Positions 1 to 64,000 of a DNA stretch of 64,000 nt are shown piece after piece. Location of the stretch: NCBI GenBank assembly GCA_016789955.1, contig JAEUPB010000094.1, positions 33,262-97,261 on the forward strand, read 5' to 3'. Origin of the DNA: Rubrivivax sp. (GTDB lineage: Bacteria > Pseudomonadota > Gammaproteobacteria > Burkholderiales > Burkholderiaceae_C). Under the pieces are notes generated by a model. The model saw only the letters and a list, made by a program, of their open reading frames with translations. It was not told the origin of the DNA and made no database searches. The position numbers and the translations under genes are program-made. Each line of letters starts with the position of its first letter. Positions within the stretch are counted from its first letter, which is position 1.

Positions 1-14
1 GGCGCCAGCTGCCG

Positions 15-2654
15 ATGCGCGCGTGGGCCGGGGCGTGGCGGCGATGGCCGCTGGCCGTGGCACTGGGCGCGGTGCTGCTGGCGTCGCTGCTGCCGGCCCC
101 GCTGGCCGATGCGCAGCGCGTGTCCGACGTGCGCGGCACGCGCCACAACCTGTCCACCAGCGGGCCCGGCAGCACGCACGCGGCACCCAGCGGCGGCACC
201 AGCGAGGTCTGCGTGTTCTGCCACACGCCGCACAGCGCCACGCGGCAGGACGAGGGCGGCACGCCGCTGCGCTCGCCGCTGTGGAACCGGCGCGTGCCGG
301 CCGGCACCACGTACACGCCGTACACCTCGAGCACGCTGGACGCGCAGAGCATCGCCGACGGCTTCGCGGCCACGCCGGGCGGCAGCAGCAAGCTGTGCCT
401 GTCGTGCCACGACGGCACGCTGGCGCTGGGCAACGTCAACGTGCTCAACGGGCAGGCCAACGCAACCATTCCGATGACGGGCACCGGCCCCGGCGGCACG
501 ATGCCGCCCGGCCAGGGCGCCACCACCGGGTTCACGCGCTTCCTCGGCACCGACCTGCGCAACGACCACCCGATCTCGGTGAGCTACACCACCGCGCTCG
601 CGCAGCGCGACGGCGAACTGCGGGTGGTCGACGGCCAGCAGCGCTGGCCGCCGGGTTCCACCGGCAGCGCCAGCGTGATCGGCGTGCGCGCCAGCGGCTA
701 CAAGCCGCTGCTGCCGCTGGAGCCCACCGGCGCGGGGTCGCTGGGCCAGCTGCAGTGCGCCACCTGCCACGACCCGCACCTGCGCGAGCTCGACACCACC
801 CAGGGCAACCCGAAGTTCCTGCGTGCGTCTCGCTTCCAGGAGGTGGCGCCGACCGCCGCACCGAACCTCGACGGCGACATCCTCTGCCTGTCCTGCCACG
901 ACAAGAACGGCGGCTTCGGCATCTGGGCGCAGTCGGCGCACGCGCGCCCCGACGTGGCCGAGGAGACCTACCGCAGCACGTCCGCAGCGCTGCGCGAGTT
1001 CCCCGACGGGCTGCCGGTGTGGAAGGCCGCGTGCCTCAACTGCCACGACACCCACACCGCGCAGGGCGCGCGGCGGCTGACGCGCGAAGGCGTGGACGGT
1101 GCGCAGATCGGCGGCAGCCCGCTGGCTGCGCGCCAGGGCGGCGGCCCGGCGCTGGAGAACACCTGCTACCAGTGCCACACCAGCGCGGCGCGCTCGGCGC
1201 TGAACAGCGTGGTGCAGGTGCCCGACATCGAGTCGGCGTTCTCGCTGCGCATCCGCATGCCCATCACCACCGTGGAGCAGGGTGCCGCGGAGGAGCCGCA
1301 CGATCCATCGTCGTCGTTCTCCGAGCCGGCCATCGACTGCACCACCGCCACCAACCGCTGCGGTGCCGACGGCATCGAGCCCGCGACGAAGCTCGCGCAG
1401 CGCCACGCCGAGTGCACCGACTGCCACAACCCGCACCGCGTGATCCGCAACCGTCTGTTCAACGCCAACCCCGGCGTGCCCGACGCGAAGGGCACGCACC
1501 GCAACGATCCGACCTCGGGCTACACCGTCAGCAACCTCGCCAGCGGCGTGCTGCGCGGGGCCTGGGGCGTGGAGCCGGTGTACGGCTCGGCATCGTTCCA
1601 CGTCGACCCGGGCGCCTTCACCGTGAAGCGCGGCGACCCGGGCGCGAGCGTGGGCACCGCGGCGAGCCAGAGCTACGTGACGCGCGAGTACCAGATCTGC
1701 CTGAAGTGCCATAGCAACCACGCCTACGGCAACACCGCGCCGCTGCTGGGTCGGCCCGGCGGCACGTCCTCCGGCACCAACAACCTCACGCGCTACACCA
1801 ACCAGGCACGCGAACTGCAGCCACCGGCGGCGCATCGCGGCGGCGGCATCGGCGACGTGAAGAACCTCGGCAGCAACGGCGGCGCCGGCAGCAACTACAA
1901 CAGCGGCAACCACCGCTCGTGGCACCCGGTGATCGAGAGCACTGGCCGAGACATCGCGCGGCGCGGCATCACCGCCGGCAAGAACCCGTGGGTGCTGCCG
2001 TGGTCGAACAGCGGCTCGGTGGGTGCGCAGACGATGTATTGCAGCGACTGCCACGGCTCGCGCGCGACGACGCCCGGCTCGCTCGCACCCGACAGCGGCG
2101 TGGCCGGCCCGCACGGCTCGCAGAACGACTTCCTGCTCAAGGCGCCGTTCAACGCCAGCGACCCCAGCCTGTGCTTCAAGTGCCACGAGCGCGAGGTCTA
2201 CTCGCCCACCGGCGACAGCCGCAAGAGCGGCTTTTGGACCGGCTTCTGCTGCCGCGGCGGCCGCGGCGATGGCAACGACCAGCTGCACTGGTTCCACTGG
2301 AACAAGATCCTCTCGTCCGACCCCGGCCGCGTGCTGAAGTGCAACTGGTGCCACGCCGCCGTGCCGCACGGCTGGAAGAACAAGGCGCTGCTGGTCAACC
2401 TCAACGACGTCGGCGAGGAAGCGGGACTCGCCAGCGGCAACCGCGAATTCCGCAGCAGCGCGTCGGCGCATGCCTACAACCAGGAGCCCTACTACCTCAA
2501 TGCGAAGGTCAAGATCCGCACCTTCGCCACCAGCGGCAACTGGAGCGACGCCAACTGCGGCTCGGCCAACTCGCCCACGCAGTTCGGCACCAACACCAAC
2601 AGCAACCAGACCGGCAAGGACTGGATGAAGGACGTGTGCAGCAACCCGCCATGA
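15..2654 (+). CDS. exported 11-haem c-type cytochrome (doubled CXXCH type)
   Basis: Large periplasmic or cell-surface electron carrier of 879 residues. A basic N-terminus and hydrophobic stretch (residues 13-33, ending ADAQ) form a clear Sec signal peptide. Eleven CXXCH haem c motifs begin at about residues 66, 128, 248, 291, 340, 384, 467, 562, 676, 720 and 776. Several are followed by D/N/T-P-H, the pattern of doubled-CXXCH cytochromes. The long haem-poor stretch around 570-670 is rich in Gly/Asn. The stop codon overlaps the start of the ResB-like gene (ATGA), so it is translationally coupled to cytochrome maturation genes. The electron donor and acceptor cannot be told from sequence. Since only 14 bases precede it, the operon probably starts to the left. 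Multihaem identity is certain; the respiratory role is inferred. Confidence 0.93.
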   Translation: MRAWAGAWRRWPLAVALGAVLLASLLPAPLADAQRVSDVRGTRHNLSTSGPGSTHAAPSGGTSEVCVFCHTPHSATRQDEGGTPLRSPLWNRRVPAGTTYTPYTSSTLDAQSIADGFAATPGGSSKLCLSCHDGTLALGNVNVLNGQANATIPMTGTGPGGTMPPGQGATTGFTRFLGTDLRNDHPISVSYTTALAQRDGELRVVDGQQRWPPGSTGSASVIGVRASGYKPLLPLEPTGAGSLGQLQCATCHDPHLRELDTTQGNPKFLRASRFQEVAPTAAPNLDGDILCLSCHDKNGGFGIWAQSAHARPDVAEETYRSTSAALREFPDGLPVWKAACLNCHDTHTAQGARRLTREGVDGAQIGGSPLAARQGGGPALENTCYQCHTSAARSALNSVVQVPDIESAFSLRIRMPITTVEQGAAEEPHDPSSSFSEPAIDCTTATNRCGADGIEPATKLAQRHAECTDCHNPHRVIRNRLFNANPGVPDAKGTHRNDPTSGYTVSNLASGVLRGAWGVEPVYGSASFHVDPGAFTVKRGDPGASVGTAASQSYVTREYQICLKCHSNHAYGNTAPLLGRPGGTSSGTNNLTRYTNQARELQPPAAHRGGGIGDVKNLGSNGGAGSNYNSGNHRSWHPVIESTGRDIARRGITAGKNPWVLPWSNSGSVGAQTMYCSDCHGSRATTPGSLAPDSGVAGPHGSQNDFLLKAPFNASDPSLCFKCHEREVYSPTGDSRKSGFWTGFCCRGGRGDGNDQLHWFHWNKILSSDPGRVLKCNWCHAAVPHGWKNKALLVNLNDVGEEAGLASGNREFRSSASAHAYNQEPYYLNAKVKIRTFATSGNWSDANCGSANSPTQFGTNTNSNQTGKDWMKDVCSNPP

Positions 2655-3682
2655 ACGCCGACACGTCGATCGCCCGGGCGTCGGCCACGCGCGGCCCCGC
2701 GCTGCGCCGCATCGCGTGGCGCCTGGTGGCGCATGCCGGCTCCACCCGCACGCTGCTGGCGCTGCTGGCGCTGCTGGCGGCGGTGGTCTTCGCGCGGCCG
2801 GCCTGGGCGCCGCTGGCCGCGGTGCTTGGTCTGCTGGGAGCGTGCCTGGCGGCGGCGCTGGGGGTGCATCCGCGGCTGCGGCGGCAGCCGGCGCTGCTGG
2901 TGACGCATCTCGCGCTGGTCGCGCTGGTGGTGCTGGTCGGACTGGGCCGGCTGCTGGCGCTGGACGGCCGCTTCGAGCTGACGCAGGGCGTGGCCTTCGA
3001 CGGCCAACTGCTCGACGGCGAGCGCGGCGCCTGGCACCGCGAGCGGCTGCACGCGCTGCGCTTCCGGCATCACGGGTTCGAGGTCGACTACGCGGCCGGC
3101 CGCCGGCGCGGCGCCACGCGCAACGCCGTCGAGTGGCTCGACGACGAAGGCCGCACGCATGCCGCGGTGATCGGCGACCACCGGCCGCTGGTGATCGACG
3201 GGCACCGCATCTACACGAGCCCGAACAAGGGCTATGCGCCGCTGCTGCGATGGCTGCCCGAGGGCGGTGGCGAGCCGGTGGTGGGCGCGGTCCACCTGCC
3301 GAGCTACCCGGCGCAGGAGCTGCGCCAGTGGCGCGCGTGGACGCTGCCCGGCGCCGCCGAAGCATGGGTGCAGCTCGACCTCGACGGCGAGGAGCCGATC
3401 GCCCGCGACGCGCCTGCCGTGTTCCGCCTGCCGCAGCGTCCTCGCCTGGTGGTGCGCGTGGCCGGCGTGCGCGCCGTGCTGGCGCCGGGCGACGAGCTGG
3501 CGGTGCCCGGCGGGCGGCTGCGCTTCGAGGCGTTGACGACGTGGATGGGCTACCGCATCAGCCACGACCCGACGCTGCCGTGGCTGCTGGCCGTCGCGTT
3601 GCTGGCCTGCGCCGCGATGGCCTGGCACTGGGTGGCGGCCTGCCGCGACACGCTTGCGCGACCGGAGCGACACGATGGATGA
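2651..3682 (+). CDS. ResB-like cytochrome c biogenesis protein
   Basis: Protein of 343 residues, shorter than standard ResB/Ccs1. It has a pair of N-terminal membrane segments (about 35-55 and 60-100), a large periplasmic domain, and a C-terminal membrane segment (about 312-330) after the WMGYRISHDP stretch typical of ResB-like proteins. ResB works with CcsA in System II to deliver haem across the membrane and ligate it to apocytochromes. The ATG overlaps the stop of the 11-haem cytochrome and the C-terminus overlaps the CcsA-like start, so the three genes form one translational unit. The compact form resembles ResB-like proteins found beside multihaem cytochromes in other bacteria and may be a dedicated system for this cytochrome (inference). 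Confidence 0.8.
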   Translation: MNADTSIARASATRGPALRRIAWRLVAHAGSTRTLLALLALLAAVVFARPAWAPLAAVLGLLGACLAAALGVHPRLRRQPALLVTHLALVALVVLVGLGRLLALDGRFELTQGVAFDGQLLDGERGAWHRERLHALRFRHHGFEVDYAAGRRRGATRNAVEWLDDEGRTHAAVIGDHRPLVIDGHRIYTSPNKGYAPLLRWLPEGGGEPVVGAVHLPSYPAQELRQWRAWTLPGAAEAWVQLDLDGEEPIARDAPAVFRLPQRPRLVVRVAGVRAVLAPGDELAVPGGRLRFEALTTWMGYRISHDPTLPWLLAVALLACAAMAWHWVAACRDTLARPERHDG

Positions 3683-4436
3683 GGCGTTGCTGCTTCGGGG
3701 CGCCCTCGCGGGCTATGGCGCGGCCTTCGCGGGCGGGCGCTGGCCGCGCGCGGCCCAAGCGATGCTCGCCGCCGCAGTGGGGCTGCACACCGGCGCGCTG
3801 GCGCTGCGCTGGGCCGCCCATGGCCACGGGCCGTTCACCACGCTGCACGAGGTGCTGAGTTCCAACCTCTGGAGCCTGGCGCTGATCTTCCTGGCCGCCG
3901 CGGCGCGCTGGCCGGAGGTGCGTGCTGCGTGGCGCGCGGCGTGGCCGGTGCTGGCGCTGCTGGCCGCATGGTTGCTGGCCTCCGACGGCGGGCGCGGCCA
4001 CTTCCCGGCCACTTACGCCACCACGCTGCTGTACCTGCACGCGGTGGCCGGCAAGCTGTTCCTCGGGCTGTTGCTGGTGGCGGTGGCGCTGGCGCTGCTG
4101 CCGCTCGCGCGGAGCACGCCGGCGGCGATGGCGCAGCGCGCAGGTGCGCTGGCCTGGGCCTTCGCGGGCGCCGCGTTCGTCGCCGAGAGCCTGATGCTCG
4201 TGATCGGCGCGGCCTGGGCACAGGACGCCTGGGGCCGCTACTGGGCCTGGGATCCGCTGGAGACCTGGGCCTTCGCGACCTGGCTCGCGCTGGCCGCGGC
4301 GCTGCATGCGCGCCATGCGCAGGGGCCGGCCGCGAAGCGCCACGCGCTGTGGCTGGCGGGCGTGTTCGTGATCGCCTTCCTGACCTTCTTCGGCGTGCCG
4401 TTCCTGAGCGCCGCGCCGCACCAGGGGGCGCTGTGA
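3675..4436 (+). CDS. ccsA: CcsA/CcsB-family cytochrome c assembly protein
   Basis: Polytopic membrane protein of 253 residues with about seven or eight hydrophobic segments. The diagnostic tryptophan-rich WWD-type motif, WGRYWAWDPLETW, lies near residues 184-196. Conserved histidines occur in the HEVLSSNLW and LYLHAVAGK contexts. It is the haem-handling partner of ResB in System II cytochrome c synthesis. The ATG at 3675 overlaps the end of the ResB-like gene by 8 bases and was preferred over an upstream in-frame start that would lie deeper inside resB. The next gene begins at an overlapping GTGA. This is a strong family assignment. Specificity for the upstream multihaem cytochrome is inferred from the operon. 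Confidence 0.88.
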   Translation: MDEALLLRGALAGYGAAFAGGRWPRAAQAMLAAAVGLHTGALALRWAAHGHGPFTTLHEVLSSNLWSLALIFLAAAARWPEVRAAWRAAWPVLALLAAWLLASDGGRGHFPATYATTLLYLHAVAGKLFLGLLLVAVALALLPLARSTPAAMAQRAGALAWAFAGAAFVAESLMLVIGAAWAQDAWGRYWAWDPLETWAFATWLALAAALHARHAQGPAAKRHALWLAGVFVIAFLTFFGVPFLSAAPHQGAL

Positions 4437-5032
4437 GGCCCAGGCCCGCCGCTGCGATCGGGCCGGTGCCGCCGGTGCGCCGCCGTGCGCTCGCGCTGGG
4501 CACGCTGGCGCTGGTGCTGCTCGCCGCGGGCTCGCTGGACCGTCGCACGCGCGAGGCGCTGTCGCCGCCTGCGGAGCCGGCGGCCGCCGAGCGCCCGGCC
4601 ACGCGCGCCACGGCCCACGATGCCGAGGTGCGCCGCCGCTTCGACGCCGCGGTGGTGATGCTGCACGCGCGCCAGTACGAGCACGCCGCCACCGCGCTGC
4701 ACCGCGTGCTGGCGCTGGCCCCCGCGATGCCCGAGGCGCACGTGAACATGGGCTACGCGCTGCTGGGCCTGCAGCGGCCGAAGGCGGCGCGAGACTTCTT
4801 CGACAGCGCGATCGCGCTGGACCCCGCACAGGCCAATGCGTACCACGGCCTGGCGCTGGCCTGGGAAGCGATGGGCGACCTCGCGATGGCCACCGGCGCG
4901 ATGCGCAGCTACCTGCACCTGGCGCGCCACGAGCGGCCGGAGCACCTGCGCCGCGCGCGCGCCGCGCTGTGGGAGTGGGAGACGGCTCGGGAGTCGGCCG
5001 CTGCCGCGGGCGCGGCCTCGGCGCCGCGCTGA
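4433..5032 (+). CDS. membrane-anchored TPR-repeat protein
   Basis: Protein of 199 residues starting at GTG 4433, which overlaps the ccsA stop. One N-terminal membrane segment (about residues 20-35) is followed by a helical region with at least two TPR units. In these, YEHAATALHRVLALAP, HVNMGYALLGL and YHGLALAWEAMGDL show the TPR spacing of small and large residues. The domain probably faces the periplasm. TPR proteins in cytochrome maturation clusters usually hold apocytochromes, as in CcmH/NrfG-type proteins. Position directly before ccmI supports that role, though no catalytic motif is present. The Ala-rich tail is unremarkable. Function is inferred from context. Confidence 0.72.
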   Translation: MRPRPAAAIGPVPPVRRRALALGTLALVLLAAGSLDRRTREALSPPAEPAAAERPATRATAHDAEVRRRFDAAVVMLHARQYEHAATALHRVLALAPAMPEAHVNMGYALLGLQRPKAARDFFDSAIALDPAQANAYHGLALAWEAMGDLAMATGAMRSYLHLARHERPEHLRRARAALWEWETARESAAAAGAASAPR

Positions 5033-5066
5033 CGTTCGCCGCACGCTCGCCGGCCCGCCGAGAAGC

Positions 5067-5082
5067 TGGCCGGCGTCTTGCA
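5067..5082 (+). promoter_or_regulatory. candidate sigma-54 (-24/-12) promoter upstream of ccmI
   Basis: The sequence TGGCCGGCGTCTTGCA has GG and GC exactly ten bases apart and matches the sigma-54 consensus TGGCACGNNNNTTGCA at all but two defined positions. It lies about 100 bases before the ccmI start, in the only sizeable gap of this operon. A sigma-54 activator is encoded 4 kb downstream. Confidence 0.55.
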
Positions 5083-5130
5083 ACGTGCGGGGCATGCGCC
5101 GCGCAGCACCCGCGTCACCCCGGCTGGACG

Positions 5131-5146
5131 TTCCCGTTTCCGGGAA
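5131..5146 (+). other. short perfect hairpin in the ccmI leader
   Basis: TTCCCG and CGGGAA form a 6-bp inverted repeat around a TTTC loop. It lies downstream of the candidate sigma-54 promoter and 37 bases before the ccmI ATG. It could be a leader hairpin or an operator, and nothing further can be said from sequence. Confidence 0.35.
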
Positions 5147-5182
5147 TCGCTTCCTGCGCGCGGGGATTGCCGGAGTGCCGAG

Positions 5183-6460
5183 ATGACGGTGTTCTGGCTC
5201 GTCGTCGCGATGTTCATCGCCGGTGCGCTGCTGTTCGTGCTGCCGCCGCTGCTCAGCCCGCCGGTGCCGGCGCCGCACGCGGCCGGCGACGTGAACCGTG
5301 CCGTGCTGGGTGACCAGCGGCGCGAGGCCCGTGCCGACGCCGAGGCCGGCCTGCTCGATGCTGCCGGGCTCGCGCGGCTCGACCGCGAGACGCTGCGCCG
5401 CGAGGCCGAGGACGCCGCCGGCCCGGCGGTGGCCTTGCAGCCGGCCCCTGCGCGGCGAACCGCGTTTGCGGTGGCGCTGCTGCTGCCGGCGGGCGTGGTG
5501 GCGCTGTACCTGCATCTGGGCCGCCCGCATTCGGTCGAGCCGCGTCTGCGCGCGGCGGAGGCCATCGGACCCGGCGCGCGGCCGTCGGCGGCCGATCGCC
5601 ACGAGATCGGGTCCGGCGAGCTGGAGCAGCGCGTGGCGGCCCTCGTCGAGCGGCTGAAGGCCGATCCGTCGCAGCTGGACGGCTGGGTCATGCTCGGCCG
5701 CTCGTACACCGCGCTGGGCCGCTGGCGCGACGCGATATCGGCGTTCCGCCGCGCGGTGGAACTGCAGCCGCGCGACGCCTCGCTGCTGGCCGACCTCGCC
5801 GACCTGATCGGCATGGCGCAAGGCAAGCGCCTGGCGGGCGAGCCTGCTCGCTACGTGCAGGCCGCGCTCGACGTCGACCCGCGCCACCCGAAGGCGCTGG
5901 CGCTGGCCGGCAGCATCGCGTTCGAGGCGCGCGACTACGCGCAGGCCCGCGGCCACTGGCAGCGGCTGCTCGACGTGCTGCCGGCCGACTCGCCGATGGC
6001 CCGCTCGGTGCGCGGCAGCCTGCAGCAGGTGGCACTGCTCGAGGCTGGCGAGGCGGCGGGCTCGGCGCCCGGAGCGTCCGCCGCCGCTGCCGTGGCCCCG
6101 GCGCGCATCGAAGGCCAGGTCGAGCTGGGCCCGGAGCTGGCCGCCCGCGTCGCGGCGGGCGACACGCTGTACGTCAGCGCTCGGTCGGCCACCGGGCCAC
6201 GCATGCCGCGCGCGGTGCAGCGCCGCACGCTCGACGCCGTGGCGCCGGCGCGCTGGTCGTTCGTGCTCGACGACGGCTCGGCGATCACGCCGCAGCTGCG
6301 GTTGTCGGGGGCCGAGTCGGTGGTCGTCAGCGCGCGCATCAGCCGCAGCGGCAGCGCCACGCCGGCGCCCGGCGACCTGGTCGGCGAGAGCGCACCGCTG
6401 TCGCCGCGCGGTGCGGCGGCGCGCGGCCTGGTGCTGCGCGTCGATCGCGTGCAGCCCTGA
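5183..6460 (+). CDS. ccmI: CcmI-like c-type cytochrome biogenesis chaperone
   Basis: Protein of 425 residues with the full CcmI architecture. There is an N-terminal membrane segment (about 3-24), a cytoplasmic loop with the NRAVLGDQRREA and DRETLRREAEDA leucine-zipper-like pattern, and a second membrane segment (about 94-112). Periplasmic TPR repeats (about 145-260) and a C-terminal CcmI domain follow, containing GDTLYVSARSATGPRMP and LDDGSAITPQLRLS. CcmI normally receives apocytochrome C-termini for the System I ligase CcmFH. Here it sits beside System II genes, an unusual pairing. ATG 5183 was chosen because it starts the first membrane helix; the upstream in-frame extension has no start support. 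Family assignment is strong and the partner is inferred. Confidence 0.85.
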   Translation: MTVFWLVVAMFIAGALLFVLPPLLSPPVPAPHAAGDVNRAVLGDQRREARADAEAGLLDAAGLARLDRETLRREAEDAAGPAVALQPAPARRTAFAVALLLPAGVVALYLHLGRPHSVEPRLRAAEAIGPGARPSAADRHEIGSGELEQRVAALVERLKADPSQLDGWVMLGRSYTALGRWRDAISAFRRAVELQPRDASLLADLADLIGMAQGKRLAGEPARYVQAALDVDPRHPKALALAGSIAFEARDYAQARGHWQRLLDVLPADSPMARSVRGSLQQVALLEAGEAAGSAPGASAAAAVAPARIEGQVELGPELAARVAAGDTLYVSARSATGPRMPRAVQRRTLDAVAPARWSFVLDDGSAITPQLRLSGAESVVVSARISRSGSATPAPGDLVGESAPLSPRGAAARGLVLRVDRVQP

Positions 6461-6533
6461 CGCGGCCCCCGCACCGAGGTGTTGCCCGTGGATCCGCGCC
6501 CCGTCGACAATCCCGCCGTTGCGCCTGCTCACG

Positions 6534-7148
6534 ATGGTCTCGATGCGTCACCGATTGCTCTCCCTCCACGCCGCCGTGCTGTTGTCGCTCGGCGGTATCG
6601 CGCAGGCCCCGGCGCGGGCCCAGGCGCCGGCCGACGAGGCCCCGCGCGCCGCGCTCGAGGAAGCGCGCAAGGCCAGCGGCGAGCTGGTGGCCGGCGTGCG
6701 TGGCGAACTGCTGAAGGCCATCGAGGCCAGCGGCCCGCTGCGCGCGATCGTCGTGTGCAAGTACAGCGTGCCCGAGATCGCGTCATCGATCTCGCGGCGC
6801 TACGGCGCGCGCGTCACGCGCGTCAGCCTCACGCCGCGCAATCCGGCGCTGGGCTGGGGCGACGCCTGGGAGCAACGCGTGCTGATGCAGTTCGACGAGC
6901 GCGTGGCCCGCGGCGAGAAGGCCGAGGGCATGGAGCACCACGAGGTGGTGTCCGAGCCCAGCGGGCGCTTCCTGCGCTACATGCGCGTGCTGCCGATGCA
7001 GCCGGCGTGCATGCACTGCCACGGCCCCGCGGAGCAGATCAGCGAGCCGATCCGGCAGCAGCTCGCACACGAGTACCCGCACGACCGCGCGGTGGGGCTG
7101 GCGGTGGGCAAGGTGCGCGGCGCGGTGACCTACAAGAAGCCGCTGTAG
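6534..7148 (+). CDS. periplasmic c-haem DUF3365 (Tll0287-like) protein
   Basis: Protein of about 204 residues. A signal peptide, hydrophobic from about residue 8 to 25 and ending near ARAQA, is followed by a Tll0287-like/DUF3365 domain. That domain ends with a single haem c motif, CMHCHG. Such domains occur alone or as the sensor part of kinases and bind one c-type haem, making this a candidate redox or gas sensor or a small electron carrier. It lies 73 bases after ccmI and just before the two-component genes. Starts at 6534 and 6543 (MRHRLL) are both possible; neither has a clear ribosome site. Haem binding is strongly indicated by the motif, the sensing role is inference. Confidence 0.78.
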   Translation: MVSMRHRLLSLHAAVLLSLGGIAQAPARAQAPADEAPRAALEEARKASGELVAGVRGELLKAIEASGPLRAIVVCKYSVPEIASSISRRYGARVTRVSLTPRNPALGWGDAWEQRVLMQFDERVARGEKAEGMEHHEVVSEPSGRFLRYMRVLPMQPACMHCHGPAEQISEPIRQQLAHEYPHDRAVGLAVGKVRGAVTYKKPL

Positions 7149-7171
7149 CGCGCGGCGGCCCGGCGCTGCCT

Positions 7172-7720
7172 TCAGCGCCCTTGCTGTTCCAGCCAGCGCC
7201 GCGCGTCCGCGTGGCCTTGCGCGCCGGCACGCGCGATCCACTTGTGCGCCTCCTCGGGCGAAGGCTGCACGCCGCTGCCGGTCAGGAACAGGATGCCCAG
7301 GCTGTACTGCGCCTCGGCGTGCCCTTGCCGCGCGGCCTCGAAGTACCACTGCGCGGCCAGCCGCTGCGCGTCCTGCCCGGCCGGCACCTCGCTGAGCCCG
7401 TAGGCATGCAGGTTGGCGAGGTGGAACTGCGCCTCGGCATGGCCTTGCCGCGCCGCGCGCTCGAACCAGCGCAGCGCCATCGCGTCGCTCTCGCGCACGC
7501 CGTGGCCGTGGTAGTACAGCAGCCCCAGGCGCGTCTGCGCGATCGCGTGTCCCGCGGCTGCCAGCGGCTCCAGCAGCCGCACGGCGGTGGGGTAGTCCTT
7601 GCGCAGCATCGCGGCGTGCGCCTCGTCGAGGCGGTCGGCGCCGGCCGGCGCGGCCTGCAGCGTGCCGGCTGCGGACAATAGGGCGATGGTGATGGCGGCG
7701 GCGAGCGGACGGGCGTGCAT
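7172..7720 (-). CDS. exported Sel1-repeat protein
   Basis: Protein of 182 residues with a signal peptide (hydrophobic about 6-22, ending LQAAPA). Four Sel1-like repeats follow, including AIAQTRLGLLYYHGHGV, AEAQFHLANLHAYG and AEAQYSLGILFLTGSGV. Each repeat has the A-Q/L-G-Y/G pattern of two antiparallel helices. Sel1 proteins act as protein-interaction scaffolds and are often linked to signalling. It is transcribed toward the DUF3365 gene and divergently from the sensor kinase at 7781, with 60 bases between the starts. A second Sel1 protein is encoded at 10778. No catalytic residues are visible. Confidence 0.78.
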   Translation of the reverse strand: MHARPLAAAITIALLSAAGTLQAAPAGADRLDEAHAAMLRKDYPTAVRLLEPLAAAGHAIAQTRLGLLYYHGHGVRESDAMALRWFERAARQGHAEAQFHLANLHAYGLSEVPAGQDAQRLAAQWYFEAARQGHAEAQYSLGILFLTGSGVQPSPEEAHKWIARAGAQGHADARRWLEQQGR

Positions 7721-7780
7721 CGGGGGTCTCCGGGGCTGGCCCGCCGTGCATGCAAGCGCCGTTCCCGCGGCCGGGGCGGC

Positions 7781-9205
7781 ATGAGCACCGCGGCACCCCC
7801 GCTGCTGGCCGTGCGCCGCAGCCTGCGCGCGCAGGGGCTGGCGGCCATGCTGGCGCTGCTCGTGTACCTGCTGGCCGCCGGCGGCTACATCGCATGGGAG
7901 CGCGGGGAGGTCTACCAGGACGTGACCGAGCTGTCGCTGCTGGCCCGCCACGAGAAGGCCGTGGCGCTGGCCGAGGAGGCGATCAACGGCGCGCTGGTGG
8001 ACGTCACCGAGAGCAGCAGCGCCGAGGTGGCCACGCCGGCGCCGCCCACCGAGCTGCGGCTGTACATGGAGAACTGCAGCCGGCTGCTCGCCGCGCTGGA
8101 GTCGTTCGACCCGTCGTACGCGCGGCTGGCGCGGGCCATCGGCCGCAGCTACGACGTGCTGGTGGTGCAGCCGGTGCGCGCCAACTGGATCGACATGCGC
8201 GAGTCGCTCAAGCGCGCCGCCGATGACCTGGAGATCCAGCGCCGGCGGCTGACCGGCGAGCGCGAGGAGCTGATGCGCGGCTGGCAACGCCGCTACGACG
8301 CGGTGACGGTGGACTCGCTGCTGCTGGCCGGCGTGGGGCTGGTCTCGTTCGGCGCGCTGGTGGCGTGGTACTTCACGCGTCTGTCGCGCGACATCCGGCG
8401 GCTGGAGACGCACGCGCGCCACGTGGTGCAGGGCCGCCGCGGCGTCGCGCTGGACGTGCAGCGGGACGACGAGCTGGGCTCGCTGATGCGTGCCGTCAAC
8501 CGCATGTCGGCCGACCTCGACGACCGCGAGCAGCAGATCCGCCTCGACGACGAGCGCCGGCTGCACGGCGAGAAGCTGCTCGCCGTGGGGGCGCTGGCGG
8601 CCGGCGTGGCGCACGAGGTGAACAACCCGCTGGCGGTGATCGGCGGCGTGGCGCAGGAGCTGCGCACGAACCCCGACGCGCAGGTGGTCCAGGCCGCCGA
8701 GCAGATCCTCGCGCAGACCCAGCGTGCCGGGCAGGCCGCGCGCCAGCTCGCCGAGGTGGCCGAGCCGCAGACGGCCGATCTCGACTGGGTTGACCTCAAC
8801 GCGCTGACGCAGCGCGTGGTGCAGCTCGTCGGCTACGACAAGCGCTACCGCCGCATCGCCTTCGAGCTGCGCCCCGATCCCCAGCTGCCCGCGGTGCGGA
8901 GTTCGGCCGGCGCGATCCAGCAGCTGCTCATGCGCCTGCTGCCGATGGTGGCCGATGCGCTGGCGCGCGATGCGTCACGGCCGCAGGCCGTGCGCATCGA
9001 GACCGCGGCTGCCGGTGGAGAGGTGCAGTGGCAGATGGAGTTCGCCGCCACGCTGGACTTCGCGCAGCCCGACGTGCAGCGGGGGCTGCTGTTGTCGCGC
9101 GCGATCATCGAGCCGCTGCAGGGTCGACTTGCGCTGGGTCAAGTGGAAGGCCAGCACCAGCGCATACAACTCACGCTGCCCGCCGGGGGTGCCGGTAGCG
9201 ATTGA
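7781..9205 (+). CDS. sensor histidine kinase homologue with degenerate ATPase domain
   Basis: Protein of 474 residues. Membrane segments at about 20-40 and 183-205 flank a periplasmic sensor region. A HAMP segment (about 205-258) and a HisKA helix with HEVNNPLAVIGG follow, the phospho-accepting histidine being near residue 278. The C-terminal part aligns with the start of a HATPase_c domain (VDLNALTQRVVQL, RIAFELRPDPQLP). However, the N-box asparagines are replaced (IQQLLMRLLPMVADAL), and no DxGxG or GxGLGL glycine boxes are present. It may therefore be phosphorylated by another kinase, or serve as a pseudokinase. The stop lies 7 bases before the response-regulator gene. Identification as a kinase homologue is strong; loss of ATP binding is inferred from missing motifs. 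Confidence 0.85.
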   Translation: MSTAAPPLLAVRRSLRAQGLAAMLALLVYLLAAGGYIAWERGEVYQDVTELSLLARHEKAVALAEEAINGALVDVTESSSAEVATPAPPTELRLYMENCSRLLAALESFDPSYARLARAIGRSYDVLVVQPVRANWIDMRESLKRAADDLEIQRRRLTGEREELMRGWQRRYDAVTVDSLLLAGVGLVSFGALVAWYFTRLSRDIRRLETHARHVVQGRRGVALDVQRDDELGSLMRAVNRMSADLDDREQQIRLDDERRLHGEKLLAVGALAAGVAHEVNNPLAVIGGVAQELRTNPDAQVVQAAEQILAQTQRAGQAARQLAEVAEPQTADLDWVDLNALTQRVVQLVGYDKRYRRIAFELRPDPQLPAVRSSAGAIQQLLMRLLPMVADALARDASRPQAVRIETAAAGGEVQWQMEFAATLDFAQPDVQRGLLLSRAIIEPLQGRLALGQVEGQHQRIQLTLPAGGAGSD

Positions 9206-9212
9206 GGTTTCG

Positions 9213-10577
<1,365 letters not shown>

Positions 10578-10578
10578 T

Positions 10579-10720
10579 GTGAGCCCCCAAGCTCGCTAGC
10601 GCTCGCTACCCCCGGCCCCATAGGGGCTCACCGTGGCCCCTGGGGGCCGTCCGCCGGCGGACCGGCAAAGCCGGATCCGCGGCGGGAAGCTCGGTCGGCT
10701 GCGCTTCCGCGCAGCCCGAG
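10579..10720. repeat. mosaic of consecutive hairpins (probable dispersed intergenic repeat)
   Basis: Immediately after the response-regulator stop lie five palindromic modules. GTGAGCCCC pairs with GGGGCTCAC (10579-10587/10623-10631). GGCCCC pairs with GGGGCC (10635-10648). The perfect palindrome GTCCGCCGGCGGAC spans 10649-10662. CCGGC-AAA-GCCGG spans 10662-10674, and GCTGCGC-TTCC-GCGCAGC spans 10698-10715. The pattern resembles intergenic repeat families of Burkholderiales genomes and may terminate the upstream transcript. Copy number cannot be judged from one window. Confidence 0.6.
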
Positions 10721-10727
10721 GCGCCAT

Positions 10728-10743
10728 TGGCACGCTTCTCGCT
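10728..10743 (+). promoter_or_regulatory. strong sigma-54 (-24/-12) promoter match for the sel1-cytochrome-propeller operon
   Basis: TGGCACGCTTCTCGCT matches the consensus TGGCACGNNNNTTGCW at every defined position but one, with the invariant GG-N10-GC spacing. Transcription would start near 10755, about 23 bases before the ATG at 10778. The sigma-54 activator gene ends only 150 bases upstream. Confidence 0.7.
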
Positions 10744-10777
10744 GCTCGTTGACCATCGATGGGCAACGAGGGCGGCG

Positions 10778-11428
10778 ATGCGGAGCGCGGGACGCAGGAC
10801 GTTGGCGATGGTCTTCACGGCACTGGCTCTGGGCGCCTCATCGGTGGCTTTCGCGACACCCGACGAGGACTACCAGCGCGGCCTGACGGCCTATCACCGC
10901 GGCGACGTCAGCACCGCGATCGGTGCCCTGCGGCCGGCGGCGGCCGCGGGGCACGCGCCGTCGCAGGCGCTGCTGGCCTTCGTCTACGAGCGTGCCGGCG
11001 AGGTCGATCGGGCCGTGCCGCTGTACCGCGACGCCGCGGCGCAGGGCCTGCCCGACGCGCAGGTGCGCTGGGCCGAGATGCTGCTGGCCGGGCAGGGCGT
11101 TGCCAAAGATGAGAAGGCCGCGTTCGAGCAATTCTCGAAAGCGGCAGCGCAGGGCCATCGCCATGCGGTCGAGGTCGTCGCCACCGCGTGGCTGAAGGGC
11201 CAGTGGGGCGCCGACGAGCGCGCCGAGCCGGCGGCGGCGCGCGCCGCCGTGCAGCGCGCGGCCGACGGCGGCCACCTGCCTTCGGCCGAGGCGCTGGCGG
11301 CGGCCTACCGCAGCGGCCGCTTCGGCGTCGACCTTGATCCAGCGCAAGCCTCGCGCTGGGACACGCAAGTGAGTGCCTGGCGAAGGCAACGCGCGCCCGC
11401 TGCTTCGGCACCCACGCGGACCCGATGA
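10778..11428 (+). CDS. exported Sel1-repeat protein, first gene of a predicted sigma-54 operon
   Basis: Protein of 216 residues. A signal peptide (MRSAGRRTLAMVFTALALG, ending near AFATP) is followed by Sel1-type helical repeats, such as APSQALLAFVYERAGEV, PDAQVRWAEMLLAGQGV and RHAVEVVATAWLKG. Residues near the end are basic and low-complexity. ATG 10778 was chosen over an in-frame ATG at 10727 because it begins a proper signal peptide and lies downstream of the predicted transcription start. Its stop overlaps the start of the cytochrome gene (ATGA). A Sel1 protein also flanks the other side of the two-component pair. It is likely a periplasmic scaffold; the function is unknown. Confidence 0.75.
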   Translation: MRSAGRRTLAMVFTALALGASSVAFATPDEDYQRGLTAYHRGDVSTAIGALRPAAAAGHAPSQALLAFVYERAGEVDRAVPLYRDAAAQGLPDAQVRWAEMLLAGQGVAKDEKAAFEQFSKAAAQGHRHAVEVVATAWLKGQWGADERAEPAAARAAVQRAADGGHLPSAEALAAAYRSGRFGVDLDPAQASRWDTQVSAWRRQRAPAASAPTRTR

Positions 11429-11757
11429 CCACACCACGACGCAGACTCATCGCCAGGGCGCCGGCCTCGGCCGGCATGCTGGCCGCCGCTGTCTTCGCCG
11501 CCGCGCCTGCGCACGCCGCCGACGTGCAGCGCGGGGCCGAGCTGTACCGGCTGCACTGCACGTCGTGCCACGGCGCCGGTGGCCGCCCGGTGCTGCCGGG
11601 CGCGCCCGACTTCACGCAGCCGATCGCGCTGCTCAAGCCCGACCTGCGACTGCTCGATGCGCTGAAGGCCGGCCGTGGCGCGATGCCCGCGTATGCCGGT
11701 CTGCTGCGCGATGCCGAGCTGCTCGACCTGGTCGCCCACCTGAGGACGTTGCGATGA
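11425..11757 (+). CDS. small periplasmic mono-haem cytochrome c (class I)
   Basis: Protein of 110 residues. The signal peptide ends at AHAA (about residue 32), and a compact class I cytochrome c fold follows. It has one haem motif, CTSCHG, near residue 47. A distal methionine candidate lies in GRGAMPAYAGLL, and a C-terminal helix LLDLVAHLRTL follows. Such proteins shuttle single electrons in the periplasm. It overlaps the Sel1 gene upstream and the propeller gene downstream by four bases on each side, so it is fully embedded in the operon. It may relay electrons to or from the 11-haem cytochrome, which is inference. Confidence 0.88.
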   Translation: MTTPRRRLIARAPASAGMLAAAVFAAAPAHAADVQRGAELYRLHCTSCHGAGGRPVLPGAPDFTQPIALLKPDLRLLDALKAGRGAMPAYAGLLRDAELLDLVAHLRTLR

Positions 11758-12806
11758 GCGGGCCGGGGTCGCGCGTGTTGGGCGCTGCACTGCTCGCAGT
11801 GCTGCTGGCAGTGCAGCCGGCCGAGGCGCAGCGCGTGAAGGAGCAGTTCGAGGTCGGCCCTGCGGTGTACGTGCGCGCGCTCACCGTGGAGCCTGCGCGC
11901 GACGCACTGTGGGTGGGCACCTCGGCCGGCGTGCACGAGGTCGGCCTTTCGGCCGGCAAGCTGCGCAACACGTTCACGCGCAAGGAAGGCCTGGCCAACG
12001 AGTACGTGTTCGCGGTGGGCGTGGACCGCCAGGGCCACAAGTGGTTCGGCACCAACGCCGGCGGCGTCTCGCGCTACCGCGACGGGCAGTGGAAGACCTA
12101 CTTCCCGATGCACGGCCTGGCCGACTACTGGATCTACGCCTTCGCGCAGCAGAAGAGCGGCGACTTCTGGATCGGCACCTGGGCCGGCGTGAACCGCGTC
12201 GACGCCAAGACCGGCCGCTTCAGCACCTACGTGAAGGAACTCGTCAACGAGTGGGTCTACGGCATCGCCGTCGACGCGCAGGACCGCGTCTGGTTCGGCA
12301 CCGAGGGCGGCGTGTCGATGCACGACGGCCGTCGGTGGGTCTCGTGGACGCACAAGAACGGCCTGGGCGCGCCCAACGACGAGCAGCTGCCGATCTCCAC
12401 CAACACCGGCCTGGGCACGCGCTCGCGGCACGACCTCTCGGTGGGCGGCGAGGGGCCGGCCACCTACAACCCGAACTACGTGTTCGCGATGCTGGCCGCG
12501 CGCGACGGCGGCATCTGGGCCGGCACCTGGGGCGGCGGCGTCTCGCGCTGGGACGGCCAGCGCTGGACGAACCTGAGCCGCAAGGACGGGCTGCCCGGGA
12601 ACATCGTGTACAGCCTCGCGCAGGACACCGAGGGCCATGTGTGGATGGGCACCAACCACGGTGTCGCGCGCTGGGACGGCAAGGCCTTCAAGACCTGGGG
12701 CAAGGCCGATGGCCTGCTCGATGAGCATGTCTACGCGGTGGCCGCGGCGCCGGGCGGCGACGTGTGGGTGGGCACCAAAAGGGGCGTGGTGCGCATCGGC
12801 CGCTGA
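11754..12806 (+). CDS. exported two-component-regulator propeller (Reg_prop) protein, copy 1
   Basis: Protein of 350 residues with a signal peptide ending near AEAQ. The rest is built of Reg_prop blades of about 40-50 residues, each carrying W-V/F-G-T with G-V/L-S-R/V-W, for example ALWVGTSAGVHEV, HKWFGTNAGGVSRYRDG and GIWAGTWGGGVSRWDG. Blades of this kind usually form the periplasmic sensor half of hybrid kinases, but here no membrane or kinase domain follows. The next gene is a paralogue with the same YNPNY landmark and blade order. It starts inside the stop of the cytochrome gene. It could be a soluble ligand or redox sensor feeding the hybrid kinase encoded two genes later (inference). 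Confidence 0.82.
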   Translation: MSGPGSRVLGAALLAVLLAVQPAEAQRVKEQFEVGPAVYVRALTVEPARDALWVGTSAGVHEVGLSAGKLRNTFTRKEGLANEYVFAVGVDRQGHKWFGTNAGGVSRYRDGQWKTYFPMHGLADYWIYAFAQQKSGDFWIGTWAGVNRVDAKTGRFSTYVKELVNEWVYGIAVDAQDRVWFGTEGGVSMHDGRRWVSWTHKNGLGAPNDEQLPISTNTGLGTRSRHDLSVGGEGPATYNPNYVFAMLAARDGGIWAGTWGGGVSRWDGQRWTNLSRKDGLPGNIVYSLAQDTEGHVWMGTNHGVARWDGKAFKTWGKADGLLDEHVYAVAAAPGGDVWVGTKRGVVRIGR

Positions 12807-12843
12807 GGCCGGGGCACCGACGGATGCGAAGGGACGGCGAGCG

Positions 12844-14070
12844 ATGCGGTGGAGTCTTCCGATGACGGGCCTGGCGGTGATCGCGCTGGGCGCGGTGCTG
12901 GCCGGCACCTACCAGCTCGGCCGCAGCAATGCGGCCGCAGCGGGCGCGGCGCTGTCGCCGCACGGCACGCCGATGGTGGCGCAGGCCGACCCGGCCGCCG
13001 GCGCCACGCCGGCCGGAGCGCGCGCCGGCAAGGTCGGTGCCGAGGGGGCCGACACGGGCCAGACCTTCACCCACTTCCGCGTCGGCAACAAGAACGTCAA
13101 GCGCATCCACGTCGACGGCGATGTGGTGTGGGTCGGCACCTCGGGTGGCGTGGTGCGGTACGACACGCGGGGCGACGACTACAAGCTCTACGACACCAAG
13201 AGCGGGCTGCTGTCCAACGGCGTGTTCTACGTCGGCAAGCTCGACGGCAAGCTCGCGGTGGGCACCTACGGCGGTGGCCTGTCGCTGCTCGACGGCGACC
13301 GCTGGCAGACCTACAACATCCCCGACGGCCTCGGCGACGCCTTCGTCTACGACGTGCTGAAGGCGAAGAACGGCGATGTGTGGATCGCCACCTGGTCGGG
13401 CGTGAACCGCGTGCGCGGTGGCGACCTGAAGGACCGCTCGAAGTGGGAGCTGCACACCGTGGAATCGTCCAAGGGCGGGCTGCCGAACGACTGGGTCTAC
13501 GGCCTGGCCGAAGGGCGCGACGGCGACATCTGGCTGGGCACCGAAGGGGGCCTGGCGCTGTACCGCGGCGGCCAGTGGCAGAACTGGAACCACGCCAAGG
13601 GGCTGGGCGCGCCCTACGAGGCGGTGAAGGACGCGATCCAGTACCAGAACGACCCGGCCAAGGTCAGCGAGCACCACTCGCGGCAGAAGCAGGAGATGGG
13701 GTTGTCGAAGGTCGACGTGGCCTACAACCCGAACTACATCGTATCGCTGGCGGTGGATGCCGAAGGCGTCGTGTGGGCCGGCACCTGGGGCGGCGGGCTG
13801 TCGCGCTTCGACGGCCGGAAGTGGACGCAGTACACCACGCACGAGGGCCTGCCGGGCAACCACGTCTTCATGCTGCACGTGGACCCGCGCGGACAGCTCT
13901 GGGCTGGCACCAACAACGGCCTGGCGAAGATGAAGCCCGGCGGCGGCTTCGAGGTGATGACGGTCAACGACGGCCTGTTCAGCAACGTCGTGTTCTCGAT
14001 GGCCACCGCGCGCGACGGCACGCGCTGGATCGGCAGCTTCGGCGGCGTGGCACGGCTGCGGCCGTCCTGA
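12844..14070 (+). CDS. exported or anchored Reg_prop propeller protein, copy 2
   Basis: Protein of 408 residues. An N-terminal hydrophobic segment (about 5-23) without an obvious cleavage site suggests a membrane anchor. An Ala/Gly-rich linker to about residue 75 is followed by Reg_prop blades (VVWVGTSGGVVRY, DIWLGTEGGLALY, VVWAGTWGGGLSRFDG, LWAGTNNGLAKM). It is clearly paralogous to the preceding gene, sharing YNPNY, WAGTWGGG and GLPGN in register. It also has a unique stretch near 265-290 rich in charged residues. No kinase domain is present. It lies 37 bases after copy 1 and 39 bases before the hybrid kinase, suggesting a sensory relay through protein contact. Confidence 0.82.
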   Translation: MRWSLPMTGLAVIALGAVLAGTYQLGRSNAAAAGAALSPHGTPMVAQADPAAGATPAGARAGKVGAEGADTGQTFTHFRVGNKNVKRIHVDGDVVWVGTSGGVVRYDTRGDDYKLYDTKSGLLSNGVFYVGKLDGKLAVGTYGGGLSLLDGDRWQTYNIPDGLGDAFVYDVLKAKNGDVWIATWSGVNRVRGGDLKDRSKWELHTVESSKGGLPNDWVYGLAEGRDGDIWLGTEGGLALYRGGQWQNWNHAKGLGAPYEAVKDAIQYQNDPAKVSEHHSRQKQEMGLSKVDVAYNPNYIVSLAVDAEGVVWAGTWGGGLSRFDGRKWTQYTTHEGLPGNHVFMLHVDPRGQLWAGTNNGLAKMKPGGGFEVMTVNDGLFSNVVFSMATARDGTRWIGSFGGVARLRPS

Positions 14071-14109
14071 CGGCGCCCGCACCACCCGCCCGCACTGGCC
14101 ATCCGCGCC

Positions 14110-16857
<2,748 letters not shown>

Positions 16858-16881
16858 CGCCCGCGAGTCCTCGTGCAGCCG

Positions 16882-17907
16882 ATGCCCCGCCCACCCTTCG
16901 GCGCCGCACTGGCCCTGCGCCGTCGCGCGTTGCTGGCGGCCGGGGCTGGCGCCATCGTGCTGCCGCTGCGTGCGCACGCGGCCGTGCAGCGGGTGCAGGC
17001 GTACCTTTTCGGCGGCCCGGTGGAGCTGCTGCTGCCGGCGCGCGTGCCGGCCGCGGTGGTGGCGCCGGTGCTGCGCGGCCTGGCCGCGATCAACCGCCGC
17101 TGGAACGCGTGGAAGCCGGGTGAACTGCGAAGCCTGAACGACGCCCTGCGAGCCGGCCGCACGGTGCGCGCGGCGCCCGACCTGGTGGCGCTGCTGCGCC
17201 GTGCGGCGACGTTCGAGACGGCATCGGCCGGCGCCTACAACGCGGCCCTCGGCGGGGCCGTCGGCGCATGGGGCTTCCACGCCGACCGCCTCCTCGAAGG
17301 CCCTGCGCCCGCGGCGGCCACGGTGCAGGCGTGGCAGCGCGCGCGCCCCTCGCTGGCACAACTCGAGATCCACGGCGACATGCTGCGCAGCACTTCGCCG
17401 GCAGTGCAGATCGACCTCGGGGGCTGCGCCAAGGGTGCCGCCGCCGACTGGGCGCTGGAGCAGCTCGCCGCGGCCGGCGTGCACGACGCGCTGGTGAACC
17501 TGGGTGGCAACCTCGCGGCCCGTGGCGGTGCCGGCGGCCGGCCGTGGCAGGTGGGCCTGCGTGACCCGTTTGGGCCCGGGCTGGCGGCCCGCATCGAGAC
17601 CGATGGCGCCGAGGCCGTGGTGACCTCGGGCGTCTACGAGCGCTGGCGCGTGGCCGACGGGCAACGGGTCGTGCACGTGCTGGACCCGGCCTCCGCCAGG
17701 CCGCTGCAGCCGGGGCTGGCGAGCGTGACCGTCCTGCACCGCGATGCCACGCTGGCCGACGCCGCCGCCACCGCGCTGCTGGTGGCGGGGCCGCAGGCCT
17801 GGATGGAGCGGGCGCGCCGGCTGGGGGCGGCGCAGGCGGCGGTGATTGATCACGCAGGCCGGCTGCAGGCCACGCCGGCGCTGGCAGCGCGGCTGCAGCC
17901 GGCCTGA
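16882..17907 (+). CDS. apbE: FAD:protein FMN transferase (ApbE)
   Basis: Protein of 341 residues. The N-terminus RRRALLAAGAGAIVLPL is a twin-arginine or Sec-like export signal. The ApbE motifs appear in order: SAGAYNAALGGAVGAWGFH, QIDLGGCAKG, DALVNLGGNLAARG, VVTSGVYERW and LADAAATALLV. ApbE attaches FMN to threonine residues of redox proteins in the periplasm (Rnf/Nqr subunits, NosR, FMN-binding domains of extracellular electron transfer systems). No FMN-binding-domain target is encoded in this window. It begins 24 bases after the hybrid kinase and closes the redox island. GTG 16873 is an alternative start; ATG 16882 was preferred. Confidence 0.88.
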   Translation: MPRPPFGAALALRRRALLAAGAGAIVLPLRAHAAVQRVQAYLFGGPVELLLPARVPAAVVAPVLRGLAAINRRWNAWKPGELRSLNDALRAGRTVRAAPDLVALLRRAATFETASAGAYNAALGGAVGAWGFHADRLLEGPAPAAATVQAWQRARPSLAQLEIHGDMLRSTSPAVQIDLGGCAKGAAADWALEQLAAAGVHDALVNLGGNLAARGGAGGRPWQVGLRDPFGPGLAARIETDGAEAVVTSGVYERWRVADGQRVVHVLDPASARPLQPGLASVTVLHRDATLADAAATALLVAGPQAWMERARRLGAAQAAVIDHAGRLQATPALAARLQPA

Positions 17908-17997
17908 CGCCGCGAGGCCCGTCGCGCGCCGTGGCCTCGGTCACGGCGCGGCGCCGCGGGGGGGTGCAGAGTCGGCAGCGCAGGCCGATAGCCGGCC

Positions 17998-18393
17998 ATG
18001 CGCCGCCCGCTTGCCCATTCCGCCGCCCTGTCCGTCCTGCTGACTCTGGCGCCGGCCACGGCGTTCGCCGCCGAGTGGCTGTGCCACTTGAGCAGCGATG
18101 CCGTGCGCCTGGTCTGCGTGGCCGAGCCGCCGGGGCCCGAAGCGGGCCTGCCGGAAACGCCTGCCGTCGCGGGCACCCCTGCGGCCGCCGCGACCACCGG
18201 CACTGGTGCCGCCAGCCCGCCGATCACCGCCGTCGTCAACGGCACCCGCTTTCCGCTGGACACGGCGCGCATGTGGTTCGTCGAGCTCTGGTCGCCGCCC
18301 AACGAACGCGCCGATGTCGAGCGGCTGGCGCGTGCGACGATCTGCTATCGCAGCCCCGGCTGCACGGTGACCGTGCTGCCCTGGGGCCGCTGA
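17998..18393 (+). CDS. small hypothetical secreted protein
   Basis: Protein of 131 residues with a convincing signal peptide (about 1-25, ending AFAAE). The mature part has four cysteines (WLCHL, LVCVAE, TICYRSPGCT) and an Ala/Thr/Pro-rich middle, which could form disulfides in the periplasm. No family was recognised. The last 15 codons lie in a 46-bp segment duplicated at 18993, where the copy ends a different gene on the opposite strand. It lies 90 bases after apbE with no clear ribosome site. Confidence 0.5.
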   Translation: MRRPLAHSAALSVLLTLAPATAFAAEWLCHLSSDAVRLVCVAEPPGPEAGLPETPAVAGTPAAAATTGTGAASPPITAVVNGTRFPLDTARMWFVELWSPPNERADVERLARATICYRSPGCTVTVLPWGR

Positions 18394-18394
18394 G
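18349..18394. repeat. 46-bp direct repeat, copy 1
   Basis: This segment, starting CGCAGCCCCGGCTGCACGG and ending GCCGCTGAG, is repeated at 18993-19038 with only two mismatches. The copies are 644 bases apart. Copy 1 encodes the C-terminus and stop codon of the secreted protein at 17998. Confidence 0.8.
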
Positions 18395-18430
18395 GACCGA
18401 GGTACGGTCTCGCAGCCGCCCCCGGCGGGT

Positions 18431-18814
18431 TCAGCGCGTGCGGACGCGGCACGTGACGGCGTCGACGATCACGGTGTTGCCGCTGGCATCGAGCACCTTG
18501 GCGACCACGAGCCCGCCGGTGATGAAAGTCGGCGAGATCGCCGTGGCACCAGCCGCGATGTCGGCCGGATTGCTGTCGTAGTCGGTCTCGATCTCGCCGC
18601 CGACGGCGGCCGTTGCCGGGAATGTGGCGATGTTGGAACCGGACATCACCGACGTGCTGTAGCGGCCGGCCGCGAGGCTCTTGGCGTCGACGGAGATCTT
18701 CGCGCGCCCGGGCCGGGCTTCACACTGCACGCGGATCGTCGCCGCGGCGGCGTCCAGCGCGAGGGTGCAGCCGAGCAGGGCGGCCAGGGCGGTGAGGGTG
18801 GACAAGCTCTTCAT
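18431..18814 (-). CDS. small hypothetical exported protein
   Basis: Protein of 127 residues with a signal peptide (MKSLSTLTALAALLGCTLAL, ending AAAAT). An immunoglobulin-like or beta-rich mature region follows, such as IRVQCEARPGRAKISVDAKSL and TFITGGLVVAKVLDASGNTVIVDAVTCRV. Two cysteines, one near each end of the mature part, could form a disulfide. An AGGAG ribosome site sits seven bases before the ATG at 18814, which fixes the start. It is convergent with the secreted protein at 17998. No family recognised. Confidence 0.65.
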   Translation of the reverse strand: MKSLSTLTALAALLGCTLALDAAAATIRVQCEARPGRAKISVDAKSLAAGRYSTSVMSGSNIATFPATAAVGGEIETDYDSNPADIAAGATAISPTFITGGLVVAKVLDASGNTVIVDAVTCRVRTR

Positions 18815-18988
18815 GGGGTAGCTCCTGTGGGGTTGATGGCGGAGGGGTGCCACACCCGGAGGGTGCGGTCGTCGGACAGAGCCGATGCCGTGCGCGCAGA
18901 TACCCGAGCCCGCTCCCAAGTGGCAACCGAATGCAAGCGCCCGGGGGCGCGGCCTGCCCGAGCCCGCGCCCTCTTGGCCTGCAGGCCC

Positions 18989-19264
18989 CTAGCGCAGCCC
19001 CGGCTGCACGGCGACCGTGCCGCCCTGGGGCCGCTGAGCCTGCGTCCACAGCAGCAGTTGCAACTCCGGCCCTGGTTGCATCTCGCGCACCAGCAGGCCG
19101 GTGCGCAATTCGTGGCTGGAGTCGAACCACGCGCAGCCCAGCGGTGGCGTGTCGTCGTCGTCGCCCGCCGGGGTGTCCCGTACCGCCGCTTCCACCCACG
19201 CGGGCGGGCGCGGACGCCGCACCGTGTGCCGCGGAGCTCCCCACGTCATGCCGAACCACCGCAT
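18989..19264 (-). CDS. small hypothetical protein (Burkholderiales type)
   Basis: Protein of 91 residues, starting MRWFGMTWGAP and containing the block WFDSSHELRTGLLVREM, which resembles a small conserved protein seen in related genomes. The ATG at 19264 is preceded by AAGGAGGCGCAG, a strong ribosome site, so this start was preferred over one at 19306. No signal peptide is present, so it is probably cytosolic. Its last 15 codons lie inside the second copy of the 46-bp repeat, read on the opposite strand to copy 1. The C-terminal tail may therefore be a recent graft rather than ancestral sequence. Confidence 0.6.
   Translation of the reverse strand: MRWFGMTWGAPRHTVRRPRPPAWVEAAVRDTPAGDDDDTPPLGCAWFDSSHELRTGLLVREMQPGPELQLLLWTQAQRPQGGTVAVQPGLR
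18993..19038. repeat. 46-bp direct repeat, copy 2
   Basis: Matches 18349-18394 at 44 of 46 positions. On the minus strand it encodes the C-terminal residues of the protein at 18989-19264. Short flanking sequences differ from those of copy 1, so the duplication boundaries are sharp. Confidence 0.8.
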
Positions 19265-19398
19265 CTGCGCCTCCTTGGTCTTCGATGGCGTGATGCTGCG
19301 CGGCACCGCCGCGGCAGGCCATCACCCGGCGGAGGCGGTCGCGGAGGGCCCCCGTCCGGGGGGGCGTTGGGGTCGCGCGGGGGCGGCGCGCGCCGCTG

Positions 19399-19974
19399 CT
19401 ACAACGGCGCGACGCCGATCAGCCGTGCGTGGCCCCAGATCGCGAACGCCGCCGCGGCGGCGACGCCGATCACCACGGTCAGCACGGTGGGCACCACCTC
19501 GCCGGGCGGGTAGGTGATGCCGGCGGCGCGGTCGCGCCCGCGCGCGGCGCGGAAGCACAGCACCGCCCACGCGAGGAAGCCGCCGAACAGCAGCAGGTCG
19601 GCCAGCGTGTGGTTGGAGAGCAGGTGCGCGAAGGCCCACACCTTCACGCCCAGCAGCATCGGGTGCTTCAGCGCCGCCTTGACGTGGTTGCGCGGCACGT
19701 AGGCGGCCGTGAGCATGACGAAGGCGATCAGGTTCAGCAGCGCGGCCGGGTGGCGCATCCACACCAGCGGCGTCCACAACGGCACAGGCTCGCGGCGCGC
19801 CCAGCCGTAGCCGACCACGATGGCCGCCAGCCCGGCCAGCGACAGCAGCGTGTACAGGCCCTTCCACGCGCCTTCGCCGAGGCGTGCGCGGGTGCGGTTG
19901 CGCCAGTCCTCGGCGACGATGCGCACCGAGTGGACGCCGAGGAAGAGCACGAGGCCGACGACGAGCAGCAGCAT
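19399..19974 (-). CDS. nnrU: NnrU-family integral membrane protein
   Basis: Protein of 191 residues with about five membrane segments, beginning MLLLVVGLVLFLGVHSVRI, the usual NnrU start. Further landmarks are WRNRTRARLGEGAWKGLYTLLSLAGL, MRHPAALLN and AALKHPMLLGVKVWAFAHLLSNH, close to the isoprenylcysteine methyltransferase-like NnrU fold. NnrU is linked to denitrification and nitric oxide metabolism in some bacteria, but many homologues have no proven role. A start at 20004 would add ten residues; 19974 fits the family better. It is divergent from the gene at 20077. Confidence 0.8.
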   Translation of the reverse strand: MLLLVVGLVLFLGVHSVRIVAEDWRNRTRARLGEGAWKGLYTLLSLAGLAAIVVGYGWARREPVPLWTPLVWMRHPAALLNLIAFVMLTAAYVPRNHVKAALKHPMLLGVKVWAFAHLLSNHTLADLLLFGGFLAWAVLCFRAARGRDRAAGITYPPGEVVPTVLTVVIGVAAAAAFAIWGHARLIGVAPL

Positions 19975-20076
19975 GGCGGGGTGGGTGGCGTGAGGGTGGC
20001 GCATTGTCGTTGCCCCGCGGGGCCGGCCCCGGCCGCGCGTCGCCGGACCGTTGCGGCCGCTGCGTACACTGGCGCG

Positions 20077-20544
20077 ATGCTGCGACTGCTCTCGGCCCTC
20101 GTCCTGCTCGTGCTGCTGGTGCTGCTGTACTTCTGGGGCGCGCTGCAGTGGAGCTACTCCACCGGCGAGCGTGCCGGCTGGGTGCAGAAGCTCTCGCGCA
20201 AGGGCTGGGTGTGCAAGACCTGGGAGGGCGAGCTGGCGCTGGTGTCGCTGCCCGGCGCCGCGCCCGAGAAGTTCCTCTTCACGATCCGCGACGACGACGT
20301 GGCCGAGCGCGTGACGCGCGCGATGGGCAAGCGCGTGGCGCTGCACTACGAAGAGAAGGTCGGCCTGCCGACCACCTGCTTCGGCGAGACGCGCCACTAC
20401 GTGACCGGTGTCGCCGTGGCCGAGGAGATCCCGCTCGCGCCGGGCGTGATGGTGCCGACGCCGTCGCCCTCGGCGTCGTCGGCTCCGTCGGCCCCGCCAG
20501 CCCCACTGCCGCCGGCGCGGCCGCCGTCAGTCGCGCAGCCGTAG
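20077..20544 (+). CDS. hypothetical single-pass membrane protein
   Basis: Protein of 155 residues with one N-terminal membrane segment (about 5-25). A conserved periplasmic region contains WSYSTGERAGWVQKLSRKGW, VCKTWEGELALVSLPG and CFGETRHYVTGV, and a Pro/Ser/Ala-rich tail follows. The WSYS-GERAGWVQK block occurs in hypothetical proteins of Burkholderiales, sometimes mislabelled as a phosphogluconate dehydrogenase, for which there is no motif here. The end overlaps the convergent MFS gene by 18 bases. Function unknown. Confidence 0.72.
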   Translation: MLRLLSALVLLVLLVLLYFWGALQWSYSTGERAGWVQKLSRKGWVCKTWEGELALVSLPGAAPEKFLFTIRDDDVAERVTRAMGKRVALHYEEKVGLPTTCFGETRHYVTGVAVAEEIPLAPGVMVPTPSPSASSAPSAPPAPLPPARPPSVAQP

Positions 20545-21735
20545 CGCTGCCAGCAGCGCGGCCGCCGCGAGCACCGCGGCGGCGATCGCGAGCGCCGTGC
20601 GTGCGCCGGTGGCGGTGGCCAGTGCACCGCCTCCGATCGCGCCGGCCAGCGTGGCCAGCTGCCCGCTGAAGCGGATGCCGGCGTCCACCCGAGCGAGCAC
20701 CTGAGGCTCGGCCAGCGTCTGCCGCAGCGTGCGGTGGTGCACCTCGTGCAGCGTGTGGCCGCCGTCGCCGACGATCTGCTGCGCCACGAGCAGCGCCACG
20801 CCCAGCGCGCCGGCCGCCGGCACCAGCGGCACCAGCGCCGCGCCAGCGGCACTGGCGGCGAGCCCGATCACGAGGGCCCGGGCGGGCCCGAGCTGCTCAC
20901 CCAGGCGCGGCGCCGCGCCTGCACCGATCAGCGCGCCCAGCCCGCCGGCGGCGAACACCACGCCCAGCAATCCGGGCTCGAAGCCGATGTCGCGCGCCAC
21001 GAAGATCATGTAGCTGGTGCCGGCCAGGCTCGTCGCCAGGGCGGTGCAGGCCTCGATCGCCGCCAGCGTGCGCAGCGCAGGGCGGGACAGCAGGGCGCGC
21101 AGGCCGTCGCGCGACTCCTGCCACCAGGCGCGCAGGGCGCCGCTGTCGGCGTGCGGGGAGGGAGGCGCCGGTGGCGACTCCTGCACGCGGCGCAGGCACA
21201 GCGCCGAGGCGACGTAGCTCGCCGCGTCGATGGCCAGCGCCGCCACCGCGCCGGCGGCCTGGAACAGCCAGCCGCCGAGCGCGAATGCGGCCGTCTCCGA
21301 GAGACTCGTGGCCGCGGCCAGCGCGGCATTGGCGCGCGACAGGTCTTCCGCGGGCAGACGCTGCGCCATCCACGCCGAGCGCGCCAGTTCGAAGGCCATC
21401 GACAGCACCGCCGACGCCGCGGTGGCCACCATCAGCAGCGCCAGCGTCAGCGACTGCATCAGCGCGGCGGCCGCCAGCCCGGCCAGCACGAGCGCACGCA
21501 GGCCGTCGCACGCCAGCATCACCGCGCGCTTGCCGCGGCGATCCACCGCCGGCCCGAGCAGCAGCGCCGCCAGCGCGCCCGCGGCCACGTCGGCCACCAG
21601 CAGCAGCCCCATCTGCCACGGCGTCGCGTCCAGCGACAGCGTGGCCAGCAACGGGATCGCCAGCCGCGTGAGCATCGAGCCGAAGTTCGAGGCGGCTTCG
21701 GCAGCGACGACCGGCGCGTAGGGTGTGCGGAGCAT
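20527..21735 (-). CDS. MFS transporter (EntS/MFS_3-like exporter)
   Basis: Protein of 402 residues with about twelve membrane segments. The loop between segments 2 and 3 reads GPAVDRRGKRAVMLACDGLRAL, a clear MFS signature. Residues 70-200 hold further paired helices, and the cytoplasmic loop near 190-215 is short and charged. The layout matches MFS_3 drug or siderophore exporters of the EntS type. ATG 21735 was chosen; the codon before it is GTG. The substrate cannot be inferred because no siderophore or resistance genes lie nearby. Confidence 0.82.
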   Translation of the reverse strand: MLRTPYAPVVAAEAASNFGSMLTRLAIPLLATLSLDATPWQMGLLLVADVAAGALAALLLGPAVDRRGKRAVMLACDGLRALVLAGLAAAALMQSLTLALLMVATAASAVLSMAFELARSAWMAQRLPAEDLSRANAALAAATSLSETAAFALGGWLFQAAGAVAALAIDAASYVASALCLRRVQESPPAPPSPHADSGALRAWWQESRDGLRALLSRPALRTLAAIEACTALATSLAGTSYMIFVARDIGFEPGLLGVVFAAGGLGALIGAGAAPRLGEQLGPARALVIGLAASAAGAALVPLVPAAGALGVALLVAQQIVGDGGHTLHEVHHRTLRQTLAEPQVLARVDAGIRFSGQLATLAGAIGGGALATATGARTALAIAAAVLAAAALLAALRLRD

Positions 21736-21774
21736 CACGGAGAGGTGGATGAGGCCGGGTGGGTGCCGAACAAA

Positions 21775-21819
21775 TGAAACGGCCGCCGCGGGCCGCGGAA
21801 GCGGGCCTGAAACGGCCGC
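21775..21819. repeat. two TGAAACGGCCGC direct repeats before a helical protein gene
   Basis: The 12-mer occurs at 21775-21786 and 21808-21819, 33 bases (about three helical turns) apart on the same strand, in the gap between the MFS gene and the gene at 21869. The arrangement would suit a pair of operator half-sites, but no cognate regulator is visible. Confidence 0.4.
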
Positions 21820-21868
21820 GCTGCACGATGCGAATCCTCGATCTCAACCACAGGGTAACGGAGTCCAC

Positions 21869-22480
21869 ATGACCGACGTGATCGCCTCCAAGGCGCTGGG
21901 CCTGGCCGACAAGCTGAAGGACCGCAACGAACCCGCCGTCGCGGAGATGACCCGCAGGCTGCGCAAGTACGCCGAGGCCGAGAGGGGTCTGGCCGGCGCC
22001 GTGCACACGATGGGCCACAAGGCCTCGGGCCTCGTGGTCTTCGGCCTGACGCTGGCCGACTGGGCGAAGAAGAACAAGGGCCCCGAGGCCGACACCTTCA
22101 AGAAGCGCGAGAAGGACTTCGACAAGGCGATCGCCGGGCTCGAGTCGCTGGGCGACGCCGTCGACGCGCTGCTCGAGGGGGGCACGCCGGCGAAGGTCAA
22201 GCTGCCCGGCAATGCGCTGCAGAAGGTGCTGGACGACATGGAGTTCAAGGACAAGGTGAAGATCGCCACCGTGCGCACCGCTGCGCGCGAGTACTACCCC
22301 GCCGAGAGCGCCGGCCAGAAGAAGCTGCAGGAATGGGCCGTGCAGCTGAACCACCTGTGCGCGGGCCTGAACGACGGCCTGTCGCAGCTCGACGCCACCG
22401 ACCTGCAGGCCTTTGGCCGCAAGGAGGTGCTCGAGCGCGCGCAGCAGCTGAAGAAGAGCATCGACACGATGGGTGTCTGA
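21869..22480 (+). CDS. hypothetical helical cytosolic protein
   Basis: Protein of 203 residues, rich in Lys, Glu and Ala and predicted almost wholly helical. It has no signal peptide. Segments such as DADTFKKREKDF-like residues 70-80 and the C-terminal LERAQQLKKSIDTMGV have coiled-coil spacing. A purine-rich ribosome site (GGGTAACGGAG) precedes the ATG. No family was recognised and no catalytic motif is visible. Upstream lie two direct repeats that may be operators. It stands alone between a divergent MFS gene and the CAP-domain gene. Confidence 0.7.
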   Translation: MTDVIASKALGLADKLKDRNEPAVAEMTRRLRKYAEAERGLAGAVHTMGHKASGLVVFGLTLADWAKKNKGPEADTFKKREKDFDKAIAGLESLGDAVDALLEGGTPAKVKLPGNALQKVLDDMEFKDKVKIATVRTAAREYYPAESAGQKKLQEWAVQLNHLCAGLNDGLSQLDATDLQAFGRKEVLERAQQLKKSIDTMGV

Positions 22481-22601
22481 GCCGGCTGCGCGCAGGCGCC
22501 GCGGGCCGTGGTGAATTGCTGCGCTCCGGCGCCGCGATTCCGGCGCCACGGCCGCGGCAGGCTGTGGCCTACTTCGCAGCCACGCCCGCCCTGCGTCTCC
22601 G

Positions 22602-23132
22602 ATGCGCCGTTCCAGCCCGACTTCTGCCTTCGCCAGCCCCGCCGCGCTGGGCCTGGCGGCCGTGGCGGCGGCGCTGGCGACCGCTTCGGCAGCGGCCTCT
22701 TGTCCGGCTGACCGCGAGGTGATGCTGGAGAAGCTCAACCGCGTGCGGGCCGCAGGAGCGCTGTGCGGCGCGCGCGGCAGCTTCCCGCCCGCGCAGGCGC
22801 TGCAGTGGAACGAACGGCTCGCCGGCATGGCGTTCGCGCAGGCGCAATGGCTGGTGTCGGTCGACGAGCTGCTGCACGTCGGCCCGCGCGGCGAGACGAT
22901 CGGCGAACGGGCGCATCAGGCGGGCTACCGCTATGCCCGCGTCGGGGAGAACCTCGCGCAAGGCCAACCGACGCTGGACGCCGCGCTGCGCGCCTGGCAG
23001 GTCAGCGAGGCGCACTGCGCGACGCTGTTCGCCGCGCCCTACACCGAGGCGGCGATCGCCTGCCTGCCGGCACGCGACGGCCGCCCGCTGTGGGTCATGG
23101 CGCTGGGCTTGCCGAAGCGGCCGGCGCCCTGA
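22602..23132 (+). CDS. exported CAP/SCP-domain protein
   Basis: Protein of 176 residues with a signal peptide (about 1-32, ending AAASC). A CAP (cysteine-rich secretory/antigen 5/PR-1) fold follows. Its landmarks are [52 protein letters not shown], the GENLAQG block and [14 protein letters not shown]. The histidine and glutamate of the canonical CAP cavity appear in LLHVG and GENLA. Bacterial CAP proteins are extracytoplasmic, with mostly unknown roles. The 3-prime end overlaps the convergent mnmA gene by 38 bases. Confidence 0.8.
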
Positions 23133-24240
23133 CCGCCTCGCGCGGCACCGGCTCGGCGGCGTCGATCACCGCGCCGCCCAGACAGCGCTCTCCGTCGTAG
23201 ACCACCGCCGACTGCCCGGGCGTCACCGCCCATTGCGGCTCGTCGAAGCGCAACCGCAGCCTTCCTTCCGTGTCGACTTCCAGCGTGCAAGCCGCGTCAG
23301 CCTGTCGGTAGCGGGTCTTGGCGGCATAGCGACCCGGCCGCGACGGCGCGCCGGCCACCCACGCGGCGTCGCTCGCCACCAGCGCCTGCGACAGCAGCCA
23401 CGGGTGGTCGTGCCCCTGCACCACGCGCAGCACGTTGCGCTCGATCTCCTTGCGCGCCACGTACCAGGGCTCGTGCTCGCCACCGCCTTGCTTGACGCCG
23501 CCGATGCCCAGGCCCTGCCGCTGGCCCAGCGTGTAGAAGCTCAGGCCCAGGTGGCGGCCCACCGTGCGGCCGCGTTCGTCGAGCATCGGGCCGGGCGCCT
23601 GCGCGAGGTAGCGGTTCAGGAACTCGCGGAACGGCCGCTCGCCGATGAAGCAGATGCCGGTCGAGTCCTTCTTCCTCGCATTGGGCAGCCCGACCTCGGC
23701 CGCGATCCGCCGCACTTCGGTCTTCCTCAGCTCGCCCACAGGGAACAGCGTGCGCGCCAGCTGCGCCTGCGTCAGCCGGTGCAGGAAGTAGCTCTGGTCC
23801 TTGGCCGGGTCCAGGCCCTTTAGCAGGTCCACGCCTGCAGCCGTTTCGCGCACGCGGGCGTAGTGGCCGGTGGCGATCTTCTCGGCGCCCAGCCGCATGG
23901 CGTGGTCGAGGAAGGCCTTGAACTTGATCTCGGCGTTGCACAGCACGTCGGGGTTGGGCGTGCGGCCGGCGCCGTACTCGCGCAGGAACTCGGCGAAGAC
24001 GCGATCCTTGTACTCGGCGGCGAAGTTGACGTGCTCGATCTCGATGCCGATCACGTCGGCCACCGCGGCGGCGTCGACGAAGTCGATGTTGCTGGAGCAG
24101 TACGCCGAATCGTCGTCGTCTTCCCAGTTCTTCATGAAGATGCCGACCACCTCGTGGCCGGCCTGCTTGAGCAGCCAGGCGCTGACCGCGGAGTCCACCC
24201 CGCCCGACAGCCCCACCACGATCCGCGACCTGCGTCCCAT
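23095..24240 (-). CDS. mnmA: tRNA-specific 2-thiouridylase MnmA
   Basis: Protein of 381 residues that thiolates U34 in the anticodon of Lys, Glu and Gln tRNAs, using ATP and sulfur relayed from cysteine desulfurase. The PP-loop [12 protein letters not shown] lies near residues 10-21. Catalytic cysteines appear in [12 protein letters not shown] (about 101) and [12 protein letters not shown] (about 200). The C-terminal beta-barrel domain holds the [13 protein letters not shown] and PWYVARKE blocks. Length and motif order are normal. The Ala/Pro-rich last 15 residues are an unremarkable extension overlapping the convergent CAP gene. Confidence 0.96.
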
Positions 24241-24320
24241 GGCGGAATTATCCCGGGGCGCTGCCTGGCGTCGGCCCCGCGCACAATCGCGCCCACCCGT
24301 CACTCATCACATCTCGAACC

Positions 24321-24899
24321 ATGTCCGGAGCTGGCTTCCACGTGCACGGTCCGCACGACCACGAACTCGAACACGCCGCGCATCACGGCGAGAAGGACAG
24401 CTTCAGCGGCATGGTCGCAGTGGCCACCGCGATCATCGCGACGATCGGCGCGCTGTTCGCCTACATGGGCGGCCTCACGCAGGCCAACGCCACGCTCTAC
24501 AAGAACAACGCCGCGATCAAGAAGACCGAGGCGTCGAACCAGTGGAACTACTACCAGGCCAAGAGCAGCAAGCAGAACCTGTCCGAGCTCGCCATCGTGC
24601 TGGCGCCGGAAGACAAGCGCCAGGCCTTCAAGGACGAGGTCGAGCGCTACAAGAAGGAGAAGGCCGAGATCAAGGCCGACGCCGAGAAGCTCGAAGCGCA
24701 GGCCAAGGACTGGGACCGGCAGAGCGACAACCAGATGCACGAGCACCACCGCTGGGCGCAGGCGACCACGGCGTTGCAGGTGTCGATCGCGCTGGCCGCC
24801 ATCGCGCTGCTGACGCGCCGCAAGTGGCTCGAATGGGGCCTGTACGGCGTGGCCGCCATCGGCGTGGCTCTGGGCGGCCTGGCGATGGCGCACGTCTAG
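24321..24899 (+). CDS. DUF4337 membrane protein
   Basis: Protein of 192 residues. A His-rich N-terminus (HVHGPHDHELEHAAHHGE) precedes a membrane segment (about 30-52). A long charged coiled-coil region (about 70-140, with QWNYYQAKSSKQNL and repeated K/E) follows, then two closing membrane segments (about 150-190). This matches the DUF4337 family, which has no known function. The His-rich head could bind metal, which is speculation. It is divergent from mnmA and convergent with glcF, and stands alone. Confidence 0.8.
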   Translation: MSGAGFHVHGPHDHELEHAAHHGEKDSFSGMVAVATAIIATIGALFAYMGGLTQANATLYKNNAAIKKTEASNQWNYYQAKSSKQNLSELAIVLAPEDKRQAFKDEVERYKKEKAEIKADAEKLEAQAKDWDRQSDNQMHEHHRWAQATTALQVSIALAAIALLTRRKWLEWGLYGVAAIGVALGGLAMAHV

Positions 24900-24928
24900 G
24901 CGCACCGCGCGCTGAGGGCGCCGCGAGG

Positions 24929-26176
24929 TCAGCCCAGCGCGTCGTCGAGCAGTTCGATCCAGTGCCGCACCGGCAGCTCGGTGCCGGCCTGCAGGTGCTG
25001 GATGCAGCCGACGTTTGCCGACACGATGGTCTGCCCCGGCTCGGCGGCCAGCGCCTGCAGCTTGCGGTCGCGCAGCTGTTCGGAGAGCTCGGGCTGCAGC
25101 ACCGAGTAGGTGCCCGCCGAGCCGCAACAGAGGTGGCTGTCACTGCCGGCCAGGCGGATCGCGAAGCCCAGCCCGGCCAGGTGCCGCTCGACCCCGCCGC
25201 GCAGCTGCTGCCCGTGCTGCAGCGAGCACGGCGGGTGGAACACCAGCGAGGCCAGCACGCCGCGGCCCGACAGGCGCGGCTTCAGCGCCTCGGTGATGTC
25301 GGGCAGCAGCTCTGAGAGGTCGCGCGTCAGCGCGGCGATGCGGCGCGCCTTCTCCGCATACGCCGGATCGTGCGCCAGCGCCTCGCCGTACTCCTTCACC
25401 GTGACGCCGCAGCCGCTGGCGTTCATCACGATCGCCTCCACCTGGCCCTGCGACGTGAGGCCTTCCACCAGCGGCCACCAGGCATCGATGTTGCGGCGCA
25501 TGTCGGCCAGGCCGCCGTCGCGGTCGGCCAGGTGCGTGCGCAGCGCGCCGCAGCAGCCGGCGTCGTCGGCCACCAGCGTCTGGATGCCGGCGGCGTCGAG
25601 CACGCGGGCCGTGGCGCTGTTGATGTTGGGCATCATCGCCGGCTGCACGCAGCCCAGCAGCATCAGCACCTTGCGCGGATGCTCGCGGCGCGGCCAGCGG
25701 TGCGCGTTCGGCGGGTTCTTCGCCGGCACCTTGTGCTTGAGCACCGCGGGCAGCAGCGGGCGCACCGCGCGCCCCAGTGCCATCGCCGGGCCGAACAGCG
25801 GCGACGTGAGCCCGCCGCGCAGCGCGCCGCGCACCAGGCGTTCCTTCAGCGGACGCTCGACGCGCTCCTCGACGATCGCGCGGCCGATGTCGACCAGGTG
25901 GCCGTAGCGGACTCCGCTCGGGCAGGTGCTCTCGCAGTTGCGGCAGGTCAGGCAGCGGTCCAGGTGCTGCTGCGTGCTGCGCGTGACCTCCGCGCCTTCG
26001 AGCACCTGCTTGATCAGGTAGATGCGGCCGCGCGGCCCGTCGAGCTCGTCGCCGAGCAGCTGGTAGGTGGGGCAGGTGGCGGTGCAGAACCCGCAGTGCA
26101 CGCACTTGCGCAGGATCTCCTCGGCCTCCCGGCCGTCGGTCGTGCCCTGGAACTCGGGGGCGAGGTGGGTCTGCAT
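24929..26176 (-). CDS. glcF: glycolate oxidase iron-sulfur subunit GlcF
   Basis: Protein of 415 residues. Two 4Fe-4S motifs near the N-terminus (CVHCGFCTATCPTY and CLTCRNCESTCPSGV) are followed by two cysteine-rich CCG domains (DDAGCCGALR, MNASGCGVTVKEYG, HPPCSLQHGQQ and LCCGSAGTYSV). With GlcD and GlcE it oxidises glycolate to glyoxylate and passes electrons to the quinone pool at the inner membrane. It is the last gene of the minus-strand glc locus, 25 bases after the methyltransferase gene. All iron-sulfur ligands look intact. Confidence 0.94.
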   Translation of the reverse strand: MQTHLAPEFQGTTDGREAEEILRKCVHCGFCTATCPTYQLLGDELDGPRGRIYLIKQVLEGAEVTRSTQQHLDRCLTCRNCESTCPSGVRYGHLVDIGRAIVEERVERPLKERLVRGALRGGLTSPLFGPAMALGRAVRPLLPAVLKHKVPAKNPPNAHRWPRREHPRKVLMLLGCVQPAMMPNINSATARVLDAAGIQTLVADDAGCCGALRTHLADRDGGLADMRRNIDAWWPLVEGLTSQGQVEAIVMNASGCGVTVKEYGEALAHDPAYAEKARRIAALTRDLSELLPDITEALKPRLSGRGVLASLVFHPPCSLQHGQQLRGGVERHLAGLGFAIRLAGSDSHLCCGSAGTYSVLQPELSEQLRDRKLQALAAEPGQTIVSANVGCIQHLQAGTELPVRHWIELLDDALG

Positions 26177-26201
26177 CCGATGTGGCGGCGTGCGGCCGGG
26201 G

Positions 26202-26864
26202 TCAGGCCAGCCGGTACTGGAGGATCCAGTAGTGCTCGTGGGCGATCCAGCGCGGCTCGCGGGCGCGCGGGCCGAGCATCGCGCAGGCCTCGTCGGGCGT
26301 CGGGAAGTTCTTCAGCACCTCGTGCACGCTGCCGTCGTCGAGCGTGCGGTCCTGGTAGGTGTTGCCCTCGGCGTCGCGGCGGCTGATCGGCGTGCTGCTG
26401 GTCTGCACGTAGCTGTTGTCGAGCATCACCACCACGGCGCCGGGCTCCAGGCGCGCGTGCAGCAGATCGAGCCAGCCGGGCAGCCGCGCCAGCGGCACGT
26501 GGCTCCACCAGCAGCCGGTGAAGGCGGCGTCGAAGGTGAGTGTGCCGAGCTCGGCCATCGTGTAGGCGTCCACTGCCTCGAAACTCACGCAGGCCGGCAG
26601 CGGCTTGCGCTGCGCGACGGCCATCGTCTCGGGGTTGAGGTCGGTGGCCAGCCAGCTCGCGGCGCGCGCGGCGCCGTGCGGCGTCCACCAGCCGGTGCCG
26701 CAGGCGATCTCCAGCACGCGGCGGCCCTCGAAGACGTCGGGCAGCCAGGCTTCCATCGCGCGCAGGTCGGTCTGCCGCTCGGGCTTGTGATACACACGCT
26801 CGTAGTAGGCGGCGCGCTGCACGTAGTAGTCGGCCATCGCGGCCACGACGTCGGCTCGGCTCAT
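26202..26864 (-). CDS. class I SAM-dependent methyltransferase
   Basis: Protein of 220 residues with the SAM-binding motif VLEIACGTGWWT near residue 50. An acidic loop (LATDLNPETM), VDAYTMAEL and the strand FDAAFTGCWWSHV complete the Rossmann methyltransferase pattern. The substrate is unknown. It starts one base inside the end of glcE (TGATG) and is cotranscribed with glcE and glcF, which may be only opportunistic clustering. Translational coupling is certain from the overlap. Confidence 0.85.
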   Translation of the reverse strand: MSRADVVAAMADYYVQRAAYYERVYHKPERQTDLRAMEAWLPDVFEGRRVLEIACGTGWWTPHGAARAASWLATDLNPETMAVAQRKPLPACVSFEAVDAYTMAELGTLTFDAAFTGCWWSHVPLARLPGWLDLLHARLEPGAVVVMLDNSYVQTSSTPISRRDAEGNTYQDRTLDDGSVHEVLKNFPTPDEACAMLGPRAREPRWIAHEHYWILQYRLA

Positions 26865-27958
26865 CAAAGGTCCGCGTAGAGGCGTCCGGGGTTGTAGACG
26901 CCGTCGGGGTCGAAGGCGCGCTTCAGTTCGCGGTGGATGCGCATCAGCGGCGCCGGCAGCGCGGAGAACACGTCGCTGCGCTCGCGGCTGCGGAAGCGCA
27001 CGGCATGGCCGCCCGCGGCCGCCGCGGCGTCGCGCACCTTGGCCCCCGGCATCGCCGTGCACAGCCAGCGCTGGCCGCCGCCCCACTCGACGAGCTGCTC
27101 GCCCGAGAGCGCCAGTGGCGGCGCGGCTGGCGGCACCGACAGCCGCCACAGCGTGGCGCCGCCCTCCACCGCCTTGTGGGCGCCGATGAAGAACTCGTCG
27201 CGGTGGTCGCGCAGCCCGCCCCAGAAGGTGTCGGCCAGGCCTGGCTCGATGGCTTCCCCGCCGAGCTTCTCCTGCGCAGCACGCACCGCGGCCGCGGCGC
27301 CGGCGAGCCGCACGACGAGCATGCCTTCCCACCACGCGCTGGCCGAGATCGGCAGCGGCTGGCCGCCCCAGCGCTGCAGCTGCGCCAGCGCCGCGGCCTG
27401 GTCCCTCTCCCAGCGCAGCGTGAGCCGCGCCGGCGGCACCGGCAGCACCTTCAGCGACACCTCGCAGATCACGCCCAGCACGCCCAGCGAGCCGGCGAGC
27501 AGCCGCGGCACGTCGTAGCCGGCGACGTTCTTCATCACCTGCCCGCCGAAGCTCAGCAGCTCCGCCGCGCCGTTGAGCAGCGTGGCGCCGAGCACGTAGT
27601 CGCGCACGCCGCCGACGCCCGCACGCGCCGGGCCGGCCAGCCCCGAGGCGACCATGCCGCCCACGGTGCCGCCGGCGCCGAACCGCGGCGGCTCGAACGG
27701 CAGGCACTGCCCGCGCTCGGCCAGCGCCGATTCCAGTTCCGCCAGCGGCGTGCCGGCGCGCGCGGTGACCACCAGCTCGCTGGGCTCGTAGCTGCTGATG
27801 CCGGCCAGTGGCGCCACGTCGAGCACGTCGCCGCGCGGTTCGCCGCCGTAGAAGTCCTTCGTGCCGCCACCGCGGATGCGCAGCGGGGTCTTGGCGGCAC
27901 GCGCGGCGCGCACCTGGTCGGTCAGGCGGTGCAGCGCGGGGTCGGCATCACCGGTCAT
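26864..27958 (-). CDS. glcE: glycolate oxidase FAD-binding subunit GlcE
   Basis: Protein of 364 residues of the FAD_binding_4 (PCMH) family. The FAD-binding blocks are LRIRGGGTKDFYGG, GAGGTVGGMVASGLAGP and GAAELLSFGGQVMKNVAGYDV. It lacks the C-terminal oxidase domain of GlcD, as is normal for GlcE. It forms the glycolate oxidase complex with GlcD and GlcF. Upstream, 33 bases away, ends a Fic gene that separates it from glcD, an unusual interruption of the locus. Confidence 0.93.
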   Translation of the reverse strand: MTGDADPALHRLTDQVRAARAAKTPLRIRGGGTKDFYGGEPRGDVLDVAPLAGISSYEPSELVVTARAGTPLAELESALAERGQCLPFEPPRFGAGGTVGGMVASGLAGPARAGVGGVRDYVLGATLLNGAAELLSFGGQVMKNVAGYDVPRLLAGSLGVLGVICEVSLKVLPVPPARLTLRWERDQAAALAQLQRWGGQPLPISASAWWEGMLVVRLAGAAAAVRAAQEKLGGEAIEPGLADTFWGGLRDHRDEFFIGAHKAVEGGATLWRLSVPPAAPPLALSGEQLVEWGGGQRWLCTAMPGAKVRDAAAAAGGHAVRFRSRERSDVFSALPAPLMRIHRELKRAFDPDGVYNPGRLYADL

Positions 27959-27991
27959 GAAGTCGGGAGGATAGCGGTGACCGGGCAGGCG

Positions 27992-29104
27992 TCATGTCTG
28001 CGCCCCCTTCACCATTTCAGCACGGGTCAGGATCGCATTGAGCGCGCGGTTGATGTAGTAGTTCGACCGGCCCACCTTGATCTTCTGCAGGAAGCCGCCG
28101 CTGGTGAGTGCATCGAGGTACTTTGTGGCCGTGAGCCGGGACACCTGGAGGTCCCGTTCGACGAACTCGATCTTCGTGTACGGGTGCATGAAGAGGTTGT
28201 TGATGAGGTCCTGGCTGTAGAAGCGGTGCGCCGCGCGGATGCGGTGCTTGTAGTCCAGCAGCGCGGCCTTGATGTCGGTGACGGTGGCGAGCGTCTGCGT
28301 CGCGGTCTCGGCCACCGCGGCGAGCATGTAGAGCACCCACCCTTCCCAGGCGTCCGGAGCGTCGGACCCTTCGCGCACGGCCTGCAGCAGGCGGTAGTAG
28401 GTCGACTTCTGCTGCACGATGGCGCGGCTCAGGTACAGCACCGGCGCGTCCAGCAGCCCCTTGTTCACCAGGAAGAGCACGTTGACGATGCGCCCGGTGC
28501 GGCCGTTGCCGTCGTAGAAGGGGTGGATGCTCTCGAACTGGTGGTGGACGATCGCCATCTTGATCAGCGGGTCGGCATCGAACAGGCCGTCGTCGTTGAT
28601 GAAGCGATCCAGGTCGCGCATCAGCGCCACGATGGCTTTCGGGTCCTGCGGGGGCGTGTAGACGATCCGCCCCGCGCCATCCTTCAGCGCCGTGCCGGGC
28701 AGCTTGCGCAACCCGGCCTCGTTCTGCTCCAGCTCGGCCTGAACCTCGACCATGTGGGTCGTGGTGAGCAGGCCTGCCTGCCGGACCCGTTCGAAACCCA
28801 CCCGCAACGCCTGCACGTAGTGCCGCACCTCCTTGGCGGCAGGGGAGGCGAACAGGTCGGCCCCGGTCGAGCTGCGGAACAACTCGTCGTGCGTCGTGAC
28901 GATGTTTTCGATCGCCGAGCTGTCCTTGGCCTCCTGGACTCCCAACGTGTTGATCAGGATGTCCTGGTTCGGCATGGTGGTCGCCAGGCCCTTCAACTCG
29001 GCCAGTCGACGCCCGGCCGTGGCGGTGGCCTTGAGGATCGAGGGAGTTTCGAAGTCCGCTGTGCGCAAGCGGGTGAGGGGCCGAAGCGGCGGCAGATCAG
29101 ACAT
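27992..29104 (-). CDS. class II Fic-domain protein with winged-helix C-terminus
   Basis: Protein of 370 residues. The catalytic Fic motif HPFYDGNGRTGR has its histidine at 194, expected to catalyse AMP transfer from ATP to a target side chain. An inhibitory-helix motif of the S/T-x-x-x-E-G/N type, SSAIEN (S62, E66), precedes it and marks a self-inhibited class II protein. The C-terminus (about 300-360) looks like a winged helix (LQVSRLTATKYLDALTSGGFLQ). Its base composition is visibly less GC-rich than its neighbours, and the promoter region is AT-rich. It sits between glcD and glcE. The target is unknown. An acquired, self-regulated module is the best reading (inference). Confidence 0.92.
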   Translation of the reverse strand: MSDLPPLRPLTRLRTADFETPSILKATATAGRRLAELKGLATTMPNQDILINTLGVQEAKDSSAIENIVTTHDELFRSSTGADLFASPAAKEVRHYVQALRVGFERVRQAGLLTTTHMVEVQAELEQNEAGLRKLPGTALKDGAGRIVYTPPQDPKAIVALMRDLDRFINDDGLFDADPLIKMAIVHHQFESIHPFYDGNGRTGRIVNVLFLVNKGLLDAPVLYLSRAIVQQKSTYYRLLQAVREGSDAPDAWEGWVLYMLAAVAETATQTLATVTDIKAALLDYKHRIRAAHRFYSQDLINNLFMHPYTKIEFVERDLQVSRLTATKYLDALTSGGFLQKIKVGRSNYYINRALNAILTRAEMVKGAQT

Positions 29105-29116
29105 GCAGCATCCGGT

Positions 29117-29178
29117 GATTTGCTATGCATGTTCGCACAACGTGCATAGTAAATCGCTCTTATCTATGCGCGTTGTGC
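29117..29178 (-). promoter_or_regulatory. nested inverted repeats in the fic promoter region
   Basis: Two overlapping palindromes precede fic. GATTTGCTATGCA (29117-29129) pairs with TGCATAGTAAATC (29143-29155) at 12 of 13 positions. GCACAACGTGCATA (29135-29148) pairs with TATGCGCGTTGTGC (29165-29178) at 13 of 14. The element CTATGCA or its complement occurs three times. The patch is AT-rich compared with its surroundings. It is a likely operator, perhaps bound by the winged helix of the Fic protein itself. Confidence 0.65.
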
Positions 29179-29209
29179 ACCCCCCGGGCTGTTCAGCAGG
29201 GCCGCCCGA

Positions 29210-30709
29210 TCAGAACCGCTCCAGCTCCGGGAACGGCAGCAGGCCCTTCTTCACATGCATCTTCCCGTACTCGGCGCAGCGGTGCAGCGTCGGGATCACC
29301 TTGCCTGGGTTCAGCAGGCCGGGCGGGTCGAAGGCGTGCTTCAGCCTTTCCATCTGCGTGCGTTCCTCGGGGCTGAACTGCACGCACATGCTGGAGAGCT
29401 TCTCCACGCCCACGCCGTGCTCGCCGGTGACGGTGCCGCCGAGTGCCACGCTGGTCTCCAGGATGTCGGCGCCGAACAGCTCGGCGCGGTGCAGCTGGTC
29501 GGGGTCGTTGACGTCGAACAGGATCAGCGGGTGCAGGTTGCCGTCGCCGGCATGGAACACGTTGCAGCAGCGCAGGCCGTACTTCGCTTCCATCGCCGCG
29601 ATCGCATGCAGGATGTCGGCCAGCCGCTTGCGCGGGATGGTGGAGTCCATGCACATGTAGTCGGGGCTGATGCGGCCCGACGCCGGGAACGCGTTCTTGC
29701 GGCCGCTCCAGAACTTGAGCCGCTGCGCCTCGTCCTTGCTCACTTCCATGCGCGTGGCGCCGCAGCCCGTCAGCACGTCGAGCATGCGGTCGACCTCCTC
29801 GGCCACCTCCTCGGGCGTGCCATCGCTCTCGCACAGCAGGATGGCAGCGGCGTCGAGGTCGTAGCCGGCGCGCACGAAGCCCTCGACGGCCGCGGTCATC
29901 GGCTTGTCCATCATCTCCAAGCCCGCGGGGATGATGCCCGCTGCGATGATCGCGGCCACCGCGTCGCCGGCCTTGGCGATGTCGTCGAAGCTGGCCATGA
30001 TGCAGCGCGCGAGTTGCGGCTTGGGCACCAGCTTCACGGTGGCCTCGATCGTCACCGCCAGCATGCCCTCGCTGCCCACCACCACCGGCAGCAGGTCCAG
30101 GCCCGGCACGTCGAGCGCCTCGGAGCCGAAGGTCACCGGCTCGCCGTCGACGGTGTAGCCGCGCACGCGCAGCACGTTGTGCACGGTCAGGCCGTACTTC
30201 AGGCAGTGCACGCCGCCGGAGTTCTCGGCGATGTTGCCGCCGATCGTGCAGGCGATCTGGCTCGACGGGTCGGGCGCGTAGTACAGGCCGTGCGGCGCCG
30301 CCGCCTCGCTGATCGCGAGGTTGCGCACGCCACCCTGCACGACGGCCGTGCGCGACACCGGGTCGATCTTCAGGATGCGGTTGAACTTGGCCAGCGACAG
30401 CGTGACGCCGAGCGCGTGCGGCAGCGCGCCGCCCGAGAGGCCCGTGCCCGCACCGCGCGCCACCACCGGCACCGCGAGGCGGTGGCAGGCGCGCAGCACC
30501 GCGGCGACCTGCTCCTCGGTCTCGGGCAGCGCCACCACCAGCGGCAGCTGGCGGTACGCGGTGAGGCCGTCGCACTCGTAGGGCACGGTGTCCTCGCGCC
30601 GCCACAGCAGCGCGTGCGCCGGCAGCACCGCCTGCAGCGCGGCCACCACCTCGGCCTGTCGCGTGCTGCGCTGCGCGGGGTCGGAGACGGGCTCGTTCGG
30701 GGCGTTCAT
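29210..30709 (-). CDS. glcD: glycolate oxidase catalytic subunit GlcD
   Basis: Protein of 499 residues, FAD-linked oxidase family. The FAD-binding PCMH domain spans about 50-230 (VVARGAGTGLSGGALPH, DPSSQIACTIGGNIAENSGG, VGSEGMLAVTIEATVKLVP). The C-terminal oxidase domain carries CCNVFHAGDGNLHPLILFD and GTVTGEHGVGVEK, with the catalytic histidines. It oxidises glycolate to glyoxylate with GlcE and GlcF. It is the first glc gene on this strand. Its stop is followed by the fic promoter region, so glcE and glcF may rely on fic transcription or on read-through. Confidence 0.95.
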   Translation of the reverse strand: MNAPNEPVSDPAQRSTRQAEVVAALQAVLPAHALLWRREDTVPYECDGLTAYRQLPLVVALPETEEQVAAVLRACHRLAVPVVARGAGTGLSGGALPHALGVTLSLAKFNRILKIDPVSRTAVVQGGVRNLAISEAAAPHGLYYAPDPSSQIACTIGGNIAENSGGVHCLKYGLTVHNVLRVRGYTVDGEPVTFGSEALDVPGLDLLPVVVGSEGMLAVTIEATVKLVPKPQLARCIMASFDDIAKAGDAVAAIIAAGIIPAGLEMMDKPMTAAVEGFVRAGYDLDAAAILLCESDGTPEEVAEEVDRMLDVLTGCGATRMEVSKDEAQRLKFWSGRKNAFPASGRISPDYMCMDSTIPRKRLADILHAIAAMEAKYGLRCCNVFHAGDGNLHPLILFDVNDPDQLHRAELFGADILETSVALGGTVTGEHGVGVEKLSSMCVQFSPEERTQMERLKHAFDPPGLLNPGKVIPTLHRCAEYGKMHVKKGLLPFPELERF

Positions 30710-30741
30710 CGCGGGCGCCACTTTAAGGGGTCGGCGAGCGC

Positions 30742-31887
30742 TCAACGCTCGCCGATGAACGCCGTCAGCACGCCGGTGTAGCCGTAGAGGTGATGGCGCG
30801 CGATCTCGCCGGCGGCGAAGAAGCCGGCCAGCGGCACGTCGCCCAGCGCGTGGCGCACGATCTGAAGCTCCGCCGACGGCGCGCCGAAGTGCGGCCCGCC
30901 CCGGCCCGTGCAACTGGCGTACAGCGCCCCGGCAAGCGGGCGGCCGACGGATTCGGCCTCGTCGCGGATCTCGGCACAGATGCGCACCAGGTCGCGCCGC
31001 GCCGCGGCCGGGTCGCGCGTGCAGAACGCCAGCCGCATGCCGGGCTCGACGAGGTCGCCCACCGCCACCGCGCCACGCGCCGGGTCCAGCCCGACGAGGT
31101 GGCGCACGCGGGTGTCGGTGCCGAACTGGCCGCCGCGCGCGAGCAGCGGGTCGTCGGGGTCCGACAGGCCGACGAGGGTCGCGCGCAGCTTCGGCAGCAG
31201 CGTGCGCGGGTCGTCGGCCGAGCCCACCTGCAGGTCCTGCAGCAGCAGCGGCAGCGCCGGCTCGCCGTCGAGCGCCACCACCACGTTGCGGTCGGCCTCG
31301 GTCACCGTGCGCTGCGGGCCGATCGGCTGGCAGCCCTGCGTGACGCGCGAGACGATCGGCACGTCGTCGCGCAGCGCCACGCCCGACAGGCCGCCCTCGT
31401 GCACCGAGCCGGCGAACTGCAGCGGCCGCGTGCGCGACGACACGAGCCCGCCGAACAGGTAGCCCGAGCCGGTGCGCTGCGCCAGTTCGTGCAGCAGCTC
31501 GTCGAGGTCGGGCGTGGCCGGGTCGGCGTGCACGAGCGCGCTGTCGGCCTCGGCCCAGGCCAACGGCGCCGCGCCCGAGTAGACGCGGAAACTCTCGCGC
31601 GGCAGGTCGCCGAGCATCAGCACGATGCCGGGTTCGTCGAAGAACTCGACGCCGCCGGCGGCCACGCCCATCGCCGCGCAGCCCACCCAGTGCACGTCGG
31701 GCCAGCGCTGCAGCAGCCGCTGCACGATCGCTTCGGCCGCGGCGGCATGCGTGTCGGCCACGTAGGCCACGCCCAGCGTCGGCACCAGCGGCGTGCGCGA
31801 GCAGGTGGCGTCGAGCATCGCCAGCGCGCGCTCCAGCGCCGTGGCCGCCGTGGCGTGCGCCGCGTGGCCGACCGCGAATCGGGTCAT
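30742..31887 (-). CDS. FIST-domain signal transduction protein
   Basis: Protein of 381 residues with an N-terminal FIST domain (about 25-215, GYLFGGLVSS block) and a FIST_C domain to the end (QGCQPIGPQRTVTEAD, SCTGRGGPHFG, AGFFAAGEIARHHLYGYTGVLTAF). FIST domains are proposed to bind small ligands such as amino acids and are found in signalling proteins. There is no kinase, cyclase or chemotaxis domain attached. It ends 33 bases before glcD on the same strand and begins 23 bases after phaM ends. Ligand unknown. Confidence 0.85.
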   Translation of the reverse strand: MTRFAVGHAAHATAATALERALAMLDATCSRTPLVPTLGVAYVADTHAAAAEAIVQRLLQRWPDVHWVGCAAMGVAAGGVEFFDEPGIVLMLGDLPRESFRVYSGAAPLAWAEADSALVHADPATPDLDELLHELAQRTGSGYLFGGLVSSRTRPLQFAGSVHEGGLSGVALRDDVPIVSRVTQGCQPIGPQRTVTEADRNVVVALDGEPALPLLLQDLQVGSADDPRTLLPKLRATLVGLSDPDDPLLARGGQFGTDTRVRHLVGLDPARGAVAVGDLVEPGMRLAFCTRDPAAARRDLVRICAEIRDEAESVGRPLAGALYASCTGRGGPHFGAPSAELQIVRHALGDVPLAGFFAAGEIARHHLYGYTGVLTAFIGER

Positions 31888-31909
31888 GGCGCGCGGGCCT
31901 GCGCCGGCG

Positions 31910-32575
31910 TCAGCGCTTGCGGCCGGCGCGCGGGGCCGCACCGGCGGCCCGCTCGACGGTCCTGCGCACGGCGGTGGACGCCACCTTCACCGGCAGCTCG
32001 ACGGCGCTCTTGGCCATCGCCTTCGCGGCCTCGGCGCCACTGGTCATCAGCGCCTGGGTGCCGGTGTCCTTCAGCGCGTTGGCGGCCAGTTCGGTGAACT
32101 GCTGCGTCAGCGCACCCCACCATTGCATCGGGTCCACGCCCGGGGCCGCGGGGGCGCTGGCCGCCGCGTCCGATTCGGCGGTCTTCGCGGCGCGCGGCTT
32201 GCGCGGTGCGCGCGGGGCTGGCGCAGGCGGGGCCTCGGCGGGTTCCGGGGCCGCCCGCGGCGCGGGGCTTGCCGCGGGCTTCATCGTGAAGGCCTCGCGC
32301 ATGCTGTCCATCGGTACGTTCATGCCCTTCAGCGTGGCCAGCGTCATGCGCTGCACCTCGAGCGCCTGGATGCTGGCCGAGAGCAGCTTGGCGTTCTGCT
32401 CCAGCCAGAACTGCACGGTGCGCAGCTGCTCGATGCGCTTCTCGATCTCCTCGGGGTCGAGTGTCGGCGCGATCCACTGGCTCATGTTGGGCAGCGTCTG
32501 CCCGGCGGACTTCATCAGGCCTTGCAGGAAGTCGAAACCGGGGACGAGCTTCGTGAAGTCGGCGGGGCCGGGCAT
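31910..32575 (-). CDS. phaM: PhaM-like polyhydroxyalkanoate granule protein
   Basis: Protein of 221 residues. The conserved N-terminal region FTKLVPGFDFLQGLM, MSQWIAPTLDPEEIEKRIEQLRTVQFWLEQNAKLL and LEVQRMTLATLKGM is that of PhaM. An Ala/Pro-rich linker with basic APRKPRAAKTAE follows, and the tail is positively charged. PhaM activates the PHA synthase and links storage granules to DNA through its basic tail. No other pha gene is in the window. The start at 32575 gives the expected MPGPADF beginning. Confidence 0.85.
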   Translation of the reverse strand: MPGPADFTKLVPGFDFLQGLMKSAGQTLPNMSQWIAPTLDPEEIEKRIEQLRTVQFWLEQNAKLLSASIQALEVQRMTLATLKGMNVPMDSMREAFTMKPAASPAPRAAPEPAEAPPAPAPRAPRKPRAAKTAESDAAASAPAAPGVDPMQWWGALTQQFTELAANALKDTGTQALMTSGAEAAKAMAKSAVELPVKVASTAVRRTVERAAGAAPRAGRKR

Positions 32576-32641
32576 GTCACCTCCGTGGCGCGCGATGCAT
32601 GCGCGATGGCGCGCATTGTGGGCCGCCGCGCACGGACGGCC

Positions 32642-33655
32642 TCAGCGGGTCAACACCACCCGCTCGACGGTGTAGCCGTGGCGCTCGGCGAGCAGCTTCG
32701 GCAGCGCGCGCGGGCCTGTCATGTGCAGCGCGCCGACGGCCGCGAAGACCTGCAGCCGGCGGCCGTCGTGCAGCGCGGCGATGCGCTCGGCCAGCACGTC
32801 GTTGCGGGCGTCGTTGAGCCGCGCGAACGAGGCGCGGTCGGCATCGTCGAGCAGGCACTCGCACCAGCGCGGGTAGTCCTGCAGCGCCTCGTAGTCGCCC
32901 CGCTCCCACACCTCGGCCAGGCGGCGCAGCACCGGCTGCGAGCGGCCTTCCTCGAGCTGCTTCAATGCGCGGTCGACTTCGCCGTGCCACTGCTCGGTGC
33001 GGGGCGGCAGCAGCGCGCTCACCTGCTGCGCGGCCGTCTCCAGCGAATGCACCGGGCGCTGCAGCGCACGGGCCGCCATGCTCAGCACGATCTCCTGTGC
33101 GTAGCGCGGGTCCAGCCGCTCGCGGCGGGCCTCGGCCAGCGTCAGCTGCATCAGCTGCACGAGCGGGTGCGTGTCGGGCTGCAGCGTGGTGCAGGCGCGC
33201 TCGGCGAGGCGCTCCAGGCGCTGGCGGTGGCCGGCGTCGAGCGTCGAATCCGCGGGCGGCAGGGCGTCCAGTGCGCGGGCGAAGTCGCCGGCCACCTGCG
33301 GGTCCAGCGGGTCGAGTTCGAGCGCCACGGCGTCGACGCTGCGCAGCGCCTCGCGCAAGCGCGGCCCCGGCGCGGCCCACTCGGCGCGGCCGACGTGCAG
33401 CGTGCCGTAGAGCCACGACACGCGGCCGTCGCGGGTCAGCCGCCAGAGGAAGCCGCGGTCGCGCGGCGTGGCGCGGGCGGCGGCCGTCGTGTCGGGCTCG
33501 GGCGGGCACTCGACAACTTGCGCCGCTTCGGCAGTGGCGGCCCGCGCCGGGTCCGGCCACACGGCGGGCCAGAAGCTCAGTGCCGCCGCGAGCCACGCGC
33601 AGGTCGTGCGGCGCCATCGCGGCCGCGTTCCGATCGGGCCCGGCGCCGGCGTCAT
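32642..33655 (-). CDS. TraB/GumN-family protein
   Basis: Protein of 337 residues with an N-terminal export signal (about 15-40, ending ARAA). The TraB/GumN domain has LTRDGRVSWLYGTLHVG with the GxxH motif, ALELDPLDPQ and the C-terminal VFAAVGALHMTGPRALPKLL. Families of this fold are suggested to be metal-dependent proteases, but this is not established for bacterial members. The start overlaps the stop of the retropepsin-like gene (ATGA), so the two are coupled. A cysteine pair in WCECLL may bind metal or form a disulfide. Confidence 0.82.
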   Translation of the reverse strand: MTPAPGPIGTRPRWRRTTCAWLAAALSFWPAVWPDPARAATAEAAQVVECPPEPDTTAAARATPRDRGFLWRLTRDGRVSWLYGTLHVGRAEWAAPGPRLREALRSVDAVALELDPLDPQVAGDFARALDALPPADSTLDAGHRQRLERLAERACTTLQPDTHPLVQLMQLTLAEARRERLDPRYAQEIVLSMAARALQRPVHSLETAAQQVSALLPPRTEQWHGEVDRALKQLEEGRSQPVLRRLAEVWERGDYEALQDYPRWCECLLDDADRASFARLNDARNDVLAERIAALHDGRRLQVFAAVGALHMTGPRALPKLLAERHGYTVERVVLTR

Positions 33656-34140
33656 CGCGTGGCGCCTCCCAGCTCGAACGTCAGCCCATTGGCGTCCTGT
33701 CGCCAGCGCAGCCGGCCGAGCACATCCATGCCCAGCAGCGGCGTGCCCAGGCCCGGCAGCGCGACGATGCGCAGCCGCTCGGCGCGCACGCCGCCTTCGA
33801 GCTGCAGTTCGGCCAGCACGACGCGCCCCTGCACCGGGCCGGCGGCGGTGTGCGACGTGATGTCCGCCAGCTCCGGCAGGCCGAGCTCGCGAGCCAGCGG
33901 CAGCGGGATCGCGCTGCCGCTGGCGCCAGTGTCGACGAGGAAGTCGACGGCGCGCGTGCCGATGCGGCCGGGCCAGTGGTAGTGGCCGTCGGCGGCCCGG
34001 CGCAGCACCACGGTCTGCCCGTCCACGGTGAAGCGCGCTTTCGTCTGCTGGCGTTCCCACGCCAGCACCGCGACGAACACGACCGTGAACACGACGGCGA
34101 AGACGGTGACCGTCTTCAGCACGCGGGGGAAGTCCCTCAT
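33652..34140 (-). CDS. retropepsin-like aspartic protease, membrane-anchored
   Basis: Protein of 162 residues with one N-terminal membrane segment (about 8-28). A single aspartic protease domain follows with the catalytic VDFLVDTGASGSAIP (DTGAS) and the downstream LLGMDVLGRL strand. Bacterial proteins of this size dimerise to form one active site, as retroviral proteases do. It overlaps the FAH gene upstream and the GumN-like gene downstream by four bases each. The coupling to a second putative protease family is noteworthy. Substrate unknown. Confidence 0.85.
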   Translation of the reverse strand: MRDFPRVLKTVTVFAVVFTVVFVAVLAWERQQTKARFTVDGQTVVLRRAADGHYHWPGRIGTRAVDFLVDTGASGSAIPLPLARELGLPELADITSHTAAGPVQGRVVLAELQLEGGVRAERLRIVALPGLGTPLLGMDVLGRLRWRQDANGLTFELGGATR

Positions 34141-35126
34141 CCGCCGGCAGGGGGCGCGACGCGCTGCTCGATCGTGCCGAACAGGCTCTGCCCGTCGGCG
34201 CCGGGCATCTCGATGCGGACGGTGTCACCGTGCGTCAGATAGGCGGTGGCGGGCGTTCCGTCGCGCAGGGTCTCGCGGGCGCGCAGCTCGACGATGCAGC
34301 AGCATCCGCGGCTCTCGTCCTCGTTGCTCACGGTGCCCGAGCCGATGATCGAGCCGGCCCGCACGCGCCGCGTGCGGGCGAGGTGGGCGATGAGCTGCCC
34401 GAACGAGAACGTCATCTCGGGGCCGGCATCGCAGCGGCCCACCACGCGCCCGTTCACGCGGCACTCGAGCGGCAGGTGCACGCGGCCGCCCTGCCACGCG
34501 GGGCCGAGTTCGTCGGGCGTGATCGCCACGGGGCTGAAGGCCGTGGCGGGCTTGCTCTGCACGAAGCCGAAGCCCTTTGCGAGCTCGGCCGGCACCAGCT
34601 CGCGCAAGGTCCAGTCGTTGGCCAGCATGACCAGCCGCACGCCTTCCAGCGCCTGCTCGACGGTGGCGCCCATCGGCACGTCGCCGGTGATCACCGCCAG
34701 CTCGCCTTCGAAGTCGATGCCCCAGGCTTCGTTGGCGAATCGGGCCTCGTCGGTGGGGCCCTGCAGGTCGTCGCTGCCGCCCTGGTACATCAGCGGATCG
34801 GTGCGCAGGCTGTCGGGCACGTCGACGCCGCGCGCACGGCGCACCAGCGCCACGTGGTTCAGGTAGGCCGAGCCGTCGGCCCACTGATGGGCGCGCGGCA
34901 GCGGGGCCATCGCCAGCCGCGGGTCGAAGGGGAAGGCATGCCGCGCCTTGCCTTGGTTCAGCGTGGCGTACAGGTCCTCGAGCTGCGGCGACAGGTAGTT
35001 CCAGTCGTCCAGCACCTGCTGCATCCGCGTGGCGATGCCCGCCGCGTAGTGGGCACTCGCGAGATCGCGCGAAACGACCGCCAGCTGCCCGTCGCGCGAG
35101 CCGTCCTTGATCGAGGCGAGTTTCAT
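34137..35126 (-). CDS. fumarylacetoacetate hydrolase family protein
   Basis: Protein of 329 residues of the FAH superfamily. Metal-binding and catalytic blocks include WGIDFEGELAVITGDVP, VMLANDWTLREL, FGFVQSKPATAFSP and RAGSIIGSGTVSNED. The family hydrolyses C-C bonds of acyl-pyruvate or fumarylacetoacetate-like substrates with a divalent metal. It is the first gene of a coupled trio with the retropepsin-like and GumN-like genes. Tyrosine-degradation genes are absent here, so the exact substrate is open. Divergent from the DUF3108 gene with 17 bases between the starts. Confidence 0.87.
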   Translation of the reverse strand: MKLASIKDGSRDGQLAVVSRDLASAHYAAGIATRMQQVLDDWNYLSPQLEDLYATLNQGKARHAFPFDPRLAMAPLPRAHQWADGSAYLNHVALVRRARGVDVPDSLRTDPLMYQGGSDDLQGPTDEARFANEAWGIDFEGELAVITGDVPMGATVEQALEGVRLVMLANDWTLRELVPAELAKGFGFVQSKPATAFSPVAITPDELGPAWQGGRVHLPLECRVNGRVVGRCDAGPEMTFSFGQLIAHLARTRRVRAGSIIGSGTVSNEDESRGCCCIVELRARETLRDGTPATAYLTHGDTVRIEMPGADGQSLFGTIEQRVAPPAGG

Positions 35127-35143
35127 GGTGGCACCATTGTGGC

Positions 35144-36268
35144 GTGAGCCTCGTGCACACCCGCCCCCTCGCCCGTCCCCTGCCCCGGGCCGCCCCGCTG
35201 GCGGCGGCGGCGGTGCTGGCGCTGCTGTTGCACGGCGTGCTGCTGGGGCTGGTGCCGCTGGGCGCCGGCTTCGGGCTCGACGAGGCCGTGCGGCCGGTGA
35301 TGCGTGCGCGGCAGATCGTGCTGGCACCGCCGCAGCCGGCGCCACCCCCGGCCGCGCCTGCCCGCCGGGCGCGTGCGCCGGCGGCGACGCAGGCCAAGCG
35401 CGTGGCGGCGGGGCCCGACGAGGCGCGCGCCGCGGACGCTCCGGCTCCCGCCCTCGCCCCGCCGGCGGAGCCGGCGCCCGCGCCGGTCACCGCAGACCGC
35501 GACGGCGCGCCTCCGGCGGCCGAGCCGCCGGCCGAGGCCGTTGCGCCGATCGACGCCGGCGCCGCGCCGCCACCCCCCGCGGCCGAGGCCGGCGGTGTGC
35601 AGATGCCCACGTACGCGACGCGGCTGCCACCGGCCGCCGTGCTGCGCTTCGAACTGCGCCGCGCCGGGCTCTCCGGCGAGGGCGAGCTCGCCTGGCAGCC
35701 GCGCTCGGACGGCTACGCGATGGTGATGAACGCCCGTGCCTTCGGCCTGCAGCTGATCACCTGGGCCAGCGACGGCGGCTACGACCCGCACGGCCTGGCG
35801 CCGACGCGCTTCGTCGACCAGCGCCGCGCGCGCGATGTGCGGGCCGCCAACTTCCAGCGCGAGGCCGGCAAGATCACCTTCTCCGGCCCGCCGGTGGAGT
35901 ATCCGCTGGTGCCCGGTGCACAGGACCGGCTGTCGTGGATGGTGCAGCTGCCGGCGATCGTGGCGGCCGCACCCGAGGCCTTCCCCGACGGCACGCGCAT
36001 CCCCCTCTTCGTGGTGGGGGCGCGGGGCGATGGCGATGTCTGGACCTTCGTCGTGCAGGGTACCGAGCCGGTGGAGACGCACGGCGGCACCGTGGGCGCC
36101 GCGGTGCGGCTGCTGCGCGAGCCGCGCAAACCGTTCGACACCCGCGTGGAGGTATGGCTGGACCCGGCGCGCCACCACCTGCCGGTGCGGGTGAAGCTGA
36201 CGCTGGCGCAGACGGGCGAGGGCAACGAGTTCGTGCTGCGCGAGATGACGGTGGCGCCGGGCTCTTGA
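35144..36268 (+). CDS. DUF3108 protein with TonB-like proline-rich linker
   Basis: Protein of 374 residues starting at GTG 35144. An N-terminal membrane segment (about 20-45) precedes a Pro/Ala-rich linker (about 62-145) resembling the TonB spacer. A DUF3108 domain follows (about 155-370), with YATRLPPAAVLRFELRR, WLDPARHHLPVRVKLT and RFVDQRRARDVRAANF-type blocks. The domain is expected in the periplasm and may adopt a lipoprotein-carrier-like beta fold, which is inference. It lies divergent from the FAH gene. Function unknown. Confidence 0.8.
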   Translation: MSLVHTRPLARPLPRAAPLAAAAVLALLLHGVLLGLVPLGAGFGLDEAVRPVMRARQIVLAPPQPAPPPAAPARRARAPAATQAKRVAAGPDEARAADAPAPALAPPAEPAPAPVTADRDGAPPAAEPPAEAVAPIDAGAAPPPPAAEAGGVQMPTYATRLPPAAVLRFELRRAGLSGEGELAWQPRSDGYAMVMNARAFGLQLITWASDGGYDPHGLAPTRFVDQRRARDVRAANFQREAGKITFSGPPVEYPLVPGAQDRLSWMVQLPAIVAAAPEAFPDGTRIPLFVVGARGDGDVWTFVVQGTEPVETHGGTVGAAVRLLREPRKPFDTRVEVWLDPARHHLPVRVKLTLAQTGEGNEFVLREMTVAPGS

Positions 36269-36315
36269 AATCCCTGCCGGGCGGCCGATATGGTCTGCAC
36301 GGAGGTCTTCTTGCG

Positions 36316-36588
36316 ATGCAGATGCTCTACAACTCGGACAGCTACGTGGTCGTTCGGTTCGAACTCGAGCCGCAGCCGGCGGCGGGTGAGTCCAACGTGC
36401 CCGGCACCGGTGGTTACGAGATCGTCGACAAGTTCGCGCGCAAGGAGATCTTCATCGTCGGGATGCTGGCGGAGCGCTTCCAGCAGGGCGTGCAGGCGAT
36501 CGCCGACGACAACCCCAGCGAGGAACGCTTCGACGAGTTCATCGCGGGCTTCACCACGCTGGCGCAACAGCCCGTCACGCTGCACTGA
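36316..36588 (+). CDS. DUF3567 small conserved protein
   Basis: Protein of 90 residues starting MQMLYNSDSYVVVRFEL, the usual beginning of DUF3567 proteins of Burkholderiales. Other landmarks are GGYEIVDKFARKEIFI and GMLAERFQQGVQ. It has no signal peptide or membrane segment. A GGAGG ribosome site at 36301-36305 lies ten bases before the ATG. The function is unknown; its presence is good evidence of the taxonomic placement. Confidence 0.88.
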   Translation: MQMLYNSDSYVVVRFELEPQPAAGESNVPGTGGYEIVDKFARKEIFIVGMLAERFQQGVQAIADDNPSEERFDEFIAGFTTLAQQPVTLH

Positions 36589-36666
36589 CGCAGCCGCCGG
36601 GCACTTGCCCCGGCGCGGCCGCTGCGACAAGATCGTGCGCACCACGGTCCCCGAGCCCGCGCGCCA

Positions 36667-39045
36667 GTGCCCCGCAGCAGCACCCCAGCCCCCGGCGACA
36701 GCCAGCGCCTGATCCTCTCGCCCGCGCTGGCCGATGCGCCGGTGCTCGACCTGCTGTGCTCGCAGTTCGTGCTGACGCTGACGCTGCGCCAGCCCGGCCG
36801 CTTCAACCTGCGGCGCGACTGGAACAGCCTGCTCGCACTGGTCGGCCGCCATCTGGTGTGGCCGGCGCCGGTGCTGGCGCGCGTGCGCGCGTTCCTGGCC
36901 CAGCGCTGCAAGGGCAACACGCTGTGGCGCGGCCACGAGTCGCTGGCCGACGAGGCCTTCGTTGCGCGCCACGGCCCCTGGCGCGGGCCGTACGAGGAAG
37001 GCACGCTCTTCTTCTACATCGACGAGTACATCAAGGATTCGCCGAAGGACCTGCTCACCGTGCTCGGCGCCAGCTGCGAGTGGATCGCACGCCGGCTGAA
37101 GAAGGAGCACACCCTCGTCGAGAAGAACATCGACGCGCTGGCCGGCCTCTTGCAGCTCAACCCGGCCGAGCGCGCGCTGCTGCTGTACGGAACCCTGGCG
37201 CGCTACCAGCGCGACCTGCGCGGCCTGCTGGTCGAGTTCAAGGTGAGCAACGCGCACGAAGCCTACGCGGCACTGGCCGCGGTGGCCGGCGTCGAGGCCA
37301 GCGAGGTGGCCGAGGCGCTGCGCGCCGGCTCGCGCCTGGAACGCATCGGCATGGTCGAGAACCTCATCTCCGAGCAGAACATCACCGACCTCGCCGACCT
37401 GATGAAGGTCAGCGAGCAGCTGCCGCCGGTGCTGATGCGCGAGTACCGTGCGCCGGGCGAGTTGATGGCGGTGTTCACGCGGCCGGCGGTGAAAAGCGAG
37501 CTGACGCCGGCCGACTTCTCGTTCGTCGAGGAAGACGCCGGCATGCTGACGGCGCTGCTGAAGAACGCCACGTCGCGCAAGGAGCCCGGCGTCAACGTGC
37601 TGCTGTACGGGCCGCCGGGCACCGGCAAGACGGAATTGGCGCGCGTGTGCGCCGCCGCCGCCGGCCTGGAGCTCTACGAGGTCGAGTACGCCGACCGCGA
37701 CGGCAACAGCCTTTCCGGCCGCGACCGCTACCGCAGCCTGCAGATCAGCCAGGTGTTCCTCAAGGGCAGCGACAAGGTGGCGCTGCTGTTCGACGAGGTC
37801 GAGGACGTGTTCCCGCCCATCAGCAGCGAGGCAGCGCAACTGCTCGCGCGGCTCGACAGCTCCGACGCGCCGGCGTCGGGCAGCGTCAGCGGCAAGGCCT
37901 GGGTCAACCAGATCCTCGAGACCAACCCGGTACCGGTGATCTGGGTGACCAACCGCATCGAGCAGATCGACCCCGCCTTCCGCCGCCGCTTCCAGTACCA
38001 CCTGCTGCTGAAGAGCCCGCCGCCCGGGGCGCGCGAAGGGCTGGTGCGGCGGGCGCTGGCCGGTTCCGGTGTCGGCGAAGGCTTCGCCGAGAAGCTTGCC
38101 GAGCGGCGTTCGCTGACACCGGCGCAGATCCGCACCGCGGTGCGCTTCGCGCGCCTGGCACAGCCGGCGGCCGGCGACGCCGGCACCGACGCCGCCGCTT
38201 CGATGGAGTCGCTCATTCAGCGCCAGCTCGCCAACGCCGACAAGGCGCTCGGCGGCACCGCGGCCGAACGCGGGGCGCGGCCGGTGGTGACGAGCTACGA
38301 CCTGACGCTGCTCAACGTCGAGACGCGATTCGAGGTGCCGCGCATCATCGAGGCGCTGGCGCGGCGCGGGCACGGCACGCTGTGCTTCCACGGCCAGCCC
38401 GGCACCGGCAAGACGGCGCTGGCCGAGCACATCGCCCAGGCCCTCGGGCGGCCGCTGATGATCCGCCAGACCAGCGACATCGCCAGCAAGTACGTCGGCG
38501 AGACCGAGCAGAACATGGCCCGCATGTTCGAGGAGGCCGGCACGGAGAACGCGGTGCTGCTGCTCGACGAGGCCGACAGCTTCCTGCGCAGCCGCCGCCT
38601 GGCCGAGCGCCACTACGAGGTGAGCGAGGTCAACGAGATGCTGCAGGGCATGGAGCGCTTTGCCGGCATCTTCGTGTGCACGACCAACCTCTTCGAAGAC
38701 CTGGACGAGGCGGCACTTCGCCGCTTCACGTTCAAGATCCGCTTCCATCCGCTGCTGCCCGAGCAGCGGCAGCGCATGTTCGTCGCCGAGGCGCTCGGCG
38801 GCGACGCGAAGCTTCTCAGCGCCGAGCAGCGGCAGCGGCTGGCGGCGCTGGACGTGCTGGTGCCGGGCGACTTCGCCGCGGTGCGGCGGCAGGTGGAAAT
38901 CCTCGGCGTGCCGTTCGAGCCCGACGAGTTCCTGAGCCAGCTCGAAAGCGAACATCGCGTCAAGCCCGAGGTGCGGCAGCGGCGCGGCATCGGCTTCGGC
39001 GCCGGCGGGCCCGCCGGCTCTGGCGGACCGGCCAAGCGCGGCTGA
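36667..39045 (+). CDS. tandem AAA ATPase
   Basis: Protein of 792 residues starting at GTG 36667. About 300 residues of unrecognised, mostly helical N-terminal sequence precede two AAA modules. Module 1 has Walker A GPPGTGKT (315-322) and Walker B LLFDEVEDVF (D376). Module 2 has Walker A GQPGTGKT (576-583) and Walker B LLLDEADSF (D634), then VCTTNLFEDLDEAALRRF with the sensor and arginine residues. The second module resembles Cdc48/katanin-type ATPases. The Gly-rich tail (GAGGPAGSGGPAKRG) is flexible. It stands alone; the substrate is unknown, with protein remodelling the most likely role. Confidence 0.85.
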   Translation: MPRSSTPAPGDSQRLILSPALADAPVLDLLCSQFVLTLTLRQPGRFNLRRDWNSLLALVGRHLVWPAPVLARVRAFLAQRCKGNTLWRGHESLADEAFVARHGPWRGPYEEGTLFFYIDEYIKDSPKDLLTVLGASCEWIARRLKKEHTLVEKNIDALAGLLQLNPAERALLLYGTLARYQRDLRGLLVEFKVSNAHEAYAALAAVAGVEASEVAEALRAGSRLERIGMVENLISEQNITDLADLMKVSEQLPPVLMREYRAPGELMAVFTRPAVKSELTPADFSFVEEDAGMLTALLKNATSRKEPGVNVLLYGPPGTGKTELARVCAAAAGLELYEVEYADRDGNSLSGRDRYRSLQISQVFLKGSDKVALLFDEVEDVFPPISSEAAQLLARLDSSDAPASGSVSGKAWVNQILETNPVPVIWVTNRIEQIDPAFRRRFQYHLLLKSPPPGAREGLVRRALAGSGVGEGFAEKLAERRSLTPAQIRTAVRFARLAQPAAGDAGTDAAASMESLIQRQLANADKALGGTAAERGARPVVTSYDLTLLNVETRFEVPRIIEALARRGHGTLCFHGQPGTGKTALAEHIAQALGRPLMIRQTSDIASKYVGETEQNMARMFEEAGTENAVLLLDEADSFLRSRRLAERHYEVSEVNEMLQGMERFAGIFVCTTNLFEDLDEAALRRFTFKIRFHPLLPEQRQRMFVAEALGGDAKLLSAEQRQRLAALDVLVPGDFAAVRRQVEILGVPFEPDEFLSQLESEHRVKPEVRQRRGIGFGAGGPAGSGGPAKRG

Positions 39046-39096
39046 CGGCCCGAGGCGGCGCGCCGTCCTCGCGCGGCAAGGGCCCTTTCGGCGTCC

Positions 39097-39120
39097 CTTT
39101 TCGGCGGCGACCGCGAAAAG
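39097..39120. other. bulged hairpin after the AAA ATPase gene
   Basis: CTTTTC pairs with GAAAAG around an inner GCGG-CGA-CCGC stem with one bulged G. It lies 52 bases past the ATPase stop and 80 bases before the GGDEF-EAL start. No T-run follows, so a simple Rho-independent terminator is not proven. Confidence 0.35.
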
Positions 39121-39200
39121 TTCAACGCCGCGGCCGCGCCGGGGCGCGCTGCGCGTGAACTCGGTCGCAGCGCCTCAACCCGCCGCTCGGTCGGACCGAT

Positions 39201-40763
39201 ATGCCTCCCATGCAGGCGCTTCCCGAGTTTGCCCAATCGCTGGCCACGCGGCTCCTGGAAGCCGGTCCGGGCTGGATGCTGCTGGTTCTGCTCGGCCTGG
39301 TCACGCTGGCTGCCGGGCTGGGCGTTGCCGGCAGCGTGCTCGTGATCCGGCTGCGAGCGGCTCGCCGCCGTGCTCGCCGCGCCGCCGGCAGCGCGGAGGG
39401 TATGCGTGACCGGCTGACGGGCCTGGCACTGCGCCCTGCCTTCGAGTCCGCGCTCGAGGAAGCGGTGTGGGAGGCGGAGAACAAGGGCGGCGCCCCGGTG
39501 GCCGTTCTCCACGTCGCCCTGGACGACCTGCGCGGCATCAACGACGGCTTCGGCCAGAGCGCCGGCGACGGCTTGCTCGTGCAGGCGGCGCGCCGCCTGG
39601 CGCAGCTCCCGGCCATTGCCGAAGGGGGCCGGCCCGGCCTGCCGAACCTGGCCCGCCTGGGCGGCGAGGAATTCGCCGTGCGGCTGACCGCGGACGAGGC
39701 AGCGGCCGGAGCGGTGGCCGCGCAGGTGTGCGCCGCGCTGGCGCGGCCGTTCGAGGTCGAAGGCCAGTCGATGGGCGTCACGGCCTCGGTGGGGGTGGCT
39801 TGCTACCCCGCGCATGGCGCCTGGTCGCGGCTGCTGCCCCATGCCGGCGCCGCGATGCGGCACGTGCGCGGCGCCGGCGGCAACAGCCACGCCCTCTACG
39901 CGCCGGCGATGGCGGTGGACCTGCGCGAACAGGCGCTGCTGGTGCAGGACCTGCGCATGGCGGTGGAACGCAACGAACTGAAGCTGCTGTACCAGCCGAA
40001 GATCGATTCCGCGAGCCTGCAGATCACGGCCGCCGAGGCGCTGCTGCGCTGGGAGCACCCGGTGCGAGGCGTGGTGCCACCGGCGCTGTTCGTCCCGCTG
40101 GCCGAGCGGCACGGCCTGATCGGCCCGATCGGCGACTGGGTCGTCGCCGAAGCGTGCCGGCAGGCCGCCGCGTGGCGCGAACGGGGCTTGCGCATGCGCA
40201 TCGCCATCAACATCTCGGGCCACCAGCTGCGGCACGACCGCTTCGTCGCCCAGCTCGAGGAGCAGGCGCGCGCGCACAACATCCCGCCCTCGCGGCTGAC
40301 CTGCGAGATCACCGAATCGGTGGCGATGGAGGACACGGCGCAGACGCGCATCGCCTTCCAGCGCCTGCGCCGCGCCGGCTTCCACGTCTCGATCGACGAC
40401 TTCGGCACCGGCCACTCGAGCCTGGCGGTGCTGCGGCGGCTGCCGGCGGCCGAGCTGAAGGTCGACCGCAGCTTCATCGTCGACCTCGCGGCCTCGGAGT
40501 CGGCGCGTTCGATCGTCGAGGCGGTGATGACGGTGGCGCGCACGCTCGGCCTGCGCGTCGTCGCCGAGGGCGTGGAAACCGAAGCCCAGCGTGACATCCT
40601 GGTCCGAATGGGCTGCGACGAGCTGCAAGGCTACCTGTTCGCGCGCCCGATGAGTGCCGTGGCGCTGGCCTTGTGGGCCGAGGGCGAGCCCGGCCACAGC
40701 TGCGGTACGGCCTTCCGACCGTCATTGTTCGACGCCACGAGCCCGGCACCGATGCTGCACTGA
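39201..40763 (+). CDS. GGDEF-EAL cyclic-di-GMP enzyme
   Basis: Protein of 520 residues. One N-terminal membrane segment (about 25-48) is followed by a GGDEF domain with an active-type GGEEF motif (LGGEEFAVRL). An EAL domain carries AEALLRW, the glutamate of CEITESVAMED, DDFGTGHSSLAVL and VVAEGVETEAQ. Both catalytic signatures look intact, so the protein could make or degrade cyclic di-GMP. The I-site RxxD is not obvious. No input domain other than the membrane segment is present. The following membrane protein, 64 bases downstream, may be its sensory partner (inference). Confidence 0.92.
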   Translation: MPPMQALPEFAQSLATRLLEAGPGWMLLVLLGLVTLAAGLGVAGSVLVIRLRAARRRARRAAGSAEGMRDRLTGLALRPAFESALEEAVWEAENKGGAPVAVLHVALDDLRGINDGFGQSAGDGLLVQAARRLAQLPAIAEGGRPGLPNLARLGGEEFAVRLTADEAAAGAVAAQVCAALARPFEVEGQSMGVTASVGVACYPAHGAWSRLLPHAGAAMRHVRGAGGNSHALYAPAMAVDLREQALLVQDLRMAVERNELKLLYQPKIDSASLQITAAEALLRWEHPVRGVVPPALFVPLAERHGLIGPIGDWVVAEACRQAAAWRERGLRMRIAINISGHQLRHDRFVAQLEEQARAHNIPPSRLTCEITESVAMEDTAQTRIAFQRLRRAGFHVSIDDFGTGHSSLAVLRRLPAAELKVDRSFIVDLAASESARSIVEAVMTVARTLGLRVVAEGVETEAQRDILVRMGCDELQGYLFARPMSAVALALWAEGEPGHSCGTAFRPSLFDATSPAPMLH

Positions 40764-40827
40764 GGCGCGGCAATGCGATGATGCGGGTCGGCCCGGGCCC
40801 GCACCGGGCCGTTGCTGCACCGCCCGC

Positions 40828-41922
40828 ATGTCGTCCCTGCAGTCCTCCGTCGAATCGTCGCTCCTGATGTGGGCGCTGTCGGCCCTCATCGTCGGCATGG
40901 GCGCGCACGTGCTGCTCGGCTGGATGCGGCAGGCGCAGGAGGAGCTCGAGTGGGACTTCGGCCGCGTGCGGCAGGTGGCCCTGGGCGGCACCGCGTTCGG
41001 AACCGCGCTGTCGGTGGCCATTCCGCTGGGGTTGGCCGGCGAAGCGCTCGGTTTTCCGCTCGGCTACAACGCCGCCTACGCCGCCGGCCTCTTGTTCGGC
41101 GCCATCGCCGTCGTCGCCCTGCTGGCACTGGTGCCGGTGTGGCGCGAGGAAGCGGTCTCGGCCGCCGGTGCCGGCGTGCTGGTGGGCCTGGCGATCACCG
41201 GCTTGCAGGTGGGCTGGATGATCGCAGTGGGGTTCCGCCCCGGTGTGGAGTGGCAGACGGCGTTCATCGCCGCCGCGGCGCTGGTGTCCGCCGCCGGCAC
41301 CGGCACCGCGATGGCCATCGCCTTTCCCTACGGCGAACGGGCGCGCAGCTACAGCTACTCGTGGCGGGTGGCCGCTGCGGGGCTGATCGCGCTGAGCTTC
41401 CTGGCCGGCTTCGCGCTCGTCGTCTATGCCGCGGACCTGCCGACGCAGATCGGCTCGGTCTACCGGCACGAGCTGCCGGGCGGCGCCATTTCGCTGATCG
41501 GCGGCGGCCTGCTGCCCATCGTGCTGCTGCTGCTGGTGATGGACCTGGAGACGCGCCGCCGCCAGCGCCGCCGCCAGTGGCGCCAGCGTCGCCGCGGCGA
41601 GCCGGCGGCTTCCACCTATGGCGGCGACTCGATGATGCCGGGGACGGAGTTGCAGCCGCCGCGCTACCGCGCGCGCGCTGCGGCCGTGCCGGCGCCGCCA
41701 TCGGCGCCCGTGCCGGGAGCCGCCTCGGCACCGGCGCTGGCGCCGCTTTCTGCGCCCGCGCCGGCGCCGCTTGCCGCGTCCACGTCGGCGCCGCTTGCCG
41801 CGCCCGCGCCCGCGCCGCTTGCTACGTCCACGTCGGCGCCTGCGCCAGCCCCGCTGCCCGAGCCGGCCGCCCCGCCCCATTCACCGCCAGCGCCCGACGC
41901 CGAACAGGCGCCCGTGCCTTGA
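40828..41922 (+). CDS. seven-helix membrane protein with Ala/Pro-rich tail
   Basis: Protein of 364 residues. Seven membrane segments lie within residues 10-245, then a basic stretch ([17 protein letters not shown]) and a long Ala/Pro/Ser-rich cytoplasmic tail. Helix contexts such as [11 protein letters not shown] recall MHYT sensor domains, but the Met-His-Tyr-Thr ligands are not conserved, so this is only topological similarity. The tail contains an internal 48-bp DNA repeat. It follows the GGDEF-EAL gene by 64 bases and may act with it. No family confidently recognised. Confidence 0.7.
41752..41847 (+). repeat. two tandem 48-bp coding repeats
   Basis: Units 41752-41799 and 41800-41847 both start GCGCCCGCG and contain CACGTCGGCG near their ends. 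They encode [16 protein letters not shown]-like tail segments of the preceding membrane protein. In-frame slippage could change tail length. Confidence 0.7.
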
Positions 41923-41956
41923 TGACCCACCGCGCGCGGGTCGCGCAACGTTCGAG

Positions 41957-43030
41957 ATGAGCCCTGCTGCCCCCGTTCCCGCAACCGCCGCGGCGTACAC
42001 GCGCGGCGCCGCGCTGCCCGCCTTGCTGGCCCGGCGCATCCTCGTCCTCGACGGCGCGATGGGCACGATGCTGCAGCGGCACCGCTTGTCCGAGGCCGCT
42101 TTCCGCGGCGAGCGCTTCCGCGACCACCCGAGGGACCTCAAGGGCAACAACGACCTGCTGGTGCTGACGCAGCCCGATGTCGTGCTCGGCATCCACGAGC
42201 AGTACCTCGACGCCGGTGCCGACATCATCTCGACCGATACCTTCGGCGCCACGTCGATCGCCCAGGAGGATTACGGCCTGGCGCCGCTGGCGCGCGAGAT
42301 GAACCGCGCCGCGGCGCAGCTCGCGCGCCAAGCGGCCGACCGCCGCAGCACGCCGGACAAGCCGCGCTTCGTCGCCGGCGCGCTGGGGCCGACGCCGAAG
42401 ACGGCCAGCATCAGCCCCGACGTCAACGACCCCGGTGCGCGCAACGTCAGCTTCGACCAGCTTCGCGATGCCTACCGCGAGCAGGCCGAAGGGCTGCTCG
42501 AAGGCGGCTGCGACCTCTTCCTCGTCGAGACGATCTTCGACACGCTCAACGCGAAGGCGGCGATCTTCGCCCTCGACGAGCTGATGGAGCAGTGCGGCGA
42601 GCGCGTGCCGGTGATCATCAGCGGCACCGTCACCGACGCCTCCGGGCGCATCCTGTCGGGGCAGACGGTGCAGGCCTTCTGGCACTCGGTGCGGCACGCG
42701 CGGCCGCTGGCCGTGGGCCTGAACTGCGCGCTGGGCGCAGCGGTGATGCGGCCGTACATCGAGGAGCTGTCGAAGGTGGCCGCAGACACCTTCGTGAGCT
42801 GCTACCCGAACGCGGGCCTGCCCAACCCGATGAGCGAGACGGGTTTCGACGAGACGCCGGAAGTGACCGGCACGCTGCTGGAGGACTTCGCCAAGAGCGG
42901 CTTCCTCAACATCGCCGGCGGCTGCTGCGGTACCACGCCCGAGCACATCGCGCAGATCGCGCGGCGGCTGAAGGACTACCGGCCGCGGTCGCGGCAGGAC
43001 CCGCTGTTCGCGCCGTTGCTGGCGGCCTGA
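41957..43030 (+). CDS. metH: methionine synthase homocysteine-binding half (MetH N-terminal)
   Basis: Protein of 357 residues covering only the homocysteine methyltransferase domain of cobalamin-dependent methionine synthase. [16 protein letters not shown] opens the barrel, [19 protein letters not shown] is conserved, and zinc ligands appear in LNCALG and [10 protein letters not shown]. The folate, cobalamin and activation domains are missing. Several Burkholderiales split metH into two genes, so this is likely natural and not a truncation. The second half is not found downstream, because kup is convergent there, nor elsewhere in the window. ATG 41957 gives a normal N-terminus. Confidence 0.9.
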
Positions 43031-43053
43031 GGCCGCCGCTCGGGTCTCGACGC

Positions 43054-44952
<1,899 letters not shown>

Positions 44953-45061
44953 GGCGCGTGCGCGGCGTGGCCGCTGGGCAGGCCGGGCTTCGCGGGGAGG
45001 CGCCATGCCATGCGGCCCGGCCCGGGCGTGCCGCCCGGCGGGCCGGCTCCTCCCGCGAGCT

Positions 45062-46357
45062 TCAGGCTTCTTCGAGTTCGGTGGTGGCCGGGTCGGTGGC
45101 TTCGAGTTCGTAGGCCGCGCCCAGCATCGCCAGGCGGCCGATCACGCCGTACATGTAGAAGCGGTTGGGCGCACTCGCACCCGGCTTGGCGCCGCGACGG
45201 GGCAGCTGGTGACTCTCGGCGAAGGCCAGCGGCACGAACCGCGAGCCCGGGGCGTCCAGGCTCTCGTCGATGCCGCGCGCCGCGTGCACACGGTAGAAGC
45301 CGCCGATCACGTAGCGATCGATCATGTAGACCACCGGCTCGGCCACCGCGTCGTGGATGCGTTCGTAGGTGGGCACGCCTTCCTGCACGATCACATCGTG
45401 GCGGCCGGCGGGCAAGCTGCGCGCCAGGCGCGCACGCCGCTCGGGGTCGTCGAGGTCCTTGGCGTCGCGCACGGTGAGCACGTCGGTGCCGCCGGGGCCG
45501 TCGGACTTGACGACGACGAACGGCCGGTCGGCGATGCCGTACTCCTTGTGCTTGCGGCGGATCTTGGCCAGCAGCGCGTCGGCGTGCGTGCGCACGCACT
45601 CGATGCCGGCTTCGGTGGCCGCGTCGACCTCGCCGCAGGGCGCGTGCATCGTGTACAGCAGCCACGGGTCCATGCCCAGCAGCTTGGCGAAGCGCTTGGC
45701 CACCTCTTCGTAGCTGTGGCAATGGGCCGACTTGCGCCTGAGCGCCGCGCTGGCATGCAGCGGCGGCAGCAGATACTGCTCGTGCAGGTCTTCCAGCAGC
45801 CCGGGCACGCCGGCCACGAGGTCGTCGTTGAGCAGGATCGTGCAGGGGTCGAAGTCGCGCAGGCCCAGGCGGCGGCCGCTGCGCACCAGCGGCTCCAGCA
45901 GCAGTTCGCCGCCCTCGGGCGGCGCCAGCGGCCGCGGCGCTTCGAGCCCGCGCGCCAGGCTGCCCAGGCGCACGTTGAGGCCGGCCATCGTGAACACCTC
46001 GACCAGCCGCTGCAGATGCGTCAGGTAGAACGGGTTGCCTTCCAGCGCCTGCGGCCCCGGCACGAGCAGCAAGTTCTTCGCCTCGGGGCAGATCTTCTCG
46101 ATCGCCGCCATCGCCGCCTGAACCGCCAGGGGCAGCATCTGCGGCGTGAGGTGATTGAAGCCGCGCGGGAACAGCTCGGTGTCCACCGGCGCCAGCTTGT
46201 AGCCGGCGTTGCGCAGGTCCACCGAGGTGTAGAAGGCCGGCGTGTGCTCCATCCACTCGAGCCGGAACCAGCGCTCGATGGCCGGCATCGACTCCAGGAT
46301 GCGCGCTTCCAGCTCGTTGATCGGCCCGGTGAGGGCGGTGATCAGGTGCGGAACCAT
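45062..46357 (-). CDS. gshA: glutamate-cysteine ligase, proteobacterial gshA type
   Basis: Protein of 431 residues of the glutamate-cysteine ligase family typical of betaproteobacteria, unrelated in size to E. coli GshA. Landmarks are [70 protein letters not shown] and [13 protein letters not shown]. It makes gamma-glutamylcysteine, the first step of glutathione synthesis. The gene gshB, often its neighbour, is not present here. A G-rich element lies 49-109 bases upstream of the start. Confidence 0.9.
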
Positions 46358-46405
46358 GGTCGATTCTAGGCAGGCGGCGCTCCCGCGCCGCGTTGTCTTC
46401 GACCG

Positions 46406-46466
46406 CCCCCCTTGTGAAGCCGCCCCCCAAGCCAGCCCCGCCCCCGGCCACCCCCCGCCACCGCCC
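46406..46466 (-). other. G-quadruplex-prone run upstream of gshA
   Basis: Six C-tracts of 3-6 bases lie on the plus strand (46406-46411, 46423-46428, 46436-46439, 46441-46445, 46451-46456 and 46464-46466). The minus strand, the coding direction of gshA, thus has six G-tracts, most with loops of seven or fewer bases. The rest of the gap 46358-46638 shows no gene or other signal. Confidence 0.5.
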
Positions 46467-46638
46467 GCGAAAAACGGACCCGCACTGCTGCCGCCGCCGC
46501 AGCACAGCAGGCCCCCCGCCCCCAGCCCGCCAAGAAGACGCCTTGAGCGGCAGGCCCGGCGGCACCCCGTCGCCGCAGCGCGGCGGCGCCGAGCGCCGGG
46601 CATGATCCGCTCCAAGGCGCCCGCCGAACCGCGCACGC

Positions 46639-48186
46639 CTAGTTGTAGGCCGTCTCCCCGTGGGCCGTGATGTCCAGCCCCTCGCGCTCTTCGTCCTCGG
46701 CGACGCGCAGCCCGATCGTCAGATCGACCACCTTGTAGGCGATCAGCGCCACTGTCGCAGACCAGGCGATCGTCAGCCCCACCGCCTTGGCCTGGATCCA
46801 CAGCTGCGCGCCGATGCCGTTGCTCGACACCGTCGCCGTGACCCAGTCGCCCACCAGCCCCGGCCCGCCGAGGGCCTGGTTGTTGAAGACGCCGGTCAGC
46901 AGCGCACCGACGATGCCGCCGACGCCGTGCACGCCGAACACATCCAGCGAATCGTCCGCCCCGAGCATCTTCTTCAGCCCGTTCACGCCCCACAGGCAGG
47001 CGAAGCCGGCGATGCCGCCGATGACCAGCGCGCCGACGATGCCCACGTTGCCCGCCGCGGGCGTGATGGCCACCAGCCCGGCGACGGCACCGGAAGCCGC
47101 ACCCAGCATCGAGGCCTTGCCGCGCATCAGCGCTTCGCCGGCGCTCCAGGCCAGCACCGCCATCGCGGTGGCCGAGAAGGTGTTCAGGAAGGCGAGCGCG
47201 GCGCTGTTGCCGGCCTCGAGCGCCGAACCGGCGTTGAAGCCGAACCAGCCCACCCACAGCAAGGACGCGCCGACCATCGTCAGCGGCAGGCTGTGCGGCG
47301 TCAGCGCCTCCTTGCCGTAGCCCACGCGCTTGCCGACCAGCACCGCACCGACGAGGCCGGCCACCGCCGCGTTGATGTGCACCACGGTGCCGCCGGCGAA
47401 GTCGAGCGCGCCCCATTGCCAGATGAGGCCGGCCTTCTTCGTCTCGGTGGCGACATCGGCCACCGTCTTGAACGCGTCGGGGCCGGTCCAGAACCACACC
47501 ATGTGCGCGATCGGCGCGTAGGCGAAGGTGAACCACAGCACCATGAAGGCCAGGACGGCGCTGAACTTGATGCGTTCGGCGAAGGCGCCGACGATCAGGC
47601 AGCAGGTGATGGCCGCGAAGGTGGCCTGAAAGACCACGAAGACGATCTCCGGGATCACCACGCCCTTGCTGAACGTGGCGGCCATCGCGTAGTCGCCCTT
47701 CACCGGGTCGAACACGCCCTTCAGGAACAACCGGTCGAAGCCTCCGACGAAGGCGTTGCCCTCGGTGAAGGCGAGGCTGTAGCCGTACACGACCCACAGC
47801 ACCGCGATCAGCGAGAAGGTGACGAACACCTGCATCAGCACCGAGAGGATGTTCTTGCTGCGCACGAGGCCGCCGTAGAAGAGCGCCAGCCCCGGCACCG
47901 CCATCATCAGCACCAGCAGCGTCGACACGAGCATCCAGCTCACGTCGCCCTTGTTGGGCACCGGGGCCGGCGCGGCTGCCGACGCCGCGGGGGCCGGCGC
48001 GGCGGTCGTTGCGGAAGCGGTCGCTGCGGAGGCGGGCGCTGCGGCAGCAGCCGTTGCGGAAGCGGCAGCAGGCGCCGCGGCCGCGGCCGCCTCCGGTGCC
48101 GAAGCGGCGGCGGCCTGGGCCATCGCCTGCGGACCGGCACCCAACATCACCAGGCCGAGGGCCAGGATCGAAAGCAGTCTTTTCAT
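46639..48186 (-). CDS. amtB: ammonium transporter AmtB with long Ala-rich N-terminus
   Basis: Protein of 515 residues. A signal-like N-terminus is followed by about 70 residues of almost pure Ala/Pro/Ser/Thr. Eleven membrane segments of the Amt fold then begin at VSWMLVSTLLVLMMAVPGLALFYGG. Conserved signatures are FGGTVVHINAAVAGLVGA-like (about 255-275), FNAGSALEAGN and FGVHGVGGIVGALLTGVF, carrying the pore histidines. It conducts ammonium and is blocked by GlnK. Third gene of a torF-like/glnK/amtB operon, with 107 bases between glnK and its start. Confidence 0.95.
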   Translation of the reverse strand: MKRLLSILALGLVMLGAGPQAMAQAAAASAPEAAAAAAPAAASATAAAAAPASAATASATTAAPAPAASAAAPAPVPNKGDVSWMLVSTLLVLMMAVPGLALFYGGLVRSKNILSVLMQVFVTFSLIAVLWVVYGYSLAFTEGNAFVGGFDRLFLKGVFDPVKGDYAMAATFSKGVVIPEIVFVVFQATFAAITCCLIVGAFAERIKFSAVLAFMVLWFTFAYAPIAHMVWFWTGPDAFKTVADVATETKKAGLIWQWGALDFAGGTVVHINAAVAGLVGAVLVGKRVGYGKEALTPHSLPLTMVGASLLWVGWFGFNAGSALEAGNSAALAFLNTFSATAMAVLAWSAGEALMRGKASMLGAASGAVAGLVAITPAAGNVGIVGALVIGGIAGFACLWGVNGLKKMLGADDSLDVFGVHGVGGIVGALLTGVFNNQALGGPGLVGDWVTATVSSNGIGAQLWIQAKAVGLTIAWSATVALIAYKVVDLTIGLRVAEDEEREGLDITAHGETAYN

Positions 48187-48293
48187 GGTTCGTGTGTCTC
48201 GTGTGGGGAAGTCGTCGGCGCGCGCCGGGCCGCGTCAGGGCTTCGGTGCTTCAAGGCCTGGTGCGCGAGGCTGCCAGGCAAGGGAGCCTGCGG

Positions 48294-51353
<3,060 letters not shown>

Positions 51354-53621
51354 TCAGATCGCCAGCGGATCCACGTCCACCGCCCAGCGGATCACGCCCT
51401 TGTGCTGCGCGCGCAGCGCGTTCAGCCCCGGCAACCACGCGGCCAGCGCGCGCTGCAACGCCGGGCGCGAGCGCGACTCGACGAGCATCTGCACGCGCTC
51501 GACGTCGGCCAGGCGGGCCAGCGCCGGCGGCACCGGCGGATAGGCCGCGACACCGGCGGCAGCTTCGAGGCCGCGCAGCGCCGCCTGCGCTTCGCGCAGG
51601 AAGGCGGTGGCCGCCTCTGCGCTGCGCGCCTCGGCGCGCAACAGGGCCAGGTGCGCGAACGGCGGCAGGCCGGCGGCCCGGCGCTCGGCCAGCTGCGCTG
51701 TCGCGAAGGCCTCGTAGTCGTGCCGCGCCAGCGCCGCGTAGAGCGAGTGGCCGGGCGTCGCGGTCTGGATCCACATCTCGCTGCGCGCCGCATGGGCCGC
51801 GTCGCGGCCGGCGCGGCCGGCGGCCTGCATCAGAAGCGCGAACAGCCGCTCGGGGGCGCGGAAGTCGGCGCTGTACAGCGCCCCGTCAGGGTCCACCGCG
51901 GCCACCAGCGTGACGCGGCGGAAGTCGTGCCCCTTGGCCAGGATCTGCGTGCCCACCAGCACGTCGACCTCGCCTTCGTGCACGGCGCCCAGTTGGCGCG
52001 CCAGCTCGCCGACGCGGCGCGTGCTGTCGGCGTCGATGCGGGCGATGCGCGTTCCCTGCGGCAGCACGGCAGCGAGTTGCTCCTCCAGCTTCTCGGTGCC
52101 GCGGCCCAGCGGCGCGATGTCCAGGTTGCCGCACTCGGGGCAGGCGCGCGGCACGCGCTCGGCGAAGCCGCAGTGATGGCAGCGCAGCGTGCGGTCGACC
52201 TTGTGGAAGACGCGCCAGGCCGAGCAATGCGGGCAGCCGCTCTTCCAGCCGCAGGCGGCGCAGTGCAGCACCGGCGCGTAGCCGCGCCGGTTGAGCAGCA
52301 CCACGCTCTGCTCGCCGCGCGCGATGCGCTCGTTCAGCGCCGCCAGCAGCGGCGGCGACAGCGGGCTTGGGGCGGCGGCGTTCGGCGCGGCGATGCCGGC
52401 CGCAGCGGCAGCCGCACCGGGCTGCGCCGTTGCGTCCGCGTGCCTGGCCGGCAGGCGCAGAACGGGCAGGCGCATGCCGGGCAAGCGCATGTCCACCAGC
52501 CGCACCCGCGGCAACTCGCCGCCGCCCACGCGCTCGGGCAGCACGAGCCGTCGGTAGCGCCCTTCCTGAACCCGCTGCCAGGTCTCCAGCGACGGCGTCG
52601 CCGAGCCCAGCAGCACCGGCACATGCAGCTGGTGCGCGCGCCACACGGCCAGGTCGCGCGCCGAGTAGCGCGCCCCTTCCTGCTGCTTGAACGACGCGTC
52701 GTGTTCCTCGTCGACAACGATGAGCCCCAGCCGCGGCAGTGAAGCGAACACCGCCAGCCGCGTGCCGAGCACGAGGTCGGCGCGACCCTCGTGTGCCAGC
52801 AGCCAGTGGCGCAACCGCTGCGCCGGCGTCAGCGCGCTGTGCAGCGAGGCGAGCACGCGCCCGGGGAAGCGCTGCGCGAAGCGCGCTTCGAGCTGCGGCG
52901 TGAGGTTGATCTCCGGCACCAGCACCAGCGCCTGCCGCCCGGCGCCCAGTGCTGCGGCGGCGGCGCGCAGGTACACCTCCGTCTTGCCGCTGCCGGTGAC
53001 GCCGTGCAGCAGCGCCGGCGTGGTGCCGCCCTCGGCGAAGGCCGCCAGGGCGGCGGCCTGGTCCGGCGTCAGCTCGGTCGCAGCTGCGACACCGGGTGCG
53101 GCTGGCGCGGCCGGCGCGGCTGTTGCAGCGGGCCCGGCTGGCCCGGCTGGTGCATCCGGCGCCGCAGGATTACTGGCGCCGTCGGACAGCCGCGCCAAGG
53201 CTTTCAGCCGCCGCGCGAGCTGCGTGTTGTCGATGCGCCGCATTTCCGGCGGCAGCGCCGCCAAGGCCAGCTCACCGACGCCGCGCTGGTAGTAGCCCGC
53301 TGCGAAGTCGATCAAGCCGCGCCACGCGGCCGAAAGCGGCGGCATCGCGTCGAGCACCGCCTTCACCGGCCGCAGCGCCGGCCCCGCAGCTGCATCGCAC
53401 CCGGGCTCGCCGGCGGTGCGGCCCGAGGCGGCCTCAGCGCCGCCCCACACCACACCGGCCACCTCGCGCCGGCCCAGCGGCACACGCACCAATGTCCCGG
53501 GCGCAAGCGCTCGCTCGCAGGTGTAGTCCAGCAGGCCGGCAGGACCGCCCAGCGCAACGTGCCGGGGCGCCTCGACGGCCACGCGCACGCGCTCGGCCAG
53601 CGCGGGCTCAGCCCCTGTCAC
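51354..53621 (-). CDS. priA: primosomal protein PriA (DNA helicase)
   Basis: Protein of 755 residues. It has an N-terminal 3-prime DNA-binding domain, a helicase core with Walker A GVTGSGKTEVYL and the DEEH box (VVDEEHDASFKQQEG). A zinc-binding insertion carries eight cysteines in CAACGWKSGCPHCSAW and CHHCGFAERVPRACPECG. Helicase motifs LVGTQILAKGHDF and QAAGRAGR follow. It restarts stalled replication forks. It starts at GTG 53621, with no ATG near. An Ala/Pro-rich insertion (about 150-190) precedes the helicase domain. The upstream region is structured and has a perfect DnaA box. Confidence 0.96.
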   Translation of the reverse strand: MTGAEPALAERVRVAVEAPRHVALGGPAGLLDYTCERALAPGTLVRVPLGRREVAGVVWGGAEAASGRTAGEPGCDAAAGPALRPVKAVLDAMPPLSAAWRGLIDFAAGYYQRGVGELALAALPPEMRRIDNTQLARRLKALARLSDGASNPAAPDAPAGPAGPAATAAPAAPAAPGVAAATELTPDQAAALAAFAEGGTTPALLHGVTGSGKTEVYLRAAAAALGAGRQALVLVPEINLTPQLEARFAQRFPGRVLASLHSALTPAQRLRHWLLAHEGRADLVLGTRLAVFASLPRLGLIVVDEEHDASFKQQEGARYSARDLAVWRAHQLHVPVLLGSATPSLETWQRVQEGRYRRLVLPERVGGGELPRVRLVDMRLPGMRLPVLRLPARHADATAQPGAAAAAAGIAAPNAAAPSPLSPPLLAALNERIARGEQSVVLLNRRGYAPVLHCAACGWKSGCPHCSAWRVFHKVDRTLRCHHCGFAERVPRACPECGNLDIAPLGRGTEKLEEQLAAVLPQGTRIARIDADSTRRVGELARQLGAVHEGEVDVLVGTQILAKGHDFRRVTLVAAVDPDGALYSADFRAPERLFALLMQAAGRAGRDAAHAARSEMWIQTATPGHSLYAALARHDYEAFATAQLAERRAAGLPPFAHLALLRAEARSAEAATAFLREAQAALRGLEAAAGVAAYPPVPPALARLADVERVQMLVESRSRPALQRALAAWLPGLNALRAQHKGVIRWAVDVDPLAI

Positions 53622-53707
53622 CGGCCAGCTCCCGCCCCAGCCGGCCCAAAGCGAGGCGCCGCCTCAAGACCCCATGGCAAGTTCATGTTTCGAAAGGACT
53701 TTTCAGG

Positions 53708-53730
53708 CTATCCAGAGAATCTGTGGATAA
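53708..53730. promoter_or_regulatory. DnaA box pair upstream of priA
   Basis: TGTGGATAA at 53722-53730 is a perfect DnaA box (complement TTATCCACA). A weaker inverted match, CTATCCAGA (7 of 9), lies at 53708-53716, so the two form a short imperfect palindrome. A further 8-of-9 match, TGGGGATAA, lies at 53912-53920. DnaA-dependent control of priA is possible. Confidence 0.5.
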
Positions 53731-53737
53731 CAATGTG

Positions 53738-53840
53738 ATCAAGCTGCGGCAAGGGCCCGCAAGTGCTTGATTTTCCGGACTGGTCAGCAGACTGCCTGTC
53801 CGGCGAGCAAACCGGCTTGCCCTTACGAATCAAGCACTTG
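53738..53840 (-). other. three-armed, mutually exclusive stem element between hemE and priA
   Basis: In the 390-base gap before priA, arm B (53760-53772, CAAGTGCTTGATT) pairs perfectly over 13 bp with arm A (53828-53840, AATCAAGCACTTG). It can instead pair with arm C (ATCAAGC, 53738-53744) extended by TGCGG/CCGCA. Inside the A-B loop are CCGGAC/GTCCGG (53775-53803) and GCAA/TTGC (53807-53820). On the minus-strand RNA this gives alternative folds like an attenuator. Another hairpin, GCACGC-AAG-GCGTGC, follows at 53841-53855. The remainder of the gap holds no gene. Confidence 0.55.
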
Positions 53841-54011
53841 GCACGCAAGGCGTGCGTTTCGCGCAAATCCCCGCCACTGGCATGGGGCCGGCCCCCCTAA
53901 ACCACGGGCCATGGGGATAAGTCAAGTCCTTAGCACTCACTTACAGCCGACGCACACGGCCACGCAGGGCCGGCGTGGCGGCGGCGCAACCGCTCCCGCC
54001 GAACATCGGCT

Positions 54012-55127
54012 TCAGGCGCCGTGCACTGCCTCGACGAGCGCACTCACGTGCTCCGGTGGGGTGTGCTGACTGATGCCGTGGCCGAGGTTGAAGACATGGC
54101 CGCCGAAGCGCCCGTCGGCGCGCTGCGCTGCGCCGAAGCTGGCGACGACGGCGCGTGCTTCCTGCGCCACGATCTCGGGCGGCGCGAACAGCACCGCCGG
54201 GTCGAGATTGCCTTGCAGGGCCACGCAGTCGTCGATGCGCTGGCGCGCCTGGCCGAGGTCCGTGGTCCAGTCCAGGCCGACCACGTCGGCACCGCACGCG
54301 GCGATCTCCTCCAGCCAGCCGCCGCCGCCCTTGGTGAACACGATGCAGGGCACGCGGCGCCCTTCGGCCTCGCGCTGGAGCGCGGCGACGACCGCGCGGG
54401 TGTAGTGCAGGCTGAAGCGGCGGAAGGCCGCATCGGAAAGCACGCCGCCCCAGGAGTCGAAGATCATCACCGCCTGCGCGCCGGCTTGAACCTGCGCGTT
54501 GAGGTAGGCCGCGACGGCCTGCGCGTTGATCTCGAGGATGCGGTGCAGCAGGTCCGGCCGCGCGTACAGCATCGTCTTCACGGTGCGGTAGTCGTCCGAG
54601 CCGCTGCCTTCGACCATGTAGCAGGCCAGCGTCCACGGGCTGCCGGAAAAGCCGATCAGCGGCACGCGTGCGGCGGCGCGGCCTTCGCTGTCCTTGCTGA
54701 CGAGCGCGCGGCGGATCGAGCGCACCGCGTCGAACACGTAGCGCAGGCATTCCAGATCTGGCACTGCGAGTTTCGCCACCGCCGCCTCGTCGCGCACCGG
54801 GTGGGCGAAGCGCGGCCCTTCGCCGGCGGCGAACGAAAGACCGAGGCCCATCGCGTCGGGCACGGTCAGGATGTCGGAGAACAGGATCGCCGCGTCGAGC
54901 GGCCAGCGCGCGAGCGGCTGCAGCGTCACCTCGGTGGCGAAGTCCGGGCTCGTCGCCAGCCCCATGAAGCTGCCGGCGCGCGCACGGGTGGCGTTGTATT
55001 CGGGCAGGTAGCGGCCGGCTTGGCGCATCAGCCACAACGGCGTGTAGGGCGTGGGCTCACGCAGGCAGGCGCGCAGGAAGGTGTCGTTCAGCAGCCGTGT
55101 CGCCGGCCCCGCGTCGTTCGGGCTCAT
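54012..55127 (-). CDS. hemE: uroporphyrinogen decarboxylase HemE
   Basis: Protein of 371 residues that removes four carboxyl groups from uroporphyrinogen III in haem synthesis. [18 protein letters not shown] holds the invariant arginines, [16 protein letters not shown] the catalytic aspartate, and [16 protein letters not shown] and [15 protein letters not shown] are conserved. Start 55127 (MSPNDAG) was chosen; 55136 would add three residues and neither has a good ribosome site. It is divergent from lemA. It supplies haem that the cytochromes of the first region would need, but no regulatory link is visible. Confidence 0.96.
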
Positions 55128-55229
55128 GCGGCGCATTATCCGAGCCCGGGTACGATGCCGCCCGTTCGCACAGTGCCAGGAAGCGTGCGTCGCATCAGAA
55201 GGCCAGCACAGGCCCAGGAGGACTCAACC

Positions 55230-55931
55230 ATGACGATCGATCGCTCGGCCCTCGCGCTCGCCAGCCCGCCGCCGGGCGGCTGGTGGCGCCGCACTGCAGC
55301 GTTGCTGTCGCTGCTGCCGGCGCTGCTGCTGGGCGGCTGCGGCTACAACGACTTCCAGCGCCTGGACGAGCAGGTGAAGGCCGCCTGGTCGGAGGTGCTG
55401 AACCAGTACCAGCGGCGCGCCGACCTCATTCCCAACATCGTCAACACCGTGCGCGGTGAGGCCAACTTCGAGCAGGAGACGCTGACCCGCGTGGTGCAGG
55501 CGCGCGCCCGCGCCACCGGCATCCAGGCGACGCCCGAACTCATCAACAACCCCGAGGCGTTCGCGAAGTTCCAGGCCGCACAGGGCGAGCTGACGAGCGC
55601 GCTGTCGCGCCTGATGGTGGTGGTGGAGCAGTACCCCAACCTGAAGGCGAACCAGGGCTTCCAGGACTTGCGCGTCCAGCTCGAAGGCACCGAGAACCGC
55701 ATCACCGTGGCCCGCAACCGCTACATCAAGGCGGTGGCCGACTACAACGTGCTGGCGCGCTCGTTCCCGACCAACCTCACCGCGATGGTGTTCGGCTACC
55801 AGGTCAAGCCGAGCTTCACGGTGCAGAACGAAGCGCAGATCTCGACGCCGCCGGTGGTGAACTTCGACGCCAAGCCGGGCGCGGCGCCGGCGGCCTCCGC
55901 TGCTGCACCGGCTGCACCGGCGTCGAAGTAG
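55230..55931 (+). CDS. lemA: LemA-family lipoprotein-like membrane protein
   Basis: Protein of 233 residues. The N-terminal hydrophobic segment ends in a lipobox, LLLGGC (Cys about 37). A LemA helical domain follows, with YNDFQRLDEQVKAAWSEVLNQYQRRADLIPNIV and VARNRYIKAVADYNVLARSFPTN. A short Ala/Pro tail closes it. The AGGAGGA ribosome site before ATG 55230 is strong. LemA proteins are membrane-associated and often encoded with TPM-domain proteins, as here. Role not established. Confidence 0.9.
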   Translation: MTIDRSALALASPPPGGWWRRTAALLSLLPALLLGGCGYNDFQRLDEQVKAAWSEVLNQYQRRADLIPNIVNTVRGEANFEQETLTRVVQARARATGIQATPELINNPEAFAKFQAAQGELTSALSRLMVVVEQYPNLKANQGFQDLRVQLEGTENRITVARNRYIKAVADYNVLARSFPTNLTAMVFGYQVKPSFTVQNEAQISTPPVVNFDAKPGAAPAASAAAPAAPASK

Positions 55932-56016
55932 CGGCGCCCCGCGCTTCATCGCGCTTCGCCTGCCGCACCGGCGCGCCCCCGAGCCAGCAGCCACGACAAC
56001 GCCGGGGGCTCCCTCG

Positions 56017-56955
56017 ATGCGCGCGCCCGCGCCGTTCCTCGCCGCCGCGTGGCTCCTCGGCGCAGCGCTGCTGCTTTGCGCCGCTTCGCCGGCGCGGGCG
56101 CAATTGCCGGTGCCGGAACTGAGCGGCCGCGTCATCGATCAGACCGGCACCTTGAGCGCGGCCCAGCGCGGCGCCGTCGAGGCGAAGCTCGCGGCGTTCG
56201 AAGCGCAGGCCGGGCCGCAGATCGTGGTGCTGCTGGTGCCCACCACAGCGCCCGAAGACATCGCCGCCTACGCGCAGCGCGTGGCCGACCACTGGAAGAT
56301 CGGCCGCCGCGACCAAGGCGACGGCCTGCTGCTGGTGGTGGCGAAGAACGACCGCCGCGTGCGCATCGAAGTGGCCAAGGCGCTCGAAGGCGCCATCCCC
56401 GACCTGGCGGCGCGGCAGATCATCGACAACGCCATCCGGCCGGCGTTCCGGGCCGACGACTACGCCGGCGGCATCCATGCCGCGCTCGACCAATTGATGG
56501 CGCGCATCCGCGGCGAGGGCCTGCCGGCGCCGGCCCCGCTGCCCACTCGCGACGGCGCGCAGCCGGGGCTGCAGCTCGAAGAGATCGCGATGTTCCTGTT
56601 CGTCGCGGTGCCGATCCTGGCCACCGTGCTGACGAGCCTGTTCGGCCGCAAGCTCGGCTCGCTGCTGGCTGCCGGCGGTGCCGGCGCAACGGCCTGGTGG
56701 TTCACCGCCAGCGCCTGGCTGGCCGGCGGGGTGGCGCTGGTGGCGCTGGTGCTGGTGGGCATCATCGGCTTCGGTGCCGCGGGCCGCCGCATCGCGCGGG
56801 CCGGCCGTCGGGGCGGGCTGCCGCACGTGGGCGGCTGGGACGGCGGCGGCTGGGGTGGCGGCGGCTGGAGCGGTGGCGGTGGCGGTTCGGGCGGCGGTTT
56901 CTCCTCGGGCGGCGGCGGCGACTTCGGCGGCGGCGGTGCCTCCGGCGACTGGTAG
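56017..56955 (+). CDS. TPM-domain (YgcG-family) protein with Gly-rich tail
   Basis: Protein of 312 residues. A signal peptide (about 1-29, ending ARAQ) and a TPM domain (about 35-170: VIDQTGTLSAAQRGAVEAKLAAFEAQAG, VVLLVPTT, GDGLLLVVAKNDRRVRIEVA) lead into two membrane segments (about 188-208 and 222-250). The tail is Gly/Ser/Trp-rich. TPM domains are tied to photosystem and membrane-protein assembly in plants and to unknown roles in bacteria. It lies 85 bases after lemA in the same orientation. Confidence 0.88.
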   Translation: MRAPAPFLAAAWLLGAALLLCAASPARAQLPVPELSGRVIDQTGTLSAAQRGAVEAKLAAFEAQAGPQIVVLLVPTTAPEDIAAYAQRVADHWKIGRRDQGDGLLLVVAKNDRRVRIEVAKALEGAIPDLAARQIIDNAIRPAFRADDYAGGIHAALDQLMARIRGEGLPAPAPLPTRDGAQPGLQLEEIAMFLFVAVPILATVLTSLFGRKLGSLLAAGGAGATAWWFTASAWLAGGVALVALVLVGIIGFGAAGRRIARAGRRGGLPHVGGWDGGGWGGGGWSGGGGGSGGGFSSGGGGDFGGGGASGDW

Positions 56956-57009
56956 TCAAGGCCTCGAGGCCGGCGGCGAAGCCAACCAAGGAACGACGGC
57001 GGGAGAAGG

Positions 57010-57612
57010 ATGATGGGCAGCGCTCGGCAGCCGCAGCAGCCACCGCAGCAAGAGCCTTCCGGCAACGCCGGTGCCGGCCGGCGTGCGGCGCCCCGGGCCG
57101 GACCGTCGGAACGGCTCGGGCGCATCCTGCGCCACCGCTGGTTCGACGAGCGCGACGCCGCGCGGGCCCTCGGCCCCGCGGCATTGGCACGGTTGGAGCA
57201 GCAGGTCGCCGGCAGCGAGCGCCGGCACAGCGGCGAGATCCGCCTGTGCGTCGAAGCGGGGCTGCCGATGTCTTACCTGTGGCGCGGCGCCAGTGCCCGC
57301 GAGCGCGCCGTGGCGCTGTTCGGCAAGCTGCGCGTGTGGGACACCGAGCGCAACAACGGCGTGCTGATCTACCTGCTGCTGGCCGAGCGCGCCATCGAGA
57401 TCGTCGCCGACCGCGGCCTGGCCAGGCTCGTCGGCCAGGCCCACTGGGACGAGGTGCTGGCCGGCATGCGCGCCGCGTTCCGCGCCGGCCGCTTCGAGCA
57501 GGGGCTGGGCGATGCCGTTCAGGCCGTCGACGCGATGCTCGCCTTGCACTTCCCGCTGGCCGAAGGCGAGGCGAACCCCAACGAACTGCCCGACGCGCCG
57601 GACCTGCGCTAG
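57010..57612 (+). CDS. second TPM-domain protein, cytosolic
   Basis: Protein of 200 residues with no signal peptide or membrane segment. It has a TPM-type domain (about 60-180: LEQQVAGSERRHSGEIRLCVEAGLPMSYLW, LRVWDTERNNGVLIYLLLAERAIEIVADRGLA, LAGMRAAFRAGRFEQGL). It is a paralogue of the preceding gene without export elements, 54 bases downstream in the same operon. A GGAGAAGG ribosome site overlaps the first ATG, so 57013 may be the true start. Function unknown. Confidence 0.8.
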   Translation: MMGSARQPQQPPQQEPSGNAGAGRRAAPRAGPSERLGRILRHRWFDERDAARALGPAALARLEQQVAGSERRHSGEIRLCVEAGLPMSYLWRGASARERAVALFGKLRVWDTERNNGVLIYLLLAERAIEIVADRGLARLVGQAHWDEVLAGMRAAFRAGRFEQGLGDAVQAVDAMLALHFPLAEGEANPNELPDAPDLR

Positions 57613-57676
57613 CCCGTTGCAGCGCTGCGAAGACGCGGCAGCGCCGCGCCGGCGCATGCCGCCCGGCAGCGGCAAC

Positions 57677-58366
57677 TCAAGTCTTGCCGCCGCCTCCGAG
57701 GGCGTTGCACAAGGCCGCCCAGGCACGGCGCACCGCACCGCTGCCGGCGGCCGTGCCGCTGGTCGCCGCACCACCGGCGGCACCCTTGGCCGCGAACGCG
57801 GCGCCCGGCGCCTGGCCGGCCTGCACCATCAGCGTCAGCGTCGAATCGGGCCCGGCCGATTGCAGCGCCGGGCTCGCCTCGCCACGGGCCAGCGCGCTCG
57901 TCGGGGCCGGCATCGCCGCCGCGGCGGTGCGAAAACGCTCGGCGAACTGCCCCAGCAGCGCGTCGCTCGTCGACATCAGCAGGCGCCGGTCGAGCTGCGC
58001 CAGCGGCCCGCCGAGGGCGATGCCGGCGCGGCCGACGAGCACGCAGGCCGCCGGCGTTTCGCCGTCCTCGATGCGCGCGGTGAGCTGCATCGAAGCCGAT
58101 GAGCCGCCTTGATCGACGCCCTGCGCCGCCAGCCGCAGCTCGCGCCGCAGGGCGTCCAGCGCCAGCAGTTCGACGTGACCGTCGAAGCGGGTGGTGAGCA
58201 GGCCGATGGGCGCGCTGACCGTCCCGTCGAAGCGGCGGCTGTCGTGCTGCGCGGTGATGGCCGCGCCCGGCCAGCAGCCGGCGGTGGCGCGCAGGTCGGC
58301 GAGCACGGCCCAGGCCTGCTCGGGGCTGGCACGCACCGGGTAGCGCTTGTCGAAATCGATTTCCAT
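57677..58366 (-). CDS. CoxG-like SRPBCC-family protein
   Basis: Protein of 229 residues. An SRPBCC fold opens with FDKRYPVRASPEQAWAVLADLRATAGCWPGA and contains MQLTARIEDGE and VGRAGIALGGPLAQLDRRLL, matching carbon-monoxide dehydrogenase subunit G (CoxG)-type proteins. A flexible Ala/Gly-rich C-terminal third follows. No CO dehydrogenase structural genes lie nearby, so the CoxG role is doubtful. It is convergent with the TPM genes and starts 24 bases after ppk2 ends. Confidence 0.75.
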   Translation of the reverse strand: MEIDFDKRYPVRASPEQAWAVLADLRATAGCWPGAAITAQHDSRRFDGTVSAPIGLLTTRFDGHVELLALDALRRELRLAAQGVDQGGSSASMQLTARIEDGETPAACVLVGRAGIALGGPLAQLDRRLLMSTSDALLGQFAERFRTAAAAMPAPTSALARGEASPALQSAGPDSTLTLMVQAGQAPGAAFAAKGAAGGAATSGTAAGSGAVRRAWAALCNALGGGGKT

Positions 58367-58390
58367 TCGTCGCGCCTTCGCGGGTGTCCG

Positions 58391-59227
58391 TCAGATCGGC
58401 CGCAGCGGGCCCTTGAAGCGCTCCTTGGCCGGGGCGTGCCCGAGCGGCGGGAACTCGACGACGGACTCGGGCACCGCGGTTTCGGGCAGCACCTCGATCA
58501 GGTGCCGGATCAGCGCCAGCCGACCGCGCCGCTGGTCGTTGAAATCGACCAGCACCCACGGCGCGTGCCGGGTGTGCGTGGCCTGCAGCATCGCTTCGCG
58601 CGCCCGGGTGTAGGCGTCGTACTTCTCGCGCGCCTTCAGGTCGATGGGCGAGAGCTTCCAGCGCTTGAGCGGGTCGGTGCGGCGCTCGGCGAAGCGCTCC
58701 TCCTGCTGCGCCTGGTCGACGGTGAGCCAGTACTTGACGAGCAGCAGGCCGTCGTCGACGAGCAGCTTCTCGAACACCGGCGCCTGGCGCAGGAAGGCCT
58801 GCGCTTCGTCCTCGCTGCAGAAGCCCATGACGCGCTCGACGCCGGCGCGGTTGTACCAGCTGCGGTCGAAGAGCGCGATCTCCCCGGCGGCGGGAAGCTG
58901 CTCGACATAACGCTGGAAGTACCACTGCGTGCGCTCGCGCTCGCTGGGCTTGGGCAGCGCGACGACGCGGCACTGACGCGGGTTCAGCGTCCTGGCGATG
59001 GCCGCGATGACGCCGCCCTTGCCGGCGGTGTCGCGGCCTTCGATGATCACCAGCAGCCGGCGGCCGGTGTGCTGCAGCCAGCGCGCGACTTCGTTGAGCT
59101 GCAGCTCCAGCGGCGCCAGCTCCTCGTAGTAGACGGCCTTGGACAGTTCCTTGCCGCCGTCGCCGGGCTTGTCCTTCGCCAACGCCTTGGACTTCTCCTT
59201 CGCGCCCTTGTCCTTTTTCTTTCCCAT
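58391..59227 (-). CDS. ppk2: polyphosphate kinase 2 (PPK2 class I)
   Basis: Protein of 278 residues. The Lys-rich N-terminus precedes Walker A GRDTAGKGG (64-72), the LFDRSWYNRAGVE Walker B-type motif and RRTDPLKRWKLSPID, all typical of class I PPK2. It transfers phosphate between polyphosphate and nucleotides. It is the next gene on the minus strand after the atp operon, so energy conservation and phosphate storage genes sit side by side. A 10-bp repeat array lies between atpC and its start. Substrate preference (GDP or ADP) cannot be read from sequence. Confidence 0.92.
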   Translation of the reverse strand: MGKKKDKGAKEKSKALAKDKPGDGGKELSKAVYYEELAPLELQLNEVARWLQHTGRRLLVIIEGRDTAGKGGVIAAIARTLNPRQCRVVALPKPSERERTQWYFQRYVEQLPAAGEIALFDRSWYNRAGVERVMGFCSEDEAQAFLRQAPVFEKLLVDDGLLLVKYWLTVDQAQQEERFAERRTDPLKRWKLSPIDLKAREKYDAYTRAREAMLQATHTRHAPWVLVDFNDQRRGRLALIRHLIEVLPETAVPESVVEFPPLGHAPAKERFKGPLRPI

Positions 59228-59400
59228 CACTGGCCGCCTGTGGTTGTCGTCGGGTCGTTGCGAGCAGCTGCTTGGCGATGCCGGCATCGAGCCGCCAACA
59301 GCCGCTCGTGCGCCGAGCGGGCCGTGGCGATGCTTGCCGGCAGGTGCACGCGGCAAAGCGTAGCGGCCGACCGCGGCGGCGGTGCAGGGGAAAGCCCGCA

Positions 59401-59455
59401 GCCGCGGTGAGCCGGGGTGAGCTGCGGTGAGCAGCGGTGAGCCGCAGTGAGCCGC
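59401..59455. repeat. 10-bp tandem repeat array between atpC and ppk2
   Basis: Five and a half copies of a 10-mer of the form GCCGCGGTGA run in register, each of the five full units ending in GTGA. The period equals about one helical turn. The rest of the 59228-59549 gap shows no gene and no other repeat. Confidence 0.75.
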
Positions 59456-59549
59456 GGCGCGGGCACGCCGAGTGGGCGCGCCCGGGGAACGTCGATGAGT
59501 CGCCGAGTGCCGGCGCCGGCCGTCGCGGCCGGCAGCCCGGCCGCGCGCG

Positions 59550-59978
59550 CTACTTGCGGCGCAGCTTCTGGATTGCCGCGATCTGCGCGGCCATCGCTGC
59601 GAACTCGCCTTGCGCCTTCGCCAGGTCGATGTCGTTCTTGGCGTTGCGCATCGCCTCCTCGGCGAGCTTCTTCGCTTCGTTGGCCTTGGCCTCGTCGAGG
59701 TCGTGGCCGCGGATGGCGGTGTCGGCGAGCACGGTGACCGTGCCCGGCTGCACTTCGAGGATGCCCCCGGCGACGAAGACGAACTCCTCCTCGCCGGCGC
59801 TGCCGTCGGGGTTGGCGCGCTCGATGCGCACGGCGCCGGGCTTGATGCGGGTGATGAGCGGCGTGTGCCGCGGCAGGATGCCCAGCTCGCCGCTCTCGCC
59901 CGGCAGCGCGACGAAGCGCGCCTCGCCCGAGAAGATGCTTTCCTCGGCGGAGACGACGTCGACGTGGATCGTGGCCAT
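59550..59978 (-). CDS. atpC: ATP synthase epsilon subunit
   Basis: Protein of 142 residues of the F1 central stalk. The beta-sandwich domain ([44 protein letters not shown]) precedes a two-helix C-terminal domain ([18 protein letters not shown]). It regulates rotation and couples F1 to Fo. It is the last gene of the atp operon here, 24 bases after atpD. Length is standard. Confidence 0.97.
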
Positions 59979-60002
59979 GGTGGGGCTCCTCGGTCGTGCC
60001 GC

Positions 60003-61415
<1,413 letters not shown>

Positions 61416-61432
61416 CTAACTTTGAATCGGGT

Positions 61433-62317
61433 TCAGCCGCTGATGGCCGCAGCGCCACCGACGATCTCGGAGAGTTCCTTCGTGATCGCGGCCTGGCGGG
61501 TCTTGTTGTAGATGAGCTTGAGCTCGCCGATCAGCGTGCCGGCGTTGTCGGTGGCGGCCTTCATGGCCACCATGCGCGCGCTCTGCTCGCTGGCCATGTT
61601 CTCGGCCACGGCCTGGTAGACCAGCGCCTCGATGTAGCGCGTGAGCAGCTCGTCGATGACGGTGGGCGCGTCGGGCTCGTAGATGTAGTCCCAGCCGTAG
61701 GCCTTCTTCTCGGCCGCGGTCTGCTCCAGGCGCGAGGCCGCGAGCGGCAGCAGCGGCTCGACCATCGGCTCCTGCTTCATCGTGTTGATGAACTTCGTGT
61801 AGCAGAGGTAGACGGCGTCGAGCTTGCCTTCGGTGAAGGCGTCGAGCATGACCTTGACGGGGCCGATCAGCTTGTCGAGCTGCGGCGCGTCACCGAGCTG
61901 CACCACGTGGCTGACCACGTTGGCGCCGATGCGGTTGAGGAAGCCGAAGCCCTTGTTGCCGATGGCCACCGTGTGGATGGCGCCGCCGGCGGACTGCACT
62001 TCCTTCATCTTGGCCGTGACGGCACGCAACACGTTGGTGTTGAGGCCGCCGCACAGGCCCTTGTCGGTGGTGACGACGATGAAGCCGACGGCCTTGGCCG
62101 TGTTGCCCGTGCGCATGAACGGGCTCTTGTACTCGGGGTTGGCCTCGCTCAGGTGCGCCGTGATGTTGCGCACCTTGTCGGCGTAGGGCCGCGCCGAGCG
62201 CATGCGCTCCTGCGCCTTGCGCATCTTGCTGGCGGCGACCATCTCCATGGCCTTGGTGATCTTCTTGGTGTTCTCCACCGATTTGATCTTGCCGCGAATT
62301 TCCTTGCCGACCGCCAT
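61433..62317 (-). CDS. atpG: ATP synthase gamma subunit
   Basis: Protein of 294 residues, the rotating shaft of F1. The N-terminal helix [33 protein letters not shown], written here in part by its first and last blocks IRGKIKSV and MVAASKMR, and the C-terminal helix [20 protein letters not shown] are characteristic. The DKGLCGGLN strand is conserved. It lies between atpA and atpD with short spacers, as in all standard atp operons. Confidence 0.97.
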
Positions 62318-62341
62318 GGCCTGCTCCTTGGCTGCTAGCGG

Positions 62342-63895
<1,554 letters not shown>

Positions 63896-63906
63896 CTTGC
63901 TTCTCC

Positions 63907-63929
63907 CGCCCGGGGGCCAGCCCCGGGCG
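63907..63929 (-). other. intercistronic hairpin between atpH and atpA
   Basis: CGCCCGGGG and CCCCGGGCG form a perfect 9-bp stem around a 5-base loop, 12 bases before the atpA ATG. No T-run follows, so it more likely sets mRNA stability or translation of atpA than terminates transcription. Confidence 0.5.
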
Positions 63930-63947
63930 TTGGATGTTGAGGCTGCT

Positions 63948-64000
63948 TTAGGCGGTCAGCTGGGTCTTCATGCGCTCAAGGCGGGCACGCACCGAGGTGT
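63948..64000 (-). CDS. atpH: ATP synthase delta subunit, C-terminal end only
   Basis: The last 17 codons of a minus-strand reading frame end [16 protein letters not shown] and a TAA stop. This matches the usual C-terminus of the delta subunit (SVRGKLEKL-like), and its position before atpA is standard. The gene runs off the right edge of the window, so nothing more can be said. Confidence 0.8.

What the first reader, a model, noticed from the sequence alone, without database searches (positions are those of the whole stretch)
15..17907. Candidate sigma-54-controlled redox island built around an 11-haem cytochrome
One contiguous block holds an 11-haem cytochrome, its own maturation genes, a haem sensor-like protein, a degenerate kinase with a sigma-54 activator, a mono-haem cytochrome, two exported propellers, a full hybrid phosphorelay kinase and ApbE. 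I do not recognise this combination as a described pathway. Seen: genes, overlaps and promoter matches. Known: multihaem cytochromes and ApbE-flavinylated proteins occur in respiratory and extracellular electron transfer. Inferred: all parts form one inducible system.
Basis: partly seen in the sequence, partly recalled or inferred. Interest (0 to 1): 0.82.

Follow-up and report, generated by a model that had tools for sequence, protein, structure and literature searches.

The report
Right half of a Uet electron-transfer locus
This is one half of a known but little-studied bacterial gene cluster thought to pass electrons across the outer membrane; two of its cytochromes resemble the subunit of a Geobacter protein nanowire, and its control genes look rewired in this bacterial family.

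Summary
The reading "not a described pathway" is not. The window begins inside a larger cluster. The host contig (a Rubrivivax-like Sphaerotilaceae MAG) continues 33 kb leftward with a tetrahaem cytochrome, PPIase, outer-membrane beta-barrel, trihaem cytochromes and NHL proteins. That is the published Uet (undecahaem electron transfer) system; the 11-haem protein is UetJ (11 CXXCH in 79 of 80 homologues). Gene order is kept in Beta- and Gammaproteobacteria; ResB and CcsA follow uetJ in 54 and 52 of 57 loci. The kinase/NtrC/mono-haem/propeller block is a frequent extension (NtrC in 25 of 57). Possibly new: (1) UetA and the N-terminal part of UetJ match OmcE, the Geobacter nanowire subunit, and share its eight histidines; (2) conserved -24/-12 sites precede uetA and the Sel1b-cytochrome-propeller operon; (3) in the Sphaerotilaceae clade the NtrC-partner kinase lost its ATPase domain, and an Hpt hybrid kinase follows the propellers in all 11 members examined (of 13). 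Function, polymerisation and electron direction are inferred. ApbE is an optional neighbour (7 of 11) with no flavinylation target found. No rpoN was detected in this 79.6%-complete genome.

The parts
15..2654 (+). uetJ, undecahaem cytochrome (879 aa): OmcE-like tetrahaem N-terminal part (about residues 1-297) plus a seven-haem extension
   Evidence: 11 CXXCH; phmmer to OmcE 7tfs E=5.8e-24 over residues 16-255; 46-sequence profile E=1.1e-32; 11 CXXCH in 79 of 80 homologues. The fourth haem of the module (CXXCH 291) is placed by alignment with UetA, not by the phmmer match.
2651..3682 (+). short ResB-like protein
   Evidence: PF05140 E=8.2e-9; follows uetJ in 54 of 57 loci; only ResB match in the host genome
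3675..4436 (+). CcsA-like haem lyase subunit
   Evidence: PF01578 E=1.1e-15; 52 of 57 loci
4433..5032 (+). TPR protein (GTG start)
   Evidence: TPR hits; 46 of 57 loci
5183..6460 (+). CcmI/CycH-like protein
   Evidence: PF23892 and PF23914; 26 of 57 loci
6534..7148 (+). Tll0287-like protein with one CXXCH
   Evidence: PF11845 E=9.5e-22; 18 of 57 loci
7172..7849 (-). Sel1-repeat protein, divergent from and overlapping the kinase gene
   Evidence: PF08238; 17 of 57 loci
7781..9205 (+). membrane sensor kinase with HAMP and HisKA, catalytic ATPase domain degenerate (H-box HEVNNPL kept)
   Evidence: No HATPase_c hit; N, G1 and G2 boxes not found; HATPase_c present in five orthologues of other lineages
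9213..10577 (+). NtrC-type sigma-54 activator (REC-AAA+-Fis), GAFTSA loop
   Evidence: PF00158, PF00072, PF02954; loop variants over 28 sequences
10728..10743 (+). -24/-12 site TGGCACGCTTCTCGCT before the Sel1b operon
   Evidence: score 21; site of score 20 or more at this place in 10 of 20 relatives, control 1.3%
10778..11428 (+). Sel1/TPR-type protein (Sel1b)
   Evidence: Weak Sel1/TPR hits, the best Sel1 score (26.6) below its cut-off of 30.7; 20 of 57 loci
11425..11757 (+). mono-haem cytochrome c
   Evidence: PF13442; 16 of 57 loci
11754..12806 (+). Reg_prop propeller 1
   Evidence: PF07494 E=2.8e-28; 15 of 57 loci
12844..14070 (+). Reg_prop propeller 2
   Evidence: PF07494 E=3.7e-24; 11 of 57 loci
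14110..16857 (+). hybrid phosphorelay kinase PAS-PAS-HisKA-HATPase-REC-REC-Hpt
   Evidence: Pfam; catalytic motifs intact; directly after propeller 2 in all 11 Sphaerotilaceae-clade members examined (and own)
16873..17907 (+). ApbE FMN transferase, optional neighbour
   Evidence: PF02424 E=1e-58; follows the hybrid kinase in 7 of those 11 (and own)
17998..18393 (+). small protein of unknown family
   Evidence: no Pfam hit; homologue after ApbE or the hybrid kinase in G017, L116 and six of the eight stretches

Best explanation
The finding is the right half of a Uet (undecahaem electron transfer) locus: an outer-membrane electron conduit with its cytochrome maturation genes and its own sigma-54 control. 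Shown: gene content, order and conservation; OmcE homology of UetA and UetJ; conserved sigma-54-type sites; decay of the NtrC-partner kinase beside an intact Hpt hybrid kinase. Inferred: electrons pass between an extracellular donor or acceptor and the periplasm through OmcE-like UetA and UetJ, the UetC barrel with trihaem cytochromes, and soluble c-type cytochromes. The short ResB-CcsA pair would help load these haem-rich proteins. A redox or envelope signal would reach NtrC, in this clade through the hybrid kinase instead of the ATPase-less sensor, and NtrC with sigma-54 would switch on uetA onward and the mono-haem/propeller operon. Direction (uptake or discharge) is unresolved; uptake is favoured mildly because Uet was described in a cathode-oxidising order and this genome carries RuBisCO.
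For: Left half with UetA-, UetB-, UetC-, trihaem- and NHL-like genes; component list of Uet in PMC10734462 (passage). Barrel: 28 long strands in the model of the L025 orthologue, mean pLDDT 85.9; MtrB 6r2q_B is the third Foldseek hit. UetA to OmcE 7tfs E=3.7e-21, UetJ 5.8e-24, UetJ profile 1.1e-32; eight histidines shared. Order conserved. Sites of score 20 or more before uetA in 8 of 15 loci (control 0.7%) and before Sel1b in 10 of 20 (1.3%), against 0 of 77 before uetJ (2.1%), 1 of 27 before NtrC, 0 of 15 and 0 of 11 before the propellers. G017 keeps the divergent pair and both other sites. Kinase decay and hybrid kinase. RuBisCO in own genome.
Against: No expression, protein or electrochemical data. 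No Sigma54_DBD match in the host genome (genome 79.6% complete). GAFTSA in place of GAFTGA in this NtrC. Weak sigma-54-like sites are not enriched overall. Sites of score 20 or more are also above control before uetD, 14 of 57 against 1.8%, and slightly before CcsA, 7 of 65 against 2.8%, which the model does not explain. The tie to RuBisCO is weak: 11 of 14 UetJ genomes against 162 of 385 others (Fisher p=0.011), but 8 of 14 against 141 of 385 (p=0.16) at E<=1e-100, uncorrected for kinship. UetJ gave a poor structure model. Undecahaem cytochromes are also reported from a manganese reducer (passage), so discharge is as open as uptake.
Confidence: 0.75

Rival explanations
1. Only the Uet core with ResB-CcsA is one system. 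The Tll0287, kinase, NtrC, propeller, hybrid kinase and ApbE genes are a separate signalling neighbourhood that happens to travel beside it.
For: G035 has the core, ResB, CcsA, TPR, CcmF and CcmI on its contig but not the rest. NtrC is seen in 25 and propellers in 15 and 11 of 57 loci. ApbE is missing in 4 of 11 clade members examined.
Against: The same block sits at the same side of uetJ in Gammaproteobacteria (L058, L061, L074) and in a Rhodospirillales-labelled MAG (L095). The same kind of -24/-12 site precedes uetA and the Sel1b operon.
Confidence: 0.2
2. The locus discharges electrons (Fe or Mn reduction) and does not take them up.
For: Undecahaem cytochromes are reported from the manganese-reducing Dechloromonas occultata (passage); OmcE is tied to Fe(III) oxide reduction (passage).
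Against: Uet was described in cathode-oxidising Tenderiales (passages); RuBisCO in the host.
Confidence: 0.35
3. The degenerate sensor kinase still signals: it works as a phosphatase or phosphotransfer protein for NtrC and the hybrid kinase has another target.
For: The H-box with its E-x-x-N pattern is kept (HEVNNPL or HEINNPL in own and 12 clade loci); the link of that pattern to phosphatase activity is recalled. In Ramlibacter L063 an intact kinase coexists with a hybrid kinase.
Against: In all 11 clade members examined the decayed kinase and the hybrid kinase lie in one locus.
Confidence: 0.35

Closest known systems
Uet (undecahaem electron transfer) complex, uetABCDEFGHIJ, of Tenderiales, Gallionella and Leptothrix
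   Same: Tetrahaem, PPIase, beta-barrel, trihaem cytochromes, NHL proteins and undecahaem cytochrome, in one cluster
   Different: Here ResB-CcsA-TPR, CcmF/CcmI, Tll0287, NtrC control, mono-haem cytochrome, propellers and ApbE are described around it. The founding paper was not held, so whether it lists them is not known to me. PMC10734462 does not mention ResB, CcsA, sigma, two-component, propeller or ApbE.
OmcE cytochrome nanowire of Geobacter sulfurreducens (PDB 7tfs); also PDB 9yuq, 'putative multiheme cytochrome c'
   Same: UetA and UetJ residues 16-255 match in sequence; eight histidines shared
   Different: UetJ carries seven further haems; polymerisation of UetA or UetJ is not shown
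MtrCAB/MtoAB porin-cytochrome conduit
   Same: Beta-barrel plus multihaem cytochromes; MtrB among the top Foldseek hits of UetC
   Different: Foldseek TM-score only 0.37; no decahaem MtrA-like protein among the cluster's CXXCH proteins (haem counts); trihaem proteins instead
PCC3 porin-cytochrome clusters
   Same: Large porin with multihaem cytochromes in iron oxidisers (passages)
   Different: PCC3 has a periplasmic cytochrome of about 21 haems; the largest here has 11

Membership tests
Uet system | undecahaem cytochrome UetJ | tested here: met
   11 CXXCH; 79 of 80 homologues
Uet system | tetrahaem UetA, PPIase UetB, beta-barrel UetC | tested here: met
   4 CXXCH at C92:22990-23877, rotamase domains, barrel model of the L025 orthologue
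Uet system | trihaem cytochromes UetD/E/G and NHL proteins UetH/I | tested here: met
   the assignment of single letters D to I is mine
Uet system | sequence homology to the named Uet proteins of Candidatus Tenderia | not tested
   Reference proteins were not fetched and the founding paper is not held; identification rests on the component list in PMC10734462
OmcE-type nanowire | OmcE-like tetrahaem sequence with its histidine set | tested here: met
   UetA E=3.7e-21; UetJ E=5.8e-24; shared histidines
OmcE-type nanowire | polymerises outside the cell with a haem ligand supplied by the next subunit | not testable with these tools
   The feature is stated in PMC12307469 (passage); the UetJ model was too poor to use
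sigma-54 regulon | -24/-12 promoters at conserved places and an NtrC-type activator in the locus | tested here: met
sigma-54 regulon | sigma-54 (rpoN) in the genome | tested here: inconclusive
   Not found; genome 79.6% complete
ApbE flavinylation system | an FMN_bind target protein | tested here: not met
   No PF04205 match in the genome (79.6% complete); no [ST]GA[ST]..[ST] motif in the 32 cluster proteins scanned
PCC3 | periplasmic cytochrome of about 21 haems | tested here: not met
   Largest cytochrome of the cluster has 11 CXXCH

The most novel reading that the evidence does not exclude
Uet is an OmcE-family nanowire machine of Beta- and Gammaproteobacteria. UetA polymerises like OmcE. 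UetJ, an OmcE module fused to seven more haems, is the cap or anchor that joins the filament to the UetC conduit by the same inter-subunit contact. In two lineages an Hpt hybrid kinase joined the sigma-54 circuit of this machine; in the Sphaerotilaceae and in Ramlibacter albus the original kinase then lost its ATPase domain.
Probability: 0.3. Interest if true: 0.8.

Novelty: new variant of a known kind. Interest (0 to 1): 0.55.

Why it matters
If UetA is an OmcE-type filament subunit, cytochrome nanowires would extend to a widespread conduit of Beta- and Gammaproteobacteria that include culturable hosts (Sphaerotilus mobilis, Piscinibacter defluvii, Ramlibacter albus), and the open question of how a nanowire is anchored would become testable through UetJ. 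The conserved sigma-54 sites give the first concrete regulatory hypothesis for Uet that I found in the held library. The kinase series (intact; intact plus hybrid kinase; decayed plus hybrid kinase) is a readable example of two-component rewiring. If none of this holds, the finding is still a well-supported annotation of a block that first looked unrecognised.

Tried and rejected
Rejected: a novel stand-alone redox island (the left half shows a known conduit); PCC3 (haem numbers); ApbE as a core part (7 of 11 clade members); an FMN_bind target in the genome (none). Led nowhere: a search for DUF2231; the UetJ structure model (mean pLDDT 52.7; no fold search was run with it); PDB entry 9yuq in papers (none); photosynthetic reaction centre in the own genome (none); a paper search on degenerate histidine kinases gave only plant papers. 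Searches for GAFTSA found 53 papers with either loop spelling, the ten listed all with GAFTGA only.

Limits of counts. The 80 loci are the best of 463 related stretches, so close relatives are over-represented. Left and right counts use 60 and 57 of the 80, those with at least 9 kb of flank; matches covering under 35% of the query were dropped. In 13 of 80 loci the label order has an inversion, mostly where paralogous trihaem, NHL or UetA/UetJ labels swap. The uetA figure is lowered because many left flanks end inside uetA. For the hybrid kinase, two of the 13 clade members (L022, L026) were not examined. Of the 14 other genomes searched the place of the best hit was checked only for L049 and L063. 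L042 has two kinase hits and only one row was examined. My count of RuBisCO matches weaker than 1e-100 (24 of 173) was made by eye.
Full report
What is there. The 11-haem protein begins at window base 15 and has eleven CXXCH motifs.

Context. The window is G000:C92:33262-97261 of a 5.26-Mb MAG, 79.6% complete. C92 position equals window position plus 33261. To the left: CcmF (17263-19245, minus), a three-haem (19295-20410, minus) and a two-haem cytochrome (about 20430-21203, minus), a mono-haem cytochrome (21332-21643), an NHL protein (21654-22763), a four-haem cytochrome (22990-23877), a PPIase (23900-25021), a barrel-like protein (25125-27005), a trihaem (27027-27410), a four-haem protein of mono plus trihaem type (27407-28408), two proteins here called helical by eye (28417-29307, 29304-30164; the second was scanned and has no Pfam hit), two trihaem proteins (30172-30795, 30792-31163) and two NHL-type proteins (31157-about 32131, 32125-33255). 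With the window genes the block holds 36 CXXCH motifs. The NHL call of the last two rests on resemblance and tblastn labels; only the first NHL protein was scanned by Pfam.

Identity. PMC10734462 (passages only) lists the Uet complex: undecahaem UetJ, tetrahaem UetA, trihaem UetDEG, PPIase UetB, NHL UetHI, barrel UetC. This fits the block. PMC12575090 and PMC13386937 (passages) name the cluster uetABCDEFGHIJ in Tenderiales and UetJ with its porin in Leptothrix. The founding paper (10.1128/msphere.00223-22) was not held, so nothing of it was seen.

Distribution. A scan of named genomes with three UetJ sequences found 463 related stretches; the best 80 were kept. They are mainly Beta- and Gammaproteobacteria, with one Rhodospirillales-labelled MAG (L095) and one Desulfuromonas-labelled fragment (L094). 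In the order, 14 of 399 genomes carry UetJ; among 41 genomes, mostly of the genus, 4 had a match, one of them only in fragments. So it is patchy.

Neighbourhood. Left of uetJ, among 60 loci with enough flank: last NHL 57, UetD-type trihaem 53, mono plus trihaem 53, second trihaem 52, PPIase 51, third trihaem 51, helical B 49, barrel 43, UetA 36. Right of it, among 57: ResB 54, CcsA 52, TPR 46, CcmI 26, NtrC 25, kinase 23, Sel1b 20, Tll0287 18, CcmF 17, Sel1a 17, mono-haem cytochrome 16, propellers 15 and 11. G017, of the same genus, is collinear through ApbE and the small protein; G035, of another family, has the core with ResB-CcsA-TPR, CcmF and CcmI but not the signalling part on its contig. 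The host's only ResB match is the one here, while CcmE lies elsewhere, so the pair looks like a dedicated addition to a System I host (inference).

Nanowire link. UetA matches OmcE (7tfs) at E=3.7e-21 and 9yuq at 7.4e-21. UetJ residues 16-255 match 7tfs at 5.8e-24; a profile of 46 UetJ finds only 7tfs (1.1e-32) and 9yuq (4.2e-23) at E<=0.01. Alignment of UetA and UetJ N-termini (22 rows) shows the same four CXXCH and four other histidines (TxHNL, TPH, NDHP, DPH). In 46 UetJ sequences all eleven CXXCH histidines and fourteen others are invariant, enough for bis-histidine ligation of all eleven haems. OmcE uses one ligand from the neighbouring subunit (passages). That UetA polymerises, or that UetJ caps it, is inference. 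No paper in the held library was found with both OmcE and UetJ; one review holds OmcE and a uetA-type name once each. A held review states that OmcE homologues occur across bacteria (passage), so the relation may be known elsewhere.

Conduit. The barrel of the L025 orthologue (43% identical) was modelled with 37 sequences: mean pLDDT 85.9, 28 long strands by my count of the listed elements. Foldseek finds outer-membrane barrels; MtrB (6r2q_B) is third by E-value with the highest query TM-score of the fifty rows listed, but only 0.37. Fold class is supported, a specific tie to MtrB is not.

Sigma-54. The two best-scoring sites of the contig form a divergent pair (C92 21248 minus, 21264 plus) between the two-haem and mono-haem genes; others stand at 22894, before uetA, and at window 10728, before Sel1b. 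A fifth of similar score lies elsewhere (82799). G017 keeps all these places (scores 21.5, 21.5, 21.5 and 21.0). Over relatives, best sites of score 20 or more: uetA 8 of 15 (control 0.7%), Sel1b 10 of 20 (1.3%), uetD 14 of 57 (1.8%), CcsA 7 of 65 (2.8%), uetJ 0 of 77 (2.1%), ResB 2 of 73 (2.3%), NtrC 1 of 27 (0.9%), propellers 0 of 15 and 0 of 11. Weights were my own from the recalled consensus. Against: overall counts are at chance, no rpoN was found, and NtrC has GAFTSA, as do 11 of 27 relatives; 13 have GAFTGA, two GSFTGA, one GAFTDA.

Kinase rewiring. Of 24 loci with the kinase, N, G1 and G2 boxes are not found in 14 (plus own); nine have all three and L095 has two. Pfam agrees in ten checked: HATPase_c absent in L021, L024, L028, L054, L049 and present in L034, L046, L069, L079, L095. 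On a UetJ tree own and twelve of the decayed loci form one clade with 100/100 support; L042 and L049 lie outside, so at least two changes are needed. In that clade the hybrid kinase follows propeller 2 in all 11 members examined: own, G017, L025, and L020, L021, L024, L028, L029, L030, L051, L054. Ramlibacter albus (L049, decayed) has a different Hpt-type hybrid kinase convergent to the propellers, with a CBS-type gene between, and Ramlibacter sp. L063 (intact kinase) has its homologue at the same place (62% over the main piece). This suggests that the hybrid kinase came first and decay followed; it is a reading from two species.

Physiology. RuBisCO is present in the own genome, no photosynthetic reaction centre was found. 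The association of UetJ with RuBisCO in the order is p=0.011 with all matches and p=0.16 with strong ones, uncorrected for kinship.

Verdict. A new variant of a known kind: the Uet conduit with a dedicated maturation pair and a frequent sigma-54 signalling extension.

Noticed in passing
window 7781-7849: The Sel1 gene (minus) and the kinase gene (plus) overlap at their 5' ends by 69 bases if the annotated starts are right; the divergent pair recurs in relatives.
   Followed up: partly
upstream of uetD in relatives: Sigma-54-like sites of score 20 or more are above control before uetD too (14 of 57 against 1.8%), suggesting an inner promoter; unexplained.
   Followed up: no
whole host genome: No Sigma54_DBD match in a genome with an NtrC-type activator; probably a gap of the 79.6%-complete MAG.
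   Followed up: no
G069:C97:6497-11641, L038, L057, L096; G169 and FK3.bin53 (L072, L078): Tandem or duplicate uetJ-like genes in one genome.
   Followed up: no
C92:28417-30164: Two neighbouring proteins of the Uet block that look helical by eye; the second has no Pfam hit. Homologues recur in Uet loci; function unknown.
   Followed up: no
L115:about 12700-13956: In Ramlibacter albus a CBS-type gene lies between the propellers and the hybrid kinase (domain name by eye).
   Followed up: no
window 19399-20025 and 20527-21738, both minus: NnrU and MFS genes beyond the finding; not seen in the G017 stretch compared.
   Followed up: no
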